From Cytophagales bacterium (lineage in GTDB: Bacteria; Bacteroidota; Bacteroidia; Cytophagales; Cyclobacteriaceae): DNA of 64,000 nucleotides. The stretch lies in assembly GCA_020402945.1 (NCBI GenBank), contig JADBYQ010000011.1, positions 1 to 64,000 on the forward strand, read 5' to 3'. The position numbers and the translations under genes are program-made. Within the stretch, counting starts at the first letter, position 1. Each line of letters starts with the position of its first letter. The notes beneath the pieces were generated by a model. That model was not told where the DNA came from and did not search any database. It saw only the letters and a list, made by a program, of their open reading frames with translations. This document shows positions 1 to 64,000 of this stretch, in pieces.

Positions 1-71
1 AAAAAAAAAAAAAAAATAGGTTTAGTTTTATCTCAATGTTCAAAAGTTGAGCAGGATAAAACAAAAAACTT

Positions 72-266
72 ATGAAAAAAATTATTGGTTTTTTTTCCTT
101 TAGCTTGGTTTTGGGAATTGGTTTAATCCTTTACCCAACAACATCGAAAGCGTGTACAGTAACCTCAGATAACTCAAGCAGCGGGCACTCGGCTCTGAGA
201 GACTGTGCTTCACATCAAGGTAGTTGTGGTCCGACAATTACTGTCCAATGTCCAGCACAGCAATAA
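72..266 (+). CDS. Small secreted cysteine-containing peptide
   Basis: A 64-residue protein with a typical export signal: Lys2-Lys3, a hydrophobic core over residues 4-21, then a short polar stretch ending near Ala27. The predicted mature part is only about 37 residues, rich in Ser/Thr, with four cysteines (28, 45, 52, 60) that could form two disulfides in the periplasm or outside the cell. A strong terminator follows directly, so it can be expressed alone. Downstream are a propeller-like lipoprotein and a CxxC lipoprotein. I do not recognise the family. Its layout recalls the small exported peptides encoded beside propeller lipoproteins in other Bacteroidota (such as NVEALA peptides), but the NVEALA motif itself is absent. 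Function unknown. Confidence 0.6.
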   Translation: MKKIIGFFSFSLVLGIGLILYPTTSKACTVTSDNSSSGHSALRDCASHQGSCGPTITVQCPAQQ

Positions 267-273
267 GGGCACA

Positions 274-311
274 AGATCGCTCAACACACGCAGGGGTTGG
301 GCGATCTTTTT
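274..311 (+). terminator. Rho-independent terminator after the small peptide gene
   Basis: Arms AGATCGCTCAAC (274-285) and GTTGGGCGATCT (296-307) pair over 12 bases with one G-T wobble, around a 10-base loop, and run into five T residues. It lies 7 bp after the stop of the small peptide gene. A TTG at 297 that would extend the next gene upstream lies inside the 3' arm, which argues against that start. Confidence 0.8.
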
Positions 312-341
312 AAAACCACTCACCGCAATCTGATAGCCCAA

Positions 342-1535
342 ATGACACATTATTTTCAAAGACTTAAGTCAGTAGTAACGATAGTTTTTTTCGTTGCAGT
401 AGTGAGTTCATGTTCAGAGAAACGAAAGGTGAACAATCCCGTGGCCAACACTTCAGTTATTGATTCTATTATTACGATCCCATTAGACAAGCGAACGGAT
501 TTTTTGGCGCGCAGTTCATTTGTTTATCGTGCAGGTGGTGTAGAGTACATCGTAAGGGTAAATGAACTGACCAACCAATTGCAATTATACAATAGGGGCA
601 AATTGGCCGCAAAGATCAGCTTCAAGGCTGATGGGCCAAATGGAATTGGCTCCATTTTGTCAGCCCACATCATATCTATGGATTCAATACTTGTGTTGCC
701 CAAGTACCGCACCAAAATGTACTTGGCAGATTCCACAGGCCATGTGTACAAGACTTTCTCCTTGGATCCTGCTAAAATGATCAATGGATTTTATGGGTTC
801 ATTGTATCTAATTCTAAAACACCAATCCTAAAATTTGAAAATAAACTTTACGTAGAAGTCACCCAATTTTATGAGGCCTGTGATCTCAAAAACGTTAGCC
901 CGGTAGCGGCCAAGATTGCGGAAATCGACCTGAAAAATGAGACAATCAGGAACATTGTTCAATTGCCAGAAGAGTATGCGGGCAAATTTTGGGATATGGA
1001 TATTCTTGACGATGTAAGCTATGCGCTGATTCCAGAGAAGCGAATGCTATATATTTCTTTTCCTGCCTCCCCTCATATATATCAATACAATATCGATACA
1101 GGGGAGATATTGAAAAAGCGATTGGGCACGCCCAATATCAAGCTGGTAGAACCTTACACAGAGCTTGTATGTGCCGAGCAGGCATCTGATGATAGAAAGA
1201 CAAACAAAATATTGGATTTATCTTATTACGGTTTTTGTGGATACTCGCAAAAACAAAGGCTTTTCTACCGATTTTATCACTTACCCGGAAACACGGATCC
1301 TATAAAGCCCGAAAATAACAACCCGCCCACCCGGCTCGCAGCCCACAGAGTAGGGGTGATCATTGCCAGCACAGAATTAGAAGTGTTGGCAGAAGTGTTG
1401 CTGCCAAATAATACGTTCAATGCTTACGATTATTTTGTTACTGATGATGGGCTTTGGTTGTCGCACCACAGTCCGTTCAATAAAAAACTAAAGGAGGATG
1501 AAATGAAATTTAGCCTAATAAAGGTCAGGCAATGA
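342..1535 (+). CDS. Propeller-like lipoprotein (DUF4221-type)
   Basis: A 397-residue exported lipoprotein: a hydrophobic segment ends in a lipobox-like VVSSC about 24 residues from the chosen start. The body carries repeated short beta-strand patterns (for example Asp-Ser-Ile-Leu-Val-Leu and Asp-Thr-Gly-Glu-Ile-Leu-Lys) as in 6-bladed beta-propellers. Size and style fit the Bacteroidota DUF4221 / 6-bladed propeller lipoproteins, whose role is not established. The ATG at 342 was chosen because the upstream TTG at 297 lies in a terminator hairpin. The stop overlaps the next start by 4 bp, so the two lipoproteins are probably translationally coupled. The family name is from memory of the architecture; lipoprotein status is well supported. 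Confidence 0.7.
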   Translation: MTHYFQRLKSVVTIVFFVAVVSSCSEKRKVNNPVANTSVIDSIITIPLDKRTDFLARSSFVYRAGGVEYIVRVNELTNQLQLYNRGKLAAKISFKADGPNGIGSILSAHIISMDSILVLPKYRTKMYLADSTGHVYKTFSLDPAKMINGFYGFIVSNSKTPILKFENKLYVEVTQFYEACDLKNVSPVAAKIAEIDLKNETIRNIVQLPEEYAGKFWDMDILDDVSYALIPEKRMLYISFPASPHIYQYNIDTGEILKKRLGTPNIKLVEPYTELVCAEQASDDRKTNKILDLSYYGFCGYSQKQRLFYRFYHLPGNTDPIKPENNNPPTRLAAHRVGVIIASTELEVLAEVLLPNNTFNAYDYFVTDDGLWLSHHSPFNKKLKEDEMKFSLIKVRQ

Positions 1536-1906
1536 AAAATTTAGCTTCCTTAGGGCCGCTTTTATTTTCCCTGTTTTTGATTTGCGAAGGATGTAAGCCA
1601 AAAACAATGGGTGATTATTTTGCTAGCTATATGAAGGACGAATTTAATCATAACGTTTCCGGGGCCTATGTGGTAATTGATCTAAATGGATGTGGTGCGT
1701 GCAACGAATCGCTTCTGACTTCACTCCGTGTTGGATCTGTTGACAGAGATTCTGTGAAACTTGTGCTATCTGGAACGCCTAAGCAAGTTTCCTATTATGC
1801 GGAAGAACTGAAGAGCTATACCATTTTTGCAGACTCAAGCCGAAAAATATACACGGCTATGAGTAATGCGGAGTCATTTAAGCTCCCTATTAAAATCAAG
1901 TACTAG
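1532..1906 (+). CDS. Small lipoprotein with a CGAC (CxxC) motif
   Basis: A 124-residue protein with a signal ending in a lipobox-like ICEGC at about residue 21. After a beta-strand-like AYVVIDLNG comes Cys-Gly-Ala-Cys followed by Asn-Glu-Ser-Leu-Leu, which looks like the start of a thioredoxin fold (strand, CxxC, helix). The rest is compatible with a short or degenerate thioredoxin-like domain. No confident family match. It overlaps the propeller lipoprotein by 4 bp (ATGA), so both are likely made together at the periplasmic face of the envelope. With a Cys-rich exported peptide upstream, a disulfide-related role is possible but is inference only. Confidence 0.7.
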   Translation: MKNLASLGPLLFSLFLICEGCKPKTMGDYFASYMKDEFNHNVSGAYVVIDLNGCGACNESLLTSLRVGSVDRDSVKLVLSGTPKQVSYYAEELKSYTIFADSSRKIYTAMSNAESFKLPIKIKY

Positions 1907-1920
1907 TATTTTTTCTACAA

Positions 1921-4900
1921 CTATTTTTTGAATGCCAGAGGTGGCAAGAACAGGAATGTTGTAATCAAAGAAACCGTAAGCCCACTAATCGTGCCAACAG
2001 CCAAAGCAAACCAAAACACTTCATTTTGCCCCCCAATCAAAAAAGGAACAAGCCCTAAGCAGGTTGATAAAAGCGTAAGGGTAATCGGTTTTATTTTTGC
2101 AGCCACTACTTTAACAAACGCACGATTTGTTTTTCGTTTCAACTGATTGAAATCATTTAAGATGAATACAACCGAGTTCACTACCAGGCCACCCAGCAAG
2201 ATAAAAGCGGCATACCCACCTTGGTCAAAATAAAAATCAAAAACAGCAAAGCTGAGGAACAACCCTATAAATGAAATAGGGATAGCGAGAACGATATAGA
2301 GCGGCTGTTTAAAGCTCTCAAACAAAATAGTGCCGATGATGTAGATGCCAAGGATGAGCAAAAGCAGTAGCCCATATTGTCGCTTTGCTTTCGCCCATGA
2401 AAAAGGCCAACTTATTTTTTCGGCCTTGTAGCCTGCAGGCAGTAATGGTTTTTGGCGCGCGAGCACCTCATCTAAGTATTTGTTTCCAAATAGGGAACTA
2501 CCGTAGTAGTCAAACCCTACCATGCGTATGTATTGCCTGTCTTCTTTGTGTATGGCGTTGGTAGTCCGCTCTTTGTTCAAGGTAGCCGTGCTGGCAAGGC
2601 GGTAGTAGGTGCTATCGGCACGGAGGTAATCTTCCATGATGGCAAACGTAGAGAACGAATCCCCATCGCTTGCGCGCAGGTATACGGGCATTTCTTTTTG
2701 TTGCAAAGCCAATTGAAATGAGGGTGCACGCGAGTTCGCTTTTTCCTTGAGCGAAGCGGCCACCGAGGCGGTGGAGATAGGTAACCCATTCTGTTGCACT
2801 GAACTGATGTGAAGTACCAATTGCTCCGCAGATTTTTCATTCCAATTCAAACGCTCATTGGTATTTACTTTTTGGATGCGCTTGTGTTTTAAAAGTTCAT
2901 CGGCCAATTGTTGCGCTTGCCGCTCCAGCTCGGCATAGTTGTATCCTTTCAGTTGCACTTTAAAATTAGGGAGCGATTCGCCCATGCTGTTGCTAAAGCC
3001 TTGGCCTACTCCGTAAATATTCCATTCCACTCCGCCCCAATCGAGCGAACGGGCAATGAGTCTACTCTTCAGTTGATATGGCAGTGCTCCTTTTTCTTGT
3101 TCTTCTTCAAATAGAATTATGATCGATCCGTGCTGCCCTGTGTAGACTGCCGAAACAAATTTATCAATACCAGTTACAGTTTGTAAATAATTCTCCATGC
3201 CCATGATCACGCGGTTCATATCCGCCAGTGTGTTTCCATAGGGTAGCGTGGCATTCACGTAAAGCCTTGTCTTTTCCGGATCGCGGTAGCCCGAGCGCTC
3301 ATACACATTTCGCACAAATAATCGCAATGCGCCTCCGAGGAATTTGTCGGAATATGGCCTTACTTTATCTTGGTATAAATCGCTGCCAATGGTTCGGTTG
3401 TACCATTCCTGCCCTTCCCATTTTGCTGGCAGCATAAATAAGGGAATGCCAAAGGATAGAATGAGGAGCATCGCGATTGTTTTTTTAAATCGTGCAGCAA
3501 AAGAGATTGACCTAAAGTAGTAACTAAAAATCAATACTTGTTTCCGAAGTGATCCGATGGAGTATTTTTTTCTTACCGATGCGGCCTTCCCAAACAACAA
3601 ATGGTAAGCGACAGGCACAAAAAATGTGGCCACAAAAATGGAACATCCAAGCGCAAGTGCCACGATAAGACTAAACTCTGTCAGGTTTTGCCGATCTTCT
3701 TCGGGCAGTAATAAAACCAATAGCAGGGCCATCACCGTGGTAAGTGTGGCACCCAGTATGGCTTTGAATACAGCTCGGTTATTCTTACGGTCTAACTGAT
3801 CGAGCATCACAATGGCGTTGTCCACCATCATACCAAAAGAAATGGTAATGCCAGCAATCGTGTAAAGGTGAATAGAGATGCCGAGGAGATATGCGGATAG
3901 TGCGGTGAGGCAAAGGGTAGTTAAAATACCTGTTGATAAAATAACAAGGTGCTGCCATTTTCGATAAGCAACTAAAATAAAACCGAGAAGTATAGTGAGA
4001 GCCAGCCCCGAGCGAAGATAGTTTTTGTTCATTTCCTTTTGCAGGAATTCGGTATCGTCATAGTCTAGCTGTAGTTCAAAATCGTTGGGTAGGTGTTGTT
4101 TTAGTTCCTCAATTTTATCTTTTGTTTGTGAGGCAGTAGCTATCCTGTTTATTTCATTGTCAGCATAAATACCAAGTGTGACTGAATTGAGGCCATTGAT
4201 GCGGAAGTATTGGCTGGGAGTTGTTTCTTCCACGTAAATCTTGGCTAGGTAGCTTAACTTCACATACTCATTGCCAGTTGGTATTTGCACTTCACCCAGT
4301 TGCTTTAAGTCGTAGAATTTATTCTCAACCTTCAGTGCTAGTTTTTGCCCTGTGGCCAATGTGATTTGGCCAGGAAAGGAAGACGCAAACGTTTCGGAAA
4401 TTTGTCGCGAGATAATTTCGGGGCTTACTCCAAACTGCCTAAGCTTATTCAGGTCGTAATCAATGGAAATTTGAAGATCTTCAGCACCGGTTACTTGCAC
4501 CTCTTTGATGCCCTTCAACTGAGCCAGTTCACTGACAAACAGATCATTGGTAGTTTTCTTTATCTGATATGGAGCTACCTTAGCATTGATTCTATAGAGC
4601 AAAAGGACCTTTTTGCCTTCTGCTTGCCGAGCTCGCTGCTCTAGCTGCGGGTAACTGATTTTGGGGTTTAGTTTAGGATAAATCTGCCTTACCAAGGAAG
4701 TAATTTCAAATTTTTTAAAATCTATATCCGCTTGTTTATCAAAAGTGATTTCTATGATGCCTTGGTTGTATCCTGAAACTGAATATATCTTTTTGATATT
4801 TGTAATTTGAGACAGTACATTTTCCAATGGAGCGGTTGCTTCCTGCTCAACCGTTTCGGGTGAGGCATCGGGCAGCGTGAATGAAATGGTCAGCGTGGGA

Positions 4901-5001
4901 AGGCTATAGTTGGGTTGCAGATCGATGGAAAACCGCGAAACTACCGCCAATCCGATCAGGGATAAAAAGACAAAAATGACAACTGTTTTATAGGGAGTCA
5001 A
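1921..5001 (-). CDS. RND-family efflux permease (orphan)
   Basis: A 1026-residue RND transporter: TM1 near residues 5-22, a large periplasmic loop, TM helices 2-6 around 335-470, a second loop, and TM 8-12 from about 870 to the end. In the TM4 proton-relay region the sequence reads VDNAIVM (Asp394-Asn395), so the second of the usual two Asp residues is Asn. It should export small molecules by proton antiport together with a membrane fusion protein and an outer-membrane channel, but neither is encoded beside it. The start is TTG at 5001, 12 bp after the purB stop and in the same frame with only a TAA and four codons between, so no earlier start is possible. It is probably cotranscribed with purB. 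Substrate unknown. Confidence 0.9.
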   Translation of the reverse strand: MTPYKTVVIFVFLSLIGLAVVSRFSIDLQPNYSLPTLTISFTLPDASPETVEQEATAPLENVLSQITNIKKIYSVSGYNQGIIEITFDKQADIDFKKFEITSLVRQIYPKLNPKISYPQLEQRARQAEGKKVLLLYRINAKVAPYQIKKTTNDLFVSELAQLKGIKEVQVTGAEDLQISIDYDLNKLRQFGVSPEIISRQISETFASSFPGQITLATGQKLALKVENKFYDLKQLGEVQIPTGNEYVKLSYLAKIYVEETTPSQYFRINGLNSVTLGIYADNEINRIATASQTKDKIEELKQHLPNDFELQLDYDDTEFLQKEMNKNYLRSGLALTILLGFILVAYRKWQHLVILSTGILTTLCLTALSAYLLGISIHLYTIAGITISFGMMVDNAIVMLDQLDRKNNRAVFKAILGATLTTVMALLLVLLLPEEDRQNLTEFSLIVALALGCSIFVATFFVPVAYHLLFGKAASVRKKYSIGSLRKQVLIFSYYFRSISFAARFKKTIAMLLILSFGIPLFMLPAKWEGQEWYNRTIGSDLYQDKVRPYSDKFLGGALRLFVRNVYERSGYRDPEKTRLYVNATLPYGNTLADMNRVIMGMENYLQTVTGIDKFVSAVYTGQHGSIIILFEEEQEKGALPYQLKSRLIARSLDWGGVEWNIYGVGQGFSNSMGESLPNFKVQLKGYNYAELERQAQQLADELLKHKRIQKVNTNERLNWNEKSAEQLVLHISSVQQNGLPISTASVAASLKEKANSRAPSFQLALQQKEMPVYLRASDGDSFSTFAIMEDYLRADSTYYRLASTATLNKERTTNAIHKEDRQYIRMVGFDYYGSSLFGNKYLDEVLARQKPLLPAGYKAEKISWPFSWAKAKRQYGLLLLLILGIYIIGTILFESFKQPLYIVLAIPISFIGLFLSFAVFDFYFDQGGYAAFILLGGLVVNSVVFILNDFNQLKRKTNRAFVKVVAAKIKPITLTLLSTCLGLVPFLIGGQNEVFWFALAVGTISGLTVSLITTFLFLPPLAFKK

Positions 5002-5013
5002 TTGGCTGAAACT

Positions 5014-6357
5014 TTATACCCCAATATAATTAAAAGGTGTAATCTTCTTCAGCTCTTCCTTTAAATCGTCTTTTACATTTAGTGTGTCGATAAAATTGCT
5101 TAATGTATGTTGTGCAATCTTCTCATTCTTCCTCGTAAGTGCTTTCAACGCTTCATATGGATTTGGATAACCTTCTCTTCTTAAAATAGTTTGGATGGCC
5201 TCGGCCACCACTGCCCAATTCTCATCCAGGTCTTTATCAATAGCGGATTGGTTCAATTCTAATTTATTGATTCCTTTTTCTAAGGATTTCAACGCAATAA
5301 ATGTATGTGCAAGTGGAACTCCTATGTTTCGTAATACCGTTGAGTCAGTCAAATCTCGTTGCAATCGCGAGATAGGTAGTTTTCCTGAAAGATGTTCAAA
5401 CAGAGCATTTGCAATGCCCAAATTTCCCTCTGCATTTTCAAAATCAATCGGATTTACCTTGTGCGGCATAGCCGATGATCCCACTTCACCTTCTTTAATT
5501 TTTTGTTTGAAGTAGTTCATGGCTACATATTGCCATACATCTCGGCTGTAGTCAATCAGAATGGTATTGATTCTTTTTAAGTTATCAAACAGGGCGGCCA
5601 TGTTATCATAGTGCTCTATTTGTGTGGTAGGGTGGCTGCGCTGAAGTCCCAACTTTTGGTGGGTGAAGTTATTGGCAAAACCAATCCAGTCAACTTGTGG
5701 GAACGTAATATGGTGTGCATTAAAATTGCCCGTTGCTCCTCCCAGTTTAGCAGAGTGTGGAATAGTATGCAGCAGCACTTGCTGCTTTCTGATTCGCTCA
5801 ATAAATACGTGAATTTCTTTTCCCAGTCGGGTAGGGGAGGCGGGCTGCCCGTGTGTACGTGCCAGCATGGCGACATCCTTCCATTGTCCCGCCTGTTGCT
5901 CTAGCTGTGACACAACTTGATTCAATTGTGGGAAAAATTCTCTATCCAGAAATTCTTTTAATAGCAGCGGTGTGGCTGTATTGTTAATGTCTTGAGAGGT
6001 TAGCCCGAAGTGAATAAACTCTTTGTAAGCTGCGAGTCCCAAACGATCAAATTCATTTTTGAGAAAATATTCAACTGCTTTTACATCGTGGTTAGTCGTT
6101 TTTTCTATATCTTTTATTTGTTGAGCTTGTTCCTCAGAAAAATTCTGATAAATAGAGCGCAGCGCGATTGCTTTAGCGGACGGAAAAGAGGCGAGTTGAG
6201 GAAGTGGAATCTCGCTCAGCGCTATAAAGTATTCGACTTCTACGAGCACCCGATACCGAATCAATCCAAACTCAGAAAAATAAGGTCGTAGTGATTCAGT
6301 TGCCTGTGCGTAGCGGCCATCAATAGGCGAGACAGAAAAAAGAGAAGATTGCGACAC
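5014..6357 (-). CDS. purB: Adenylosuccinate lyase
   Basis: A 447-residue member of the fumarase/aspartase superfamily. It cleaves SAICAR to AICAR and adenylosuccinate to AMP in purine synthesis. Visible hallmarks are the TTNHDVKAVE region (about 87-96), ARTHGQPASPT with the catalytic His near 169, and the family signature GSSAMPHKVNP at about 293-303, which holds the flexible-loop catalytic Ser. Length matches the E. coli-type enzyme. The start appears to be GTG at 6357, giving the expected SPIDGRY motif at residues 10-16; no suitable ATG is upstream. An RND permease follows 12 bp downstream on the same strand. Confidence 0.97.
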   Translation of the reverse strand: MSQSSLFSVSPIDGRYAQATESLRPYFSEFGLIRYRVLVEVEYFIALSEIPLPQLASFPSAKAIALRSIYQNFSEEQAQQIKDIEKTTNHDVKAVEYFLKNEFDRLGLAAYKEFIHFGLTSQDINNTATPLLLKEFLDREFFPQLNQVVSQLEQQAGQWKDVAMLARTHGQPASPTRLGKEIHVFIERIRKQQVLLHTIPHSAKLGGATGNFNAHHITFPQVDWIGFANNFTHQKLGLQRSHPTTQIEHYDNMAALFDNLKRINTILIDYSRDVWQYVAMNYFKQKIKEGEVGSSAMPHKVNPIDFENAEGNLGIANALFEHLSGKLPISRLQRDLTDSTVLRNIGVPLAHTFIALKSLEKGINKLELNQSAIDKDLDENWAVVAEAIQTILRREGYPNPYEALKALTRKNEKIAQHTLSNFIDTLNVKDDLKEELKKITPFNYIGV

Positions 6358-6786
6358 GTTTTTAATTTAGACAGTAAAAATACGCAAAGGATTTAAGATT
6401 GCGATGTGAGAGTTTCTCGTAAAATAGTCTCTCTTCTGGCCAGGAAAATCGTCCATGATTTTGCGTGCATCCTCCATTTTAAACGGTTGATCCACCCAGA
6501 ACATTTATGCCGTCAACAACGGCAAACGAAAGCCAAAAATTGGGTGCGTTTAAACGCGCTCAATCCTGACCGTGCTTTGGGTAGAGCAAAAGAATCGTTT
6601 ACTGCAATCAACGGTAAGCTAGTTTGTGATCGCCTCACAGCTGTATGGCTTAGATCAATTTTGCGCTGCTCACTTGAAAGTTACTAGTCGACACCAATTC
6701 AGTACCTCATTTCTACGCTTCGGTTACATTCTAACCACACGGCTGTCTAAAGCTTTTCACTTTTGAGCAACAAAAGAGAAAAATTT
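6358..6786. other. Gene-free intergenic region between divergent purB and efflux operons
   Basis: About 430 bp separate the purB start (minus) from the membrane fusion protein (plus). A 93-codon open frame beginning with GTG at 6406 has no recognisable domain, signal or convincing composition, and I do not call it. The region should hold both promoters, but no clear TTG-N19-TAnnTTTG match was found. Its right end carries a copy of the direct repeat also found at 14821. Confidence 0.5.
6698..6723 (+). repeat. Imperfect direct repeat, left copy
   Basis: The segment beginning TTCAGTACC and containing CTACGCTTC matches 14821-14847, with one substitution in the tail and small indels (about 24 of 28 aligned positions). 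The left copy is just upstream of the membrane fusion protein gene and the right copy just downstream of the response regulator gene, so the pair brackets the whole efflux/two-component cluster. Confidence 0.55.
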
Positions 6787-7863
6787 ATGAAACAGTCCGT
6801 CAAAATCATTATTGCAGTTGTTGTTATCGGTTTAGCAGCAGGTGTTTTAGCCTGGCAGTTAAGGAATAGTCAAAACACTAAGCTTCGTGAGGCACAGGAG
6901 GCACAGGCACCCATACCTACTACGGTAGAGTCACTTCAACTACTTCCTCAAACAATATCGAGTGGGTTTTCAGTTCAGGGTATCACCCAGCCCTTTCAAG
7001 AAGTGGTGGTAGCCAGCGAGGCCACTGGCAAGATTTCTCATTTGTTTGTAAAGCAAGGTGATGTGGTGAAGGCAGGTACCATACTTTGTAAGGTAGACGC
7101 CACGCTGAAAGAAATTGAATTGAAGTCGGCCAATGTGCAACACGATAAAGCAAAGAATGATTACGAAAAATATTTACGGTTACAAGCAGCCAATAATACA
7201 TCAACGGCCGAAGTGGAGAATGCCCATTTGCAAATGATGCAGTGGGGATATAATATAAAATCACTTGAGCAACAAATCAAAGAAAGTTCAGTTCATGCAC
7301 CCTTCACGGGAATGATTGTTGAAAAACTGGCGGACGTTGGTGGTTATCTCCAAGTTGGCACACCCGTAGTTAACCTCATCAATATTGAAAAGTTAAAGGC
7401 GCTGCTATGGTTGGATGAAAAAGCGATTGCTTCGATTAAGATTGGCAATCAAGTGAGAATACGACTTGATGCCATGCGCGATGTTTTGATTTCAGGGAAA
7501 GTAATTTTTGTGAACCCCAAAGCCAATGAGTCGGGAAAGTTTCAAGTGCAGGTTGAGTTTAACAACACCATGAACGCCAAGGCAGGAATGACGCTACGCG
7601 CTTTCTTTCAAGAAGGGAATACAACTGACGTCTTATTGATTCCTAAAAGCGCGCTGGTATTGAATAGTGTAACTCCTGCCGTTTATGTGTTGGAAGGAAA
7701 CAAGGCACGCCTTCAATCGGTAACCCTGGGTAATTCTCGCGAAAATCAAGTGGAAGTAACGCAAGGTATTGCAGCAAACACGACAATAGTAGCTAGAGGT
7801 GTTGAGAATGTGATGGAGGGAATGATTTTAACAATTGCCAACACAACCAATTCAAATAAATAA
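6787..7863 (+). CDS. RND efflux membrane fusion protein (HlyD/AcrA family)
   Basis: A 358-residue periplasmic adaptor with an N-terminal membrane anchor (residues 5-22). A biotinyl-lipoyl-like half (VASEATGKISHLFVKQGD) is followed by an alpha-helical hairpin (about 100-150), then the second lipoyl half (VHAPFTGMIVEKLADVG), a beta-barrel and the membrane-proximal domain. It links an inner-membrane RND pump to its outer-membrane channel. ATG at 6787 is preferred over a TTG at 6763 because it directly precedes the Lys-plus-hydrophobic anchor. The pump gene starts 8 bp downstream, so these two form one tripartite system. Confidence 0.95.
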   Translation: MKQSVKIIIAVVVIGLAAGVLAWQLRNSQNTKLREAQEAQAPIPTTVESLQLLPQTISSGFSVQGITQPFQEVVVASEATGKISHLFVKQGDVVKAGTILCKVDATLKEIELKSANVQHDKAKNDYEKYLRLQAANNTSTAEVENAHLQMMQWGYNIKSLEQQIKESSVHAPFTGMIVEKLADVGGYLQVGTPVVNLINIEKLKALLWLDEKAIASIKIGNQVRIRLDAMRDVLISGKVIFVNPKANESGKFQVQVEFNNTMNAKAGMTLRAFFQEGNTTDVLLIPKSALVLNSVTPAVYVLEGNKARLQSVTLGNSRENQVEVTQGIAANTTIVARGVENVMEGMILTIANTTNSNK

Positions 7864-7871
7864 TCCCGTTT

Positions 7872-10800
7872 ATGTCAATAGTAGAGATATCAATTAAGCG
7901 CCCACTTATTGTAGTAGTCATCTTCATCATCTTAGGGTTGGGTGGAATATTCGCCTACCAAAAATTGAACTACGAACTGTTGCCAAAGTTTAACATCGCT
8001 TATGTCAGCATCGGCACATTGTACCCTGGGGCATCTCCGGCAGATATTGAGCAGTCTATTACCAAACCGCTAGAGGAAGCGGTTGCCAGTGTAGAAAAGG
8101 TGAAGCGAATCACCAGCAGTAGCAACCCTGATTTTTCACTGATCAACATAGAGTTTATTTATGGAGCTGAAGTTGAGCAGTCATTTCAAGAGGTGCAACG
8201 CAAAGTGAACGAAGTTGTGGATAGGCTTCCCTCGCAAGCAAAGAAGCCGGTGGTGAGTAAATTCAATATCAACGAAGTTCCCGTGATCAAGGCAGCCGCT
8301 TCGGCAGAGATGGGAAACGATGAGTTGTCCGCATTGCTAAAGAACCAAATCAAACCACAACTGGCTCGGTTGAAAGGAATGGGCAAAATTGATTTTATCG
8401 GATTGGAAGAGAAGGAATACATCGTGCAGATTAGTCCCGAAAAAATAAAGCATTATCGGATTTCTGTATCTCAGATTGTTGAATCATTAGAACAAGCAGA
8501 AATCAACGTGCCTGCCGGCAATGTCACCTCCAACGGCTATCAGCAAGGAATTCGCGTCACGGGCAAAGTCATTAACATCGAAGAATTGAAAAATACACTT
8601 ATCGCTACTGGCGAAAAAAGTGATATCCGGTTGGCAGATGTAGCAGAAATTATACGCTATGCCAAGAAAAAAGAAACGACAAGTCGTCTGGATGGGAAAA
8701 GCATTGTAGGCCTCATTTTATTTAAGCAAAACAATGCCAATGCGGTAGAGATGAGCGCACAAATTCAAGATAAGTTAAAAGAATTGGAGCGAACCTATGC
8801 CGATAAGAAGCTGACGTTTGCCATTGCACAAGACGGTTCGGTATTTACTACTGCCTCCGCTACGGCCGTGAAGGTTGATTTGCTATTGGCCATTGGTTTG
8901 GTGGCGCTGGTGATGTTAGTTTTTCTTCACAGCATGCGGAGTTCGATGATTGTACTTATTTCGTTGCCCGCCTCATTGTTAAGTACAATCATCTTCATGT
9001 ATTTTTTGGGTTACACCTTAAACCTGATGACGTTGTTAGCAATGAGTTTGGTGGTGGGCATATTGGTAGATGATTCGATTGTAGTGTTGGAAAATATCTA
9101 TCGCCACTTAGAAATGGGTAAAGATAAAATCAAAGCCACTATTGATGGACGCGAAGAAATTGGGTTTACCGCTTTTGCGATTACACTAGTCGATGTTGTT
9201 GTCTTTCTTCCGCTGGCGTTGACAGGCGGATTGGTGGGTGATATTGTACGTGAGTTTGCCATGGTAATTGTAATCAGCACCTTATTTAGTTTGATTGTGT
9301 GCTTTACCATCACTCCCATGTTGGCCAGCCGCTTTGGTCAGCTTGAGCATTTATCGGCTGCTACTTGGGCGGGACGATTTGGATTGTGGTTCGAAAAGCA
9401 TTTTAAAGCATTGGAAGAAGGATACGGCAGACTATTGCAATGGTCTATTCAAAATAAAATGAAAGTAATTGCACTGGCGTTTGGCTTGTTTGTGGCCTCG
9501 CTACTATTGCCTATACTGGGTTATGTTGGCAGTGAGTTTGCGCCACGCATCGACCGTGGTGAAATGGCCGTGACCGTTCAATTGCCTACTGGAACTACCT
9601 TGTTGGAAACGGAATCGTTTAGCAAAAAAATAGAGACCAATTTAACGAAGCAGTTTCCTGAAATTACACGCATCATGGTGAACCATGGAGTGGCTGCCGA
9701 AGCATGGGGAGCACCCGAAGAACGAAACTTTGAGTTCAGCCTCAACTTCCAAAGCAAAGAGCAGCGTACCAAGTCGATTCAACAATTGGGTAGGGAAATC
9801 CAACGAAGTATTTTATCATCTCCCGGCACAAAAGTGAAAATAGCTATGATTGGTTTATTCGGCACGGCCGATGAGGCACCGGTTCAATTGTTGGTAAGCG
9901 GAACAGACCGCGAGAAAGTGAGTGAGATTTCCAAGGAGTTGGCTTCTGCTATGCGTTCCATTCAAGGCACCTATGACATCCGCATCAGCGGTACCGCACG
10001 AAAATACGATGTGCAAATAATTCCCGACAAGGATAAAATGGCGCGGTTTGGCGTAAACGCTACCGACCTCGGTACCGCTGTTCGCATTGCTATGGTAGGT
10101 TATGACGAATTGAAGATTGAAGAGAAGGCCGAGAGTGTTCCCATTCGCATTACGCTGAATCCTGCTGCAAAACAAGACATCAATACGTTAACACAATTAG
10201 AAGTGTACAGTTCAACTGGTCAACTTGTTGAATTGGGGCAAGTTGCAAGGATTGAACAATTAAGCACACCGGCTATGCTAGAGCGCACCAACAAGAATGG
10301 ATCGGTAACGATTTTTTGTGGTGTGGCCGGTAGGCCTGTTGGCGATGTAGGTGAGGACATAAAAACCGCCATTGCACAACTCAAAGATGTGCAGGGCGTA
10401 TCGTTAGATTTTCAAGGCGACTTAGCCAATCAAGATGACAGCTTCGGCCCGCTCGGGCTTGCCTTTGGTGCTGGCATTTTGCTCATGTATTTTATCATGG
10501 TGGCCTTGTATAGTTCATGGATCGATCCCTTTGTCGTTCTGTTCTCTATTCCACTCGCGGTGATTGGCGCATTGCTTGCTTTGGGCCTTACGGGCGAGAG
10601 CATCAACATCTTTTCCATTTTCGGAATGATCATGATGACGGGGCTGGTGGCCAAGAACGGCATTTTATTGGTCGATCGCATCAACCAAAATTTAGCATCA
10701 GGGGAATCACTGGCGAACGCCATTGAGGAAAGTGGCAAGACGAGACTGCGACCGATCATGATGACCACCATCGCCATGGTGTTGGGTATGTTGCCGATTG

Positions 10801-12299
10801 CCATCGCGAAGGGCAACGGAGCGGAAGTGAAAAACGGATTGGCCTGGGCGATTATGGGCGGGCTCACCAGCAGCATGTTTCTTACACTTGTGATTGTGCC
10901 GGTGGTGTATGCCATCATTCACAATTTAACAGCAAAGTTCAACAAGGTTCACCCCATGTTGGTGAAAGCGGCAGCGGTTGCGATCATTCTCTTTTTCAAC
11001 CTCCTTCCAACATCGTCTGTGCAAGCACAAGACACGTTGCAGCTTTCTGTAAAAAGTGCCTTGGCAATGGGCATGGAAAACAACGCGGCCGTGCGAATAG
11101 CAAAACTAGAGCCGTTGAAGCAACAAGCCTTACAGCGCGAAGCTTTTAGTTATCGGCTGCCACAATTGAATGGCTTTGGGAATTACCTTCATGCTACGCA
11201 GATTCCGGTTGTGTTTTTTCCTTCGCTTTCGGCAGATCCGGCTACCGGTGAATTGATCTTTGGTCCTGTGCAAGCCATTAAAGCGGGGAGCAACCATGCC
11301 ATCACCGCAGGGGTGAATGCATCTTTTGACCTGATCAATTTACAAACCTCTTCAAACATTAAGCAAGCAGCGATCAGCAGCGAAATTGCCCAAAAGAAGG
11401 TGAGAGCCTCCGAGCAACAAGTCGCTTATGAGATTAAGAAAACATATAACGATATCTTGTTTATTAAATCGCAGCGCAAGGTGGTAGAAGAGTCGATGAC
11501 AAGATACGCCTTGGCGCTTGCGTTTCAACGGGGCATGTTGTCAAATGGCTTTGCCATCCCCAACGATACCCTTCGCGTTTTTACGGATAGGCAAGTACAA
11601 GAATTGGATTTGATTCAGCTTCGCTATGCAGAAGATAATTTATTGAACCTGCTCCGCTATCAATTGGGTTTGAAAGCCAAAACGTTAATCAAGTTAACCG
11701 ATGAAGATTTCTCGTATGACGTAAGTGAAGATAAACGCGACCCGAACTTTGTAAATCGGGCAGACTTGGCTGTGTACCAATCTCAAATTACGTTGGCTAA
11801 GCAGAGTTTGCGCGTGGCCCAATCTGCCAGCTTGCCCATCCTTTCACTCACGGGCAACTGGCAACTGCAAGGGCAAGATGAACGATTAAATCTTGCGACC
11901 TGGAAATTCCCCCAAAGTTCCTACGTAGGCGCGAGCATCACTATTCCATTGTTCAATGGCTTTAGACGCGAAGCAAGAACACAGCAGGCCAATGTGGATA
12001 TACAGCAAAGCACGTTGCTATACCAAGATGCCATTAACAGGTCGTTGCTCGAGTATGAACAGCAACTGAACAAGTATGAAGAGCTGCAGCGAAAATTAGC
12101 TGTTCAAAAACAAGTGGTTGAATCGGCACAACGCGCTCTTGCTTCACAAGCCGATCGGTACAAAAAAGGTTTAGTAAAGTGGTTGGAAGTGAAAGATTCT
12201 GAATTGGTGTTAACTCAGGCGCAATTTGGTATTGCAAGTATTCAGATGCAACTCAACAGTACTTTTATTGAACTTGAAAAAATTAATCCTAGCAAATGA
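7872..12299 (+). CDS. RND efflux permease fused to a TolC-type outer-membrane factor
   Basis: A 1475-residue fusion. Residues 1 to about 1020 are a complete HAE1-like RND pump: TM1 at 10-28, proton-relay Asp400-Asp401 in GILVDDSIVVLEN, and the last TM helices up to about 1015. Residues from about 1029 read like a standalone exported protein: Met1029, a hydrophobic core and an AQA-type cleavage region, then a TolC-like domain with two repeated helical-hairpin/strand halves (about 1055-1475). The reading frame is continuous through the junction. Pump-TolC fusions are known among Bacteroidota heavy-metal-type pumps; the odd point is the retained signal-peptide-like segment, which could be a 13th TM helix or a processing site. 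It lies 8 bp after the adaptor gene and overlaps the next gene by 4 bp. Confidence 0.95.
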   Translation: MSIVEISIKRPLIVVVIFIILGLGGIFAYQKLNYELLPKFNIAYVSIGTLYPGASPADIEQSITKPLEEAVASVEKVKRITSSSNPDFSLINIEFIYGAEVEQSFQEVQRKVNEVVDRLPSQAKKPVVSKFNINEVPVIKAAASAEMGNDELSALLKNQIKPQLARLKGMGKIDFIGLEEKEYIVQISPEKIKHYRISVSQIVESLEQAEINVPAGNVTSNGYQQGIRVTGKVINIEELKNTLIATGEKSDIRLADVAEIIRYAKKKETTSRLDGKSIVGLILFKQNNANAVEMSAQIQDKLKELERTYADKKLTFAIAQDGSVFTTASATAVKVDLLLAIGLVALVMLVFLHSMRSSMIVLISLPASLLSTIIFMYFLGYTLNLMTLLAMSLVVGILVDDSIVVLENIYRHLEMGKDKIKATIDGREEIGFTAFAITLVDVVVFLPLALTGGLVGDIVREFAMVIVISTLFSLIVCFTITPMLASRFGQLEHLSAATWAGRFGLWFEKHFKALEEGYGRLLQWSIQNKMKVIALAFGLFVASLLLPILGYVGSEFAPRIDRGEMAVTVQLPTGTTLLETESFSKKIETNLTKQFPEITRIMVNHGVAAEAWGAPEERNFEFSLNFQSKEQRTKSIQQLGREIQRSILSSPGTKVKIAMIGLFGTADEAPVQLLVSGTDREKVSEISKELASAMRSIQGTYDIRISGTARKYDVQIIPDKDKMARFGVNATDLGTAVRIAMVGYDELKIEEKAESVPIRITLNPAAKQDINTLTQLEVYSSTGQLVELGQVARIEQLSTPAMLERTNKNGSVTIFCGVAGRPVGDVGEDIKTAIAQLKDVQGVSLDFQGDLANQDDSFGPLGLAFGAGILLMYFIMVALYSSWIDPFVVLFSIPLAVIGALLALGLTGESINIFSIFGMIMMTGLVAKNGILLVDRINQNLASGESLANAIEESGKTRLRPIMMTTIAMVLGMLPIAIAKGNGAEVKNGLAWAIMGGLTSSMFLTLVIVPVVYAIIHNLTAKFNKVHPMLVKAAAVAIILFFNLLPTSSVQAQDTLQLSVKSALAMGMENNAAVRIAKLEPLKQQALQREAFSYRLPQLNGFGNYLHATQIPVVFFPSLSADPATGELIFGPVQAIKAGSNHAITAGVNASFDLINLQTSSNIKQAAISSEIAQKKVRASEQQVAYEIKKTYNDILFIKSQRKVVEESMTRYALALAFQRGMLSNGFAIPNDTLRVFTDRQVQELDLIQLRYAEDNLLNLLRYQLGLKAKTLIKLTDEDFSYDVSEDKRDPNFVNRADLAVYQSQITLAKQSLRVAQSASLPILSLTGNWQLQGQDERLNLATWKFPQSSYVGASITIPLFNGFRREARTQQANVDIQQSTLLYQDAINRSLLEYEQQLNKYEELQRKLAVQKQVVESAQRALASQADRYKKGLVKWLEVKDSELVLTQAQFGIASIQMQLNSTFIELEKINPSK

Positions 12300-12901
12300 A
12301 GAAGATACTCATAACGCTTGCTGGCTGCTGGTTAAGCATTCAAAGTGTAGCTCAAGACAAAAAGCCTTCCCGTTTTGAATATTATTTCAACGGTGCAGTA
12401 GGGATTTATAATCCTACCAACGGACCAAAAGAGTCTGACTATGCAGGCAACACGTTTTCCTTTCAATTTCAAGTCAACTACAAAGACCATTTTTTTACAC
12501 GGCTCTTTGTTGATTCGTACGACATTGGTTACAAGAATGAGTTGACTACCCAAGGGATTGTGCTTGCATTCAATGATCGGGTGCAGGCGATAAATTTGGG
12601 TGGCGACTTTGGTTATACATGGCTGATTGGTAGGGTTTCGCCTTATGCCTACGCGGGGGTGGGTCTTGCTTTGGTAAACTTACCGCAGGTTACCACGGCC
12701 GTGGGTAACCGCGTTCAAATTGATAAACCGTCTATTCAAACATTTGCATTTCGTACGGGGGCAGGTCTTGATTTTGAAATCACTAAAAATTTCATCGTCT
12801 ATTTAGAGGGCCAATTTTTATCCATTCCAGATACAAGCCCGCTCCAGAGGCAGGCATTGAATGGTATCAGTTTGCAAGCGGGGATCAAGACACCACTTTG
12901 A
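12296..12901 (+). CDS. Small outer-membrane beta-barrel protein
   Basis: A 201-residue exported protein: a signal peptide of about 19 residues ends in SVAQ, followed by alternating amphipathic strands rich in Tyr, Gly and Phe (such as GVGLALVNL and FRTGAGLDFEI), typical of an 8-stranded OmpA/OmpW-like barrel. The start overlaps the pump-TolC stop by 4 bp (ATGA), implying translational coupling with the efflux system. Specific role unknown; it may help assembly or act as an accessory pore. A GAAA-loop hairpin overlaps its stop codon. Confidence 0.75.
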   Translation: MKKILITLAGCWLSIQSVAQDKKPSRFEYYFNGAVGIYNPTNGPKESDYAGNTFSFQFQVNYKDHFFTRLFVDSYDIGYKNELTTQGIVLAFNDRVQAINLGGDFGYTWLIGRVSPYAYAGVGLALVNLPQVTTAVGNRVQIDKPSIQTFAFRTGAGLDFEITKNFIVYLEGQFLSIPDTSPLQRQALNGISLQAGIKTPL

Positions 12902-12921
12902 GTAGTGGAAACACTACTTTT
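12901..12921 (+). terminator. Hairpin with a GAAA tetraloop after the efflux genes
   Basis: Arms AGTAGTG (12901-12907) and CACTACT (12912-12918) form a perfect 7-bp stem closed by GAAA, followed by only three T residues. It could be a weak or partial terminator that separates efflux genes from the downstream two-component genes, or an mRNA-stabilising hairpin. Confidence 0.45.
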
Positions 12922-12981
12922 GAGTTAAAATGATTTTCTAATTTTACGCCTTGTGAGCACTACAAAAACACAAGTCAACGA

Positions 12982-14046
12982 ATGAAGGTCTTTTCATTTT
13001 CACTTCGCGCCTGGATGGGCTATTTTGGATCGCCTCTGTTTGGGATTATTCTGTACATAGTAGCATTCTTTCTGGTGTCTGATGAAAGCTTTGAAGAATA
13101 CTATATCAGTTTTGGAGCATGGGCATATATTTACGATGTGATTATCGCCATCGCTTGGTCGGCCATTAACCTCGAGATCAGTTTTATTGTAAGTGACGCG
13201 CTTGATAAAGTGCTGCCTTGGACAACCAAACCTTTCTGGCGTTTTCTCACTCAAAGCAGCTTACAACTTGTGCTGACTATTTTGATGTTGTTTGGCTGTT
13301 TGACATCGTACATCTACGTGTTTCATCTAGAGCAATGGACAGAGCATGATTTAACAATTATTTTTATTCCTACGGCCATCATTGCAGGTTTGATCAGCCT
13401 TTTGGTGATGGGCGTAAACGTTGGGGTTTTATTCTTTCAACGCTGGCAAGCTACTCAATTGGAGGCAGAACAATTGAAGCAGGCTAATCTGGAAAATCAA
13501 ATTCAGATTTTAACGCAGCAATTAGACCCCCATTTTCTATTTAATAATTTTAACACACTTTCATCTTTAATTGAGGAAAATCCGAAAAGCGCCAACCAGT
13601 TTTTGGCAAAAATGAGTGACGTTTACCGATACGTTTTATTGAATCGCGACCAGAAGGTAGTAACGTTAAAAGAAGAGTTGGAAATGATTGAGGCCTACAC
13701 CCATTTGCTAAAAGAGCGATTTGGAGAGCACCTGCAAGTTGCTATTGACATTGCATTACCGCAACAGAGGTTATCACTTCCGGTGTTGGCCTTACAAAAT
13801 TTAGTAGAGAATGCGGTAAAGCATAATATCATCAATGCCCAACACCCGTTGCTGATTACCATTCGCGCCAATAAAGATTTGCTGACTGTTGAAAATACTT
13901 TTCAGCCTAAGCTCCATGCGGAAAATAGCAACAAAGTTGGACTAAAAAATATTCAGGATCGGTATAAGTTATTGAGTAAGAAATCAATCAAAGTGGAGAA
14001 TAAAGGCCAACTCTTTCGTGTTACTTTACCCCTGCTAGACTTATGA
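12982..14046 (+). CDS. LytS/YehU-type sensor histidine kinase
   Basis: A 354-residue membrane kinase. Four hydrophobic segments occupy about residues 10-150, a short coiled coil (LEAEQLKQANLENQ) follows, then the His_kinase domain with phosphoacceptor His184 in QLDPHFLFNNFNTLSSL. A HATPase-type domain with an LQNLVENAVKHN N-box follows near 270-282. This architecture pairs with LytTR response regulators, and one follows with a 4-bp overlap. The position directly after an efflux gene set suggests control of, or response to, envelope or drug stress, but no LytTR binding site was identified. Confidence 0.95.
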   Translation: MKVFSFSLRAWMGYFGSPLFGIILYIVAFFLVSDESFEEYYISFGAWAYIYDVIIAIAWSAINLEISFIVSDALDKVLPWTTKPFWRFLTQSSLQLVLTILMLFGCLTSYIYVFHLEQWTEHDLTIIFIPTAIIAGLISLLVMGVNVGVLFFQRWQATQLEAEQLKQANLENQIQILTQQLDPHFLFNNFNTLSSLIEENPKSANQFLAKMSDVYRYVLLNRDQKVVTLKEELEMIEAYTHLLKERFGEHLQVAIDIALPQQRLSLPVLALQNLVENAVKHNIINAQHPLLITIRANKDLLTVENTFQPKLHAENSNKVGLKNIQDRYKLLSKKSIKVENKGQLFRVTLPLLDL

Positions 14047-14804
14047 AACTTGTTTTATTAGAAGATGAACAACCTGCGCTTCGGCATTTGATGCGGATGA
14101 TCGAACAGGTTGCCCCACACACAGCGATAGTGGCGCATTTCGATGCGGTAGAAAGTGCCATCGACTGGTTTCAATCCAATACGGATTATGATTTAGTTAT
14201 CAGCGATATTCAGCTCTCAGATGGACTAAGTTTAGCTATTTTTCGGCAGGTGAAAATGACTAAACCAATTATTTTTACCACGGCATTTGATCAGTATGCC
14301 ATCGAGGCATTTAAAGTAAATGGCATCGACTATCTACTAAAGCCGGTGAAAGCGGAGGAGCTCAGTAAAGCGATTGAAAAATACAAAACACTTTTTAATC
14401 ACAACAATCAACCTCCGTTGGATATCAAAAAGTTAATAAAGCAAATTGCAGGTCAGGAAAAAGTATATCGCGCTAGGTTGCTGGTTCATTTTCGCGATGA
14501 GTTAAAAAGTATTCCGACAGACAACATTGCATTTATACATAGCGAGAACAAAACTTCGCACCTCTATACAAAGGCGGGCGAAATGTTCATTTTAGATCAA
14601 AACATGGAAGAGCTGGAAGCTCAGCTCAACCCGCAGGTTTTTTTCAGGGCCAACAGGCAATTCATTATTTCTTTCAGCTCCATAAAAAGTAACCACCAAC
14701 ATTTCAATGGCAAGATTAAAGTGCTGCTGACCTTACCAACCAAAGAAGAAATCTTGGTAAGTCGCGAGCGCGCTACTGAGTTTAAGACCTGGTTGGGGAA
14801 TTGA
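14043..14804 (+). CDS. LytTR-family response regulator
   Basis: A 253-residue regulator. The receiver domain (1-120) has acidic residues LLEDE near the N terminus, phosphoacceptor Asp55 in VISDIQLSDG, Thr at about 80 (IIFTTAFD) and Lys in LLKPVKAEEL. The C-terminal LytTR DNA-binding domain spans about 150-253 (IAFIHSENKTSHLYT, FFRANRQFIIS). The start overlaps the kinase stop (ATGA), so the two form a classic co-translated pair. Likely targets are neighbouring promoters, such as that of the efflux operon, but this is inference. Confidence 0.95.
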   Translation: MKLVLLEDEQPALRHLMRMIEQVAPHTAIVAHFDAVESAIDWFQSNTDYDLVISDIQLSDGLSLAIFRQVKMTKPIIFTTAFDQYAIEAFKVNGIDYLLKPVKAEELSKAIEKYKTLFNHNNQPPLDIKKLIKQIAGQEKVYRARLLVHFRDELKSIPTDNIAFIHSENKTSHLYTKAGEMFILDQNMEELEAQLNPQVFFRANRQFIISFSSIKSNHQHFNGKIKVLLTLPTKEEILVSRERATEFKTWLGN

Positions 14805-14820
14805 AGTGACGGACGTTCGC

Positions 14821-14847
14821 TTCAGTACGCATTTTCTACGCTTCAGT
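14821..14847 (+). repeat. Imperfect direct repeat, right copy
   Basis: Begins TTCAGTACG and contains CATTTTCTACGCTTC, matching 6698-6723 in the same orientation. It lies 16 bp after the response regulator stop and 53 bp before the next start. See the left copy for the comparison. Confidence 0.55.
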
Positions 14848-14900
14848 AATTTTCTTTCCCTCTAAAAAACTAGGCTGTTTCATCTTTGTTAAAAAAGGAT

Positions 14901-15335
14901 ATGAAAAGGATAATCGGCATCTGCATCTTTATTTCTCTAGGGCAAGTCAACGCCCAACCAAATCGCATCATAGGCGTATGGCTCACTTCCGATAAGGCTG
15001 CGAAAATTGAAATCTATCAAAGGGAATCCCGGTTCTACGGCAAAATGATTTGGCTTACGCCTAACGTGGACGAAAAAGGTAAACCGTTGACCGATTCCGA
15101 AAATCCAGATCCTGCCAAGCGCAACAGAAAGTTAGAAGGCCTCGAAATCATTTCTGGTCTTGCGTATGCGGATGGAAAATGGAAAGGTACTATCTATGAT
15201 CCTGAGAGTGGCAAAACCTACAAAAGTCAGATAAAGTTGGTAAACGAAAATACCTTGGAGCTAACTGGCTATGTGGGTTTACCAATGTTTGGCATAACTG
15301 AGACCTGGAAAAGAAGTAGCCACGATAAAGATTAA
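14901..15335 (+). CDS. DUF2147 family exported protein
   Basis: A 144-residue protein with a signal peptide (about residues 1-19, ending VNAQ) and a single DUF2147 domain. Typical features are the opening IIGVWLTSDKAAKIEIYQ, the FYGKMIWL strand, and the closing ELTGYVGLPMFGITETW. Members are small lipocalin-like exported proteins of unknown function, common in proteobacteria and Bacteroidota. ATG at 14901 follows an AAGGAT-like ribosome site and gives the signal directly; the upstream TTG at 14886 is less likely. The next gene starts 5 bp after its stop. Confidence 0.85.
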   Translation: MKRIIGICIFISLGQVNAQPNRIIGVWLTSDKAAKIEIYQRESRFYGKMIWLTPNVDEKGKPLTDSENPDPAKRNRKLEGLEIISGLAYADGKWKGTIYDPESGKTYKSQIKLVNENTLELTGYVGLPMFGITETWKRSSHDKD

Positions 15336-15339
15336 CCCG

Positions 15340-15729
15340 ATGAAGCACTTGCCTAAATTTTTTCTTGTGGTCGATTTGGGGTTTATTGTTTATTGGCTGA
15401 TCACTGCATTTCACTTGATAGACGAAGCCTATTTGTATAACGATTACACCAACCCAATATTGGTAGCTTGGAACTGGAGTTTTTTTCCTCTCGATATGGC
15501 CATCTCGGGGTCGGGGTTTTATAGTCTTTTCTTAAGAGGCAAGAAAAAAGAGTTCTGGAGATTCTGGGCGCTGATTTCACTAGTGATGACAAGCGTATCC
15601 GGCCTCATGGCTATTTCTTATTGGACAATCACAAGAGATTTTCAGTTGCAGTGGTGGCTTCCAAATTTATTTTTATTGATTTATCCTCTATTCTTTATTT
15701 TTTGGTTATCAAGAGATAAGTCATATTGA
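15340..15729 (+). CDS. Four-helix membrane protein (DUF5360/YvaD-like)
   Basis: A 129-residue integral membrane protein with four predicted TM segments (about 7-27, 44-64, 73-95, 103-123) and a conserved-looking WNWSFFPLDM between TM1 and TM2. This pattern fits the DUF5360 (YvaD) family, of unknown function. It starts 5 bp after the DUF2147 gene and is probably cotranscribed with it. Family assignment is from pattern only. Confidence 0.65.
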   Translation: MKHLPKFFLVVDLGFIVYWLITAFHLIDEAYLYNDYTNPILVAWNWSFFPLDMAISGSGFYSLFLRGKKKEFWRFWALISLVMTSVSGLMAISYWTITRDFQLQWWLPNLFLLIYPLFFIFWLSRDKSY

Positions 15730-15894
15730 CGAAGTCATAACGGTCAAAAATACAGTTGGCTTTGCGAGAGGGACTGCTCAGTGACGTAGGGTATGATGAT
15801 TGACTCTTTTTCAATCCCGATGTTTCTTGGGGAGAGGTTCGAATTTCAACTGGTCATAATAGTAAAGAGTGGTAGTTGAAAACATTTTTCCTCG

Positions 15895-15992
15895 TTAGCT
15901 AATTTTGTTTTAGCTCCAAAATATGCCGATGCTCGGCAGGCAGGAGGCGATTTCGAGTTGGTTACAAAATCGACCTGCCAACCAGCTCACAA
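15895..15992 (+). pseudogene. Decayed fragment of a paralogue of the downstream lipoprotein
   Basis: Translating from 15895 gives LANFVLAPKYADARQ followed by GGDFELV, which matches LAKFILAAEYSFARQ and GGDFELV of the gene at 16203 (about residues 93-116). At 15963 the similarity jumps about 120 bp ahead: 15963-15992 matches 16668-16698 (28 of 31 positions) in a different frame. This is a relic with an internal deletion and frameshift. The remaining sequence from 15730 to 16202 shows no gene. Confidence 0.75.
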
Positions 15993-16202
15993 TGACGGCC
16001 AAGAATATGTATTTTGCAGAAGTAAACTAATGGAATAAAATAGGAACAGCGTTCTGTTAAACCTCGCGAACTTTAAATGGTCGAAAGGGTTTACAAGAAT
16101 ACATTTATTACCCACGCAATCGCCATTAAGATGCTCTACACCCAAAGGGATGATTACAAGCTCAGCGATTCTATGTGCCAACTAAGAATTAGTTGTTAGC
16201 AA

Positions 16203-17258
16203 ATGACAAAAATAGCATTGATCGTCACTGTTTTGGCAGTAGTAAGCTGCCAAAACTCTATGACCTCAGCCAACTGCAATGAGAACCCCTTATCAAAGGC
16301 CTCTTCTTATGAAACATTAATAAAGCAATTGCCGGTCGATGTTATCGATGGCCTGACCAAAGAACCTACTGCCGAAGGCGCACTGGGTAGAAACAGAGAC
16401 GGCTATTTTCACGTGCGCTTTCAAGTAGACATCGCATTTCTCGGTTCGTATGCAGTCCGCTCGAACAGCGATGCAGCACTTGCTAAATTCATTTTAGCTG
16501 CAGAATATTCGTTTGCACGGCAGAAGCCAGGAGGTGATTTCGAATTAGTAATCCCGTCTAACTTAGTCTATCTCGGCCAACCAGCTAATGGCGATTTATC
16601 CAGTGGTATTTCTTTTTTCACGGCTGCCCTTGGGCAGTCATTGGTTTTATTGCAGCAATCAACCTGGTACAAAAATCGCCCTGCCGACCAGCTCACAACT
16701 AGGCTAAATAATCTTACAGCGAAATTTCAACTTGGGCTGACCTTTCTAAAAACACAAGTAGAAATCTTAAAGCAGTACGATGCCGAAGCGCCTAATCGGC
16801 TGCTTTTTGATGCAGTGGCATTTTATTCGTTGGGTAGTTGCCTAAACTATGCGCAAGCAAAAGCGATAGGCATTGAATTTATCGAGTTAGCGTTGGCACA
16901 ACAAAATGCAGCTGGATTTTATACGGAAGGTGGAGGTTTTGACAGCAGCTACAATGGTGTTTCCATAAGGCTGGCGCTGGCGTTATTGGGTATCCTTTCA
17001 GCACAAGAGCCGATATATGAAAAATTGAGAAAGTCCGTTGGGTGTAGTGTGCAATGGCAAACATCTCGCATACTTTCCTCAGGTGAAATATCCCTACAAG
17101 GAAACATACGGGTGTATCCTGGAGGGGAACAATTTTTAGGTCAGGTAAAAACGATTGCCTGGATTGATACCTTATTGGCATTTTATTTTACGAGTACTTT
17201 TTCTTCTGATAATTCCTTACTGGCACTCGCTCAGAAAGTACAAGCCTTTTATAATTGA
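16203..17258 (+). CDS. Lipoprotein of unknown function, helix-rich
   Basis: A 351-residue lipoprotein: a short signal ends in AVVSC at residue 16. The body is mainly amphipathic helices separated by Gly/Pro turns, with one segment (GFYTEGGGFDSSYNGVS, about 238-254) resembling glycine-rich loops of alpha/alpha-toroid proteins such as some lyases. No catalytic signature was recognised. A decayed fragment of a second copy lies just upstream, showing past duplication. Function unknown. Confidence 0.75.
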   Translation: MTKIALIVTVLAVVSCQNSMTSANCNENPLSKASSYETLIKQLPVDVIDGLTKEPTAEGALGRNRDGYFHVRFQVDIAFLGSYAVRSNSDAALAKFILAAEYSFARQKPGGDFELVIPSNLVYLGQPANGDLSSGISFFTAALGQSLVLLQQSTWYKNRPADQLTTRLNNLTAKFQLGLTFLKTQVEILKQYDAEAPNRLLFDAVAFYSLGSCLNYAQAKAIGIEFIELALAQQNAAGFYTEGGGFDSSYNGVSIRLALALLGILSAQEPIYEKLRKSVGCSVQWQTSRILSSGEISLQGNIRVYPGGEQFLGQVKTIAWIDTLLAFYFTSTFSSDNSLLALAQKVQAFYN

Positions 17259-17292
17259 TTTTCCATTAGTCGTTAACAGGTTCTTAACAAGC

Positions 17293-17378
17293 AGGCCACA
17301 ACTCCAGCGTGAAAAAGGCCGTTTACACTAACGGTTAAAAAAGCATCGATTTGATTAATTAGATTTGTGGCCTTTTTC
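17293..17378 (+). promoter_or_regulatory. Leader with two competing inverted repeats before a DUF5916 gene
   Basis: The segment TTGTGGCCTTTTTC (17365-17378), directly before the ATG at 17379, can pair with AGGCCACAA at 17293-17301 (via TTGTGGCCT) or with GAAAAAGGCC at 17311-17320 (via GGCCTTTTTC). The two pairings share GGCC and exclude each other. A third stem, CCGTT/AACGG (17319-17334), overlaps the second. A -7-like TAGATTTG (17360-17367) inside it could instead mark a promoter, in which case most of the structure would not be in that transcript. Confidence 0.35.
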
Positions 17379-19664
17379 ATGCGGAGTAATAAAACTTTCT
17401 TATTAATCATTTTTTTAAAGGTGGCTTTATTGCCACTTTCGTCAGTGGCGCAGCCCAAAAATAAACCTGGTACTGGCCTGCCGATCGTAAAAGCCAGTAA
17501 ACCAATTGCATTGGATGGTAAACTCGATGAGCCGGAATGGCTTGCGGCTGATGTTGCAAAGAATTTCTATTTGAACTATCCGGTTGATTCGCTACCCCCC
17601 ACCTTTCAATCGGAGGCAAGGATGACCTTTGATGATCATTTTCTATACGTGTCATTCGTGTGTTACGATGACACCAAGCCGGATATCGTGCAATCGTTAA
17701 GGCGTGATATCGACTGGGACAGGAATGATAACATTGGTATTTATTTAGATCCATTTAATGACTATACCAATGGATTTTTCTTTACGATTACCCCCTACGG
17801 TGTGCAGTCAGAGGGGATTATTTCCAACGGAGGGCAAGATGGTGATGGCTCATTTAGCAATAGTTGGGACAATAAATGGTATTCTCATGCCACGCGTTAT
17901 CAGGATCGATGGGTGGCCGAACTAGCTATTCCATTTAAGTCATTTCGTTACAATCATAAAGTAAAGGAGTGGAATGTTACCTTTTTACGGAATGATGTTA
18001 AACGCAATCAAGTATCCAGTTGGATTGCCACGCCTATACAATATATTCCTGCTTCGTTTGCTTATACGGGTAAACTGCAATGGGAGACTTCGGCACCCCA
18101 TGCGGGAGCAAATATTTCCGTGATCCCTTACTTGGCAGGCAGCGCCTCGCGCGATCACGAAAAGAATGAGCCAACCGTTAGTTCATCTGCCATTGGCGTG
18201 GACGCTAAAATAGCAGTGAGCCCATCGCTGAATTTGGATTTAACCGTTAATCCCGATTTTTCAAACGTAGAGGTAGACCAGCAAGTGATTAATCTTACAA
18301 GGTTTGAATTTCAGTTCCCTGAGCGTAGACAATTCTTTTTAGAAAATAGTGATTTGTTTTCCACTCCCGGTTTTCCGGATACGCGTCCGTTTTTTAGTAG
18401 ACGAATTGGATTGGCAATAGATTCTACTGGTTCAGCGCAGCAAGTGCCGATTCAATATGGTGTCCGGTTGAGTGGCAAAGTGGGGAAGGACTGGCGTATA
18501 GGAGTATTGAATATGCGTACCCAAGAAAAGGAGTCGCTGGGTTTGCCCGCTCAATTGTATTCCATGGCCATTGTGCAACGGCAAGTATTCTCGCGATCAA
18601 ATATCAGTGTTTTTGTTGTCGACAAACAATCGCTTGGCCTAGGCACCTACCAGCGAGGAAAATTCTATCAGCGCGATTTGGTAAAGCGAGTGGGTCAGGA
18701 TACTGTACTCAATACCTACAATCGAGTTGTGGGTGTAGACTTTAATTTGATAACAAAAAGTAATAAGTGGAGTGGCGACTTTTACTACCATCGATCTATC
18801 GATGCGTTTCATTCTAATGAGAACTATTCAGCTGGAAATTTTCTGGGATACAACACACGCCACCTAAATGTTTTTTTTGCCAATAATTTTGTCGGAAGAA
18901 ATTATGTTGCAGAGACCGGATTCGTCCCGTCACTGAGCGTCTATCCCGGCTATTTGAGTGGCTTTGCAAGGGTGCAAGGAAATTTTTACCCTACCCAATC
19001 TTCCGTTGCACAGAAAAATCTCGGTGGCGAGTTCAACTATACCTATATACCGGGAGGCGTATTGACCGACCGAACGTTTACGTTAGATTACAATATCAAT
19101 TTTCTGAATACTTCATCTTTTAGTGTTTCGGGCAGTCGTATCTTTCAAAAATTACCTGAAAAATTTAACCCACTTTATCCACGAGGTAACGGAACTTATC
19201 TCGTTGGTGAGCAGTTTGAATGGACTGAGTTCAACGTTCAGTATAACTCCAACACAAGAAAAGTTGTTAATTATTCTATCGAATCAACAGCAGGTCAATT
19301 TTACTCCGGCACCCGGCAAAGCTATAGAGGCACACTCAATTTCCGATATCAACCGTATGGTAGCCTATCATTCACTGCAGACTACAATAACCTGCAACTA
19401 GGAGAACCCTACGGAGACACAGAATTTTTACTTCTTAGGCCCAGATTGGATTTTACATTTACGTCAAAATTATTTTTTACCGGGGTGTTTCAATACAACA
19501 CAAGATTTGAAAGTGCCAATCTCAATGCGCGCTTACAATGGCGCTTTAAACCAGCTTCTGATTTCTTTATCGTCTATAATCATGTGGTCAGTGGATATCC
19601 TTCAGACGCTCGCACCAATATCCAGGCATTGGTGGTGAAGTTTACCTACTGGTTAAATCTTTAG
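17379..19664 (+). CDS. DUF5916 outer-membrane protein with CBM9-like N domain
   Basis: A 761-residue exported protein. After a signal peptide (about 1-21, ending SVAQ) comes a CBM9-like sugar-binding fold (IALDGKLDEPEWLAAD, about 37-52, to about 225). The C-terminal DUF5916 domain, a large beta-barrel-like region, begins near NPDFSNVEVDQQVINL and RRQFFLENSDLF and ends with Phe-Thr-Tyr-Trp-Leu-Asn-Leu. The Bacteroidota family sits in the outer membrane; its substrate is unknown. A second copy is encoded at 29791-32013. ATG at 17379 is preferred over GTG at 17367, which overlaps a -7-like box. Confidence 0.9.
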   Translation: MRSNKTFLLIIFLKVALLPLSSVAQPKNKPGTGLPIVKASKPIALDGKLDEPEWLAADVAKNFYLNYPVDSLPPTFQSEARMTFDDHFLYVSFVCYDDTKPDIVQSLRRDIDWDRNDNIGIYLDPFNDYTNGFFFTITPYGVQSEGIISNGGQDGDGSFSNSWDNKWYSHATRYQDRWVAELAIPFKSFRYNHKVKEWNVTFLRNDVKRNQVSSWIATPIQYIPASFAYTGKLQWETSAPHAGANISVIPYLAGSASRDHEKNEPTVSSSAIGVDAKIAVSPSLNLDLTVNPDFSNVEVDQQVINLTRFEFQFPERRQFFLENSDLFSTPGFPDTRPFFSRRIGLAIDSTGSAQQVPIQYGVRLSGKVGKDWRIGVLNMRTQEKESLGLPAQLYSMAIVQRQVFSRSNISVFVVDKQSLGLGTYQRGKFYQRDLVKRVGQDTVLNTYNRVVGVDFNLITKSNKWSGDFYYHRSIDAFHSNENYSAGNFLGYNTRHLNVFFANNFVGRNYVAETGFVPSLSVYPGYLSGFARVQGNFYPTQSSVAQKNLGGEFNYTYIPGGVLTDRTFTLDYNINFLNTSSFSVSGSRIFQKLPEKFNPLYPRGNGTYLVGEQFEWTEFNVQYNSNTRKVVNYSIESTAGQFYSGTRQSYRGTLNFRYQPYGSLSFTADYNNLQLGEPYGDTEFLLLRPRLDFTFTSKLFFTGVFQYNTRFESANLNARLQWRFKPASDFFIVYNHVVSGYPSDARTNIQALVVKFTYWLNL

Positions 19665-19671
19665 CGTCTTT

Positions 19672-19765
19672 GGGCAGCCCCCGAAACGGGGTCGGGCTGT
19701 CACTACTCGCCACCCCGCTCACTTTCCATTTCGGGCTCAAACAGGCCGTTCCATCCCTGCTGCAG
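19672..19765 (+). repeat. GC-rich hairpin element after the DUF5916 gene
   Basis: CAGCCC (19675-19680) pairs with GGGCTG (19694-19699) around an inner CCCCG-AAA-CGGGG stem, giving a strong hairpin without a T-run. The next 60 bases (CGGGCTGTCACTACT, CACCCCG, TCCATCCCTG) resemble, in order, blocks of the element at 36300-36361. It appears to be a diverged member of the same intergenic repeat family, which I recall from other Bacteroidota but cannot verify here. Confidence 0.5.
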
Positions 19766-19820
19766 AATAGACGAATAAATCAGAATCTATAAACTAGTTA
19801 GTTACTTAAAACCTTATCTG

Positions 19821-19828
19821 TAAATTTG
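19821..19828 (+). promoter_or_regulatory. Possible -7 promoter box for the PaaE-like gene
   Basis: TAAATTTG matches the Bacteroidota -7 consensus TAnnTTTG exactly and lies 20 bp before the ATG at 19849. No TTG is found at the expected 19-bp spacing upstream, so this is a weak call. Confidence 0.35.
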
Positions 19829-19848
19829 TGTTCTTTTAAAAAGTTTTT

Positions 19849-20967
19849 ATGGCATTTGGATTATTCAAGAAAAGCGAGAAAAAAGTAGAGACACCCGCAG
19901 GCCCTCACTACCACGATCTGACAGTAAAAGAGATCATTGCTGAAACAAAAGACGCCATTTCCATTGCTTTTCAACAGCCAGCTACCGGAAACATAGCATA
20001 CAAGTCTGGGCAATTTTTAACGTTGATTACCACGGTGCAAGGCAAGGAAGTGAGAAGAGCCTATTCACTATGCAGTTCTCCTTTTGTTGATACAGATTTA
20101 GTTGTCAGCGTTAAGCGAGTCGACAAGGGGCTCATGTCAAACTGGCTGCCCGATAATCTGAAGGCAGGCGATAAAATTAAGGTGATGGACCCAATGGGGC
20201 AATTCACGACAGAGTTTAAGAAAGAGAATAAGAGACATCTGGTATTGTTTGCAGGTGGTTCGGGTATTACTCCTATGATGTCGATCATCAAATCTTTATT
20301 GAACCAAGAGCCTGATAGTATTTGCTCGTTGATTTATTGCAATCGCGACATTGACAGTATCATTTTCAAAAATCACCTCGATCAACTTCAAACCACTTAT
20401 GAAGGTCGCTTGCACGTGATACACGTGTTGGACAATGCTCCCATGAATTGGCAAGGGTATTCCGGCCTTTTGAACAAGGAAATGTTAATCAAACTTTTCG
20501 AGCGCATCCCAGCTTGGGGCTTAGACAAAACAACATACCTGATGTGTGGTCCAGAGGGTATGATGAAAAACGTGGACAATTTATTAGCCGAACATAAAAT
20601 TCCTGCGGACAAGATTTTCAAGGAAAGCTTCGTTACTGGTGTTATCGACAAACCAAAGAAAGAAGAGTCGGCCAAGCCTAACGGTGAAAAGAAGTCGAGA
20701 GAGGTGACCATCCGTTACGATGGCAACGAGTACAAAATAATGGTTGACCACAACCGTACAATTTTAGAAACCGCCTTGGACAAAGGAATTGATCTTCCCT
20801 ATTCTTGCCAAAGCGGTTTGTGCACCGCTTGCCGCGGCAAGGCTTTGTCAGGCCAGGTTAAATTGGACGAAGAGGAGGGACTATCAAAGAGTGAACGTGC
20901 CGAGGGGTACGTGCTTACTTGTGTTGGCCACCCACTCACGGATGATGTGGTGATTGAGATTGGCTAA
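19849..20967 (+). CDS. PaaE-like ferredoxin:NADP reductase with C-terminal 2Fe-2S domain
   Basis: A 372-residue electron-transfer protein with three modules. The FAD domain has RAYSLCSSP (about 70-78). The NAD(P)-binding domain has GGSGITPMMS (about 136-145) and a CGPEGMM motif. The plant-type ferredoxin domain has Cys320, Cys325, Cys328 and Cys358. It would pass electrons from NAD(P)H through FAD to the 2Fe-2S centre for an oxygenase. It is homologous to PaaE of phenylacetyl-CoA epoxidase, but no paaABCD genes are nearby, so the partner is unknown. Its stop codon overlaps the convergent higA stop by 4 bp. Confidence 0.92.
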   Translation: MAFGLFKKSEKKVETPAGPHYHDLTVKEIIAETKDAISIAFQQPATGNIAYKSGQFLTLITTVQGKEVRRAYSLCSSPFVDTDLVVSVKRVDKGLMSNWLPDNLKAGDKIKVMDPMGQFTTEFKKENKRHLVLFAGGSGITPMMSIIKSLLNQEPDSICSLIYCNRDIDSIIFKNHLDQLQTTYEGRLHVIHVLDNAPMNWQGYSGLLNKEMLIKLFERIPAWGLDKTTYLMCGPEGMMKNVDNLLAEHKIPADKIFKESFVTGVIDKPKKEESAKPNGEKKSREVTIRYDGNEYKIMVDHNRTILETALDKGIDLPYSCQSGLCTACRGKALSGQVKLDEEEGLSKSERAEGYVLTCVGHPLTDDVVIEIG

Positions 20968-21332
20968 GCGCTTAGTTTGTATTCTTGTATCAATACTGAT
21001 GGAGGAATGTGGAGCCGTTTGTTGATCCTTCGAATCATGTTTAGATTGAGCTTTCTTCTCCTGTTTAATACCTCCGATACCTTTCCTTTTTCACCAATAA
21101 TTCCTATCAAGTCAGTTTGTTTTAAACCCATTTCCTCCATTCTAATTTTTATCGCCTCAATTGGATCAGGTGCTTCAATTGGGAAATTTTCATTCTCATA
21201 AACATCTATTACGAGCGTAAGTAGTTCAGCTTCATCACCCTCATTAGTGTTAGCGGGCGCATCAAAAATTTCATCCAATCTTTTCAAGGCAGCTTGGTAT
21301 TCCTTTTTTGATTTTATCGTTTTTATTTTCAT
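20964..21332 (-). CDS. higA: HigA-type antitoxin
   Basis: A 122-residue protein whose C-terminal half is a Cro/CI-type helix-turn-helix (MEEMGLKQTDLIGIIG, then KVSEVLNRRRKLNLNMI), preceded by an acidic N-terminal region that should wrap the toxin. HigA antitoxins neutralise HigB and repress their own operon. Order is toxin then antitoxin, as usual for higBA, with a 74-bp gap to higB. Its 3' end overlaps the stop of the convergent PaaE-like gene by 4 bp. Confidence 0.9.
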   Translation of the reverse strand: MKIKTIKSKKEYQAALKRLDEIFDAPANTNEGDEAELLTLVIDVYENENFPIEAPDPIEAIKIRMEEMGLKQTDLIGIIGEKGKVSEVLNRRRKLNLNMIRRINKRLHIPPSVLIQEYKLSA

Positions 21333-21406
21333 CGTTTATAAATTTTATTTTACTTCAGATTTAGTACAACATGCTTAGTGTTTGATTAAAATAGGTTTTT
21401 GCCATT

Positions 21407-21703
21407 TCAAATTGTCTTAGCGTCTATTCGATCGTATTCAGCATGGGTACCAATAAAACGAATGAAAGCCCAACTTCTTTTGTAGTTAAACCTAACGATA
21501 AGCCGGTAATGATTTCCTTTTATGTTGAACACGACTCTATCGTTAGGTAAAAAACTGGCACTGGAGTAAGCTATTTTTATGTCCCTTGGTGAATTCCAAT
21601 CAGAATCCATTGCTGTTTTGTACCACGTCTTGAGGTATTGCTCCGAATCTTTATGCTTTCCCCAAAAATCTCGGAGCGTACTTTTAGCAAGAACCCTTTT
21701 CAT
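21407..21703 (-). CDS. higB: HigB-type mRNA interferase toxin
   Basis: A 98-residue basic protein of the HigB family: N-terminal helices with FWGKHKDSEQYLKTWYK, then DIKIAYSSASFLPNDRVVFNIKGNHYRLI and FIRFIGTHAEYDRI, the order of secondary structure seen in HigB toxins that cut mRNA on the ribosome. ATG at 21703 is chosen because the longer frame reads through the serine hydrolase coding end and a hairpin. A -7-like box (TACTTTTG, minus strand, 21713-21720) lies 9 bp upstream, implying a very short leader. It pairs with higA downstream. Confidence 0.9.
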   Translation of the reverse strand: MKRVLAKSTLRDFWGKHKDSEQYLKTWYKTAMDSDWNSPRDIKIAYSSASFLPNDRVVFNIKGNHYRLIVRFNYKRSWAFIRFIGTHAEYDRIDAKTI

Positions 21704-21722
21704 AGACAAGGACAAAAGTAAT

Positions 21723-21749
21723 AAATAGTTCCCAAAAAGGAAACTATTT
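21723..21749 (-). terminator. Hairpin between serine hydrolase and higB
   Basis: Arms AAATAGTTCCC (21723-21733) and GGAAACTATTT (21739-21749) pair over 11 bases with one mismatch or wobble around AAAAA. It overlaps the stop of the serine hydrolase and lies just before the higB -7-like box, so it may end the upstream transcript and insulate higBA. The T-run after the stem is poor. Confidence 0.45.
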
Positions 21750-23240
21750 CTTCTCTTTCTTAAACACCATCCCTTCAAAATCCACCTTCTCAATTTTCCC
21801 TGATGTATCTAAACTAAAGTTGGCGAAGGCACTCCCATACCAATCTTTTTCATACATGCCCCTAAACGTGTCGAAGTGCCAGTGCGACAACGTGGCTTTT
21901 AAAAAGTTGTTGGCTGAAAACATCAGCGCGCCATTGGTCACCGTAATCTCCAGTTCACCATACAAGGGATCGGTGTATTTGCCAGCATATTCCGCGAGCG
22001 GTTTTGTTGGATTTGTGTTTGCCACTCGCTTGGCTTCAAAATTTTTCTCTTCCTTTTCACCTTGCTGTTTTAGTCCGGTATACAGTTTTAAAAATTCAGT
22101 GCTCCAATCTCTATTGCCACCCAACGCAAAAAGATCAAAGGTTTTGTAGACCAAGGCGTGCCTTACTTCTGCGTGATCGTAGTTACCAAACACATAAACG
22201 CCTAATTTGGAATCTGGCAATTGTGCGTGAATGGCTACTTCACCAGCCAAACTTCCGGTGTGATAATTTATTTTTTTGCCTTTGTAGTCATGTTGAAACC
22301 AACCTAATCCATACGTAGTCCAATTGGGTTTAATTAATTGCATGGTGGGATAGAATTCATTTGCTGGCACGAGCACCTGTGGTTTAAACAATTCCTTCCA
22401 GGTGCTTGCTTTCAAGAGACGGCCACCATCGTACTTACTGCTGTCAAGCATACAGGCCATCCATTTGCCCATGTCTTCAATAGAAGCATGCACGCTTCCT
22501 GCTGGGCCGATCTCATCGGCACTGGTTGGCTCAATGGCTTTAATCAACCCGTTGACCATATAGTGTGGTTTAGAGTGGTTGGGGTCTTGTGCCTTTTTAG
22601 ATGTGGAAAAAGTTCTTGCCATTTTGAGTGGCTGAAAAATTCTGGCCTGAATAAAATCTTCCCATTTTTGACCCGATAACCTTTCAATCACTTTCCCGGC
22701 TGCTAGGTAAAAAATGTTTTGGTAGATGAAACTTGAACGTAATGAATAGCTCAGTTCGACTTGCCGCATTTTACGCAAGACTTCATCGGCAGGAATGTTC
22801 ATGACGCTCCACAAGAAATCCGTATTACCTAAGCCACTGTTGTGAGTAAAAAGGTCGCGGATTTTTAATTCTCGTGTTACATAAGGATCAGCCAACTGAA
22901 ATTCTGGCAGGTATTTTATCACTGTATCGTCCCACTTCACTTTTCCCTCATCTACTAGAATGCCCATACAGGCAGCTGTCATCGCTTTGGTAGTAGACGC
23001 ACACGCAAAAAGCGTTTGTGTGTCTACCATGTTTTTAGTTCCTAGTTGTCGAACACCATATCCTTTTGCAAATATCACTTTGCCGTCTTTAACCACAGCC
23101 ACCGCCATACCCGGCACTTGCCATTCGACCCGTGATTTTTCCACATACGCATCGAATTCTTTTAATTGAGCTATAAGCGGTTGAGCCAAGACGGAATAGT
23201 TTATTACGTATAAGGAAAAGGCGATGAGTAGTTTTTTCAT
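21744..23240 (-). CDS. Exported serine hydrolase (beta-lactamase family) with C-terminal DUF3471-like domain
   Basis: A 498-residue protein with a signal peptide (about 1-20). The beta-lactamase/DD-peptidase fold starts near residue 25. The catalytic Ser-x-x-Lys is Ser82-Thr-Thr-Lys85, a Tyr-containing second motif (FIYQNIFYLAAGKV) follows near 175, and a HTGS-type third motif (NYHTGSLAGEV) is near 320. The last about 110 residues (LAEYAGKYTDPLYGELEI) match the DUF3471-type domain that often follows such hydrolases. Likely a periplasmic esterase or peptidase; the substrate cannot be read. Another member lies next to it on the same strand, 21 bp upstream. Confidence 0.92.
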   Translation of the reverse strand: MKKLLIAFSLYVINYSVLAQPLIAQLKEFDAYVEKSRVEWQVPGMAVAVVKDGKVIFAKGYGVRQLGTKNMVDTQTLFACASTTKAMTAACMGILVDEGKVKWDDTVIKYLPEFQLADPYVTRELKIRDLFTHNSGLGNTDFLWSVMNIPADEVLRKMRQVELSYSLRSSFIYQNIFYLAAGKVIERLSGQKWEDFIQARIFQPLKMARTFSTSKKAQDPNHSKPHYMVNGLIKAIEPTSADEIGPAGSVHASIEDMGKWMACMLDSSKYDGGRLLKASTWKELFKPQVLVPANEFYPTMQLIKPNWTTYGLGWFQHDYKGKKINYHTGSLAGEVAIHAQLPDSKLGVYVFGNYDHAEVRHALVYKTFDLFALGGNRDWSTEFLKLYTGLKQQGEKEEKNFEAKRVANTNPTKPLAEYAGKYTDPLYGELEITVTNGALMFSANNFLKATLSHWHFDTFRGMYEKDWYGSAFANFSLDTSGKIEKVDFEGMVFKKEKK

Positions 23241-23261
23241 AACATTATTGGAAATTTCAAT

Positions 23262-24356
23262 TTAGTCAAGCCAATTATATTTCTTCAGCAATTCAAAAAT
23301 CTTTTTTCTATACGGTCCTATTGGTTTGGGTGTATTACAAAGGATAACGGACAAAATTTCCTTTTCCGGGATGCTTACATAGTCAGAAATGAAGCCTCCC
23401 TGCGAACCCGTATGTGATACTACTTTCAAGCTGTCTTGTCTGTCTATAAACCAACTGTGCCCAATAAATGGCGGGATGCTGTCTTGCCAATTTCCATACA
23501 AAAAAGGTGTTCTTGATTTTTCGATCGTTTCTTTTTTCAGAAAAACTGATTTGCGAATGGCTATTTCATATTTAGCTAGTTCTTCTACAGTGCTCCATAT
23601 GCCTCCATTGCCAGCAGCGGCAAAGGTGGGTTCTTCCCCATAATCCAACTCTTTCCATTCCCTTTGTTTTTTTATGTACGCATGTGCCACTCCTTGATCA
23701 GGGAATGAACCATCTGTAATAACGCTGCTATTCATACCAGAGGGTTTAAATATTCTTTCTGTCACAACCTGCTGCCACTTTTTACCTTCGACCCTTTCGA
23801 TAATTAATGCGAGGGCATTGAATGCAGGATTTGAATATTCATATTTTGAACCAGGCTCAAAAAGAAGGGAATCATTTAGCAGGATGGGTGCCCAATTCTC
23901 TTCGTCTTTTGCGGTCAATAGAAATTCTTCAGTCAGTAGTTTCCAACGGTTATCAGGCAACCCAGAGGTGTGAGAAAGTAGATGGTGAATTTTTACTTTC
24001 TTCGCAATTTCTTTATTCTTGAAGTTTGGAAAGTATTTAGCCAAACTATCGCTGATGGAAAGTTTGTTTTCTTCTTGTAGCGCTAAAATGACATTTGAAA
24101 CAAAAGTTTTTGAGATAGAACCAGTATTAAAAAGAGTAAGGGTCGTAATTTTTTCTTGTGATTTTAGGTCAGCTAAACCATAACCTTTTGAGAAAATGAT
24201 TTTTTCGCCTTTGATAATCAGCAACGCACCACCTGGTTCATTTTCTTTGAACTCCCGCTGAAAAAAAGCATTAAGTTCAATTTCAAACTTTCTTTTGGGT
24301 TGGCACGACAATGCAGCTAACAAGGCAATTAATGCCAGGCTATTAAGACACTTCAT
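23262..24356 (-). CDS. Lipoprotein serine hydrolase (beta-lactamase family)
   Basis: A 364-residue lipoprotein: the signal ends in AALSC at about residue 18. Motifs are Ser80-Ile-Ser-Lys83 (nucleophile and general base), Tyr-Ser-Asn in KYEYSNPAF, and HTGSQGG near the C terminus, all typical of class C/DD-peptidase-like hydrolases. It lacks the C-terminal domain of its neighbour at 21744. The two differ enough in sequence to be old paralogues. The start overlaps the end of the upstream gene by 14 bp, so they are probably one transcript. Confidence 0.92.
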   Translation of the reverse strand: MKCLNSLALIALLAALSCQPKRKFEIELNAFFQREFKENEPGGALLIIKGEKIIFSKGYGLADLKSQEKITTLTLFNTGSISKTFVSNVILALQEENKLSISDSLAKYFPNFKNKEIAKKVKIHHLLSHTSGLPDNRWKLLTEEFLLTAKDEENWAPILLNDSLLFEPGSKYEYSNPAFNALALIIERVEGKKWQQVVTERIFKPSGMNSSVITDGSFPDQGVAHAYIKKQREWKELDYGEEPTFAAAGNGGIWSTVEELAKYEIAIRKSVFLKKETIEKSRTPFLYGNWQDSIPPFIGHSWFIDRQDSLKVVSHTGSQGGFISDYVSIPEKEILSVILCNTPKPIGPYRKKIFELLKKYNWLD

Positions 24357-24984
24357 TTTTGCTATGATTATAGGTGGTAATTATTTGTTTCATATCAGCA
24401 AACCTTAATATTTTTGTTTTAACCTTGTTGATTAGATCGATGTTATCTCCAATTATAAATTCCATGGCTCTTATAAAATCTTCATTATTTTTTCGAATAC
24501 CTATTAACTCCCCATCTTGATTTTTGACAATAAAAATCGTTTCAGGCGTTGCATAGGTATGACTTATGGGTGAAGAGAAGCCGTTGCGTGTTCCACCTGG
24601 CATGGTGCCAAGTACTCGATTAGGGTCTTTTTTGTTGGGAATGATTGTGCTTGAATATAGCGTTAGACGTCCATTCGAGATTAATACTTTTGCTTCCAGA
24701 ATGTCGACTGCATAATCAGCGTTTTCAAAAGGATAAAAATTTCGTAGATAGATGAAAGTGTCTTTTTTATAAGCATAATATTTTAGCTCATTAGAAAAGA
24801 ATTCTCTTGGTTTCTTTTTTTTATTTTTAGTAACGAGAAATTTTGTACCATTTTCTCCACCGCTTACAATTCGCATATAACCCTTAAATATTGAGTCACT
24901 TTCCGTAATAACAAATCCATCAAAGTCTTGAGCTAAGAGATGATTGCAAATCGTAAAAACTACAATGCAAAGGAGTATTTTCAT
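24343..24984 (-). CDS. Exported protein of unknown function
   Basis: A 213-residue protein with a signal peptide (about 1-18, ending LLAQ), followed by a beta-rich domain (DGFVITESDSIFKGYMRI; YFYK-type strands) and a helical C terminus (DFIRAMEFIIGDN). The layout resembles Bacteroidota exported proteins that open with a GxV-type strand and describe a response to a stored value, but I do not recognise the family. ATG at 24984 is chosen since it gives the signal peptide directly. It lies 2 bp after the membrane-protein gene and overlaps the lipoprotein hydrolase by 14 bp. Confidence 0.65.
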   Translation of the reverse strand: MKILLCIVVFTICNHLLAQDFDGFVITESDSIFKGYMRIVSGGENGTKFLVTKNKKKKPREFFSNELKYYAYKKDTFIYLRNFYPFENADYAVDILEAKVLISNGRLTLYSSTIIPNKKDPNRVLGTMPGGTRNGFSSPISHTYATPETIFIVKNQDGELIGIRKNNEDFIRAMEFIIGDNIDLINKVKTKILRFADMKQIITTYNHSKNEVS

Positions 24985-24986
24985 GA

Positions 24987-25226
24987 CTATTTCTTTTTCT
25001 TTTTGATTATGGAACTGACCGCAATTACCACCCACACTGTATTAATAAACGTAAACGGATACGCTTCTTTGTACACACTATTAATGATTAGTAGTACACC
25101 GCCCCCTAAATTCATCAATTGAAAAATGAGCGAATCGGATTTTATTTTTTGATAGCTAATAAGGCCATATGCCCCAATGACAAGTAGTGAGCCGATCCAA
25201 CCGATAGTTTCTAATAAGACTTGCAT
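24987..25226 (-). CDS. Small membrane protein (CBU_0592-like)
   Basis: A 79-residue protein with three TM segments (about 6-24, 34-49, 55-72) and the pattern GWIGSLLVIGAYGLISYQKI followed by NLGGGVLLIINS, characteristic of the CBU_0592 family of small membrane proteins of unknown function. The C terminus is five lysines. It is the first gene of a compact minus-strand run (25226 to 23262), and a heptad-repeat array lies upstream. Confidence 0.8.
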   Translation of the reverse strand: MQVLLETIGWIGSLLVIGAYGLISYQKIKSDSLIFQLMNLGGGVLLIINSVYKEAYPFTFINTVWVVIAVSSIIKKKKK

Positions 25227-25233
25227 ATTTTGA

Positions 25234-25289
25234 TTTCCAGTATCAGGTTACTAGCAATAAACAACTAGAAACCAGCAACCTGTAACCGA
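25234..25289. repeat. Degenerate 7-bp tandem array (8 units)
   Basis: Eight consecutive heptamers of the type NAACCAG/CAACCTG (examples TTTCCAG, CAACTAG, AAACCAG, CAACCTG) fill the gap between the CBU_0592-like gene and the SMP-30 gene stop at 25291. The period is exact although the units vary. It belongs to the heptad family seen at 36206, 51092, 52929, 62483 and 63051. Confidence 0.7.
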
Positions 25290-25290
25290 T

Positions 25291-26295
25291 TCAATTCCTC
25301 AATTTTATTTTCAGCACTTGCATATCATTAGTGACAAACAGCGTTTTGCCATCGGGCGTAAGTGCACAATTGGATGTAGCTTCTTCTACTTTTATCTTTC
25401 CTAGCAATTCACCACTTCCGCTAAATATCCAAATCCCTCCCGGACCTGTCGCAAAGATATTTCCATGCGCGTCTACTTTCAACCCATCGGGTAAACCTTT
25501 TTCTGTTTTCGTATTGCTGGTCGCATCATACAAGATTTTACCGGATACGATCTGCATGAGCGGATTTAACGAATACTCATACCAAATAGCTTTTTCCGGA
25601 TCTGAGTTGGCGATAAATAGTTTTTTATTGTCAGGTGAAAAGGCGAGCCCGTTAGGGCGCGTGAGGGTATCAATTAATATCAATGTTTTTTTGTTTGAGG
25701 TATATTGGTAAACGCCTTGAAATGGAATTTCCTTTGAAGAGTCCTCCATTTGGTTGATCAATCCGTAAGGCGGATCGGTAAAATAGTAATCAAAATTATT
25801 GACGACCACATCGTTTGGACTATTGAATCGCTTACCGTGTAATTCATAGGCTATGGTAGTGAACTCCGCTTTTGGCTGGTCGGTGGGTGAATTCATCATA
25901 GCGATCCTACGATCACCATGTTGACAGATAATAAGATGACCTTCTTGGTCTAGTGTCAGTCCGTTAGAGCCTTGGGCTTTTGGATTTGGAATTGCTGCGG
26001 TATACCCTGATGGTTTTAGATAAACTTTTGCTCCCTCTTTTTCTGTCCATTGGTAGATAGTATTAGCAGGTACATCTGAAAACAGTAACATCTGTTTGTC
26101 GTCCAACCAAAGCGGCCCCTCGCTCCATTCAAAACCCTGAGCGATGACCGAAATTGTTACTTCGTTGGAGATCACTGAGTCAAGTAATGGACTCAGTCGC
26201 TCTAAAGAAACTGTTAAGCTGGTTTGTTGAGCTTCTTTCTTGGGACTGCAATGAACCAGCAAAACTGCGAGTAGGGAGGTGTAGAAAATCTTCAT
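25291..26295 (-). CDS. SMP-30/gluconolactonase-family lipoprotein
   Basis: A 334-residue lipoprotein: the signal ends in LLVHC at about residue 16. The body is a six-bladed SMP-30/Gluconolactonase/LRE propeller, with GFEWSEGPLWL (conserved Glu metal ligand), GSNGLTLDQEGHLIICQHGDRRI, NSPNDVVVN, RPNGLAFSPDNKKLFIANSD and GLPDGLKVDAHGNIFATGPGGI blades. These motifs carry the divalent-metal site of lactone hydrolases. It likely hydrolyses a sugar lactone or similar ester in the periplasm. It stands alone between a heptad array and a divergent peptidase gene. Confidence 0.93.
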   Translation of the reverse strand: MKIFYTSLLAVLLVHCSPKKEAQQTSLTVSLERLSPLLDSVISNEVTISVIAQGFEWSEGPLWLDDKQMLLFSDVPANTIYQWTEKEGAKVYLKPSGYTAAIPNPKAQGSNGLTLDQEGHLIICQHGDRRIAMMNSPTDQPKAEFTTIAYELHGKRFNSPNDVVVNNFDYYFTDPPYGLINQMEDSSKEIPFQGVYQYTSNKKTLILIDTLTRPNGLAFSPDNKKLFIANSDPEKAIWYEYSLNPLMQIVSGKILYDATSNTKTEKGLPDGLKVDAHGNIFATGPGGIWIFSGSGELLGKIKVEEATSNCALTPDGKTLFVTNDMQVLKIKLRN

Positions 26296-26367
26296 AGAAT
26301 GATGTTCATTTTTAAGTTTTATGAATTGATAAATTTAAAGTTTATTTGGAGATAAATAGATGGATCG

Positions 26368-28098
26368 ATGAACAATGTGATAGAAGTGCCAGTAAGGGCA
26401 ACACGTAACTTTTTACCTGAAGACTTTAAAGTATCGACTTGGGAAGCGCTAAAGCCATATTTGGATAAATTGGTTGAGCAAAAGCTCAACACAGCTGCCG
26501 ATTTGAAAAAATGGCTGCAGCATAGAAGTGAACTGGAATCTGTGTTGAGCGAAGATATGGGCTGGCGTTACGTCCGCATGACCTGCTTTACCGAAAACGA
26601 AGAATATGGAAAGAGTTATCAGGATTTTGTTCAACATATTCAGCCACAGGCTGCACCGTATTCTGATCTATTGAATAAAAAGGTGCTGGAATCTCCCTGG
26701 TTGAGTCAGCTTGAGAAAGAGCCGGGCTATGACATTATGATTCGAAACTTGAAAAAGGAAGTAGAATTATACCGCGAGGAGAATATACCGTTGATGACGG
26801 AGATTACCACTGATACGCAAAAGTATGCATCTATTTCCGGAGCCATGATCATAGAACTAAACGGTCAGGAGATGACATTGCAGCAGGCCGCTGTGATCTT
26901 GATGTCAACCGATCGGACTCAGCGCGAAGAAGTCTACCATAAAATCTCTGCGCGCAGGCTGCAAGACAAAGATACGTTGAATGAATTGTTTTCTAAATTA
27001 GTTGGGTTACGCCATCAGGTTTCTTTGAATGCAGATTTTGTAAACTTTAGAGATTACATGTTCAAAGCCTACGGTCGTTTTGACTATACACCTAAAGACT
27101 GTTTTAATTTTCATGAGGCGATTGAATCCGAAGTGGTGCCCATCTTGAATGAGTTATCAAAAGAGCGAAAAGAGTTGTTGGAAGTAACACAGCTTCGGCC
27201 ATGGGATAAGGCAGTTGATGCAGAAGGCCGTGAAGCGCTGAAAGCTTTTAAAGATGGCAAAGAACTCACTGAGCGATCGATTGATTGCTTTACCAAATTA
27301 GATCCTTATTTGGGTCAGTGTTTGTCTATCATGAAGTCGATGGGTCATTTAGATTTGGAATCAAGGAAAGGAAAAGCTCCCGGTGGTTACAATTATCCGT
27401 TGGCTGAAATCGGGGTGCCATTTATTTTTATGAACGCCACCAGTACCATGCGCGACATGACAACGATTATGCATGAAGGCGGCCATGCCGTTCATAACTT
27501 TCTTACAAAGGATCTAGAGCTTAATGATTTTAAATCGCCACCGATGGAGGTAGCCGAGTTGGCTTCGATGGCGATGGAGTTGATATCAATGGATCAATGG
27601 CACATCTTTTTCCCTAGTGAGCAAGACTTGAAGCGAGCCAAACGAGAGCAGTTGGAAGATATTATTGAAACATTACCCTGGGTAGCCACGATCGACAAAT
27701 TCCAACATTGGATTTATGAGAATCCTACACATTCGCTGGAAGACAGAAAACGGAACTGGAACAACACCTTTGATCAGTTTGCAGATACTGTCACGGATTG
27801 GGCTGGGTTACAAGAAGCGAAAGATTATTTGTGGCAGAAGCAGTTGCATTTATATGAAGTCCCATTCTATTATATTGAGTATGGCATGGCTCAGTTGGGT
27901 GCGATTGCTGTATGGAGAAATTATAAATTGGATAAGCAAAAAGGTCTACAAGGCTACATGAATGCCTTGAAATTGGGGTACACAAAATCAATACCTGAGA
28001 TTTATCAAGCTGCAGGTATCAAATTTGATTTTAGCAAAAAGTACATTAAAGAGTTGATGGATTTTGTGAGAAGAGAATTGGGTAAGATTCAATCATAA
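26368..28098 (+). CDS. M3-family oligoendopeptidase (PepF-like)
   Basis: A 576-residue cytoplasmic metallopeptidase without signal peptide. Zinc motif His-Glu-Gly-Gly-His at residues 369-373, followed about 25 residues later by the third ligand region MEVAELASMAMEL, defines family M3. The N-terminal half is the helical lid domain of oligoendopeptidase F. It cleaves short peptides of roughly 7-17 residues in peptide turnover. The ATG at 26368 fits the family length. Its stop overlaps the stop of a convergent RelE-type toxin gene by 6 bp. Confidence 0.95.
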   Translation: MNNVIEVPVRATRNFLPEDFKVSTWEALKPYLDKLVEQKLNTAADLKKWLQHRSELESVLSEDMGWRYVRMTCFTENEEYGKSYQDFVQHIQPQAAPYSDLLNKKVLESPWLSQLEKEPGYDIMIRNLKKEVELYREENIPLMTEITTDTQKYASISGAMIIELNGQEMTLQQAAVILMSTDRTQREEVYHKISARRLQDKDTLNELFSKLVGLRHQVSLNADFVNFRDYMFKAYGRFDYTPKDCFNFHEAIESEVVPILNELSKERKELLEVTQLRPWDKAVDAEGREALKAFKDGKELTERSIDCFTKLDPYLGQCLSIMKSMGHLDLESRKGKAPGGYNYPLAEIGVPFIFMNATSTMRDMTTIMHEGGHAVHNFLTKDLELNDFKSPPMEVAELASMAMELISMDQWHIFFPSEQDLKRAKREQLEDIIETLPWVATIDKFQHWIYENPTHSLEDRKRNWNNTFDQFADTVTDWAGLQEAKDYLWQKQLHLYEVPFYYIEYGMAQLGAIAVWRNYKLDKQKGLQGYMNALKLGYTKSIPEIYQAAGIKFDFSKKYIKELMDFVRRELGKIQS

Positions 28099-28350
28099 AT
28101 AGATGTCCTTTCGATTGCCAACATCTATAACTTCTACAAGGAGGACTTTATCGAAGATTGTGTAGATTACTCTATAGTCGCCAATTCTGATTCGAAAGCC
28201 TTCTCTTCCCTTTAGCTTCTTACAGCCGAGAGGTCTAGGATTGAAAGCTAGTGACTCAATTGATTTCAGAATCGGAGTGGAAATGGCATCAGAAAGCTTG
28301 TCGAGTTGTTTGGCAGCACCCTTAGTTAAGGTGACGGTGTACTTTCTCAT
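28093..28350 (-). CDS. RelE/ParE-superfamily toxin
   Basis: An 85-residue protein with the RelE fold order: N-terminal strand YTVTLTKGAAKQLDKL, a helix pair, then KKLKGREGFRIRIGDYRVIYTI and VLLVEVIDVGNRKDIY. Arg residues in the RIRIGDYRVIY strand and the terminal Tyr fit RelE-type ribosome-dependent mRNA interferases. Its start lies 28 bp inside the antitoxin gene, so the pair is translationally coupled. Convergent with the M3 peptidase gene, with a 6-bp stop overlap. Confidence 0.93.
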   Translation of the reverse strand: MRKYTVTLTKGAAKQLDKLSDAISTPILKSIESLAFNPRPLGCKKLKGREGFRIRIGDYRVIYTIFDKVLLVEVIDVGNRKDIYL

Positions 28351-28561
28351 TTCTCAATTTGCGTTTTTTCTGGTAGTCTAATAACGAAATTCGACTTCCA
28401 TCATCCTCTTTGCGCGCTTTGTCAAAAGCACGTATATCGTCTAACTCCTCGAGGCTGTCCAATAACTTATTGTAATCCTTTAAAGTGAGGAGTACGCCCA
28501 CCTTTTTTCCTTCGGTATTAGTAATAAATTGAGCTTTCATGCTGTATTTAGGTAATGCCAT
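28322..28561 (-). CDS. Antitoxin partner of the RelE-type toxin
   Basis: A 79-residue protein in the antitoxin position, with a Phd/YefM- or RelB-like N-terminal part (MKAQFITNTEGKKVGVLLTLKDYNKLLDSLEELDDI) and a charged C-terminal tail that should wrap the toxin. ATG at 28561 is chosen; TTG at 28567 and ATG at 28540 are alternatives. A -7-like TACCTTTG (minus strand, 28565-28572) ends 3 bp before this ATG, which would make the transcript leaderless or point to the later start at 28540. It likely represses its own operon. Confidence 0.88.
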   Translation of the reverse strand: MALPKYSMKAQFITNTEGKKVGVLLTLKDYNKLLDSLEELDDIRAFDKARKEDDGSRISLLDYQKKRKLRNEKVHRHLN

Positions 28562-28603
28562 AACCAAAGGTAAAGAATAATTCTAAAATCAGTTCTGGTT
28601 ACT

Positions 28604-29053
28604 CTACCCTCTGCACTTATCTAATAAATCACTTAACTGCGTTGCTTCCGTTTTTGTCAGGTGAAAGACGGCTAAATCGTTTTCGTCCATTTTACCATCT
28701 ATCTTTTTCAGCAACGCAAGACCTGGCTCTGTAATCAGTACGTCTACAGCACGTTTGTCCTTGGGGCACTGATTTTTGGTAACTAGTTTTTTTAAGACGA
28801 GGCGATCCAAGAGCCGGGACACATCAGAATTCTTGTCAAGCATTCTATTTTTGATTTCAGCACCTGATATTTTGTTGGGAAGCTGCCCACGCAGAATGCG
28901 GAGTATGTTAAATTGTTGGTTGGTGATTCCGTATTCTTTGAAGAAGTTTTTATTTCGATCATCTAGCCACGCGGCTGTGTAGAGCAGGTTAACAGCTACC
29001 TTGTGGTGCACGTTGCGAAATTTTGATTGCTGTATTTCTTCTTCGATTTTCAT
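28604..29053 (-). CDS. MarR-family transcriptional regulator
   Basis: A 149-residue winged-helix regulator: helix-rich dimerisation N terminus, recognition region in ISGAEIKNRMLDKNSDVSRLLDRLVLKKLV, and the wing KNQCPKDKRAVDVLIT. MarR proteins bind palindromes and respond to small phenolic or oxidant signals; Cys in the wing could be redox-sensitive (inference). It lies downstream of yceI on the same strand, with a terminator between. A near-perfect palindrome upstream of yceI is a plausible operator. Confidence 0.92.
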   Translation of the reverse strand: MKIEEEIQQSKFRNVHHKVAVNLLYTAAWLDDRNKNFFKEYGITNQQFNILRILRGQLPNKISGAEIKNRMLDKNSDVSRLLDRLVLKKLVTKNQCPKDKRAVDVLITEPGLALLKKIDGKMDENDLAVFHLTKTEATQLSDLLDKCRG

Positions 29054-29063
29054 CGTTGATATT

Positions 29064-29104
29064 TAAAAAAAATCCACGACCCTCTTCAAAGCCGTGGATT
29101 TTCT
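29064..29104 (-). terminator. Terminator after yceI
   Basis: AATCCACG (29071-29078) and CGTGGATT (29093-29100) form an 8-bp perfect stem. On the minus strand the stem is followed by an eight-T run. It lies 20 bp after the yceI stop and just upstream of marR, so it should end most yceI transcripts. Confidence 0.85.
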
Positions 29105-29119
29105 TCAATATTTTTTGAA

Positions 29120-29689
29120 CTAGTCTTTCGCGAATTCAGCGTTCGCAGTGATGATCACATCCTCGCTCAGAACTGCATTCGGATATTTTGTGCCAATATT
29201 GAAATCAGCTCTCTTCACTATTCCTGATACTTTAAAGCCAGCTACAGTCTTTTTATTGAAGGGGTGAGCCACAGGACCATTTACAATTACATCCAATGTT
29301 ACTGGTTTAGTTATGCCATGCATAGTAAGGTCACCTGCTAACTTGTATTTCTTCCCTTCAACTTTAGTCAAAGACTTACCTTTGAAAGTAAGAGTTCCAA
29401 ATTTAGGAGCATCGAAGAAGTCTTCATTCTTCAAATGTTTGTCACGGCCTTCGCTATTTGTGTTGATGCTATTTACATCGGCTGTAAATTCTACAACTGC
29501 ATCACTGAAGTCTTCTTTTGAAGAAGTTAGTTTTGCATCGAAAGAGTTGAATGCTCCTTCTACGTCAGAGATCATTAAGTGTGTAATAGCAAATCCAACT
29601 TTTGCGTGAGATTTGTCCAGTGTCCAATTTTGGGCAGATACTGTTCCGGCTACTAAAAGTGCAAGAAATAATGTGTTAAATTTTTTCAT
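29120..29689 (-). CDS. YceI-family periplasmic lipid-binding protein
   Basis: A 189-residue protein with a signal peptide (about 1-19, ending TVSAQ). The mature part is the YceI lipocalin-like barrel: NWTLDKSHAKVGFAITHLMISDVEGAF, NTNSEGRDKHLKNEDFFDAPKFGTLTF and GDLTMHGITKPVTLDV. YceI proteins bind polyisoprenoid-type lipids in the periplasm. ATG at 29689 gives the clean signal; the longer TTG start is unlikely. Genetic linkage with marR suggests stress-induced expression, and an 18-bp palindrome lies 42-59 bp upstream of the start. Confidence 0.95.
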   Translation of the reverse strand: MKKFNTLFLALLVAGTVSAQNWTLDKSHAKVGFAITHLMISDVEGAFNSFDAKLTSSKEDFSDAVVEFTADVNSINTNSEGRDKHLKNEDFFDAPKFGTLTFKGKSLTKVEGKKYKLAGDLTMHGITKPVTLDVIVNGPVAHPFNKKTVAGFKVSGIVKRADFNIGTKYPNAVLSEDVIITANAEFAKD

Positions 29690-29730
29690 GGTTTTGTTTG
29701 TTTTGCGCAAGTATAACGGAACTTCTTTAA

Positions 29731-29748
29731 TATATGTTTAAACATGTA
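29731..29748 (-). promoter_or_regulatory. Palindromic operator candidate upstream of yceI
   Basis: The 12-bp core ATGTTTAAACAT (29734-29745) is a perfect palindrome, extended by TA on each side to 18 bp with one mismatched pair. Its position before yceI, and the MarR regulator gene nearby, make it a candidate MarR operator. No footprint evidence. Confidence 0.5.
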
Positions 29749-29790
29749 TTTTATTTATTGTAACTAGTTGACAGGCAGGGAGAAATATTT

Positions 29791-32013
29791 CTACAAATTC
29801 AGCCAATACGTAAATTTCAGAACGATTGCACGAAGCTTTGGCTGACCTAAATAAAGGAAATTCCCGTCTCTGCCAGCCTCCGCAAAATAGTTGTCGGTAT
29901 AGGCGAGAAAGAGATCTGAAACGGGGCGAAACCGCCATTGCAGGCGCGAATTAATATTCAGATTGTTAATCTGGTTGTTGTATTGAACAAAGGTGGTCCA
30001 GAAGACTTTTCGAGAGAAGGTGATATCAAAACGGGGGCCGATAAGTATCAGTTCAGCACTCTTATACGGTGCTGGAAGATTGATTTGATTGTAGCTGTAG
30101 TTAAGAGACAGGACTGCGTAGGGTTGTGCCCTGTAATTGACAGTTCCGGAAAAATTTATCCGATGCCCACTAAAATACTCGCCCGAACGAGTGGATATAT
30201 CATAGAAGAACTTCTTTCTGGCATCCGAAAAGTAACTCGCCACGACTAGTTTGTTCGTATATTCTGTTCCTATTGCTAGCCGAAGCCCTCCAGTGTTGGT
30301 TGGATCAAAAGCACTAAAAAGATAGACGTACTCCTGCCGCAAGCGAATATTGAACTGTGCGGTGCTTTGAAAGCGGACTCGATACATGAAATTGAGATCA
30401 TAATCGGTGATGCCGTATTTTTTGTTACCGATCACATCAAAATCCAAACCGGGCCCGTGGCTGTTGATAATTCGGGACTGTGGATAGAAGTTATACCAAG
30501 CCGTAGGCGCGACTCTCAAATAATCTTTCCTTCGGGCAAAGCCTACTTCGGGATTGTAGTTAGCGCCAATATTCATTGCCGTGCCGGATATTTCCCAACG
30601 CAAGGTGTTGTAAGCCAGACGCGCAGACATAGCAAAGGCAGAATCCGTCTGGCTGTTGCTAAACGAACGGTGGTAATAAAATTTTCCGTTCCACCTGTTG
30701 TTTTTGCTGGCCAAGTTATAGTCCAGGCCAATCACTCGATTGAACTTTTGTGGGCTAACCAGCAAATCAGCGCCTACCGAATCTTGAAATGCTTGTTTGT
30801 TGATGAAAATCATTCCTATGTTGGAGCGCGCAAAGATCTTTCGCTGAAAGGTTGCTACGGTATAGTTAATGGAAGGTAAATTGTTGGCTTTGTCCTCTCC
30901 GGCTTGCATGCTTAGCAGACCCACGCGTAAGTTGTTATTGACTTTACCGCTTAGTCGGGCTCCAAAGTAGATTGGGTTTTCAATATTTTGCCCCGTGTTT
31001 TTATCGGTACTTACCCCTATTCGCCTAGAAAAAAATGGTCTCATCCCATCTCCACCAAAATCGGAAAACAGATCTGCATTTTCTAAGAAGAATTGTCTGC
31101 GCTCGGGAAAGAAAATTTCGAACCGATCTAGGTTTGTCACTTGCTGATCTACTTCTACTTGGGAGAAATCAGGATTTATTGTTAAATCTAAATTTAACGC
31201 TGGACCGATCGCCACTTTTGCATCTCCACCGATGGAGTAGTCTTGTTGCTGCGATTCGCCTTTTTCAAAATTTTGGTTAACACGTGTGGCAACAAATGGA
31301 ATGAGTGATATATTGGAGCCGGGCTTATCGAGGGGTTTGTCCCAAATCAATGGACGGGTAAACGCAAGAGCAATCAAGGGGAAATTCCTTGGGATGGGCG
31401 CCCAGGTGGAACGCTCGGCATTAGCACTATTGATGCGGTAAAAGTTAAGATTCCAAGAACTCAGTCCGTGTTTATACCGCAGTGATTTAAAGGGGATCGC
31501 AAATTCACAAACCCAACTACTGTCAAGTATTTTTGCTTCAGAATACCATTTGTTATCCCAATTAAGCGAAAGATCGGACGCGTTGGTACTTCCGCCATTG
31601 GCAACCAATCCTTCCCGTTGAACGCCAAAGGGATTAATGCCAAACTGAAATGAATTAGTATTGTCTTTAAATGTGTCGAACTGCACGACAAATGAATCGT
31701 TAGCCTCCCCGCGAAAATCCCTACGAAGAGAGGGCGTAACATAGGTGCTTGCGCTTTTACTGTGCATGATGGCATACAAATAAATGAAGTTATCATCGTA
31801 CGTCATGCGAACTTCTGTTTGGGCTTGTGCGTAAGACGAGTCAAAAGGAAAAAATTGTTTGAAGTGGTTGGCTACTTCGGCATCTCTCCAAACCGCCTCG
31901 TTCATTTCGGCATCCAATACGATACGCTCTGTTGTTTTTTTAATGTTTAGCCCGGGAGACTGCGCCCATAGCTGCGAAGAGCACAACAAAAGGAAAACGA
32001 CCAAACGATTCAT
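29791..32013 (-). CDS. DUF5916 outer-membrane protein with CBM9-like N domain (second copy)
   Basis: A 740-residue paralogue of the protein at 17379. Signal peptide about 1-18; CBM9-like domain from IVLDAEMNEAVWRDAEVANHF to about 215; DUF5916 barrel from NPDFSQVEVDQQVTNLDRFEIFFPERR onward, again ending in Phe-Thr-Tyr-Trp-Leu-Asn-Leu. Shared landmarks include FFSRRIG, VDQQV and RLQWRF. ATG at 32013 is preferred over the longer TTG start, giving a normal signal. A perfect 15-bp palindrome lies 2 bp upstream. Two copies within 15 kb imply duplication with separate regulation. Confidence 0.9.
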   Translation of the reverse strand: MNRLVVFLLLCSSQLWAQSPGLNIKKTTERIVLDAEMNEAVWRDAEVANHFKQFFPFDSSYAQAQTEVRMTYDDNFIYLYAIMHSKSASTYVTPSLRRDFRGEANDSFVVQFDTFKDNTNSFQFGINPFGVQREGLVANGGSTNASDLSLNWDNKWYSEAKILDSSWVCEFAIPFKSLRYKHGLSSWNLNFYRINSANAERSTWAPIPRNFPLIALAFTRPLIWDKPLDKPGSNISLIPFVATRVNQNFEKGESQQQDYSIGGDAKVAIGPALNLDLTINPDFSQVEVDQQVTNLDRFEIFFPERRQFFLENADLFSDFGGDGMRPFFSRRIGVSTDKNTGQNIENPIYFGARLSGKVNNNLRVGLLSMQAGEDKANNLPSINYTVATFQRKIFARSNIGMIFINKQAFQDSVGADLLVSPQKFNRVIGLDYNLASKNNRWNGKFYYHRSFSNSQTDSAFAMSARLAYNTLRWEISGTAMNIGANYNPEVGFARRKDYLRVAPTAWYNFYPQSRIINSHGPGLDFDVIGNKKYGITDYDLNFMYRVRFQSTAQFNIRLRQEYVYLFSAFDPTNTGGLRLAIGTEYTNKLVVASYFSDARKKFFYDISTRSGEYFSGHRINFSGTVNYRAQPYAVLSLNYSYNQINLPAPYKSAELILIGPRFDITFSRKVFWTTFVQYNNQINNLNINSRLQWRFRPVSDLFLAYTDNYFAEAGRDGNFLYLGQPKLRAIVLKFTYWLNL

Positions 32014-32015
32014 AC

Positions 32016-32030
32016 TGCAAAAATTTTGCA
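32016..32030 (-). promoter_or_regulatory. Perfect palindrome at the start of the second DUF5916 gene
   Basis: TGCAAAA and TTTTGCA flank a single A (7+1+7), ending 2 bp before the ATG at 32013. A protein bound here, or a stem in the mRNA, would affect initiation. Its AT-rich nature means chance is possible. Confidence 0.35.
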
Positions 32031-32088
32031 ATGATAGTTGTTTTTGAGAACCCAAGGTGTAGAATTTTTATGGGCGGCCTAGTAATAG

Positions 32089-32787
32089 CTAGAGCTTTAA
32101 ATAAAAGGCTTTGGTGAGCGATTGGTAGTCAGGTGACCAAGATTCACCCACTCCGTGTAGCACCAACTTCTCTTTTTTCAATGGAGCAGGGTTCAAAGAA
32201 AATTCAAACAGCCAGCGTTCCTGAGGCTTGCCCTCACGGGAATAAAAAGCTAGCTGACGTATACAAATCAATCCACTCAAAGAGGCAATATTTACAAAAT
32301 CATTTCCTTCTGTGTGAGGAAGAATCACCGCCAATCTTCCTTTTTTTTTGAGCAGGAGCATAGTGTGAGAAATCAATTCTTCGTAACATAATGCTTGCGT
32401 ATGCCTCGCTTTCGCGCGATGAGCTTTTGGTGGCAATTGACTATGATTAAAATACGGTGGATTACTAACAATCAAATCGTATTTATAAGGTGAATTAAAA
32501 TTTTGCAGCGACAAATGGTGAAACAAAACCCGATTGCACCAAAGAGTTTTTTCTAAATTTTCTTGGGCTTGTTGAGCACTTTGCTGATCAATCTCAATCC
32601 CTTCTATGTTTACCTCTTCTTCTGTGCGTTGTGCAAGCATGAGCGCAATGATGCCACAACCCGTTCCAACATCTAAAATTCTTTTTGCTTTTGAAACGTT
32701 AACCCACGCTCCCAACAAGACGGCATCGGTACCGACTTTCATCGCGCAGCGATCGTCCTCGATAGAAAATTGTTTGAAGCGAAACAT
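32089..32787 (-). CDS. trmN6: tRNA1(Val) (adenine(37)-N6)-methyltransferase
   Basis: A 232-residue class I SAM methyltransferase of the YfiC/TrmN6 type. Motif I is DVGTGCG (39-45), and the amino-methylating motif IV is Asn-Pro-Pro-Tyr (109-112). The N terminus FRFKQFSIEDDRCAMKVGTDAVLLGAW is characteristic. It methylates N6 of A37 in tRNA1(Val). The start at 32787 abuts the inverted repeat of the GxxExxY cassette (2 bp away), so its native promoter may have been displaced or be within the cassette. Confidence 0.93.
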   Translation of the reverse strand: MFRFKQFSIEDDRCAMKVGTDAVLLGAWVNVSKAKRILDVGTGCGIIALMLAQRTEEEVNIEGIEIDQQSAQQAQENLEKTLWCNRVLFHHLSLQNFNSPYKYDLIVSNPPYFNHSQLPPKAHRAKARHTQALCYEELISHTMLLLKKKGRLAVILPHTEGNDFVNIASLSGLICIRQLAFYSREGKPQERWLFEFSLNPAPLKKEKLVLHGVGESWSPDYQSLTKAFYLKL

Positions 32788-32789
32788 GG

Positions 32790-32816
32790 TTCACGCAAAG
32801 GCGCTAAGTCGCAAAG
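32790..32816 (+). repeat. Octamer-type inverted repeat, left end of the GxxExxY cassette
   Basis: Contains tandem octamers of the form CGCWAAGN (CGCAAAGG, CGCTAAGT, CGCAAAG). Aligned with the reverse complement of 33229-33254, it matches at about 22 of 25 positions, and all differences are A/T swaps at equivalent places. Confidence 0.8.
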
Positions 32817-32840
32817 CTCATGATATTGTCAAGAATTGTT

Positions 32841-33218
32841 TTATAGCCCATTGACAATTCTTTGAATTCCATCCTTGATCAGTGCTTCATTGAAGTTAAC
32901 CAGCAATCCTAACTTAATTCCAGTAATTCGCAAGTAGGTTAATAGTTGTTTTTGATGCACAGGCGCAATTAACTCAACTGATTTGATCTCCACGATTGCT
33001 TTGTTCTCTACAATAATATCAGATCTAAAGCCAAGGTCTAGTTTGACATTTTCATAAACTACTGGAATTCCTTGCTGTCTAGAAAAATTTAAATTTTGTT
33101 TCTTAAGCTCATACGAAAGTAGTTCTTCATAAACTGACTCCAGTAACCCTGGCCCAAGTTCAGAATGTATTTTAAAGCAGGAATGAACGATGATTTTAGA
33201 CAATTCATTTTCGTTCAT
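32841..33218 (-). CDS. GxxExxY-family protein (PD-(D/E)XK-like)
   Basis: A 125-residue protein with the defining motif GPGLLESVYEELL (about 22-34, Gly-x-x-Glu-x-x-Tyr). The nuclease-fold core follows: GFRSDIIVENKAIVEIKSVE, with Asp, Glu and Lys of a PD-(D/E)XK site (D..ExK), and the ending LRITGIKLGLLVNFNEALIKDGIQRIV. Such proteins occur in many copies in Bacteroidota and Verrucomicrobia; their role is unknown. Here the gene fills a cassette bounded by inverted octamer repeats between trmN6 and kdnB, which suggests a mobile or repeat-associated unit. Confidence 0.9.
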   Translation of the reverse strand: MNENELSKIIVHSCFKIHSELGPGLLESVYEELLSYELKKQNLNFSRQQGIPVVYENVKLDLGFRSDIIVENKAIVEIKSVELIAPVHQKQLLTYLRITGIKLGLLVNFNEALIKDGIQRIVNGL

Positions 33219-33228
33219 ACGATTTACA

Positions 33229-33254
33229 TTGCGTCTTTGCGCCTTAGCGTGAAA
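33229..33254 (-). repeat. Octamer-type inverted repeat, right end of the GxxExxY cassette
   Basis: The reverse complement of the left copy, read as TTGCGTCTTTGCGCC then TTAGCGTG on the plus strand. Units on the minus strand are CGCTAAGG and CGCAAAGA. It ends exactly at the kdnB stop codon (33255). Confidence 0.8.
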
Positions 33255-34334
33255 TTAAAGTCTCCTAAAAAGTTTCTCAATACTTTCTATCGTCACCTTC
33301 TCTTTCCAATCTGTTCCGATCGCGTGATTCCACATGTGGCTGAGGTTGTAGGATACATGCGCCATCTTGGTGATCTGGTCATCTGTCCAGTCTTTGGATA
33401 AACCTTGCGGTAAATCTATTTTGTGTTTGGCGATCATCGTCTTAAATTCTTTCACCCCTTCTGGATAAAAATCTTCCAGGTGATTGAAGGCAATGCAATT
33501 TGCATAGCAATGACGTGTGCCAAGTATTTTCGAAAGTCCATACGATAACGCATGACAAACCCCTACTTCAGAGTAGGTTAAACTCAATCCACCCATGAGT
33601 GACGCTACCATTAATTTATCATCGTTGTCGGCTGTCTGTCCGCTTTGGTCGCCCAAATATATTTCTCTGCAAAGCTTTAAACTTTGTTCAGCATAGGCGT
33701 GGCTGTATGCATTATTCAGCGTTCCGTTTTCAGATTCGATGCAATGGATGTAAGTGTCCATACCGGTGTAGAACCACCAATTGCGGGGCACACTTGCAAT
33801 CAAATCTGGATCTAGTATTACTTGATTGAATACAGTCCATTCGCATTTCAATCCTAGTTTTTTTTCGGGGCCAGTCAGCACAGCAGTCATGGATACTTCG
33901 GCTCCAGTGCCAGAGATCGTTGGCACACCTACGTGATAGATGCCTGGCTTCTTGATCAAGTTTAGTCCCTGATACAATTGCGAAGAACCCTCATTGGTGA
34001 ACATCAAAGACACCGCCTTGGCAATATCCATAATCGATCCACCTCCAATGCCAATGGCAGCCGCAGGAATCCCTCTGGTTTTTTTTACTGAATCGCGGAT
34101 TGAATCTATTTGTTGGGTGGTGGGTTCAAATTGATCTATGTCAATATACATAATCGTATCGCCCGCTTTCATCGGGATGCGATTCGCTAGTTCTTTTCCT
34201 TTGAAATAGTTATCGACAAGGTAAAGCATAAACCCATCGTTCTGATGACGCTGTGTTTCTACAATTTCACCAAGCTGGTTAAAACTACCACGACCAAATA
34301 CGGTCTTTTCAATTCCTTTAAAGTTTTTGTGCAT
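33255..34334 (-). CDS. kdnB: 3-deoxy-octulosonate 8-oxidase (KdnB-type, Fe-ADH family)
   Basis: A 359-residue iron-containing alcohol dehydrogenase. NAD-binding GGGSIMD lies at 98-104 and GTGAE at 142-146. Predicted metal ligands are Asp193, His197 (GMDTYIHCIE), His261 (GVCHALSYGLS) and His275 (GTRHCYANC). KdnB oxidises the C8 hydroxyl of Kdo to an aldehyde, which KdnA then aminates to give 8-amino-3,8-dideoxy-Kdo (Kdo8N) for lipopolysaccharide. The assignment rests on sequence style plus the KdnA homologue upstream. An ORF6N gene lies between them. Confidence 0.88.
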   Translation of the reverse strand: MHKNFKGIEKTVFGRGSFNQLGEIVETQRHQNDGFMLYLVDNYFKGKELANRIPMKAGDTIMYIDIDQFEPTTQQIDSIRDSVKKTRGIPAAAIGIGGGSIMDIAKAVSLMFTNEGSSQLYQGLNLIKKPGIYHVGVPTISGTGAEVSMTAVLTGPEKKLGLKCEWTVFNQVILDPDLIASVPRNWWFYTGMDTYIHCIESENGTLNNAYSHAYAEQSLKLCREIYLGDQSGQTADNDDKLMVASLMGGLSLTYSEVGVCHALSYGLSKILGTRHCYANCIAFNHLEDFYPEGVKEFKTMIAKHKIDLPQGLSKDWTDDQITKMAHVSYNLSHMWNHAIGTDWKEKVTIESIEKLFRRL

Positions 34335-34346
34335 TTGTGTAAATAT

Positions 34347-34868
34347 TTAATCTTTCTCTTTTGTCTTAAATCCAATCTGCTTCCGGTCTTTGAAAGCTAT
34401 TTCTTGTTTGTCTTTTTGCAATAGATAATTGATTGCATCATAGACATCTTTGAATTGTTTATTGTATTTTGTTTCTAGTTCTTGAAGTTTACTTTTTAAA
34501 TCTTTATTCGATATGGCAAATTGCCTCAATACAACAAAGGCTCTCATTATTGCAATGTTGACTTGGATAGATTTTTTGCTTTTTAGCACACTTGAAAGCA
34601 TCGATACACCCTGCTCTGTAAACGCAAAAGGCGTGGCTGGACTAAATTTTATGCCTTCGGGTAGGTTATCACAATTTGTGATAACCTCTTGCCACTCTTT
34701 TTTTGTAAGCTGAAACATGAAATCCAAAGGAAAGCGATCAAGATTTCTTTTAACAGCTTGTTTCAAGGCCCTGTTCTCAACCTCATACATTTCAGCCAAA
34801 TCAAAATCAAGCATAACCCTTTGCTTTCTTACGTCATGGATTTTGCCCTCAATGTTCTGCAATTGCAT
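34347..34868 (-). CDS. ORF6N-domain protein
   Basis: A 173-residue protein with an ORF6N DNA-binding domain at the N terminus (residues 1-95: EGKIHDVRKQRVMLDFDLAEMYEVE, RFPLDFMFQLTKKEW, TPFAFTEQGVSMLSSVL) and a coiled-coil/charged C terminus (about 110-173). ORF6N/KilA-N domains come from phage and mobile DNA and bind DNA. It sits between kdnA and kdnB on the same strand, 12 bp before kdnB. Palindromes upstream and inside the gene suggest that it binds its own locus. Likely acquired from mobile DNA; function uncertain. Confidence 0.9.
   Translation of the reverse strand: MQLQNIEGKIHDVRKQRVMLDFDLAEMYEVENRALKQAVKRNLDRFPLDFMFQLTKKEWQEVITNCDNLPEGIKFSPATPFAFTEQGVSMLSSVLKSKKSIQVNIAIMRAFVVLRQFAISNKDLKSKLQELETKYNKQFKDVYDAINYLLQKDKQEIAFKDRKQIGFKTKEKD
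34663..34687. promoter_or_regulatory. Perfect 25-bp palindrome within the ORF6N gene
   Basis: Arms AGGTTATCACAA and TTGTGATAACCT flank one T, with no mismatch. It encodes part of EVITNCDNLPEG. An 18-bp segment of it recurs with one change upstream of the gene (34920-34937), which points to a protein-binding site rather than a coding accident. Confidence 0.6.
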
Positions 34869-34903
34869 GTGAACGAAATTATTGGAAACTTACAAAAATG
34901 GCT

Positions 34904-34937
34904 AATGACATTGTTTGTCATCACAATTTGAGATAAC
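34904..34937. promoter_or_regulatory. Paired operator-like palindromes upstream of the ORF6N gene
   Basis: The first element, ATGACA-N5-TGTCAT (about 34905-34921), is an inverted repeat. The second, ATCACAATTTGAGATAAC (34920-34937), matches the intragenic palindrome ATCACAATTTGTGATAAC at 17 of 18 positions. They lie 36-69 bp before the ORF6N start, in its likely promoter, and are candidates for autoregulation. Confidence 0.55.
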
Positions 34938-34965
34938 ATATCCTTGTGCCTTTATAAAACGCAAA

Positions 34966-36174
34966 CTAAGCGTGTACTTGAATCATCGCCCTCTCAATAC
35001 ATCCCCCAATTTTCTTCGCCAACGCGTTCACCTCTTCTTCTTTCCATGTACAACGAATGCCAAACGAAATCAATCGGCCCACGGTTTCTTGTGATTTCGG
35101 AAGCTGCAGTTTGTTATAGTGTTGAGGAGCACCAAGAATATGAATCGGAAGTTTAGCTGCCGTTTTTAAATCGCGCAAATGATTCCATTGGTTAATGAAA
35201 TGATACATGTTCGTAAACCAATAATTAAAACCACCAACACCTGCTTTATTGAATTCATCTACTGTGCGCTTAGCCGCTTCAGTATCGGGCATCAGAATAT
35301 TTAGGAACGTGGCCGAGTCACCGGCAGGATCTGCCAACGTACTGAAACTCACTCCTTCAATTTTAGATAATTCTTTTGTCAGTATCGCTTTGTGTTCACG
35401 ATTCTTCTCGCGGATAAACGGCACCTTGCGCGTCTGCGCCAATCCAATGGCTGCATTGATTTCGCCAATGCGATAATTGAAGCCCACGATCGGGTGATTT
35501 TCCATTCCGCGGTTATTGCCTACGTGGTCGTGCCCGTGATCTGAAAAACTATCGGCATGGAGATAGGCTTGCTCATCGTTGGTCACCATCACACCGCCTT
35601 CACCACACGTAGCAATTTTAAAAAAGTCGAACGAGTAGCAGCCGGTTTTTCCAAACAAGCCTACCGAAGTGCCTTTGTAAGAAGCGCCAAACGCCTGACC
35701 GGCATCTTCAATCAACGTGAGATTATGTTCTTTGCAAATTTTCAAGATCTCATCCAACTTAGCCATGCCACCGCACATATGCACGAGCATGATTGCTTTC
35801 GTTTTTGGAGTGATAGCCGCACGAATTCCTTCTGGACTTAAGCAAAGCGACTCGTCAATCTCGGCAAACACCGGCAACCCGCCAGCAAACAAAACCGCCT
35901 CTACCGAAGCGATGTAGGTAAATGGAGGCACGATTACCTCGTCCCCGGCACCTATGCCCGCGGCAGCCAATGCACACGAAACGGCTGTAGAGCCACTCGA
36001 TACGGCATGGGCAAACTTTGCGCATGTTACCTTTTTTACTTCTGCCTCAAACTCGCGGGCTTTCCAAATATTATTGCGTTGTGCATCGTGGTTATAGCGG
36101 AAGAGGATGCCCGTTTCCATGACATCATTTACCTCTTTGCGCTCTTCTATTCCAAACAGTTCAGATCCAGGCAT
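34966..36174 (-). CDS. kdnA: 8-amino-3,8-dideoxy-octulosonate aminotransferase (KdnA)
   Basis: A 402-residue DegT/DnrJ/EryC1-type PLP aminotransferase. The N terminus MPGSELFGIEERKEV and LFRYNHD resemble KdnA of Shewanella. PLP lysine Lys186 is in SFDFFKIATCGEGG; Asp157 is in IEDAGQ; HGHDHVGNNRG follows near 218. KdnA aminates 8-oxo-Kdo to Kdo8N, which changes the charge of the LPS inner core and raises polymyxin resistance in Shewanella. ATG at 36174 begins exactly at the family N terminus. kdnB lies downstream beyond the ORF6N gene, and a composite repeat element lies upstream. Confidence 0.9.
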   Translation of the reverse strand: MPGSELFGIEERKEVNDVMETGILFRYNHDAQRNNIWKAREFEAEVKKVTCAKFAHAVSSGSTAVSCALAAAGIGAGDEVIVPPFTYIASVEAVLFAGGLPVFAEIDESLCLSPEGIRAAITPKTKAIMLVHMCGGMAKLDEILKICKEHNLTLIEDAGQAFGASYKGTSVGLFGKTGCYSFDFFKIATCGEGGVMVTNDEQAYLHADSFSDHGHDHVGNNRGMENHPIVGFNYRIGEINAAIGLAQTRKVPFIREKNREHKAILTKELSKIEGVSFSTLADPAGDSATFLNILMPDTEAAKRTVDEFNKAGVGGFNYWFTNMYHFINQWNHLRDLKTAAKLPIHILGAPQHYNKLQLPKSQETVGRLISFGIRCTWKEEEVNALAKKIGGCIERAMIQVHA

Positions 36175-36205
36175 AATTGATAAGGTTAAGGGTGCAAAAA
36201 TACGA

Positions 36206-36415
36206 ATTTCAGGTTTCAAATTGCAGGCTCCAGCATCCTAGTACGAAAGGCGTGTAACCGGAGGTTTGCGGCCTGGCCGTGCGAGGCGCAGTCGGCCACC
36301 GGGCTATCCGCTGCAATCCACCCCGATAGTCATCGGGGATGGGATTTCCGCTACTATCCCTGGCCGATGCCTGCCCTTAGGTCACTTGGTAACTTGAAAC
36401 CTGCAGCCAGAAACT
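36206..36415. repeat. Composite repeat element flanked by inverted heptad arrays
   Basis: Left heptads (ATTTCAG, GTTTCAA, ATTGCAG, GCTCCAG; 36206-36240) and right heptads of opposite sense (GGTAACT, TGAAACC, TGCAGCC, AGAAACT; about 36381-36415) enclose a GC-rich core. The core has a perfect hairpin CCCCGAT-AGTC-ATCGGGG (36321-36338) between two related blocks, TCCGCTGCAATCC and TCCGCTACTATCC. It separates the divergent kdnA and methyltransferase genes and shares core blocks with 19672-19765. Confidence 0.65.
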
Positions 36416-36423
36416 TATCTTTG
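36394..36423 (+). promoter_or_regulatory. Bacteroidota-type promoter for the methyltransferase gene
   Basis: TTG at 36394-36396, exactly 19 bp spacer, then TATCTTTG at 36416-36423, a full match to TTG-N19-TAnnTTTG. The ATG at 36430 is only 6 bp after the -7 box, so the mRNA should be leaderless or nearly so. The -33 part lies inside the right heptad array. Confidence 0.75.
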
Positions 36424-36429
36424 CGCCCA

Positions 36430-37203
36430 ATGAAAAAATTGATTTCTCTACTTATTCGGTTTGTTCCCCGCAAATACCTGCAGCTTTTTAGCGGAGTGGG
36501 CCTCAAAGCACTCGGCATTTTCTACATGGGTAACAAGGTGGAGTGCCCGATTTGCAAAAATCATTACCGAAAGTTTTTACCCTACGGCAGAATCAACCCA
36601 CGTCCTAACGCACTTTGCCCTGGCTGCTTGAGCCTCGAACGACACCGTTTGATATGGCTTTACCTTCAGCAAAAAACTAATTTCTTTCAACAAAAGTTAA
36701 AGGTGTTGCACATAGCCCCTGAGCATTGCTTCTTGAAGCCTTTTGAAGCGCAACACGGTGAAGGCTACATTACCGCGGACATTGAGTCGCCCTTAGCCAA
36801 AGTAAAAATGGATATCCATCAAATTCCTTTCGGGGAAAATCATTTTGATGTGGTGTTGTGTAATCACGTACTTGAGCATGTCAAAGATGACATCAAGGCC
36901 ATGAGTCAGATCAAACGAGTTTTAAAACCAGGTGGTTGGGCAATTTTGCAGGTGCCGTTCTTTTCACCTGTGCCTGATGTAACCTTCGAAGACAATTCTA
37001 TTTCTGATCCACGCGAGCGCGAAAAGATTTTTGGCCAAGATGATCACGTGCGAATGTTTGGAAAAGACTATTCAAAGCGTATTGCATCGGCAGGCCTTCA
37101 ATCTGATGCGAACATGTTTGCCTCCGATTTCACGGCAACGAAAGCAACCTATTTTGGAATTGAGAGCAACGAAGTATTATATGTTGGCAGGAAAGACCAA
37201 TAA
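36430..37203 (+). CDS. SAM-dependent methyltransferase with N-terminal Cys motifs
   Basis: A 257-residue class I methyltransferase. Cys-Pro-Ile-Cys (39-42) and Cys-Pro-Gly-Cys (about 62-65) may bind zinc. The SAM domain follows: VLHIAPEHCF (motif I, degenerate), DIHQIPFGENHFDVVLCNHVLEHV (motif II region) and RVLKPGGWAILQVPF. It is the Methyltransf_11-type often found in sugar or cell-surface clusters; the acceptor is unknown. The start at 36430 is set by the promoter 6 bp upstream; a longer frame from 36367 would run through the promoter. Confidence 0.88.
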   Translation: MKKLISLLIRFVPRKYLQLFSGVGLKALGIFYMGNKVECPICKNHYRKFLPYGRINPRPNALCPGCLSLERHRLIWLYLQQKTNFFQQKLKVLHIAPEHCFLKPFEAQHGEGYITADIESPLAKVKMDIHQIPFGENHFDVVLCNHVLEHVKDDIKAMSQIKRVLKPGGWAILQVPFFSPVPDVTFEDNSISDPREREKIFGQDDHVRMFGKDYSKRIASAGLQSDANMFASDFTATKATYFGIESNEVLYVGRKDQ

Positions 37204-37209
37204 CATAGA

Positions 37210-37770
37210 CTATTTCTTACCTCCGCCAAAGAAAAAGCCAATCTTCAAATTCAGATAGTTTTTGTTGATCGATTCAAATTGTCCAGTGGGAGCTGGTGAG
37301 CCTCTATAGGAAAAAACATAGTCAGTCATGTTACCAACGAAATTATACTCCACGATCAGTCGAAAATGACCAAGATCTACACCCACTCTTGGAAAGAAGC
37401 CTAATCGATTTCGTTCGTTCTGTGTGTCTGTATTGCTAATCAAAAAATTATTGCTAGGATTAAAAATGGCAAAGCCACCTCCAACAAAAACGCGGGGCTT
37501 AAAAGGTAGATAATATTGATAGCTGACACCAAGGGATCCTACAAACGGATTACTACCACCAGTCATCGAGAGTATGCCGTTATGTTCTATTCTAAAACCC
37601 GTACTCATTTTATCGTTTATGCGGTAACTAGGTTCGAGGGAAATAGAGCCAATCCCACTGTTCTTTCCCAACGGTGCGCCCCCATCGATAGCGAGAAAAA
37701 CTTTTCGATAGTTTTGACCATTTGCAACCAATGATATTGCCAGAAAAACGAATACCAGTAGCTTTTTCAT
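37210..37770 (-). CDS. Outer-membrane beta-barrel protein of unknown function
   Basis: A 186-residue exported protein with signal peptide (about 1-19, ending VANGQ) and an 8-stranded barrel pattern: GIGSISLEPSYRINDKMS, GVSYQYYLPFKPRVFVGGGFAIF, FPRVGVDLGHFRLIVEYNF, LNLKIGFFFGGGKK. Ends in an aromatic strand typical of outer-membrane proteins. Convergent with the methyltransferase gene (6 bp apart). No specific function visible. Confidence 0.75.
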   Translation of the reverse strand: MKKLLVFVFLAISLVANGQNYRKVFLAIDGGAPLGKNSGIGSISLEPSYRINDKMSTGFRIEHNGILSMTGGSNPFVGSLGVSYQYYLPFKPRVFVGGGFAIFNPSNNFLISNTDTQNERNRLGFFPRVGVDLGHFRLIVEYNFVGNMTDYVFSYRGSPAPTGQFESINKNYLNLKIGFFFGGGKK

Positions 37771-37851
37771 AAAATTCAAGTTAAAACTACTTATTGTATG
37801 AAAGTAATGATTGAAGATAATAGTAAAAATTGAGAAGATACAACCGATGTA

Positions 37852-39882
37852 CTACTTCTTAAAAAACATCTCCCCAATCTTCTCAACATCGAACAAAACT
37901 CCCTCTTGCGAATTGGCAAGGAAAGCAATAACAATATCATCGTCAGGATAAATTATTAAACTGGAACTGCTGCTGAGCATATCGCCCGCATGGTACCAAA
38001 TGCGGTGGCCGTTTTTACCTTGGCCAATGAACCAACCCATGCCGTAGCCGGTTGCCCGGTTAGAAGTAGTAAATTGCGTTTCAAATAATTTTTTGGTCAG
38101 TGCAGGATTAAGTGCATTGCCGTGCAACAATTCGTTTCCAAATTTTACCAAATCTTCTGCGGTCGACAAAAGTCCGCCACCGGGGTATTTGTAGCTAAAA
38201 TCACCATAGTCATTCTTTTCTCCGTTGATATCATAGAACTTACTTCTGCCTGAAATACTTTTAGTGTTATCATCTCCACAAGTACTCATCATCTGCATTG
38301 GTTTCCAAATTTGCTCCTGCATATAATCCAGATAGCTTTGCCCGCTTGCACTTTCAATCACAGCGCCAATTAAATTCCACCCGAAAGTGGAGTAGTGAAA
38401 TTGAGAGCCTGGCTTAAATAATAAGCTATCCCTTTCAAAAATTTGGATGGACTGTGTAGCCGTTTGGTAATGTTGGTTTCGAACTAAATCGCTCAAGTCA
38501 TTTTCGTGATAGTCTCGAACTCCTGCCAAGTGTCCTGCCAATTGGCGCGTTGAAAACGAATATTTCTTATTCGGAAACGAAACAACATATTTTTGAATAG
38601 GCGCATCTAGATCCAGCTTATTTTCAGATGCTAGTTTTATCAATGCAGCAGAAGTTATTGACTTCGAGACGCTGTTGATGCGAAAGCGTGTGTCAGGAGT
38701 TACCGCCAGATTGTTTTCGATGTCGGCAAATCCAAACCCTTTCGATAATTTTATTTCGCCCTTTACGCTAACACAAAGTTGTAACCCATTGACATTTGAT
38801 TCGTCCAGAAAATCGTTGCAAGCCTGTATGGCGACACATACTGCACTGCTTTCTGAACATGGTTTTTCTGTTGCTATAGCAGGATTGGTCTGAGGCGTTG
38901 GAGGCTGATTGCTTACCGCTACCGTAGCAGCTAAAATTCCCCTTACTTTTTCCCACTTGTCGAAACTTGTTTTTCGGGTATAGCAGCTAAACAACTTGCT
39001 TGCCGATTCACCGGGCGCTTCACCAATAAAAGTACCTGGCAAATCAATGCCGCCATAACCAAGTTGCTGGCGCACCTGTTTTTTACCCTCAAAAACAATC
39101 GTGTCAATTCGTAATCTCTTGGGGTGCTTTTTAATAAAATCATGATAGCCTTTAGCAATTTGGTCTCTATCTGTTTTGGTGAGAATACGTTCAAAAGCGA
39201 CAAAGAATGGTTTGGAGATTAAATATTTGAATTCGGAAAGATCAAAAGTCAACCAACCATTTCGCCTTGTAGATTCAAGCACCACGCTCTTGTTCAAAAG
39301 GTCTTCTCCGGGCGATTTTGTAATGCTATCAACTGAATATAGGCGAACACGCATTTTAAAGGATGGCAAATTATTCCTGAAAATCCGGATGCTTGCACTT
39401 TGTAAATAGACTGGAAACAAAAGTTCTTTTTGAAAAGGGTTTTTGTTTTCAATCAGAAGGGCCGTTGCAGAACCCGCATAAATCGTATCGGTTTCAAGTG
39501 TTCCCCCTCTTGATTTCCTGTTTCCCAATTTAAATGTTTTGTTATCTTCTTTTTTTGATATCACAGTGACTCCATTCAAGAGGGTCACGTGCTCCTTTAG
39601 ATAAACGACTACTTCTTGGGTGAGGAAAGACTGAATAGGAATATTCTTGCTGATAAAACCAATCCCAGAGAGACGCAGTGTATCTTTCAAATTGGGTGTT
39701 GGTACTCTTAATGAAAATGATCCGTCTACATTGGAAATGGTGCCAATACCGGTGTTTACAATCCCAATGTTAGCAAAGGCAATCGGTTTCTTGTCCAATT
39801 GGTTAATTACTTTTCCTCGGATAATGACTTGAGAATATCCAATTTGAATGCTAAGTAGAACAGTTAGCGCGGCTTTGAGCAT
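37852..39882 (-). CDS. CarboxypepD_reg-like domain fused to a beta-lactamase-family hydrolase
   Basis: A 676-residue exported fusion. Signal peptide about 1-18 (ending GYSQ). Residues about 20-110 form a CarboxypepD_reg-like beta-sandwich (IIRGKVINQLDKKPIAFANI, GTISNVDGSFSLRVP). A middle region (about 130-300) with strands and KNPFQKELLFPVYLQS is unassigned. The C-terminal part (about 370-676) is a serine hydrolase with Ser-Val-Ser-Lys in RINSVSKSITSAALIKL, a FHYSTFGWNLIG second motif and WYHAGD. The N-terminal sandwich is common on TonB-dependent receptors, so fusion with a hydrolase is notable. ATG at 39882 gives the signal. Confidence 0.88.
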   Translation of the reverse strand: MLKAALTVLLSIQIGYSQVIIRGKVINQLDKKPIAFANIGIVNTGIGTISNVDGSFSLRVPTPNLKDTLRLSGIGFISKNIPIQSFLTQEVVVYLKEHVTLLNGVTVISKKEDNKTFKLGNRKSRGGTLETDTIYAGSATALLIENKNPFQKELLFPVYLQSASIRIFRNNLPSFKMRVRLYSVDSITKSPGEDLLNKSVVLESTRRNGWLTFDLSEFKYLISKPFFVAFERILTKTDRDQIAKGYHDFIKKHPKRLRIDTIVFEGKKQVRQQLGYGGIDLPGTFIGEAPGESASKLFSCYTRKTSFDKWEKVRGILAATVAVSNQPPTPQTNPAIATEKPCSESSAVCVAIQACNDFLDESNVNGLQLCVSVKGEIKLSKGFGFADIENNLAVTPDTRFRINSVSKSITSAALIKLASENKLDLDAPIQKYVVSFPNKKYSFSTRQLAGHLAGVRDYHENDLSDLVRNQHYQTATQSIQIFERDSLLFKPGSQFHYSTFGWNLIGAVIESASGQSYLDYMQEQIWKPMQMMSTCGDDNTKSISGRSKFYDINGEKNDYGDFSYKYPGGGLLSTAEDLVKFGNELLHGNALNPALTKKLFETQFTTSNRATGYGMGWFIGQGKNGHRIWYHAGDMLSSSSSLIIYPDDDIVIAFLANSQEGVLFDVEKIGEMFFKK

Positions 39883-39948
39883 CTTACTTTTCTTTATAGA
39901 TGCGTGATTCAATTGGATAGTTCTTTCTTGTTGGTTACGTATCACCCT

Positions 39949-39994
39949 AAAAAAACAAAGGCACAAAAACATAGTGTCTTTGTGCCTTTGTGTT
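39949..39994 (-). terminator. Terminator after mdh, built of the octamer repeat
   Basis: ACAAAGGCACAAA (39955-39967) pairs perfectly with TTTGTGCCTTTGT (39979-39991). On the minus strand the stem is followed by seven T residues. It lies 14 bp after the mdh stop. The arm is made of CACAAAGG-type octamers that resemble the CGCWAAGN units bounding the GxxExxY cassette. Confidence 0.85.
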
Positions 39995-40007
39995 AAAAAT
40001 CTTAAAA

Positions 40008-40940
40008 CTATTTTGGCAACTTATCCAATACCTCCATTACTTCTTTCACGTGTTGGCGGCTGGTTTCTAGCAACGCTTTTTCATCGCTGTTCAAATCTAA
40101 CTCAATTACTTTTTCCACTCCGTTCTTTCCTAAAATTACGGGAACACCTAAGTAGCAATTTTTAATTCCGTACTCGCCATCCAACTGCATACATACTGGC
40201 AATACCCTGCGCTGGTCTCTTACGATTGCTTCCACCATTTGCGCGGCAGCCGAACCTGGCGCATACCAGGCCGAGGTGCCCATCAATTTTACCAACTCAC
40301 CACCACCCACTTTTGTACGCTCTATGATGGCGTTCAATTTATCCTTCGCAATTAGTTCAGTTACAGGTATTCCACCTACCGTTGTATAACGTGGTAGCGG
40401 CACCATCGTATCACCATGTCCTCCTAATAACATGGCTTGAATATCCTTGGGGGAAACATTTAAAGCCTCCGCTAAAAATGCTCTATAACGAGCAGTATCT
40501 AAAATACCTGCCATGCCAATTACTCTCGTACGAGGCAGTTGTGACGTCAAGTGTGCCTGATAGGTCATGACATCTAGCGGATTGGACACCACGATAATGA
40601 TTGCGTTTGGCGAATGTTTCACTACGTTTTCAGTAACCGACTTAACAATACCAGCATTCGTTACAATCAAGTCATCACGCGTCATCCCTGGCTTACGGGG
40701 AAGACCGGATGTAATCACGACCACATCTGAACCAGCTGTTTTAGTGTAATCATTGGTGGAGCCGATCGTGCGACTATCATACAAATCGATGGGGGCCTTT
40801 TGCCAGATGTCAAGTGCCTTGCCTTCAGCGAACCCTTCCCGGATATCTACCAATACAATCTCGTTAGCAATTTCTTTATAAGCCAGCACATCAGCACAAG
40901 TGGCTCCTACGTTTCCGGCTCCTACAACAGTTATTTTCAT
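40008..40940 (-). CDS. mdh: Malate dehydrogenase
   Basis: A 310-residue NAD-dependent enzyme of the LDH-like MDH class. Rossmann motif GAGNVGATCADV lies at residues 7-18, VVITSGLPRKPGMTRDDL at about 75-92, and the catalytic region GGHGDTMVPLPRY with the active-site His at about 173. It interconverts malate and oxaloacetate in the TCA cycle. ATG at 40940 starts exactly at MKITVVGAGN; a longer frame upstream has no homology. A strong terminator follows. Confidence 0.97.
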   Translation of the reverse strand: MKITVVGAGNVGATCADVLAYKEIANEIVLVDIREGFAEGKALDIWQKAPIDLYDSRTIGSTNDYTKTAGSDVVVITSGLPRKPGMTRDDLIVTNAGIVKSVTENVVKHSPNAIIIVVSNPLDVMTYQAHLTSQLPRTRVIGMAGILDTARYRAFLAEALNVSPKDIQAMLLGGHGDTMVPLPRYTTVGGIPVTELIAKDKLNAIIERTKVGGGELVKLMGTSAWYAPGSAAAQMVEAIVRDQRRVLPVCMQLDGEYGIKNCYLGVPVILGKNGVEKVIELDLNSDEKALLETSRQHVKEVMEVLDKLPK

Positions 40941-41039
40941 ATGGGGTGTATTAAGTTGGTGTGAAATCGGTCGCGAAGTTATTAATCGATGGCTCAATAA
41001 GAAAAACAATTGACAAAATTTTGAAGACCGTTAACTCAG

Positions 41040-42359
41040 TTATGCTAGCGTGATAAGCAAGACATGTTCGGTAGTTGGTTTTACTTTGAACCGGTCGTCA
41101 ATGCGGTAGCCCACCACCCAGGCAATTTCTCCGGCTGATTCCAACACAGAGACGGCTCCTTTGTCTACTAGTGACACCTTCTGGTCGACCAAAAAGTCAC
41201 TTATTTTTTTACGCCCCGTCATTCCCAAAGGGAAAAAGAAGTCTCCGGCTTTCCACTTTCGCCAAGTAAGCGGAAAACGAAGCGAGTCAATATCCAGCAC
41301 GATGGCAGCTTCTTCTTTGTTTATGGAACCGCCAATAGTGGTACTCAAAAACGTGAGTTGCCTATTTCCCATATACGCATTAACTTGACCCTCTTCAATA
41401 GTCACATCAGCTAATTCAGACGAAAGAGGCACCAAAATCAAGTACTCTCGATCTACCACTAATTGATGGCTGGTGGACAGGAATTGTTTGCCAGATTGGC
41501 CATTTAGTGCTTGCACTATTTTTTTGCTCTGATCGAAATGAAAGCCGAACCCACGCAAGAGTCTCCATAACAGAGCCGAGTTGTAGGAGTCGTCCAAACT
41601 TGGCTCGAAACCCTTCTTTGCCAGAATAACTTTGTCGTTTTCGTTTTTCTGAAACTGCTTTTTCCAAACTTCGATTGCATGCGTTAAGATCGCTCCATCT
41701 CCCGACAATCGCTCAACCATCTTTGCAATAGATTGCTCAAAGGCAGGGTTTATCTGCTTTAGCTTCGGAACGATCTGGTGGCGAACGAAATTTCGCTGGT
41801 AATCATCCGTTTCATTACTTCGATCCTCACGCCAAACAACCCCGGTTTCGGCAGCGTAATTGGTTATTTCGTTGTGAGTAGCAAATAGCAATGGCCGAAT
41901 CACAAAGCCATTTTTTTCAGCGATTCCCAGTAAACCATCCAAACTCGTTCCCCTTGAAAGATTCAATAGGACGGTTTCAACGGAGTCACTTAAATGGTGT
42001 GCAGTAGCAATCCAGTCTGCGTTTTCCTTTTCCTTCACTTGGTGAAACCAATTGTAGCGTAGCTCTCGCGCTGCCATTTGTACGGATAGCCCGTGCTGGA
42101 TGGCATAGTTGTTGGTATCGAACCGGATACTATGAAACGGAATACCCCATTTTTTGCATTTGGCCGCTACGAAAATCTCATCTTCATCCGATTCCTCGCC
42201 ACGGAGTTGAAAATTGCAATGAGCCACTGCAATGGAGAAACCAGCCTGATGAAACAAATGGAGCATCACCATCGAATCCATTCCGCCACTTACGGCCAAA
42301 AGAATTTTATCGGTAGTTTTGCACAGCTTTTCAATATGAGTGAGAAATGGGCGAAGCAC
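41040..42359 (-). CDS. tilS: tRNA(Ile)-lysidine synthase
   Basis: A 439-residue N-type ATP pyrophosphatase: PP-loop Ser24-Gly-Gly-Met-Asp-Ser29 in LLAVSGGMDSMVMLHLF, then AHCNFQLRGEESDEDE and TAHHLSDSVETVLLNLSRG. The C-terminal TilS domain (LTWRKWKAGDFFFPLGMTGRKKISDFLVDQKV) follows. It converts the wobble cytidine of tRNA(Ile) CAU to lysidine, which is essential for AUA decoding. The start appears to be GTG at 42359. It is divergent from the OstA-like gene, with only 19 bp between starts. Confidence 0.97.
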   Translation of the reverse strand: MLRPFLTHIEKLCKTTDKILLAVSGGMDSMVMLHLFHQAGFSIAVAHCNFQLRGEESDEDEIFVAAKCKKWGIPFHSIRFDTNNYAIQHGLSVQMAARELRYNWFHQVKEKENADWIATAHHLSDSVETVLLNLSRGTSLDGLLGIAEKNGFVIRPLLFATHNEITNYAAETGVVWREDRSNETDDYQRNFVRHQIVPKLKQINPAFEQSIAKMVERLSGDGAILTHAIEVWKKQFQKNENDKVILAKKGFEPSLDDSYNSALLWRLLRGFGFHFDQSKKIVQALNGQSGKQFLSTSHQLVVDREYLILVPLSSELADVTIEEGQVNAYMGNRQLTFLSTTIGGSINKEEAAIVLDIDSLRFPLTWRKWKAGDFFFPLGMTGRKKISDFLVDQKVSLVDKGAVSVLESAGEIAWVVGYRIDDRFKVKPTTEHVLLITLA

Positions 42360-42378
42360 GACACAAATGTAGAATGAG

Positions 42379-43950
42379 ATGAGTCAAAGGCAGTCAAAAT
42401 TCGCTTCAAAATCATTTTTCTTTTTATCGGTCCTGGCTCTGATGATACCTGGCGAGGCGTTTGCGCAGCGAAAAGTGAAATTAAAACAAGCCGACAATGC
42501 ATTTGGCAGTATTCGTAATGGTGAGCGCTTCGATCGGCTCGTTGGGAATGTGATTTTTGAACAGAATACAACCACGATATACTGCGATTCCGCTCATTTT
42601 TTTCGCTCCAAAAATCAGTTGGATGCATTTGGTCGAGTGCATATTACTGAGGGCGACTCGGTAGATATCACCGCTTTGAGCCTTTCCTATGATGGGAACA
42701 AAAAAATTGCCAAACTGCGCAAGAAAGTAGTTTTTGTTAAGCTTGGGATTGCAAGACTCTACACAGATTTCCTCGACTATTATCGGATCAAAAACGAAGC
42801 CCGCTATTTCAACGGTGGCAAGCTGGTGGATACTACCAATACATTGACCAGTAGGAAAGGCTACTACGACATTCCGGTTAATCTCGCGTCTTTTAAGTCA
42901 GAAGTGGTAGGGGTCAACCCCGATTATACACTTACTTCTGACACCCTACAATACAACTCAAAGACGCGTGTCATTTATTTTCGAGACACCACCCTTGTAA
43001 AGGGTAAGGATGGGAAAAAGGCACTCTACAAAAACGGCACTTATAATACCGTTCAAAAGCTTTCGCTGTTGGAACAAGGTGAGTTTGAAACTATCTCTTA
43101 TCGAATGAAAGGTGATCAAAACTTTTTAGATGATGTTAAAAAATTTTACACATCAAAGGGGCGTGTGTCGATGATATCCAAAGAGGAAAAGCTCACCATT
43201 TTTGGTGACGATGGATTTTATGACAAGAAAAGAGGCATTTCAAAAGTATATGGCAATGCCTACGTCACCAAAATTGATGACCAGGGAGATACTCTTTTCC
43301 TCTCTGCCGATACGCTTGTCTCTATTGAAAATACCAATCCCAAGAAAAAGAGACTTCTCGCCTACAACAAGGTGAAGATTTTCAAAACCAATATGCAGGG
43401 CTCAGCCGATTCGTTGGCTTATGTTGCCGCAGACTCAACACTCCATTTGTACCGCCAGCCAATTCTTTGGTCAGACGACAACCAGATGACCGCAGATTCC
43501 ATTCGGATTTTGTTAAAGAATAAAGAGATTGACCGGATTTATATGGTCAACAATTCATTCGTCATTTCGCAAGATTCCATTGGCAACTTCAACCAAATAA
43601 AGGGTCGAAAAATGACTGCCTATTTTGATCGGCAAAATATTGACCACGTTTCGGTACTGGGAAATGGCGAAAGCCTTTACTATGCCCTGGAAGAAAAGGA
43701 GCTGATCAAAACGGATAGTATGATTCTCAAATTGATGATCACGATGGGGATGAATAAGATGATCTGTAGTAACATGAGAATTAACTTCATAAAAGGACGG
43801 GTCAATAACGTCAGTTTTTATATAAAGCCAGATGCCCAATTGATTCCCATTCACGAGTTGAAAAATGAGAATAGAACACTAAAAGGATTTGCCTGGCGAA
43901 GAAAAGAAAAGCCCACCAAAAGCCAGGTAGTAACTAAAAGTCGCACGTAG
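42379..43950 (+). CDS. OstA-like protein (LPS transport, LptA/OstA_2 type)
   Basis: A 523-residue exported protein with signal peptide (about 1-29, ending AFAQ). The body is made of repeated OstA/LptA jellyroll strands such as GNVIFEQNTTTIYCDSAHFF, AFGRVHITEGDSVDITA and YGNAYVTKIDDQGDTLFLSADTL. In Bacteroidota, OstA_2-type proteins are thought to take the LptA/LptD bridge role in carrying LPS to the outer membrane. Its size (two to three LptA lengths) suggests a longer periplasmic bridge. It starts 19 bp from the divergent tilS start. Confidence 0.88.
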   Translation: MSQRQSKFASKSFFFLSVLALMIPGEAFAQRKVKLKQADNAFGSIRNGERFDRLVGNVIFEQNTTTIYCDSAHFFRSKNQLDAFGRVHITEGDSVDITALSLSYDGNKKIAKLRKKVVFVKLGIARLYTDFLDYYRIKNEARYFNGGKLVDTTNTLTSRKGYYDIPVNLASFKSEVVGVNPDYTLTSDTLQYNSKTRVIYFRDTTLVKGKDGKKALYKNGTYNTVQKLSLLEQGEFETISYRMKGDQNFLDDVKKFYTSKGRVSMISKEEKLTIFGDDGFYDKKRGISKVYGNAYVTKIDDQGDTLFLSADTLVSIENTNPKKKRLLAYNKVKIFKTNMQGSADSLAYVAADSTLHLYRQPILWSDDNQMTADSIRILLKNKEIDRIYMVNNSFVISQDSIGNFNQIKGRKMTAYFDRQNIDHVSVLGNGESLYYALEEKELIKTDSMILKLMITMGMNKMICSNMRINFIKGRVNNVSFYIKPDAQLIPIHELKNENRTLKGFAWRRKEKPTKSQVVTKSRT

Positions 43951-44051
43951 CGATTTGATAACATATCAAATTATATTTCTGCCCAATTATTTTTTGCGCT
44001 ACGGTAAAATGAAGCTTTTTTTTCGTAGTTTTCACTTGCAATTGGTTTGTC

Positions 44052-44759
44052 ATGCTGAAACAGTTGGTTTTACTGTCTGTTTTGTTCCTCTTCTCCTGGT
44101 CAGGCCTGGCTCAGCAATTTGAAATTTTGGAAATTCAAGAGGCCTATCAAACCACCTTTAACCAGCAATTACGAATTCCGATCCGAATAAAGAACAATGG
44201 AGAGAAAGCCCAGTTTTTTGTCATTCGTAAAGTAAAAGGAGAGTTGGGTGATACGCAAAAGGGGTACTTTTGTCTTAGCAATAACTGCTTAGACGCCACC
44301 ATTTCTGAATTTTCAAAGAAGGTGGAGCCAGGCGAAACCATGCAAGAATTGTATTTTGTTATAGAAAGTGGCATTCAGGCCATGCAAACGACACTTCGAT
44401 TCGAGATTTTTCAGAAAGGAAGTGCTCATGATATAGTAGATCGTTCGGTGGCTATATCAGTTGACGAAAAACCAGGTCGCTCGTTCATTTTTCAGTCGAA
44501 GGATATCTCGATTCAAGATGTCTACCCAAACCCAGTTCAGACCCAGGCTTCCATTGATTACAAACTTCATTCAGAGTCTGTTAAGGCCCGGCTCACGTTG
44601 CATAATATCTTGGGCAAAATCATGGGGGATTATGAACTTCCCTCATCGGAAACCCGGGTAAAAATTCAAGCCGATGAACTCACCTCCGGTGTTTATTTCT
44701 ACACGGTTTATATCGATAACAGTGGTGTTCTTACCCGGAAGTTGATTGTAAGGAAATAA
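44052..44759 (+). CDS. Exported protein with type IX secretion C-terminal domain
   Basis: A 235-residue protein: signal peptide (about 1-20, ending GLAQ), a short beta-sandwich-like domain (25-135) with two Cys (CLSNNC), then a type A T9SS sorting domain (about 153-235). Hallmarks are IQDVYPNPVQTQASIDYKL, LTLHNILGKIM, ELTSGVYFYTVY and the ending LTRKLIVRK. It is therefore predicted to pass the outer membrane through the type IX system and be anchored or released. The cargo domain is not recognised. Confidence 0.88.
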   Translation: MLKQLVLLSVLFLFSWSGLAQQFEILEIQEAYQTTFNQQLRIPIRIKNNGEKAQFFVIRKVKGELGDTQKGYFCLSNNCLDATISEFSKKVEPGETMQELYFVIESGIQAMQTTLRFEIFQKGSAHDIVDRSVAISVDEKPGRSFIFQSKDISIQDVYPNPVQTQASIDYKLHSESVKARLTLHNILGKIMGDYELPSSETRVKIQADELTSGVYFYTVYIDNSGVLTRKLIVRK

Positions 44760-44799
44760 TTGCCACTTTTTTCCGTTTTCCTGCATCCTAACTGCAGCA

Positions 44800-44829
44800 T
44801 TGAAAATTTCGACCACTGTCTTATATTTG
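44800..44829 (+). promoter_or_regulatory. Bacteroidota-type promoter for bamD-rpoZ-coaBC-porD
   Basis: TTG at 44800-44802, exactly 19 bp spacer, then TATATTTG at 44822-44829, a full consensus match. It lies 23 bp before the bamD start and is the likely promoter for the four-gene run that follows. Confidence 0.8.
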
Positions 44830-44852
44830 CAGGCTATTTCTAATTGTAAAAC

Positions 44853-45698
44853 TTGATTTTGTTCCCTTTTAACGTCTCTACGCGGTTTGGTAAGTTTTTG
44901 GCGCTTTTTTTAGTTGCCTTTTTCTTTCTTTTTGCGGCTTCTTGCAGCAAATTCAGGAAGATTGAAAAGAGTGACGATTGGAAGTTGAAGTACCAGGCGG
45001 GCTTGAAGTACTATGAAAAGAAAGATTACTACCGTACCGCAATCTTGTTTGAGCAAATTTTGCCCATTGTTCGGGGTTTGCCGGAGGGCGAAAAAGTAGA
45101 GTTTTACCTGGCCTATTGTCAGTTTTACGAGAAGACCTACTTATTGGCCTCCAATCAGTTCAAGACATTTTTTGAGAACTATGGTCGCAGCCAATTAGCG
45201 GAAGAAGCTTACTATATGTATGCGTATTCTCTTTACGTAGCTTCACCAGCTGAGAACCTTGACCAGAAGAGTAGCATTGAAGCGATGGGTGCTATGCAAG
45301 CGTATGTCAACCAATTTCCAGATAGCAAGTTTGCCGACAAGGCCAACGAAGTCATTGCGGCATCGCAGACAAAACTGGAAACCAAGGGCTTTGAAAACGC
45401 AAAACTTTACTTAAAGTTGAAGTATTATCAGGCAGCGGTCGTATCATTTGATAATTTTAAAAAGAACTTCCCTGACTCAAAATTTATGGAGGAGTTGACG
45501 TTCTTGAAAATTGAAGCTCAGTACAAACTTGCGCAGCAAAGTATCAGTTCAAAACAAAAGGAACGCTTTGCCGCCACAGTCGAGTACTATAAAGAGTTAG
45601 TCGATAATTATCCGAAAAGTGAATTTCTAAAAGAAGCTGAGCGTTATTATACGGGCAGCCTTGATCAATTAAATAAGTTAAAAACCAATAAATCATAA
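44853..45698 (+). CDS. bamD: Outer-membrane assembly lipoprotein BamD
   Basis: A 281-residue lipoprotein with lipobox ending in AASC at residue 31, followed by five TPR-like repeats: LKYYEKKDYYRTAILFEQILP, EFYLAYCQFYEKTYLLASNQFKTFF, AYYMYAYSLY, YYQAAVVSFDNFKKNFPDSKF, EYYKELVDNYPKSEFLKEA. BamD is the essential partner of BamA in inserting beta-barrel proteins. No ATG gives the signal, so TTG at 44853 (or 44859) is the start. A consensus promoter lies 23 bp upstream. rpoZ follows after 11 bp. Confidence 0.93.
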   Translation: MILFPFNVSTRFGKFLALFLVAFFFLFAASCSKFRKIEKSDDWKLKYQAGLKYYEKKDYYRTAILFEQILPIVRGLPEGEKVEFYLAYCQFYEKTYLLASNQFKTFFENYGRSQLAEEAYYMYAYSLYVASPAENLDQKSSIEAMGAMQAYVNQFPDSKFADKANEVIAASQTKLETKGFENAKLYLKLKYYQAAVVSFDNFKKNFPDSKFMEELTFLKIEAQYKLAQQSISSKQKERFAATVEYYKELVDNYPKSEFLKEAERYYTGSLDQLNKLKTNKS

Positions 45699-45709
45699 TA
45701 AGACAGACT

Positions 45710-46036
45710 ATGGCCACACAACCATCCATCATCACGCGCGATGTAGATAAGATTTACAACCCGACTGGAAATTTGTACGAATCAGTTGTTGTGATTTCAA
45801 AACGCGCACGCCAGATTGCCGTTGACATCAAGGAAGAATTGAATCACAAACTGGCTGATTTCGCTACAACGGTTGATAATTTGGAAGAAGTATTTGAAAA
45901 TCGCGAGCAGATTGAGATTTCAAAGTTCTACGAGCGTATGCCAAAGCCGACATCGACTGCCATTGAGGAGTTTTTGGACGGAAAGCTTCGTCACAGAATG
46001 CGCGATGCTGGTGTTGAAGAAGTAAAGGCTGACTAA
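45710..46036 (+). CDS. rpoZ: RNA polymerase omega subunit (Bacteroidota type)
   Basis: A 108-residue protein with the omega core: SIITRDVDKIYNPTGNLYESVVVISKRARQIAVDIKEEL, in which the N-terminal motif and the SKRARQIA helix clamp the beta' C terminus. A Bacteroidota-specific extension follows (EFLDGKLRHRM). Position between bamD and coaBC mirrors the common order in Bacteroidota and the rpoZ-coaBC proximity in other phyla. Confidence 0.92.
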   Translation: MATQPSIITRDVDKIYNPTGNLYESVVVISKRARQIAVDIKEELNHKLADFATTVDNLEEVFENREQIEISKFYERMPKPTSTAIEEFLDGKLRHRMRDAGVEEVKAD

Positions 46037-46042
46037 TTTAAA

Positions 46043-47242
46043 ATGCTGGCCGGCAAAAAAATAATTGTCGGTGTAAGTGGCAGTATTGCGGCTTACAAAT
46101 CAGCGCTATTAGTACGGTTGTTAGTGAAGGAAGGCGTAGAAGTAAAGGTCGTTATGACCTCAGCTGCGAAAGACTTCATAACTCCCCTTACACTCGCGAC
46201 TCTTTCGAAGAATCCCGTTTTGATTGATTTCACGAAAGATGATCAAGGCGGGTGGAATAATCATGTAGAACTAGGTCTTTGGGCAGATGCGATGGTCATT
46301 GCCCCTGCCAGCGCCAATACACTGGCAAAAATGGCGAATGGTATTTGTGATAATTTGCTTTCAGCGGTTTATCTATCCGCCAGGTGTTCGGTCTTTTTTG
46401 CTCCGGCCATGGACTTGGACATGCTGCAACACCCCTCTACGAAATCAAATATTGATCGACTGATTTCTTTTGGAAATCATCAGATAATGCCCGCCTTTGG
46501 CGAACTCGCCAGCGGGTTGGTTGGCACCGGAAGAATGGCCGAACCAGAGGAAATAGTAGGTGTATTGAGTCGATTTTTTTCAACCGACAAAGGACTGCAA
46601 GGAAAAAAAGCACTGGTGACCGCTGGCCCAACACACGAAGCATTGGATCCTGTTCGTTTTATTGGAAACAACTCAAGCGGGAAAATGGGGTTTGCTATTG
46701 CTGAAGAACTAGCCAATATGGGGGCAGATGTGGAATTGGTGGTGGGCCCAACCCATTTGTCTGTTCATTCTGACAAAGTAAAAGTTACACGCGTTACTTC
46801 TGCCGAAGACATGTACAATGCCTGTGTTTCTCATTTTCCTTCCTCTGATATTACCGTTCTTTCAGCCGCAGTAGCTGATTATCGACCAATCCATAAAGCA
46901 GATCAGAAAATAAAGAAGAGCGAAAGCTCAATGACGATTGAACTGACCAAGACCAGAGACATCGCGGCCGAGTTGGGAAAGCAAAAGAAGGCCAACCAAT
47001 TCGTGGTGGGATTTGCTCTGGAGACAGAAAATGAAACCGCCAATGCAGAGAAAAAAATAGTGGCGAAGAATTTCGACTTGATCGTTCTCAATTCACTTAA
47101 CGACAAGGGAGCAGGTTTTGCACACGATACGAATAAGGTTACACTCATTGATAGTGCTGGTCGTAAAAAGGAATTTCCATTGAAATCAAAAAAGGACGTG
47201 GCCAAAGATATTGTCAATGCCATTGTCGCGTCCTTCAAATAG
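46043..47242 (+). CDS. coaBC: Phosphopantothenoylcysteine decarboxylase / phosphopantothenate-cysteine ligase
   Basis: A 399-residue bifunctional enzyme of coenzyme A synthesis. The N-terminal CoaC flavoprotein (1-180) has GVSGSIAAYKSALLVRLL, the catalytic His74 in NHVELGLWADAM, and PAMDLDM. The C-terminal CoaB ligase (about 185-399) has KALVTAGPTHEALDPVRFIGNNSSGKMG and the KIKKSESSMTIELTKTRDI loop with catalytic Lys. It makes 4'-phosphopantetheine from phosphopantothenate, cysteine and CTP. It starts 6 bp after rpoZ. Confidence 0.97.
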   Translation: MLAGKKIIVGVSGSIAAYKSALLVRLLVKEGVEVKVVMTSAAKDFITPLTLATLSKNPVLIDFTKDDQGGWNNHVELGLWADAMVIAPASANTLAKMANGICDNLLSAVYLSARCSVFFAPAMDLDMLQHPSTKSNIDRLISFGNHQIMPAFGELASGLVGTGRMAEPEEIVGVLSRFFSTDKGLQGKKALVTAGPTHEALDPVRFIGNNSSGKMGFAIAEELANMGADVELVVGPTHLSVHSDKVKVTRVTSAEDMYNACVSHFPSSDITVLSAAVADYRPIHKADQKIKKSESSMTIELTKTRDIAAELGKQKKANQFVVGFALETENETANAEKKIVAKNFDLIVLNSLNDKGAGFAHDTNKVTLIDSAGRKKEFPLKSKKDVAKDIVNAIVASFK

Positions 47243-47251
47243 TAAAACGAT

Positions 47252-48187
47252 ATGCTAGCAATGCCAGTAAAAAAAAGTTGGATGGCTGATGTAGCAAAAT
47301 CTATCATCTTTCTAACGATACTCGGCCTATTTTGCTTTCCGGCATCTGGGCAAGAACTCAATTGCAAAGTCACGATCAATGCGGAACAGATCCAAACATC
47401 GGATCGATCAGTCTTCAAGGATCTGGAGCGCGCCATTGCCAATTTTATGAATACGCGCAAGTGGACTGCTGACTCCTATAAAACACACGAGCGGATTAAC
47501 TGCGGCATTTTTTTGAACATCAGTAAAATGCCGGCTATTGGAGTTTTTACGGCAAGTGCCCAAATTACCGTTGCACGCCCCGTGTACAACTCTAATTATG
47601 AAACGGTTCTGTTGAATTTTGCCGATCGCGATTGGGAGTTTGAATACCTTGAGTCCCAGCCGATGGAATACAACGACAATACCTATATCAACAATCTCAC
47701 CTCTATTTTGGCATTTTATGCTTACACCATTTTGGCTTTAGACTACGATTCGTTTGCCGAGTTGGGCGGTAGCCCTTTTGTACAGAAAGCGTTGATTGTT
47801 GTGACCAACGCGCAGTCAACTGGTAAGCCCGGGTGGGCTGCGCAGGGCAGCACACGCAATCGCTACGCCTTGGTGGAAAATATGAATAACCCGCAGATGG
47901 TGGACTTGCGGAAGAACACCTATCAATATCATCGGATTGCCTTGGATACATTTGACAAAAATCCTGACCAAAGCCGTGAGAAGATTCTAGAGGTGCTGAA
48001 AAACATTAAACGGATATGGGGTATTTATCCAAATGCTATTGCCGTAATCTCTTTCTTTGATACCAAGTCAAATGAATTGGCCAAAATATTTTCCGATGGT
48101 TCGCTAAATGTGCGAAGGGAGGCCTACGACATTTTGACGACTGTGGATCCCAAACGAGATGTCTACCAGAGCATCATCGCCAAATAA
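47252..48187 (+). CDS. porD: PorD-like protein (DUF4835), type IX secretion
   Basis: A 311-residue exported protein with signal peptide (about 12-34, ending ASGQ). The body fits DUF4835: QELNCKVTINAEQIQTSDRSVF, FMNTRKWTADSY, NNLTSILAFYAYTILALDYDSF, then GWAAQGSTRNRYALVENM and YHRIALDTFDKNPDQSREKILEVLKNIK. The family is named PorD in current T9SS annotation and is thought to help assemble or run the type IX translocon; its exact role is not clear. It follows coaBC by 9 bp, a placement often seen in Bacteroidota. Confidence 0.8.
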   Translation: MLAMPVKKSWMADVAKSIIFLTILGLFCFPASGQELNCKVTINAEQIQTSDRSVFKDLERAIANFMNTRKWTADSYKTHERINCGIFLNISKMPAIGVFTASAQITVARPVYNSNYETVLLNFADRDWEFEYLESQPMEYNDNTYINNLTSILAFYAYTILALDYDSFAELGGSPFVQKALIVVTNAQSTGKPGWAAQGSTRNRYALVENMNNPQMVDLRKNTYQYHRIALDTFDKNPDQSREKILEVLKNIKRIWGIYPNAIAVISFFDTKSNELAKIFSDGSLNVRREAYDILTTVDPKRDVYQSIIAK

Positions 48188-48264
48188 CTACCAAGAAGGC
48201 GACCCTTTTTTTGTTGTAAATTTAGTCGCTTCATTTTCCTCACAAATGGTATTTTTGTTTCGCT

Positions 48265-49917
48265 ATGCTGATCGGCCTTGTAATTAAAAACTATGCACTC
48301 ATTCGAGAGTTGGAAATCCACCCATCTCCGCATTTGAATGTGGTGACGGGGGAAACCGGTGCGGGTAAGTCAATTATGCTTGGTGCTATCGGGCTGCTTT
48401 TGGGCAATCGTGCAGACGGCAAAGCACTGTGGGATGAAAACGAAAAATGCATTGTCGAAGGCGTTTTCAATATTTCTTCTTATAAGTTACAATCTGTATT
48501 TGAATCGGCCAATCTTGACTACGAGCAACAAGCTTTTATTCGAAGGGAGATCAGCCCCGGTGGTAAGAGCCGTGCATTTATCAATGACACTCCGGTAACG
48601 CTGGAAATCATGCGCAGCATTGGTGGTAGGTTGATGGACGTGCACTCACAGCATGAGACACTTGAATTAGGCAGCCGGGTTTTTCAATTGGATTTTATTG
48701 ACTCCTATGCGTCCAATTTGTCACTGAAAGAGAAGTACAAAGAAAACTGGCGAAATTTTGTGGCAGCCAAAGCGAATTATGAGAGTTTGCAAAAGGAAGC
48801 AGTCTTGCTGAAACAAGAAAGTGACTTTATAAAATTTCAATTGGAGGAATTGACCAAAGCAGAGCTGCAATCTGACGAACAGGAAAAGCTGGAGTCAGAG
48901 TTGAAAGTGATGGAGCATGCTGAGGAGATCAAAATTCAGCTAAATACAATGGTAGCACAATTGGGCCAATCTGAGTTTGCAGTCAGTCCGGTATTAGGTG
49001 CCGTCCGAAATATGCTTCACTCCATTTCAGCCTATTCACCAGACTACCAGAAACTGTATGATCGTCTGGAAAGCGTGCGGATAGAATTGGATGATATTTT
49101 AGAAGAAGTAGAACGAGAAGAGGAGCGAGTTGAGTTTGATCCAAAACGTATAGCAAAAACAAAAGATCGGCTAAGCTTGATTTACCAGCTGATGCAAAAG
49201 CATCGCATGAAAGATGTCAATGAACTGCTCGCCCTTCAGGAATCATTGCAACTTAAGTTTGATAAAACGGCTAACCTGGATGAGACGCTTCTTTCAGCAA
49301 AAAAGATTTTAGAAAGTTCAGGCAACGAACTGAAGCGAACGGCTCAGGAACTGACAAAGTCGCGAGAGAAAGTTTTTTCACCGCTGTGCAAGCAGGTTAC
49401 CCAATTACTGCTTGATTTGGGAATACCCAATGCTGTTTTAAAAATTGAACATCAGGTGGTTGAACCGACAGTTTCCGGGCAAGATTATGTGGAGCTTCTC
49501 TTTAGTGCGAATAAGGGAATTGCACCGAAACCCTTGGCTCAGGTTGCTTCAGGGGGAGAATTCTCACGACTTATGTTTAGCATCAAATATGTGATGGCTG
49601 CGAAAACGGCTTTGCCTACATTAGTTTTAGATGAGATAGATAACGGCATTTCTGGCGAAATCGCCATTCAGCTGGGTAAAATGATGAAGGAAATGGCCAC
49701 TCGCCACCAGTTGATCACGATTACTCATTTACCACAAATTGCCGCAAAAGGGGATGCGCATTATTTCGTTTACAAAGATAATAAGGCATCCAAGACAATA
49801 AGTTTGGTGAAACAACTTACACCGGATGAACGCATCGATGAGATCGCTAAAATGATCGCTGGCGCAAACCCCTCACGATTGGCTCTGGAAAATGCTCGCG
49901 AGCTAATGAGCGAATAA
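48265..49917 (+). CDS. recN: DNA repair protein RecN
   Basis: A 550-residue SMC-like ATPase. Walker A is GETGAGKS (29-36), a long coiled coil spans about 150-360, the ABC signature region is ASGGEFSRLMFSIKYV (about 430-445), Walker B is LVLDEIDNGISGEIA with Asp456, and the C-terminal LLITITHLPQIA-type switch follows. RecN acts early in double-strand break repair and holds broken ends. A -7-like TATTTTTG ends 7 bp before the ATG, without a clear -33 partner, so the mRNA may have a very short leader. Confidence 0.97.
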   Translation: MLIGLVIKNYALIRELEIHPSPHLNVVTGETGAGKSIMLGAIGLLLGNRADGKALWDENEKCIVEGVFNISSYKLQSVFESANLDYEQQAFIRREISPGGKSRAFINDTPVTLEIMRSIGGRLMDVHSQHETLELGSRVFQLDFIDSYASNLSLKEKYKENWRNFVAAKANYESLQKEAVLLKQESDFIKFQLEELTKAELQSDEQEKLESELKVMEHAEEIKIQLNTMVAQLGQSEFAVSPVLGAVRNMLHSISAYSPDYQKLYDRLESVRIELDDILEEVEREEERVEFDPKRIAKTKDRLSLIYQLMQKHRMKDVNELLALQESLQLKFDKTANLDETLLSAKKILESSGNELKRTAQELTKSREKVFSPLCKQVTQLLLDLGIPNAVLKIEHQVVEPTVSGQDYVELLFSANKGIAPKPLAQVASGGEFSRLMFSIKYVMAAKTALPTLVLDEIDNGISGEIAIQLGKMMKEMATRHQLITITHLPQIAAKGDAHYFVYKDNKASKTISLVKQLTPDERIDEIAKMIAGANPSRLALENARELMSE

Positions 49918-49955
49918 AACCTTTCATACCTTTTAGATTTTTTGGGTACTTGAAC

Positions 49956-50240
49956 ATGAACTATGCATTGGAAATGCAAAGTGAAGAATCGTTCCGATAT
50001 GACATCAAGTCGATTCCTTTTTATGAAAAAACAATTCGGGAAATCAAAGTTGAACTATTGAAGTTAGCTGCAGTTCAAGGTGAACAAATTTCCAGAGATG
50101 TTACAGACGCTACTCGCTTGATACATTTAACGAACCGAGATGACTTGAGCGGCATTCAAAACTATCCGGGAGAAATACCTAAATACTTGGGTCGAGTGAA
50201 AACAACGATTCTTTCTTGTTTGGTTTTTGTCAATAAGTAA
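49956..50240 (+). CDS. Small hypothetical protein
   Basis: A 94-residue protein starting at the ATG at 49956 (a TTG two codons earlier is possible). It is helix-rich and charged (YEKTIREIKVELLKLAAVQGEQISRDVTDATRLIHL), with coding-like composition; no signal or TM helix is seen. It lies 38 bp after recN on the same strand and may be cotranscribed. It is convergent with the SET gene, 25 bp away. I do not recognise a family. Confidence 0.5.
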   Translation: MNYALEMQSEESFRYDIKSIPFYEKTIREIKVELLKLAAVQGEQISRDVTDATRLIHLTNRDDLSGIQNYPGEIPKYLGRVKTTILSCLVFVNK

Positions 50241-50265
50241 TATTACTCTATTCGAAGTACTATTT

Positions 50266-50688
50266 TTATTCTTGAATTTTAGTCTTCCTAATTTTCCGCT
50301 GCAATTGCCAGAACTCCTTTCCATAATCCACCAACAATTCTTCCCCCTTTTTTATTGAGCGTTTTGCTTCAAGATAACATCGATCACCTTCACTTACATA
50401 TTCGCAATTATTTCTAAGTTTAGGTATCCTGCCAAATCCTCGTGCATCATTGGCATATCGGCCTAAGGTTTTCTTGTAGTGTAGTGCATCGATTACTGCA
50501 CTTCGGGTAATGTACATCAGATAACCGTTGTAGCCATCGAGGTGCTTCACCTCTTTCCATTTTCTCATTTTACCTTTGTATTCCAAGATGCGTGTGCCCT
50601 TACTAATTTCTATTTTAGTAAAAAGGCCTTTCCCTGCTTTCGGTAGGTTTGATTTCTTGACAAAAAGACTTTTCTCCAACAAAGCCAT
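50266..50688 (-). CDS. SET-domain protein (lysine methyltransferase-like)
   Basis: A 140-residue stand-alone SET domain: opening AGKGLFTKIEISKGTRILEYKG, the pseudoknot motif GRYANDARG with NNCEY in place of the usual NHS core, and the closing GEELLVDYGKEFW, whose Tyr is the catalytic position. Bacterial SET proteins of this size may methylate lysines on proteins; the target is unknown. It lies 6 bp downstream of the SRPBCC gene on the same strand. Confidence 0.88.
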   Translation of the reverse strand: MALLEKSLFVKKSNLPKAGKGLFTKIEISKGTRILEYKGKMRKWKEVKHLDGYNGYLMYITRSAVIDALHYKKTLGRYANDARGFGRIPKLRNNCEYVSEGDRCYLEAKRSIKKGEELLVDYGKEFWQLQRKIRKTKIQE

Positions 50689-50694
50689 GGGCTA

Positions 50695-51072
50695 CTAGGT
50701 ATAGAACTCTTCGATCGATCCGAAGTATGCGTTGATCCACCCTTCAACAATATCATCGTAATCTTGATCAGGAATATTTGTGTGCCGAATTTCTACAGAA
50801 GTTCCGGCTTTATCTTCATGGAGTTTGATCGTGACAATGGAGGGTTCGATTTGATCTCCAAAGTACCACTGCTGCACTATTTTTTTGTTGGTTTCGAACT
50901 CCAGATTTTTTCCGGCTATACTGCCTTCCCATAGCGAAAACTCACTCCCGGGCTCCGTACTCATTTCAGCCTCTTCGCCAGACCACAGATGAATGGTATT
51001 CGGATTGGTGAGTGCCAGATAGACATCTTCAGGGGGTGCGGCTATCGTAAAATATTTTTTGAAGTCTTTCAT
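50695..51072 (-). CDS. SRPBCC-domain (START-like/AHSA1) protein
   Basis: A 125-residue small helix-grip protein: KKYFTIAAPPEDVYLALTNPNTIHLWSGEEAEM, EFSLWEGSIAGKNLEFETNKKIVQQWYFGD and the C-terminal helix DDIVEGWINAYFGSIEEFY. These are the hallmarks of the AHSA1/SRPBCC fold, which binds hydrophobic ligands or, in the AHSA1 case, Hsp90. Specific role not visible. It lies downstream of a heptad-repeat array and the MaoC gene. Confidence 0.9.
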   Translation of the reverse strand: MKDFKKYFTIAAPPEDVYLALTNPNTIHLWSGEEAEMSTEPGSEFSLWEGSIAGKNLEFETNKKIVQQWYFGDQIEPSIVTIKLHEDKAGTSVEIRHTNIPDQDYDDIVEGWINAYFGSIEEFYT

Positions 51073-51091
51073 TTTTTTGAGCGGATTTGAG

Positions 51092-51147
51092 CAACAGGCT
51101 GCAAGCTAAAGGCTACAAGCGTGAGGCGTGCAGCATGAAGCTTGCAG
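51092..51147. repeat. Degenerate 7-bp tandem array (8 units)
   Basis: Eight in-phase heptamers of the type CTNNAAG/CNTGCAG (examples CTGCAAG, CTACAAG, CATGAAG, CTTGCAG). The first and last units make 11-bp inverted arms (51096-51106 and 51140-51150), so the array could fold. The array reaches the stop codon of the MaoC gene and lies between it and the SRPBCC gene. Confidence 0.7.
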
Positions 51148-51148
51148 C

Positions 51149-51622
51149 CTATTTGCTATTAATAAAGTGATACAAGAATACTAAGATTCCATTAAATGCA
51201 GGCTTGGCGTTGTCTTTGATCTCTAATGTTACATCCACCTCAAATTTAGTGATTCCGCGGAGGTTAAGAATAGAATGAAGTTTGGCTCTAAGTCTTACTT
51301 CGTGATTGACCAGCACGGGTTGATTGAATTTTAGTTTTTCAATACCATAGTTAATCATCATCTTGATATTTCTAAATTCGGCAATCTGATCCCACAAATG
51401 AGGAACCAGCGATAAGGTTAAATAACCATGCGCGATCGTGCTTTTGAAAGTGGTTTCAACAGCCGCTCGGGCAGGATCGGTGTGGATCCATTGGTGATCG
51501 AGGGTAGCATCAGCAAACCGGTTGATTTGATCCTGTGTGATGGTCGTGTATTCAGATACACCCAATTCTTTGCCTAAAAAGGTTTGGAATTCTTCGTGAC
51601 TGTTGATGACGAGTTGACTCAT
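51149..51622 (-). CDS. MaoC-like (R)-enoyl-CoA hydratase family protein
   Basis: A 157-residue single hot-dog protein. The hydratase motif is ITQDQINRFADATLDHQWIHTDPARA, where Asp and His form the catalytic pair, followed by TIAHGYLTLSLVPHLW. Members hydrate 2-enoyl-CoA or acyl-ACP substrates. ATG at 51622 matches the family N terminus; the longer frame to 51667 is unlikely. A heptad array overlaps its stop codon. Confidence 0.92.
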   Translation of the reverse strand: MSQLVINSHEEFQTFLGKELGVSEYTTITQDQINRFADATLDHQWIHTDPARAAVETTFKSTIAHGYLTLSLVPHLWDQIAEFRNIKMMINYGIEKLKFNQPVLVNHEVRLRAKLHSILNLRGITKFEVDVTLEIKDNAKPAFNGILVFLYHFINSK

Positions 51623-51715
51623 GGGTAGTAGGTTACGGGCACTAAAGTATGAAATCACATTCACCAATAAGTAAATCCATTTGGCAATTATCCGCTAAAT
51701 TTTGAATTTTGGTCG

Positions 51716-52501
51716 ATGCAGTCAGAATTTTGGTCAGTTTACTTGTTTGGATTTGGCGTGGTGATGGCGATGCTCACCTTTGTATGGATGGTGAGTGTGA
51801 AATTGACCAATGCGAGCATAGTCGATCCCTTCTGGGGATTGGGATTTGTGCTATTGGCGATTTACTATTATTTCAATACCGAGGGTGATCTAACCCGAAA
51901 AGCGGTTGTTTTACTTTTGACAAGTGTATGGGGACTTCGTTTGTTTGGGTATCTCTTATTCCGAAATGCCGGTAAGCCAGAAGATTATCGGTACGCTCAA
52001 TTCCGAAAACAATATGGTCCGGAACGGTATTGGTGGTTCAGTTTTTTTCAAGTCTTTTTGTTACAAGGAATTTTGTTGTGGCTAATTTCATCGCCATTGC
52101 TGGTTGCCCAGCAAGGGTCAGATCGCCCTTTTGGGATGTTGGATGTTTTAGGACTCACACTTTGGATCATCGGCTTCTCATTCGAGGCCGGTGGTGACTA
52201 TCAACTATCGAAATTTAAATCAGATGTATCCAACAAAGGTAAAGTATTGAATACCGGTTTTTGGAAATATACGCGCCACCCAAATTATTTTGGCGATGCC
52301 TGCGTATGGTGGGGTTTTGCGTTGTTTGCGACAGCGGCCGGAAGTTACTGGCCTGTATTGAGTTCTGTGCTCATGACATTTCTTCTTTTGAAGGTATCTG
52401 GTGTAGCTTTACTGGAAAGAGCATTGAAAAAAAACAAACCGGAATACGAGGAATACATTCGCAGAACACCATCCTTTTTCCCCTGGTTTCCTAAGAAGTA
52501 A
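51716..52501 (+). CDS. DUF1295 membrane protein (steroid 5-alpha-reductase-like)
   Basis: A 261-residue integral membrane protein with about six TM helices. The C-terminal catalytic-type region GGDYQLSKFKSDVSNKGKVLNTGFWKYTRHPNYFGDACVWWG (about 160-202), with RHPNYFGD, is the signature shared by DUF1295, isoprenylcysteine methyltransferase and steroid reductase-like enzymes. It likely acts on a lipid in the inner membrane using NADPH or SAM; the substrate is unknown. It is divergent from the MaoC gene. Confidence 0.92.
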   Translation: MQSEFWSVYLFGFGVVMAMLTFVWMVSVKLTNASIVDPFWGLGFVLLAIYYYFNTEGDLTRKAVVLLLTSVWGLRLFGYLLFRNAGKPEDYRYAQFRKQYGPERYWWFSFFQVFLLQGILLWLISSPLLVAQQGSDRPFGMLDVLGLTLWIIGFSFEAGGDYQLSKFKSDVSNKGKVLNTGFWKYTRHPNYFGDACVWWGFALFATAAGSYWPVLSSVLMTFLLLKVSGVALLERALKKNKPEYEEYIRRTPSFFPWFPKK

Positions 52502-52504
52502 GGT

Positions 52505-52921
52505 ATGAATTGGATTCGATCTGCTGTTGAAGTAAAAGACCCTCTGGTGAAGCCCAAAGTGGATGTGGAGACGTTGGCTTCGATTGACCCGTCTACGATG
52601 GAGGATTCGTTTGTGTATGTTCATTGCCATTTCAACAATACGTCTGATGACATGTTGATTCGTATCTGGTCGACTACATTCTTGGTCGACCGTGATTCAG
52701 TAGCCAGGTCGCAGCTTGTCCATGCAGAAAACATCTCGTATGCCCCACAGTGGACGATCATTCCCCGAAAGGGAGATTTTACCTTTCTACTCATTTTTGG
52801 TGGTCTTCCTAAAAGCTGTTTGATGTTTGATATGGTGGAAGAGATTGCGCAGCCGGGCGGCTTTCACATCAAAAATATCAAGCGCAACGAAACAGATGTC
52901 TATCACATTGATTTACTTTAA
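52505..52921 (+). CDS. Conserved-type hypothetical cytoplasmic protein
   Basis: A 138-residue beta-rich protein without signal or TM helix (SFVYVHCHFNNTSDDMLIRIWSTTFLVD, ISYAPQWTIIPRKGDFTFLLIFGGLPKSC, VEEIAQPGGFHIKNI). It starts 3 bp after the DUF1295 gene, so it is probably cotranscribed. I do not recognise the family; coding composition and the tight spacing support that it is real. Confidence 0.75.
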   Translation: MNWIRSAVEVKDPLVKPKVDVETLASIDPSTMEDSFVYVHCHFNNTSDDMLIRIWSTTFLVDRDSVARSQLVHAENISYAPQWTIIPRKGDFTFLLIFGGLPKSCLMFDMVEEIAQPGGFHIKNIKRNETDVYHIDLL

Positions 52922-52928
52922 AGCACAG

Positions 52929-53005
52929 TATCTACTACCTTACTACTTATGTCTAACGTCTTACTACTTACGTCTTGCATCTAATCTCTAACCTTTGACC
53001 TTATG
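52929..53005. repeat. Degenerate 7-bp tandem array (11 units) ending at a start codon
   Basis: Eleven consecutive heptamers (examples CTACTTA twice, CGTCTTA, CATCTAA, TCTCTAA) without a gap. The last unit, CCTTATG, contains the ATG of the next gene (53003-53005) in register. It fills the whole gap after the hypothetical gene at 52921. Confidence 0.75.
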
Positions 53006-54274
53006 TTATCTCGCAGAAATGTTCTCAAATCGTTAGGCCTTTCAGCGCTCTCTCTATCGGCTCTGCAAGCGCGTGCGACTGACCTGCAACAGCCTTTGCT
53101 TGATTTCGAAGATCCTAAATTTTGGGACAGTGTGCGCGGTCAATTTATGTTGAGCAAGGACAAAGTCTTTTTCAATTGTGGAACTGTGGGAGTGATGCCA
53201 CGCGTGGTTTTTGAAAAGCTAACCGAACATTCTCGCTACCTGGCTTCCGATGTTGCTGATTGGGCATACAAAGATGACAACAAAGAACAGTTCATAAGCG
53301 GCTACAATAATCTAATACCCATTCGAACGAAAGTGGCAAAACTGTTGAACTGTGAAGTAGGGGAGATTGCAATGACAGACAACGTAACGAATGGGATGAG
53401 TTACATCGCGAATGGAATGACATTGCAGCCCGGTGATGAAATTTTAACAACCGACCAAGAGCACGGGGGCGGACAATCTTCCTGGAAAGTGAAGGAGAAA
53501 CGTTTCGGTGCGGTATTCAAAACAGTAGCCATTGGAAAGCCAATTACTAGTTCGGTAGAAGTGTATGATACGATTGTAAAAGCGTTTACACCGAAGACCA
53601 AAGTGTTGATGCTGTCGCACATGATTTCCGGGTCGGGCGCTATTCTTCCTGTGAAGGAATTGTGTGCAGAGGCGAAGCGAAGAGGAATTTTTACCGTGTT
53701 AGATGGCGCTCAAACGATAGGTCACATAAAAATTAATCTGAAAGACATCGATTGCGATGCCTACGTAGGCTGCTTTCATAAATGGATAGGTGCGCCAACT
53801 GGAACGGGCTTTATGTTCGTGAAGGCAGAGCATATGAAAGACCTATGGACTACCATCGCTAGTTACCGATGGGATGATCATGCAGATGAAGGCTTTCGGT
53901 TTACACAGAGAGGAACGGGTAATTTTTCCGTTTTACTAGCCCTTGAAACAGCCCTTGATTTTCATTTTCAACTCGGGCCCGACAAAGTATATGAACGTAT
54001 CAAATTTTTGGGAGACCGCTTGCGCACGGGGCTGAAACAAAATAAGAAAGTCAAAATCTTTTCTCCGGAAGAAGACGCGATGTGTGCGGGCATTACCTTG
54101 TATACGATTGAAGGCTTAACGGGCACTCAAATCCAGGATGCATATTGGGCGAAAGCGAAGATGCGCCCGCGGTCGCAAGGCGATGTCTTTGGCGTGAGAC
54201 ATTCAACGCATATTTTTAATTCAACAGATGAAATTGACCGAGCCATAAAAATTGTAAACGAATTGTCAGCTTAA
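53003..54274 (+). CDS. Class V aminotransferase-fold protein with Tat-type signal
   Basis: A 423-residue PLP enzyme of the aspartate aminotransferase V fold (isopenicillin N epimerase-like). The N terminus LSRRNVLKSLGLSALSLSALQARA has a twin-arginine motif, so export of the folded holoenzyme is likely. The catalytic region is FHKWIGAPTGTGFMFV, with PLP Lys in the HKW motif (about residue 257), preceded by LDGAQTIGHI (Asp to the pyridine N). It acts on an amino acid or cysteine-type substrate. The heptad array runs into its start. The FMO gene follows 12 bp downstream. Confidence 0.9.
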   Translation: MLSRRNVLKSLGLSALSLSALQARATDLQQPLLDFEDPKFWDSVRGQFMLSKDKVFFNCGTVGVMPRVVFEKLTEHSRYLASDVADWAYKDDNKEQFISGYNNLIPIRTKVAKLLNCEVGEIAMTDNVTNGMSYIANGMTLQPGDEILTTDQEHGGGQSSWKVKEKRFGAVFKTVAIGKPITSSVEVYDTIVKAFTPKTKVLMLSHMISGSGAILPVKELCAEAKRRGIFTVLDGAQTIGHIKINLKDIDCDAYVGCFHKWIGAPTGTGFMFVKAEHMKDLWTTIASYRWDDHADEGFRFTQRGTGNFSVLLALETALDFHFQLGPDKVYERIKFLGDRLRTGLKQNKKVKIFSPEEDAMCAGITLYTIEGLTGTQIQDAYWAKAKMRPRSQGDVFGVRHSTHIFNSTDEIDRAIKIVNELSA

Positions 54275-54286
54275 GTATACGACCTA

Positions 54287-55576
54287 ATGAGTGTAAGAAA
54301 AAGAGTTTGCGTGATTGGTGCAGGCCCTTCGGGGATTACAGCTGCGAAAAATCTATTAGACGAAGGAATGGGTGTAGTCGTATATGATTACGGACAGGAA
54401 GTGGGTGGGAATTGGGTTTTCAATGCGAAGTCGTCACATTCAAGTGTATTTGAGACAACACATATCATTAGTTCGAAGACGTTGTCTCAGTATGATGATT
54501 TTCCATTTCCCGCAGATTATCCGGATTATCCATCCCATCAGCAGCTAGCTGCCTATTTTCAAAATTATGCGAAGCATTTTAAGTTGTATGAGCATATTCA
54601 GTTTGATACACTGGTAGAAAAGTGTGAATTAGACAATGATAAGAAGTGGAAAGTGACGACCACCAAAAGCGGAATTACGAAGACGGAATCTTTTCATGCG
54701 CTTGCCGTTTGCAACGGTCACCATTGGAAGCCCCGTTATCCAACCTATCCGGGAAATTTTTCAGGGAAGATGATGCACTCACATGATGTGAAGCGCTTTT
54801 CGGATTTCACAGATCAGCGAGTACTCGTCATCGGAGGAGGTAACTCTGCCTGTGATGTGGCAGTGGAGTCAAGTAGATTTTCGAAATCTACGGATATCAG
54901 TTGGCGGAGAGGTTATTGGATTGTACCTAAATTTATTTTTGGTAAGCCTTCCGACATAGTTGGTGGTATACTTCGAATTATGCCCAAGTTCATTTGGCGC
55001 AAAGTAACGAGCCTAATGATTAAAATAATTCAGGGGACAAATTCTTCTTATGGCCTTCCTGAGCCGGAAGACGATTTTGGATTTCATCACCCAACTATTA
55101 ATAGTGAACTGTTTTATTTTTTGCGTCATGGAAAGATTAACCCTCGAAAAGATATTGATCGCTATGAGGGGCAAACTGTGTTTTTCAAGGATGGAAGTAA
55201 ACGCGATTATGATGTGATTGTAGCTTGCACCGGCTACATTATCTCACACCCGTTTTTTGATAAAAAATTTATTGATTACTCCGAAGGTGATGTGCCGCTA
55301 TACTTAAGAATGTTGCATCCGGAAATTGAGAATGTATACTTTATAGGCTTGTTTCAGCCATTGGGGTGTATATGGCCCGGAGCAGAACTGCAAAGTAAAA
55401 TCATGGCCAAAGAGTTGGTGGGAAAATGGACGCGTCCAAAGAAAGTTGCGGCATTAGCTAACAACGAAGTGAAGCATCCCGATTTCAAGCAAATCAAAAC
55501 GCCAAGGCACACTATTACGGTTAACTATCATTCCTTTAGAGGTCGATTGTCGAAGGAGTTGGCGAAGAGTAGTTAA
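54287..55576 (+). CDS. Flavin-containing monooxygenase
   Basis: A 429-residue FMO-type enzyme. FAD motif GAGPSGITAAKNLL (residues 11-24), NADPH motif VIGGGNSACDVAVES (about 183-197), and the FMO signature variant FSGKMMHSHDVKRF (about 163-176) are in the usual order. It oxygenates nucleophilic N or S atoms using NADPH and O2. It starts 12 bp after the exported PLP enzyme; the pair may act on the same class of compound (inference). Its stop overlaps the convergent DoxX gene stop by 4 bp. Confidence 0.93.
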   Translation: MSVRKRVCVIGAGPSGITAAKNLLDEGMGVVVYDYGQEVGGNWVFNAKSSHSSVFETTHIISSKTLSQYDDFPFPADYPDYPSHQQLAAYFQNYAKHFKLYEHIQFDTLVEKCELDNDKKWKVTTTKSGITKTESFHALAVCNGHHWKPRYPTYPGNFSGKMMHSHDVKRFSDFTDQRVLVIGGGNSACDVAVESSRFSKSTDISWRRGYWIVPKFIFGKPSDIVGGILRIMPKFIWRKVTSLMIKIIQGTNSSYGLPEPEDDFGFHHPTINSELFYFLRHGKINPRKDIDRYEGQTVFFKDGSKRDYDVIVACTGYIISHPFFDKKFIDYSEGDVPLYLRMLHPEIENVYFIGLFQPLGCIWPGAELQSKIMAKELVGKWTRPKKVAALANNEVKHPDFKQIKTPRHTITVNYHSFRGRLSKELAKSS

Positions 55577-55944
55577 GTGTTACGATTACTCCACGCCCAA
55601 TAAATCAGGAGGGGATGAATCATAACGAGCCTGAACCATCCTACCCACACGGGAACACAAAGATCCCCTGCACAGCTGTTAACTTCAATAAAATAGACAT
55701 GTGAAGGTATAAATGCAATAAGCATAGCTATGATTCCAAAGGCTGCCCATTTTCTAGAAAAAGTAGGAATTAATAGGATGCCCAATAAAATCTCTATCAC
55801 ACCACTACTCCAATTAATAAGTGCGTGATATGGAAAATAGGGCGGAATGAGTGGAAGATAAAAGGAAGGATTGAGAAAATGATTAAGGCCGGCAGCAACG
55901 TAAAAGAGCGCCATGGCTAACACATTGAGAGGGTACTTTTTCAT
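55573..55944 (-). CDS. DoxX/MauE-like membrane protein
   Basis: A 123-residue protein with four TM helices (about 6-24, 40-58, 65-82, 97-116), opening with FYVAAGLNHFLNPSFYLPLIPPYFPYHALINWSSGVIEILLGILL, the DoxX-type pattern with His in the first helix region. A CAGDLCV loop follows. DoxX proteins are small quinone/thiol-linked membrane proteins of varied role. ATG at 55944 is chosen. It overlaps the FMO stop by 4 bp in convergent order. Confidence 0.85.
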   Translation of the reverse strand: MKKYPLNVLAMALFYVAAGLNHFLNPSFYLPLIPPYFPYHALINWSSGVIEILLGILLIPTFSRKWAAFGIIAMLIAFIPSHVYFIEVNSCAGDLCVPVWVGWFRLVMIHPLLIYWAWSNRNT

Positions 55945-56015
55945 CTTGTGAATTTGATTTGAATAATGTTGTCGATGCAATAAGTAGAATAGTCACTATT
56001 AACTTACTTTATTGG

Positions 56016-56300
56016 CTAATGGCCAGCTAATGGAGTCCCGAAAATTCCAACGGCAAGTTCTGCCCAAATTAACAGAAATGCTCCAATAACTAATACACAA
56101 AAAAGAATTCGATACTTGGTTTGTGTTACTTTTCTAAGCACGACTTCCAGTATAACTCCTGTAATTAGCAATAGAGTGCCCATGGCTATAAAATCAAAGA
56201 AGGTCCATTTAACTTCCTCTGTAAACTGCATCGCGATTAATGGAATAAACAGTAAAATTCCCACTGAAATTAGAATGATGACAAGTCTGTTGTTTTTCAT
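56016..56300 (-). CDS. Small three-helix membrane protein
   Basis: A 94-residue protein with three TM helices (about 6-24, 37-56, 66-85) and short charged loops (QFTEEVKW, RKVTQTKYR). It has an architecture seen in many Bacteroidota small membrane proteins, without a named family. ATG at 56300 gives a normal N terminus. It lies 71 bp upstream of the DoxX gene on the same strand and may be cotranscribed with it. Function unknown. Confidence 0.6.
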   Translation of the reverse strand: MKNNRLVIILISVGILLFIPLIAMQFTEEVKWTFFDFIAMGTLLLITGVILEVVLRKVTQTKYRILFCVLVIGAFLLIWAELAVGIFGTPLAGH

Positions 56301-56554
56301 GCTTTTTACTTCGAGATAGAACTGATTCTTTATTGTTGGCCTATTTATGAAGAATTTGCAGTTTTGCAAAACGTGTTGTTTCTAAGCTCTCTCAATATGT
56401 AAGAGGCCAACCAATGGAAGAGGTACATCTATTGTTCAAGAATCGTTGACTCGTAGAACTCAATAAGTTCTGTTAAGCCCGCCCGCACCAACGATGTATA
56501 CGCACAAAGTAAGTTGCCCTTATAATATTTCAAATTCCGCGTTACTTTTACAGG

Positions 56555-59038
56555 ATGTCTTACCCCGTTCTTGACGTACTTTCCCAACTGATTGAAAACC
56601 TCGGTCAGTATCCGATCGTAATTCTCCAAGCACCTCCCGGGGCGGGAAAGTCTACCGTCCTACCCCTTGAACTTTTAAATGCGCCATACCTAAAAAACAA
56701 TAAAATCATTTTGCTTGAACCACGCAGGCTGGCAGCCAGATCAGTTGCCGCACGCATGGCTAGCTTGTTAAAGGAAGAAGTAGGGCAGACCATTGGTTAT
56801 CGAATTCGTTTTGAAACGGTAGTGAGTGCTCAAACTCGTATCGAGGTGGTCACGGAGGGAATTCTCACTCGGATGATCCAGTCTGACAATTCACTGGAGG
56901 GCGTTGGTTTGGTTATTTTCGATGAATTCCATGAGCGCAGTTTACAAGCTGATTTAGCCTTGGCATTGTGCTACCAAAGTCAGCAAGTGCTTCGGAATGA
57001 TTTAAAATTATTGATCATGTCGGCCACCTTAGATGGTGAGAAAATTTCTGCATTGCTCGATAATGCGCCCATCATTACAAGTAGTGGGAAGCAATTCCCC
57101 ATTACCATCAAGTATCAGCCTGTTGACAAGGAAGACGCCATTGCGGTTGCAACTACTCGGGTCATTCGTAGGGCGTTAAAAGAGCAGTCAGGTGATTTAT
57201 TGGTTTTTTTACCAGGCAGTGGCGAAATTCGAAAAACGATGGAAGCTTTGAGTACCGATGAAAGTTCTGTAGTTGTTCAACCACTTTATGGCGATTTGCC
57301 ATTGAAGGAACAACAGCAAGCCATCTTGCCCCATCCGCAAGGCCTACGCAAAGTGGTGTTAGCTACTTCTATTGCCGAGACATCACTGACCATAGAAGGC
57401 ATCACAACGGTTATTGATTCAGGCTATTCTCGGGTAGCACGGTTTGATCCGCGAAGTGGTATGACTAAGCTCGAAACGATACGTGTTACAAGAGATGCAG
57501 CTGATCAACGTGCCGGTCGTGCCGGAAGGTTGGGACCGGGAGTTTGCTATCGTCTGTGGGCCGAGAATACACACAGCCATTTGTTGCCGATGCGACAGCC
57601 GGAAATTTTAGAAGCAGATTTGTCGCCACTTCTTTTAGAGTTGAGCAACTGGGGAATAAAAAACCTGAACGAGTTGCAGTGGATCACGTTGCCCCCAATA
57701 GGTACGGTTAGTCAGGCAAAACAATTGTTGCAAGAGTTGGGCGCCCTGATCGGAGACGTGATTACCCAACGGGGAAGAGCCATGTTGAAGCTTCCTACTC
57801 ACCCCAGAATTGCGCATATGTTGCTGTCGGCAAAAGAGGCGGATGCAAAGGGCAATACGCTGGCAACTGATGTAGCCGCATTGTTGGAAGAACGTGACCC
57901 ACTGTCGAAAGACGCAGGGGCTGACTTAAGTTTACGCGTGGAAGTTTTACGCAAGTGGCGAAAAGGGGAGCGAGTAAATGCTGATCGAAACGTACTGCAA
58001 CGAATTGAACGGTTGGCCTCATCCTGGCGAAAGACATTTAATTTGGAAATGGACAACGCTATCGTTGCGGATACAGATGTTGGTAAGTTTTTATCAGAAG
58101 CCTATCCTGAGCGAATTGCTCATCAGATTGAAAAACAAACCGAACGATACAAGTTAGCCAACGGCCGGGTTGTGCGGTTGCCAGATCATGATCCATTAAC
58201 GCGTGAAAGTTGGTTGTGTGTAGCGCAATTAGATGCCGGTACTAAAGGGGAAGGAAAGATGTTTTTGGCAGCGCCATTACATCTCGATGATTTGGTCGAA
58301 CGAGCTCAAGAAAAGGAAGCTGTTCGGTGGGATAAAGAAAGAGGAATGCTGGTGGCCGTGGTAGAGAAGCGAATAGGAAATGTGGTGGTCTCCACGCGAC
58401 CACTGCAAAAGATTTCTGAAGAAATAAGAATACGTGTTTTATGTGACGCGCTGCGAGAAGAAGGATTTAGTTTGCTGAATTGGCAGGATGAGCACACGGA
58501 ATGGCAGGTGCGTTTGATGTGCATTCGAGTGTGGCGACCAAATGAAGGATGGCCAGATGTTAGTGAAGAAAAACTGTTAGCCAGTGCAGAAGAATGGCTC
58601 GGTCCTTTTCTAAGTCAGGTTTCGAAGCGTATTGATTTTCACCGATTGGATTTACAGACTATTTTAACGAGCCTGCTTCCCTGGGAGCTAAATGCCAAAC
58701 TCGATAAATTAGCCCCCGCCAAATTGCAAGTTCCCAGCGGGTCAATGATCAAGCTTTACTATTTTAAAGACGGCCAAGCCCCAAAAATTGAAGTACGATT
58801 ACAAGAAATGTTTGGATTGTTAGAGACGCCAACAATTAATGAAGGAAGGGTGGAGATTGTATTGCACCTACTTTCTCCGGGTTATAAGCCTGTACAGGTA
58901 ACTCAAGACCTGAAAAGCTTTTGGCATACCATTTATCATGAAGTACGAAGTGAATTAAAGAGACGCTACCCACGCCATCATTGGCCGGAAGACCCTTGGA
59001 CTGCAGAAGCGGTGACGGGAGTAAGGAAGAAAATATGA
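56555..59038 (+). CDS. hrpB: ATP-dependent helicase HrpB
   Basis: An 827-residue DEAH/RHA-like helicase. Walker A APPGAGKST (26-34), Walker B in DEFH form (Asp123-Glu-Phe-His126), motif III SATLDG, motif VI QRAGRAGRLGPG, then the helicase-associated and HrpB C-terminal domains. The enzyme is widespread in bacteria, but its role is not firmly known. The ATG at 56555 follows an ACAGG ribosome site. The last 99 bp before codon WT are repeated perfectly 2 kb downstream with a different tail, so the present C terminus (ending TGVRKKI) may be imported. Confidence 0.95.
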   Translation: MSYPVLDVLSQLIENLGQYPIVILQAPPGAGKSTVLPLELLNAPYLKNNKIILLEPRRLAARSVAARMASLLKEEVGQTIGYRIRFETVVSAQTRIEVVTEGILTRMIQSDNSLEGVGLVIFDEFHERSLQADLALALCYQSQQVLRNDLKLLIMSATLDGEKISALLDNAPIITSSGKQFPITIKYQPVDKEDAIAVATTRVIRRALKEQSGDLLVFLPGSGEIRKTMEALSTDESSVVVQPLYGDLPLKEQQQAILPHPQGLRKVVLATSIAETSLTIEGITTVIDSGYSRVARFDPRSGMTKLETIRVTRDAADQRAGRAGRLGPGVCYRLWAENTHSHLLPMRQPEILEADLSPLLLELSNWGIKNLNELQWITLPPIGTVSQAKQLLQELGALIGDVITQRGRAMLKLPTHPRIAHMLLSAKEADAKGNTLATDVAALLEERDPLSKDAGADLSLRVEVLRKWRKGERVNADRNVLQRIERLASSWRKTFNLEMDNAIVADTDVGKFLSEAYPERIAHQIEKQTERYKLANGRVVRLPDHDPLTRESWLCVAQLDAGTKGEGKMFLAAPLHLDDLVERAQEKEAVRWDKERGMLVAVVEKRIGNVVVSTRPLQKISEEIRIRVLCDALREEGFSLLNWQDEHTEWQVRLMCIRVWRPNEGWPDVSEEKLLASAEEWLGPFLSQVSKRIDFHRLDLQTILTSLLPWELNAKLDKLAPAKLQVPSGSMIKLYYFKDGQAPKIEVRLQEMFGLLETPTINEGRVEIVLHLLSPGYKPVQVTQDLKSFWHTIYHEVRSELKRRYPRHHWPEDPWTAEAVTGVRKKI
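58903..59001 (+). repeat. 99-bp direct repeat, copy in hrpB
   Basis: Identical over 99 bp to 60965-61063. It encodes the 33 residues from QDLKSF to DPWT of HrpB. Before the repeat the two copies do not match; after it they encode related but different tails (AEAVTGVRKKI here, AEAVRGAVRKK downstream). Confidence 0.9.
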
Positions 59039-59157
59039 TTTGTTGTGGTCTTTATTCGGAAGGTTGGTAAGTACCTGTTCAAGCTACTTGGCTAAATATT
59101 TGGCTATCTTTCCAAGAAATTTTTCTATTTTTTAATTACATCGAGGCATAGAATTTT

Positions 59158-60912
59158 ATGAAGAATCTATTGAAGCCGACAGCGACAAGAACTGCTATTT
59201 CATTTTGTTTATTAATGGCATTTGCCGGCTGCCATAGTGAGAAGGCTACTGAATTGCCAAAACCTGATCTAGATAATGGAGGCTTATTTTTGCCTGATGG
59301 ATTTGGAGCGTTAGTTGTATCAGATAGCGTAGGTTCTTGCCGACATCTAGCCGTTAACACTAATGGAGATATTTATGTTAAGCTCCGGATGATCACTGGT
59401 ACCATGGGAAACGTAGCGTTACGAGACACCAATGGTAATGGAAAGGCTGATATTGTTCAACGTTTTGGTGACTATCCAAATGACGGAAACTTTGGTACTG
59501 AAATGAGAATTCACAAAGGCTATTTATACTTTAGTTCTGAACTGGTGGTGTATCGGCAAAAACTGGATCCATTCAAACTTGTGCCGGAAGGTAAACCGGA
59601 AGTAATCTTGGTTGACCGTTTTCCCATTAGATGGCATAATGCGAAGTCTTTAGCATTCGATAAACAAGGTGGTATGTACGTAACTTTTAGCGCGCCAACC
59701 AATGTTTGTGAAGACTGGAATTCTACTAATGGCTCACCTGCCAATGTACAAGGGCAATACCCCTGCCAGCAATTGAATGATTTTGCAGGAATATGGAAAT
59801 TTGATGAAAATAAACTTAATCAATTTCAGACTGATGGTACACTTTTTGCCACCGGCCTTCGAAGTATCGTAGCGATTTCCTGGAATGATGATGACAACAG
59901 CTTGTATGCTCTTCAACATGGGCGCGATTATTTGTACGGGCACGCCCCACAATATTTTACTCCTTGGGAAAATGCGGTTCTTCCAGCAGAAGAATTCTTG
60001 AAAATTAAGAAGGACGACAATTTTGGCTGGCCCTATGCATATTATGACCAATTCAAGAACAAAAAAATGTTAGCCCCGGAATATGGTGGAGATGGAGATA
60101 AAGAGGCAAGCAACTTTGCCGCGCCACTGATGGGATTACCTGCCCATTGGGCACCTAATGACTTGCTTTTTTATAAAGGAAACCAATTTCCTTCTCGCTA
60201 TAAGAAAGGAGCATTTGTCGCATTTCATGGATCGACAAATCGTGGACCATATCCACAAGCAGGGTACATTGTTGGGTTTATACCCTTTGAAAATGGTAGG
60301 CCGTCTGGAAAATGGGAAGTATTTGCAGATGGCTTTACTGGAATAGATACTGTGGCCAACATGAGCGATGCCATGTATCGACCTATGGGTTTGGCCGAAG
60401 GCCCCGATGGCTCCTTATACATTGCCGAGTCAAAAAAAGGTAAAATATGGAGGGTCATATACAGCGGACAGGCGGCCACTTTTGGCGAGCATCAACTTGG
60501 TAGAATGGAAGAACGAAAATCTCGAAGCTACATTAAGGTTCCTGATGAAAAAGTAGATAATTTATTGTCTAGGAAGCCTGTCAACGCTGTTGCTCTATAC
60601 GAAACACACTGTGCTCCATGTCATCAAAAGGATGGTCAAGGCGTAGAAAATATCTATCCTCCTCTTGTTGGATCCGAGTGGGTCAATGGAAAAAGCGAAA
60701 AAATAGTTAGTATTTTATTACTGGGGCTACAAGGAGAAATACAAGTGAAAAACAAAACATACAATCAAATTATGCCCTCTTATTCCTTTCTGAGTAATCG
60801 GGAATTGGCTACACTGATTAATTATGTCAGAAGTGATTTATTTGAGAATCACGGTGTGCCTATAACGGCAAAAGAAGTGAGCGAAATACGGCAACGCCCT
60901 AAAAAGCGTTGA
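59158..60912 (+). CDS. Beta-propeller cytochrome c lipoprotein
   Basis: A 584-residue lipoprotein: lipobox ending in FAGC at residue 25. Residues about 40-450 form an NHL/PQQ-dehydrogenase-like propeller (LPDGFGALVVSDSVG, NGNGKADIVQRFGDYPN, MSDAMYRPMGLAEGPDGSLYIAES, GKIWRVIYSG). The C-terminal cytochrome c domain has Cys485-Ala-Pro-Cys488-His489 and axial Met539 in IMPSYSFL. It should oxidise a sugar or similar substrate and pass electrons to heme in the periplasm. The whole gene lies between duplicated hrpB tails, suggesting insertion. Confidence 0.92.
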   Translation: MKNLLKPTATRTAISFCLLMAFAGCHSEKATELPKPDLDNGGLFLPDGFGALVVSDSVGSCRHLAVNTNGDIYVKLRMITGTMGNVALRDTNGNGKADIVQRFGDYPNDGNFGTEMRIHKGYLYFSSELVVYRQKLDPFKLVPEGKPEVILVDRFPIRWHNAKSLAFDKQGGMYVTFSAPTNVCEDWNSTNGSPANVQGQYPCQQLNDFAGIWKFDENKLNQFQTDGTLFATGLRSIVAISWNDDDNSLYALQHGRDYLYGHAPQYFTPWENAVLPAEEFLKIKKDDNFGWPYAYYDQFKNKKMLAPEYGGDGDKEASNFAAPLMGLPAHWAPNDLLFYKGNQFPSRYKKGAFVAFHGSTNRGPYPQAGYIVGFIPFENGRPSGKWEVFADGFTGIDTVANMSDAMYRPMGLAEGPDGSLYIAESKKGKIWRVIYSGQAATFGEHQLGRMEERKSRSYIKVPDEKVDNLLSRKPVNAVALYETHCAPCHQKDGQGVENIYPPLVGSEWVNGKSEKIVSILLLGLQGEIQVKNKTYNQIMPSYSFLSNRELATLINYVRSDLFENHGVPITAKEVSEIRQRPKKR

Positions 60913-60964
60913 CAAATCGGAGACTTAATGATTATTTGAAACGAGTTTACTGCTTGTTGTAAAA

Positions 60965-61100
60965 TCAAGACCTGAAAAGCTTTTGGCATACCATTTATCA
61001 TGAAGTACGAAGTGAATTAAAGAGACGCTACCCACGCCATCATTGGCCGGAAGACCCTTGGACAGCTGAGGCGGTGAGGGGTGCAGTTCGGAAAAAGTAA
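60965..61100 (+). pseudogene. hrpB: Truncated second hrpB 3' end
   Basis: Starts abruptly at TCAAGACC (60965), is identical to hrpB for 99 bp, then diverges but stays in frame and homologous, ending AEAVRGAVRKK and a TAA at 61098-61100. It lacks any start and upstream coding. It may be the original hrpB terminus displaced by an insertion carrying the cytochrome c gene. It is convergent with the helicase gene (stop at 61105). Confidence 0.85.
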
Positions 61101-61104
61101 CGCA

Positions 61105-63048
61105 CTAGAAACTGACTTCAAAAGTGCTTTTGTAAAAATCATTTGTTTGTACATACTCTAACAATTTCACATAGAAAGGATGTGTGCCCAGCGTAGCACT
61201 ATCGCCAATCATGATTAGTTTCTTCTTGGCTCGGGTCATGGCTACATTGGTTCTGCGGATGTCTGCCAGAAAACCAACTTCGCCTTTCGTATTGCTACGC
61301 ACGAAACTTATAGCAATCACGTCACGCTCCTGTCCTTGAAAAGCATCTACGGTGTTGATGGTAACTAATTTGTGAAGTCGTTCCAGGAACGCAGAACTTT
61401 CGGCCAAATGATGTAGATAGTCAACCTGTGCTCGATATGGAGTGATGATTCCCATCGTGATGTTTTGAGTAATCCAATCTTCTAATCCTATTTCTTCGAC
61501 TAATTTTTCTACTACGCGAATGAGAAGTGCTGCTTCTTCTTTGTTCAATCGACTTAAAGTTTCCGGATCTTGCTCCTCGGTAAATCCGGCACCAGCAGTA
61601 TCAATAAATTCAACGGGTGGTTGATTGGGGCGCAGCAATTCTGTACGAACAGATTCATGTGCGATCAATTCGTCCTTGTAAAAATAGTTCGAAGAGAACT
61701 TCATGATGGATTCGTGCATTCTATATTGCACTTGAAGCATCGATGCCTGTGAGGGGTGCTTTAAAATTCCTTTTTCAAAAAGTGTTTCTGCCAATCCTAA
61801 CTTGGCAGCCTCGTTTGATTTTACAGTTGGTGGCAGCTGCATATGATCGCCCGCAAGGATGACGCGTTGCGCACGGAGAAATGGTATCCAGCAGGCAGGT
61901 TCCAGCGCTTGTCCGGCTTCATCAATAAATGCAGTCTTGTACCTCCTGCCTTTTAAGGTAGGGTGCGATGCGCCAACGAGAGTAGAGCAAATCACTTCGC
62001 TTTTTTGAAGTAGGTCGTTGGTAATATAGAATTCCAATGTGTCTGCATCTGACTTTAGTTGCCTGGCTTCCTCACGCAACATTCTTCGCTCTGCTTTTTC
62101 AAAATACCCAAAGCTGCGTTTGTATTTGTTTGCCTTTTGTTTGGCCTGCTCCATTTTTTTGCGCAAAAACCTCAGCTCATCAAAGTTCGGATGTTCCGCA
62201 ATTCGAGCATCCATTGTTTTACTGAGCGATTGTTCGGTAACGCGTGCCGGGTGACCAATACGGATTACGTTCAATCCTTGATCGCTCAGTTTCTCAACGA
62301 GTAGGTCAATGGCCGCATTACTTGGTGCGCATACGAGCACTTGCCCCTCTTCTTTTACCGTGTATTTGATCGCTTGAACAAGAGTGGTGGTTTTACCTGT
62401 TCCTGGAGGCCCGTGAATGAAGGCGATGTCTTTACTTTCAATTATTTTGTAGGCTGCTTTGAGTTGACTTTCATTTAAAATGGTTGCCAATTGCCAGTTC
62501 CTGGTTCCCTGTTCACCAGCGACAGGCAACCGGTAACCGGCAACCCCGCCTCCCAGCAGCAGCTCTCGAAAGTCCGCTACTCTATCGTCCTCTGCTTCAA
62601 TTACTTTTTTTAACGTATACTCCATCTCACGATAGCTCATCTCATCAAACATCACATCTACACCTAGTGAACCGCTATCAATCCATTCCGGAAGATCATC
62701 CCCGTTTAAGGTGATTACCATGAGATTGTCACGTACATAGTTAATAACGCCATTTTGATGTTGCTTTTCAGATTTGCCAGAGGCATTTGAAAAGACACTT
62801 ACCATCTTTCCACTTTGAAAGGCGTGAGGTTGATCTTTTTGGGTCGTGCGTTCTACTTCAATAATGATTCGCTCACCAGTTCCTATATACTCCTTCGCCA
62901 GTCGAACAGGGTACCAGGTCATGCCTTCTTTTACGCGAGCATGCAAAGGCCGCATTAATACTTTTTGCCGATATTGTTCTAAGTCAGCCTGACGTTCCAA
63001 TTGCAGAAGGCCAAGTGTTTTGCGGAGTTGCACTTTAGAAGATTCCAA
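61105..63048 (-). CDS. UPF1/IGHMBP2-like SF1 helicase (AAA_11/AAA_12)
   Basis: A 647-residue SF1B helicase. Walker A GPPGTGKTT (213-221), Walker B DEAGQALEPACW, motif III GDHMQLPPTVKS, motif IV-V in GIITPYRAQVDYL and VDAFQGQERDVI, and motif VI TNVAMTRAKKKL are all present. The N-terminal region is an OB-like domain (EGMTWYPVRLAKEYIGTGERI). Residues about 169-189 are encoded by a 63-bp heptad array inserted in frame. The start is TTG at 63048; no ATG is available in the conserved N terminus. Role in DNA or RNA metabolism is unknown. Confidence 0.93.
   Translation of the reverse strand: MESSKVQLRKTLGLLQLERQADLEQYRQKVLMRPLHARVKEGMTWYPVRLAKEYIGTGERIIIEVERTTQKDQPHAFQSGKMVSVFSNASGKSEKQHQNGVINYVRDNLMVITLNGDDLPEWIDSGSLGVDVMFDEMSYREMEYTLKKVIEAEDDRVADFRELLLGGGVAGYRLPVAGEQGTRNWQLATILNESQLKAAYKIIESKDIAFIHGPPGTGKTTTLVQAIKYTVKEEGQVLVCAPSNAAIDLLVEKLSDQGLNVIRIGHPARVTEQSLSKTMDARIAEHPNFDELRFLRKKMEQAKQKANKYKRSFGYFEKAERRMLREEARQLKSDADTLEFYITNDLLQKSEVICSTLVGASHPTLKGRRYKTAFIDEAGQALEPACWIPFLRAQRVILAGDHMQLPPTVKSNEAAKLGLAETLFEKGILKHPSQASMLQVQYRMHESIMKFSSNYFYKDELIAHESVRTELLRPNQPPVEFIDTAGAGFTEEQDPETLSRLNKEEAALLIRVVEKLVEEIGLEDWITQNITMGIITPYRAQVDYLHHLAESSAFLERLHKLVTINTVDAFQGQERDVIAISFVRSNTKGEVGFLADIRRTNVAMTRAKKKLIMIGDSATLGTHPFYVKLLEYVQTNDFYKSTFEVSF
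62483..62545. repeat. In-frame 7-bp tandem array inside the helicase gene
   Basis: Nine heptamers: five of the GTTGCCA type (GTTGCCA, ATTGCCA, GTTCCTG...) then, after one mixed unit, three of the complementary type (GGCAACC, GGTAACC, GGCAACC). Total length is 63 bp, divisible by both 7 and 3, so it adds exactly 21 codons (GYRLPVAG... to ...NWQLAT) just before the helicase core. Confidence 0.85.
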
Positions 63049-63050
63049 TT

Positions 63051-63134
63051 TTTTTAACTTTTAACTTTTACCTTTTATCTTCTGACTTCTGACTTCTGTA
63101 TTTTAACTTCTAACCTCTAACCGCCAACTTCTTA
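63051..63134. repeat. Degenerate 7-bp tandem array (12 units)
   Basis: Twelve in-phase units of consensus CTTYTRA (CTTTTAA, CTTTTAC, CTTCTGA twice, CTTCTAA, CCTCTAA). It starts 2 bp after the helicase start (63048) and runs 25 bp into the 3' end of the SMUG2-like gene (stop at 63110), so it supplies that protein's last residues. Confidence 0.8.
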
Positions 63135-63793
63135 ACATATTCATCCACATACTCCTTCACTCGTTTTCTCTTGTACTGCATAATGAAGCGAGGGTGGGAT
63201 AGAGGGACAACTCTGTTAAAGAATTTGTGTTTTGTATTTAGCTCTTCAAGGAATGCGAAATTCTTTCCTTCACCGAGGCAGAAGACAACTTCTCTATTCA
63301 TTCCCCAACTGAGTTGTTGACTAAGGCTAGAAAGAATAAAGTCCGTTAATTTTTCAGATAGACCCTTTATGTCATAGTAGTTAAGATTCTTACCCTCTTT
63401 GACAAACCCCAAAGGCGATATAGAACTAAAGTAAAAATTTTGATAGAATCGGTCACACCCTCCAAAAGAATCAATCATTGAATAAATAAACTCTGAGGAG
63501 ATCTCGTGTTTCTTGGGGAGTTTGTTTTCGATGCCGCAATACTTCTCCAAATTAATTGGGTCAGTAAAAGGAACTCCTGTTAACCCGGATCCAAATCGAC
63601 CTGGGTTGATCCCTAAGATCATTGTTCGCGTTTTAGTGTCGTTATAGTATTTCTTGTAAAAGCGTTGACTTAGATAGGATGTAATAGGATCCTTAAATGG
63701 ATTGAGGATTTCAATATCTTTTGGCAAACGTGCGGAAATGGAAAGGTGCTGGTTGAATTGGTTAATCTGATTGGACAATAATACTGCAGCCAT
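63110..63793 (-). CDS. SMUG2-type uracil-DNA glycosylase family protein (DUF4918)
   Basis: A 227-residue protein of the uracil-DNA glycosylase superfamily. Motif 1 is MILGINPGRFGSGLTGVPFTDP (about 61-82), with GINPG and a Phe stacking position; motif 2 is SHPRF near the C terminus (about 200-204). SMUG2 enzymes remove damaged or deaminated bases in base-excision repair. ATG at 63793 is chosen; TTG at 63832 is an alternative. The last residues (KLAVRG) are encoded by the end of a heptad-repeat array. Confidence 0.88.
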   Translation of the reverse strand: MAAVLLSNQINQFNQHLSISARLPKDIEILNPFKDPITSYLSQRFYKKYYNDTKTRTMILGINPGRFGSGLTGVPFTDPINLEKYCGIENKLPKKHEISSEFIYSMIDSFGGCDRFYQNFYFSSISPLGFVKEGKNLNYYDIKGLSEKLTDFILSSLSQQLSWGMNREVVFCLGEGKNFAFLEELNTKHKFFNRVVPLSHPRFIMQYKRKRVKEYVDEYVKKLAVRG

Positions 63794-63864
63794 TCTGGTT
63801 CTCTGCTTGGATAGTTGGATATTCTTTCCCAAAAAGTAGAAGGGTCACCAGTGGTGTTGAAAGG

Positions 63865-64000
63865 CTACTTCTTCTTAACTAATGTTTCGATTTTTTTCTG
63901 CAGCGCGCTTGACGCGGCAACTAATGGAAGCCGAACGTCACCGTTGCCTATGTTCATGGTTTTTAGCAAGTGCTTCAGGCCTACAGGATTTCCCTCCTCG
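63865..64000 (-). CDS. dapA: 4-hydroxy-tetrahydrodipicolinate synthase, C-terminal part
   Basis: The window edge cuts this minus-strand gene. The visible 44 C-terminal residues read EEGNPVGLKHLLKTMNIG, then GDVRLPLVAASSALQKKIE, ending VKKK. The Glu-Gly-Asn-Pro-Val-Gly-x-Lys motif and RLPLV match the C-terminal helices of DapA, which condenses pyruvate and aspartate semialdehyde in lysine and cell-wall synthesis. The catalytic part lies outside the window. It is 71 bp upstream of the SMUG2 gene start, on the same strand. Confidence 0.88.
   Translation of the reverse strand, partial: EEGNPVGLKHLLKTMNIGNGDVRLPLVAASSALQKKIETLVKKK

What the first reader, a model, noticed from the sequence alone, without database searches (positions are those of the whole stretch)
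25234..63134. Dispersed family of degenerate arrays with a strict 7-bp period
At six places (25234, 36206/36381, 51092, 52929, 62483, 63051) stretches of 35-84 bp parse without gaps into 5-12 heptamers. Units within a site are related but not identical, and consensus differs between sites (CTTYTRA, CNTCTTA, CTNNAAG, NAACCAG, GTTGCCA). Keeping the period while letting the sequence change suggests a process that copies in 7-base steps, or a spacing constraint, rather than ordinary microsatellite slippage. Heptanucleotide short tandem repeats (STRR) are known in cyanobacteria; I know of no described system for these variable arrays in Bacteroidota.
Basis: partly seen in the sequence, partly recalled or inferred. 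Interest (0 to 1): 0.8.

Follow-up and report, generated by a model that had tools for sequence, protein, structure and literature searches.

The report
Seven-base-step hairpins between bacterial genes
The odd seven-base ladders are real: most of them belong to families of imperfect hairpins built from changing seven-base steps and lodged mainly between genes, also seen in related bacteria, and neither their origin nor their job is known.

Summary
In 574 kb of this genome a sequence-free scan gives 12 period-7 segments, 1 each at periods 6 and 8. Genome-wide, AAC at four 7-bp steps gives 82 overlapping hits against 1 at 8-bp steps.

The sites are not one family. 25234, 36206/36381 and 62483 are family A, grammar (GTTNCYR)n...(YRGNAAC)n; 51092 is a GC-rich hairpin family; 52929 is another family; 63051 is a plain tandem repeat.

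Most are inverted repeats. All 27 paired arrays found in this genome run GTT-left, AAC-right. Of 105 arrays in six genome sets, 42 have an inverted copy in the flank against 14 a direct one; 59 counting inversions inside. They mostly sit in gaps next to stop codons. In a close relative 8 retained arrays are 90% identical, four-fold sites 63%; 3 of 21 compared sites carry a different heptad family.

In family A immediate neighbours are no more alike than units elsewhere; family B is mixed. No link to reverse transcriptase or Y1 transposase genes was found.

Best reading: REP-like palindromes with heptad architecture; origin and function inferred.

The parts
25233..25286 (.). Family A heptad hairpin in the gap between ORFs 24343-25035(-) and 25291-26295(-, SMP-30/gluconolactonase-like); right arm about 25252-25286, short left arm about 25244-25252
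   Evidence: AAC heptad hit 25263-25286; profile from non-window arrays 27.1 bits at 25259-25286, above the maximum of 20 resamples; inverted arms CAGGTTACT/AGCAACCTG 89%; genes
36206..36414 (.). Family A element with two inverted arms (36206-36233 and about 36381-36414) and a long spacer, between DegT-type aminotransferase ORF 34966-36219(-) and a methyltransferase ORF (+)
   Evidence: arms 36210-36222 / 36391-36403, 92% complementary; profile 28.5 bits for the right arm, 12.5 bits (0.25 expected) for the left; genes
51093..51153 (.). GC-rich heptad hairpin (GCTNCAR-like by eye), between AHSA1-like ORF 50695-51072(-) and MaoC-like ORF 51149-51667(-)
   Evidence: 28-nt arms 79% complementary; other genomic matches at C45 (E 5.5e-7) and C47 (2.3e-5), weak ones at C77, C90, C96, C55 (E 0.01-0.16); C45, C47, C77, C90 and C55 fold as hairpins, C96 not clearly; replaced in L053, kept in L111
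52930..53002 (+). Family D array (CTTAC/GTCTTA type; GACGTAA-GTAGTAA on the other strand), single arm here, between ORF 52505-52921(+) and a class-V aminotransferase-like ORF starting 53003(+)
   Evidence: period-7 score 15.2; no inverted partner; in L111, 95% identical around it, all 7 indels of 8.7 kb fall in it; only weak matches elsewhere in the genome (E 0.04 or more), one inside a strong hairpin after a stop codon (L333)
62483..62545 (.). Family A hairpin inside the SF1 helicase ORF 61105-63048(-), coding the variable linker before the AAA_11 domain
   Evidence: 18-nt arms, 78%; 29.0 and 26.8 bits; variable linker in relatives; period-7 arrays there in 11 of 64 relative loci; Pfam
63052..63128 (+). 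Family C direct tandem array (TTYTRAC)n between the helicase ORF and a uracil-DNA-glycosylase-family ORF 63110-63832(-); overlaps the 3' end of that ORF
   Evidence: period-7 score 37, the strongest in the window; unit number and content differ in L053, L054, L111

Best explanation
The arrays are a heptad-phased class of repetitive extragenic palindromes (REP-like in behaviour, not shown to be REPs). A typical element is an imperfect hairpin whose two arms are each a run of degenerate 7-bp units obeying a family grammar (family A: GTTNCYR on the left, its reverse complement on the right). Shown: period 7, palindromic layout with one polarity, placement mostly in gaps next to stop codons, several families in one genome, slow per-base change when retained, unit-sized gains and losses, and occasional replacement of one family by another at the same gap (families assigned by eye). 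Inferred: the period is kept because gain or loss of a whole unit in either arm leaves the arms able to pair in a new register, whereas another indel breaks the stem; the sequence can drift because in family A only about four of seven positions seem to matter. Also inferred: elements enter or replace one another en bloc and act at gene 3' ends as intercistronic or 3' hairpins. The element at 63051 is instead an ordinary tandem repeat of a related unit.
For: Period specificity. Palindromes: 27 of 27 GTT/AAC pairs in the order GTT then AAC, none reversed (window plus 32 loci, most chosen by the AAC pattern); of 105 arrays found by period alone, 42 have an inverted copy in the flank against 14 a direct one, 59 counting inversions inside; folding z below -2 in 24 of 26 (+) and 23 of 26 (-), means -4.1 and -3.8. 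Placement: of 20 intergenic hairpins 15 co-directional, 4 convergent, 1 divergent, against 61 divergent of 262 background gaps (binomial p about 0.035, my arithmetic; ORF cut-offs 70 and 90 aa differ); 12 of 20 have 9 nt or less on both sides to the flanking ORFs, 17 of 20 on at least one. In G028 (same order) 15 of 20 sampled elements (of 51 hits) read GTT-sense within -5 to 9 nt of a stop codon, 2 of 20 in the other sense. Constraint: 8 retained sites 526/586 identical (0.90) against 1253/1993 (0.63) at four-fold sites; in family A position 5 is 61/65 identical, positions 6+7 are 91/130, Fisher p 9e-5. 7-nt indels: 12, of which about 10 in arrays by eye; 6-nt 14, 8-nt 3, 9-nt 11 (related pairs, not independent). 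Swaps at orthologous gaps.
Against: Arms do not covary beyond the shared grammar: family A 0.596 against 0.573 for mismatched arms, p 0.16; B 0.600 against 0.622. A structure under selection should show compensation. Sense and antisense folds are equally stable (sense better in 7 of 14 co-directional cases), which gives no support to an RNA role on the sense strand. The position-specific conservation is partly produced by unit shifts that the alignment hides (L190/L212), and the own/G010 sites were found by a pattern that requires AAC. Family B shows no position effect (p 0.78). Four of 27 hairpins lie inside ORFs. Most lack a T-run, so they are not ordinary terminators. In G028 most sampled elements look single-armed with a longer consensus (by eye). 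Family B has more shared two-unit strings between sites than expected (13 against 5.1, p 0.004) and alternate units alike, which points to some copying. No mobilising enzyme was found.
Confidence: 0.45

Rival explanations
1. Mutational by-product: replication slippage in 7-nt steps plus fold-back template switching makes heptad runs and inverts them, in any DNA that tolerates it; no function.
For: 7-, 14-, 21- and 27-nt differences between relatives; one right-arm unit gained in G010 equals the reverse complement of a common left-arm unit (L190/L212, by eye); plain tandem arrays exist (63051; TAAAATC about x19 in G207); in-frame runs in a variable helicase linker; units two steps apart are somewhat alike and family B shares two-unit strings between sites (p 0.004). 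Heptanucleotide repeats are reported as the most abundant long class in most genomes studied, with a polymerase-slippage proposal (Mrazek 2007, seen only as cited in PMC4679880 and PMC4692102).
Against: Immediate neighbours in family A are not more alike than distant units: 0.438 against 0.417, 0.474 against 0.488; family B and G028 neighbours are less alike (0.489 against 0.577, p 0.002; 0.503 against 0.554, p 0.0005), though one search has B neighbours at 0.496 against 0.455. Family A shows no excess of shared multi-unit strings. Retained arrays change more slowly than four-fold sites. Divergent gaps are under-used.
Confidence: 0.3
2. Binding-site arrays for an oligomeric DNA-binding protein that steps along DNA in 7-bp units, as the ribbon-helix-helix ParB (Omega) does on WATCACW heptads in direct and inverted order.
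For: Period 7, direct and inverted arrangements, fixed core with free positions, no arm covariation, no strand difference in folding. Precedent: PMC9499535 (passages): 7-10 consecutive 7-bp repeats, each bound by one dimer.
Against: Several unrelated grammars in one genome and swaps between them at one gap; no candidate protein was sought or identified; period-8 versions in other genomes.
Confidence: 0.12
3. Known REP elements moved by a RAYT/Y1 transposase, or products of a reverse transcriptase.
For: Dispersed extragenic palindromes; Y1_Tnp found in 29 of 39 and RVT_1 in 14 of 39 genomes.
Against: No correlation over 25 genomes of the genus (Spearman 0.01 and 0.22); six genomes without a Y1 match have 20, 52, 64, 37, 76 and 3 hits. 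Units carry no fixed GTAG; in the A and B sets of the own genome copies share a grammar, not a sequence.
Confidence: 0.05

Closest known systems
TAACTGA heptamer direct repeats of Beggiatoaceae, Cyanobacteria and five Bacteroidetes (MacGregor 2015, PMC4679880)
   Same: Intergenic, heptamer, dispersed in tens to hundreds; some sets split by related heptamers; indels mostly in 7-nt steps between two Cyanothece strains. TAACTGA reads GTTATCA on the other strand, which fits GTTNYYR (my comparison).
   Different: There they are exact direct repeats, 132 of 170 sets of the main genome upstream of a start codon, with one inverted set; here most are degenerate, palindromic, and in several families per genome.
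Heptanucleotide long simple sequence repeats (Mrazek 2007, as cited); STRRs of cyanobacteria (name recalled); GGGAATC repeats of Xanthomonas and Nostoc (Rehm 2015, PMC4692102, passages)
   Same: Period 7 preferred; intergenic; an inverted pair in Xanthomonas; length and sequence vary between close relatives.
   Different: Those are described by one consensus heptamer; here immediate neighbours in family A are not alike beyond the grammar.
REP elements, including GTAG- and CGTC-tagged palindromes (PMC3733652, abstract and passages)
   Same: Short dispersed extragenic palindromes, some inside genes.
   Different: No fixed GTAG or CGTC in the units, no shared sequence between copies beyond the grammar in the sets tested, heptad arms, no link to Y1 transposases.
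parS heptads of pSM19035 bound by the RHH protein ParB/Omega (PMC9499535, passages)
   Same: Contiguous 7-bp repeats in direct and inverted order with a partly free consensus.
   Different: Plasmid centromere with one consensus; here chromosomal, many loci, many grammars, no protein known.

Membership tests
Simple (slippage) tandem repeat / STRR | Neighbouring units identical or more alike than units elsewhere (family A) | tested here: not met
   (units two apart slightly alike, p 0.05). By eye met for the 63051-type family C arrays
Simple (slippage) tandem repeat / STRR | Neighbouring units identical or more alike than units elsewhere (family B) | tested here: inconclusive
   less alike, slightly more alike; the sets and phases differ
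Simple (slippage) tandem repeat / STRR | Copy number changes by whole units between relatives | tested here: met
   7-, 14-, 21-nt differences
TAACTGA-type heptamer repeats (MacGregor) | Exact TAACTGA direct repeats, mostly upstream of start codons | tested here: not met
   units and inverted layout differ; TAACTGA itself was not searched for
REP (GTAG/CGTC-tagged palindrome) | Extragenic palindrome in many copies | tested here: met
REP (GTAG/CGTC-tagged palindrome) | Copies share a recognisable sequence with a tagged end | tested here: not met
   no three-unit string shared between sites in the own A and B sets; unit tables show no fixed GTAG or CGTC. Ends were not aligned separately; in G028 two sites share a 24-mer
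REP (GTAG/CGTC-tagged palindrome) | Association with a RAYT/Y1 transposase | tested here: not met
   (genome-level counts only; Y1_Tnp model, not RAYT-specific)
Intrinsic terminator | G+C hairpin followed by a U-tract | tested here: not met
   3' flanks of 26 hairpins read by eye, mostly without T-runs; exceptions L163, L195, L197, L198
parS-like heptads bound by an RHH protein | A protein dimer binding each heptad | not testable with these tools
   no protein-DNA data

The most novel reading that the evidence does not exclude
Bacteroidota carry a phylum-wide, previously undescribed class of intergenic elements: palindromes written in 7-bp (in some genomes 8-bp) steps by a genome-specific grammar, in which the step and the symmetry are maintained while the letters are replaced wholesale at the same gene gap. 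This would imply a dedicated activity (a binding protein, or a writer or exchanger) that recognises step and symmetry rather than sequence.
Probability: 0.25. Interest if true: 0.85.

Novelty: new variant of a known kind. Interest (0 to 1): 0.6.

Why it matters
Heptanucleotide repeats have been noted as over-represented in bacteria, with polymerase slippage proposed; slippage predicts like neighbours. Here the best-sampled family is palindromic, has immediate neighbours that are not alike, changes slowly where kept, and can be swapped for another family at the same gap. That makes the question testable: is the 7-bp step a mutational footprint, a structural requirement or a protein footprint? 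It would also describe a widespread occupant of intercistronic gaps that a tandem-repeat finder partly misses.

Tried and rejected
Rejected: a link to Y1/REP transposases or reverse transcriptases; ordinary intrinsic terminators; known RNA families (no Rfam match at gathering score in the window); tRNA genes (none in the window); integron attC sites (polarity recalled as AAC...GTT, opposite to what is seen; not tested).

AAC as a universal key was rejected. In the 25 genomes of the genus AAC at period 7 occurs 962 times against 386 for the backwards control; across 247 Bacteroidota genomes the control is raised too (6946 AAC and 3982 control at period 7; 1496 and 1393 at period 8), and AAC exceeds its control in 108 genomes and falls below it in 102. 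What holds phylum-wide is period 7 over 8 (150 genomes against 40). Hits overlap within long runs, so these are not counts of loci; the own genome's 82 hits form 56 separate runs by my count.

Arm covariation was looked for and not found. Shared two-unit strings: family A 6 against 4.4 expected (p 0.28), B 13 against 5.1 (p 0.004); the B set mixes phases and sub-families, so its mutual-information rows mean little. That family B is a 7-bp repeat as such is weakened by G028, where sampled elements share a longer consensus.

Limits: ORFs are longest-frame guesses, so start-codon margins may be too small; most genomes are draft MAGs; own and G010 sites were chosen by a pattern that requires AAC; of 29 G010 loci 18 matched my own-genome loci and 11 did not; one search used 15 of the 21 sites; regions of G071 and G215 were partly picked near pattern hits; G207 was picked for its many hits, and there period 9 (54 segments, mostly one coding-like repeat) exceeds period 7 (32).
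Full report
WHAT WAS CHECKED. The six places were read and scanned without assuming a sequence. At score 12 or more the window has 3 segments at period 7, none at 6 or 8, and none at period 7 in 10 Markov resamples; the four best period-7 segments are four of the reported sites. Tandem Repeats Finder lists 63052-63114, 62525-62545 and, as period 14, 51118-51148 among 24 rows. The weak sites were tested with a profile of family A units built from arrays outside the window: 25259-25286 (27.1 bits), 36387-36414 (28.5) and 62483-62544 (29.0 and 26.8) exceed the maximum of 20 resamples (16.6); 36206-36233 scores 12.5 with 0.25 expected.

GENOME-WIDE. The window lies in a 4.38 Mb draft genome of 136 contigs whose relatives are Cytophagales / Cyclobacteriaceae / Flammeovirgaceae MAGs and cultured Chryseosolibacter, Chryseolinea, Dawidia, Ohtaekwangia. 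In a 574 kb sample, window included, period 7 has 12 segments at score 12 or more, periods 6 and 8 one each, period 12 four, resampled sequence 2. At score 16 period 7 has 3 (one in the window, one where a pattern search had pointed), period 12 one, period 16 two. In 400 kb of G020, G012 and G024, not chosen by arrays, score 16 gives 7 at period 7, none at 6, 3 at 8. AAC at four 7-bp steps has 82 overlapping hits in the whole genome (56 runs by my count) and 1 at 8-bp steps; the backwards controls give 21 and 8. In 25 genomes of the genus the sums are 962 (control 386) at period 7 and 73 (control 64) at 8; in 247 Bacteroidota genomes 6946 (3982) and 1496 (1393). So period 7 over 8 is general in the phylum; the AAC key is not. 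Some genomes have period 8 arrays in the same style.

ANATOMY. Reading the loci showed inverted arms. In the window plus 32 own loci I found 27 neighbouring pairs of GTT and AAC ladders; all run GTT then AAC, none the other way. With no sequence assumed, 105 period-7 (in three genomes also period-8) arrays were tested: 42 have an inverted copy within 100 bp at nominal p 0.02, 14 a direct one; counting arrays whose second half inverts the first, 59. The relatives' set includes orthologous copies of the helicase site, and some regions were picked near pattern hits, so these are not all independent. Folding is strong on both strands. Families seen in this genome, named by eye: A, (GTTNCYR)n and complement; B, (GTTRKTS)n and complement; a GC-rich one at 51092 with matches at C45 and C47 and weaker ones at C77, C90, C96, C55; D at 52929; a GTATTGA-like one; and plain tandem TTCTAAC (C). 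The window's sites are three A, one GC-rich, one D, one C.

PLACEMENT. Of 27 hairpins, 15 lie between co-directional ORFs, 4 between convergent, 1 between divergent, 4 inside ORFs, 3 at locus edges. Background gaps of 40 nt or more: 175 co-directional, 26 convergent, 61 divergent. Twelve of the 20 intergenic ones leave 9 nt or less on each side. In G028, 15 of 20 sampled elements read GTT-sense at -5 to 9 nt from a stop codon and 2 of 20 in the opposite sense. The in-gene case in the window is an SF1 helicase: the array codes a linker just before the AAA_11 domain that varies among relatives; 11 of 64 relative loci have a period-7 array of score 12 or more there.

HOW IT CHANGES. Against G010 (helicase protein 93% identical), 8 retained sites are 526/586 identical over ungapped positions, while four-fold sites of the flanking ORFs are 1253/1993. 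A ninth site, L187:7149, was replaced. Of 21 sites compared (63051 through L054, whose alignment figures equal those of the G010 locus), 17 keep their family, 3 carry a different heptad family (L187:7149, B against D; about C60:54.1 kb, GC-rich against B; L128, GTATTGA-like against B) and 1 is unclear (L121); families were assigned by eye. In the window region L111 is 95% identical over 8.7 kb and all 7 indels there fall in the 52929 array; L053 lacks the 51092 hairpin. Indels of 7 nt number 12 (about 10 in arrays by eye), of 6 nt 14, of 8 nt 3, of 9 nt 11.

WHAT THE UNITS SAY. In family A neighbouring units match at 0.438 of free positions, units at other sites 0.417; with pattern-hit data 0.474 against 0.488, and units two apart 0.547 against 0.495, p 0.05. 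Family B is inconsistent: 0.496 for neighbours and 0.571 two apart against 0.455 elsewhere, but 0.489 against 0.577, whose sets differ. In G028 neighbours are less alike (0.503 against 0.554), the first free base repeating in 10% against 30% expected; these elements share a longer consensus, so this is at least partly a fixed order of units. Arms do not match each other beyond grammar. Family A positions differ in conservation between own and G010: GTT 0.94-0.97, position 4 0.80, position 5 0.94, position 6 0.74, position 7 0.66; position 5 against 6+7, p 9e-5 over 7 sites, 0.03 for intergenic sites alone, 0.002 for in-ORF sites. The caveat is real: in L190/L212 one unit gained and another lost shows up as free-position mismatches, so some of this is unit replacement. 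Family B shows no such contrast (p 0.78).

MECHANISM. Shown: heptad period, palindromic polarity, gap placement, families, slow change, unit indels, family swaps. Inferred: whole-unit indels are tolerated because the arms re-pair in the next register; other indels break the stem; this keeps the step without keeping the letters. Inferred and weaker: a role at gene 3' ends. Against an RNA role: sense and antisense folds are equally stable (sense better in 7 of 14), and there is no covariation. The rivals are a by-product of slippage and fold-back synthesis, and a protein that binds every 7 bp as the RHH ParB (Omega) does on WATCACW heptads (PMC9499535, passages).

COMPARISON WITH PRINT. Nine literature searches were made, in the open PMC subset only. 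The nearest paper is MacGregor 2015 (PMC4679880; abstract, passages and the section on Cyanobacteria and Bacteroidetes read): exact TAACTGA repeats, five Bacteroidetes included, one inverted set in 170. Rehm 2015 (PMC4692102; passages) describes G-rich heptamers with an inverted pair. REP elements: PMC3733652 (passages). The text I read does not describe degenerate palindromic heptad arrays or family swaps; subscription papers were not searchable.

Noticed in passing
window 50277-59019 and 60962-63808 against L111: Identity to one relative drops from 95.1% to 86.7% between neighbouring stretches, which suggests a recombination boundary near 59-61 kb.
   Followed up: no
window 23031-23051: A three-unit family A-like match (19.1 bits, above the maximum of 20 resamples, 16.7) inside ORF 21744-23240(-); may be a decayed in-gene array.
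   Followed up: no
G024:C1: Thirteen reverse-transcriptase (RVT_1) matches, nine with nearly the same score, look like a recent expansion of one retroelement.
   Followed up: no
L253 (G207:C1:4000001-4020000), 165-4757: A long repeat of about 99 bp period with an inner 9-bp period, probably coding.
   Followed up: no
L245 (G207:C1:2000001-2020000), 2443-2728: An octamer array followed after about 45 bp by a nearly perfect TAAAATC array of about 19 units: two step lengths side by side.
   Followed up: no
G021, G026, G071, G215, G230: Period-8 lexicons (such as AACACRTY, AACCATAT, AACAAGTG, AACCCAAC, AACYTTNC), some as inverted pairs, in genomes of the same phylum; G021 is in the same genus.
   Followed up: partly
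L301, L303, L316 (G028): Some G028 elements are closed by a short variable stem, which can include the stop codon (for example TGATA...TATCA in L301), with the heptads in the loop (by eye).
   Followed up: partly
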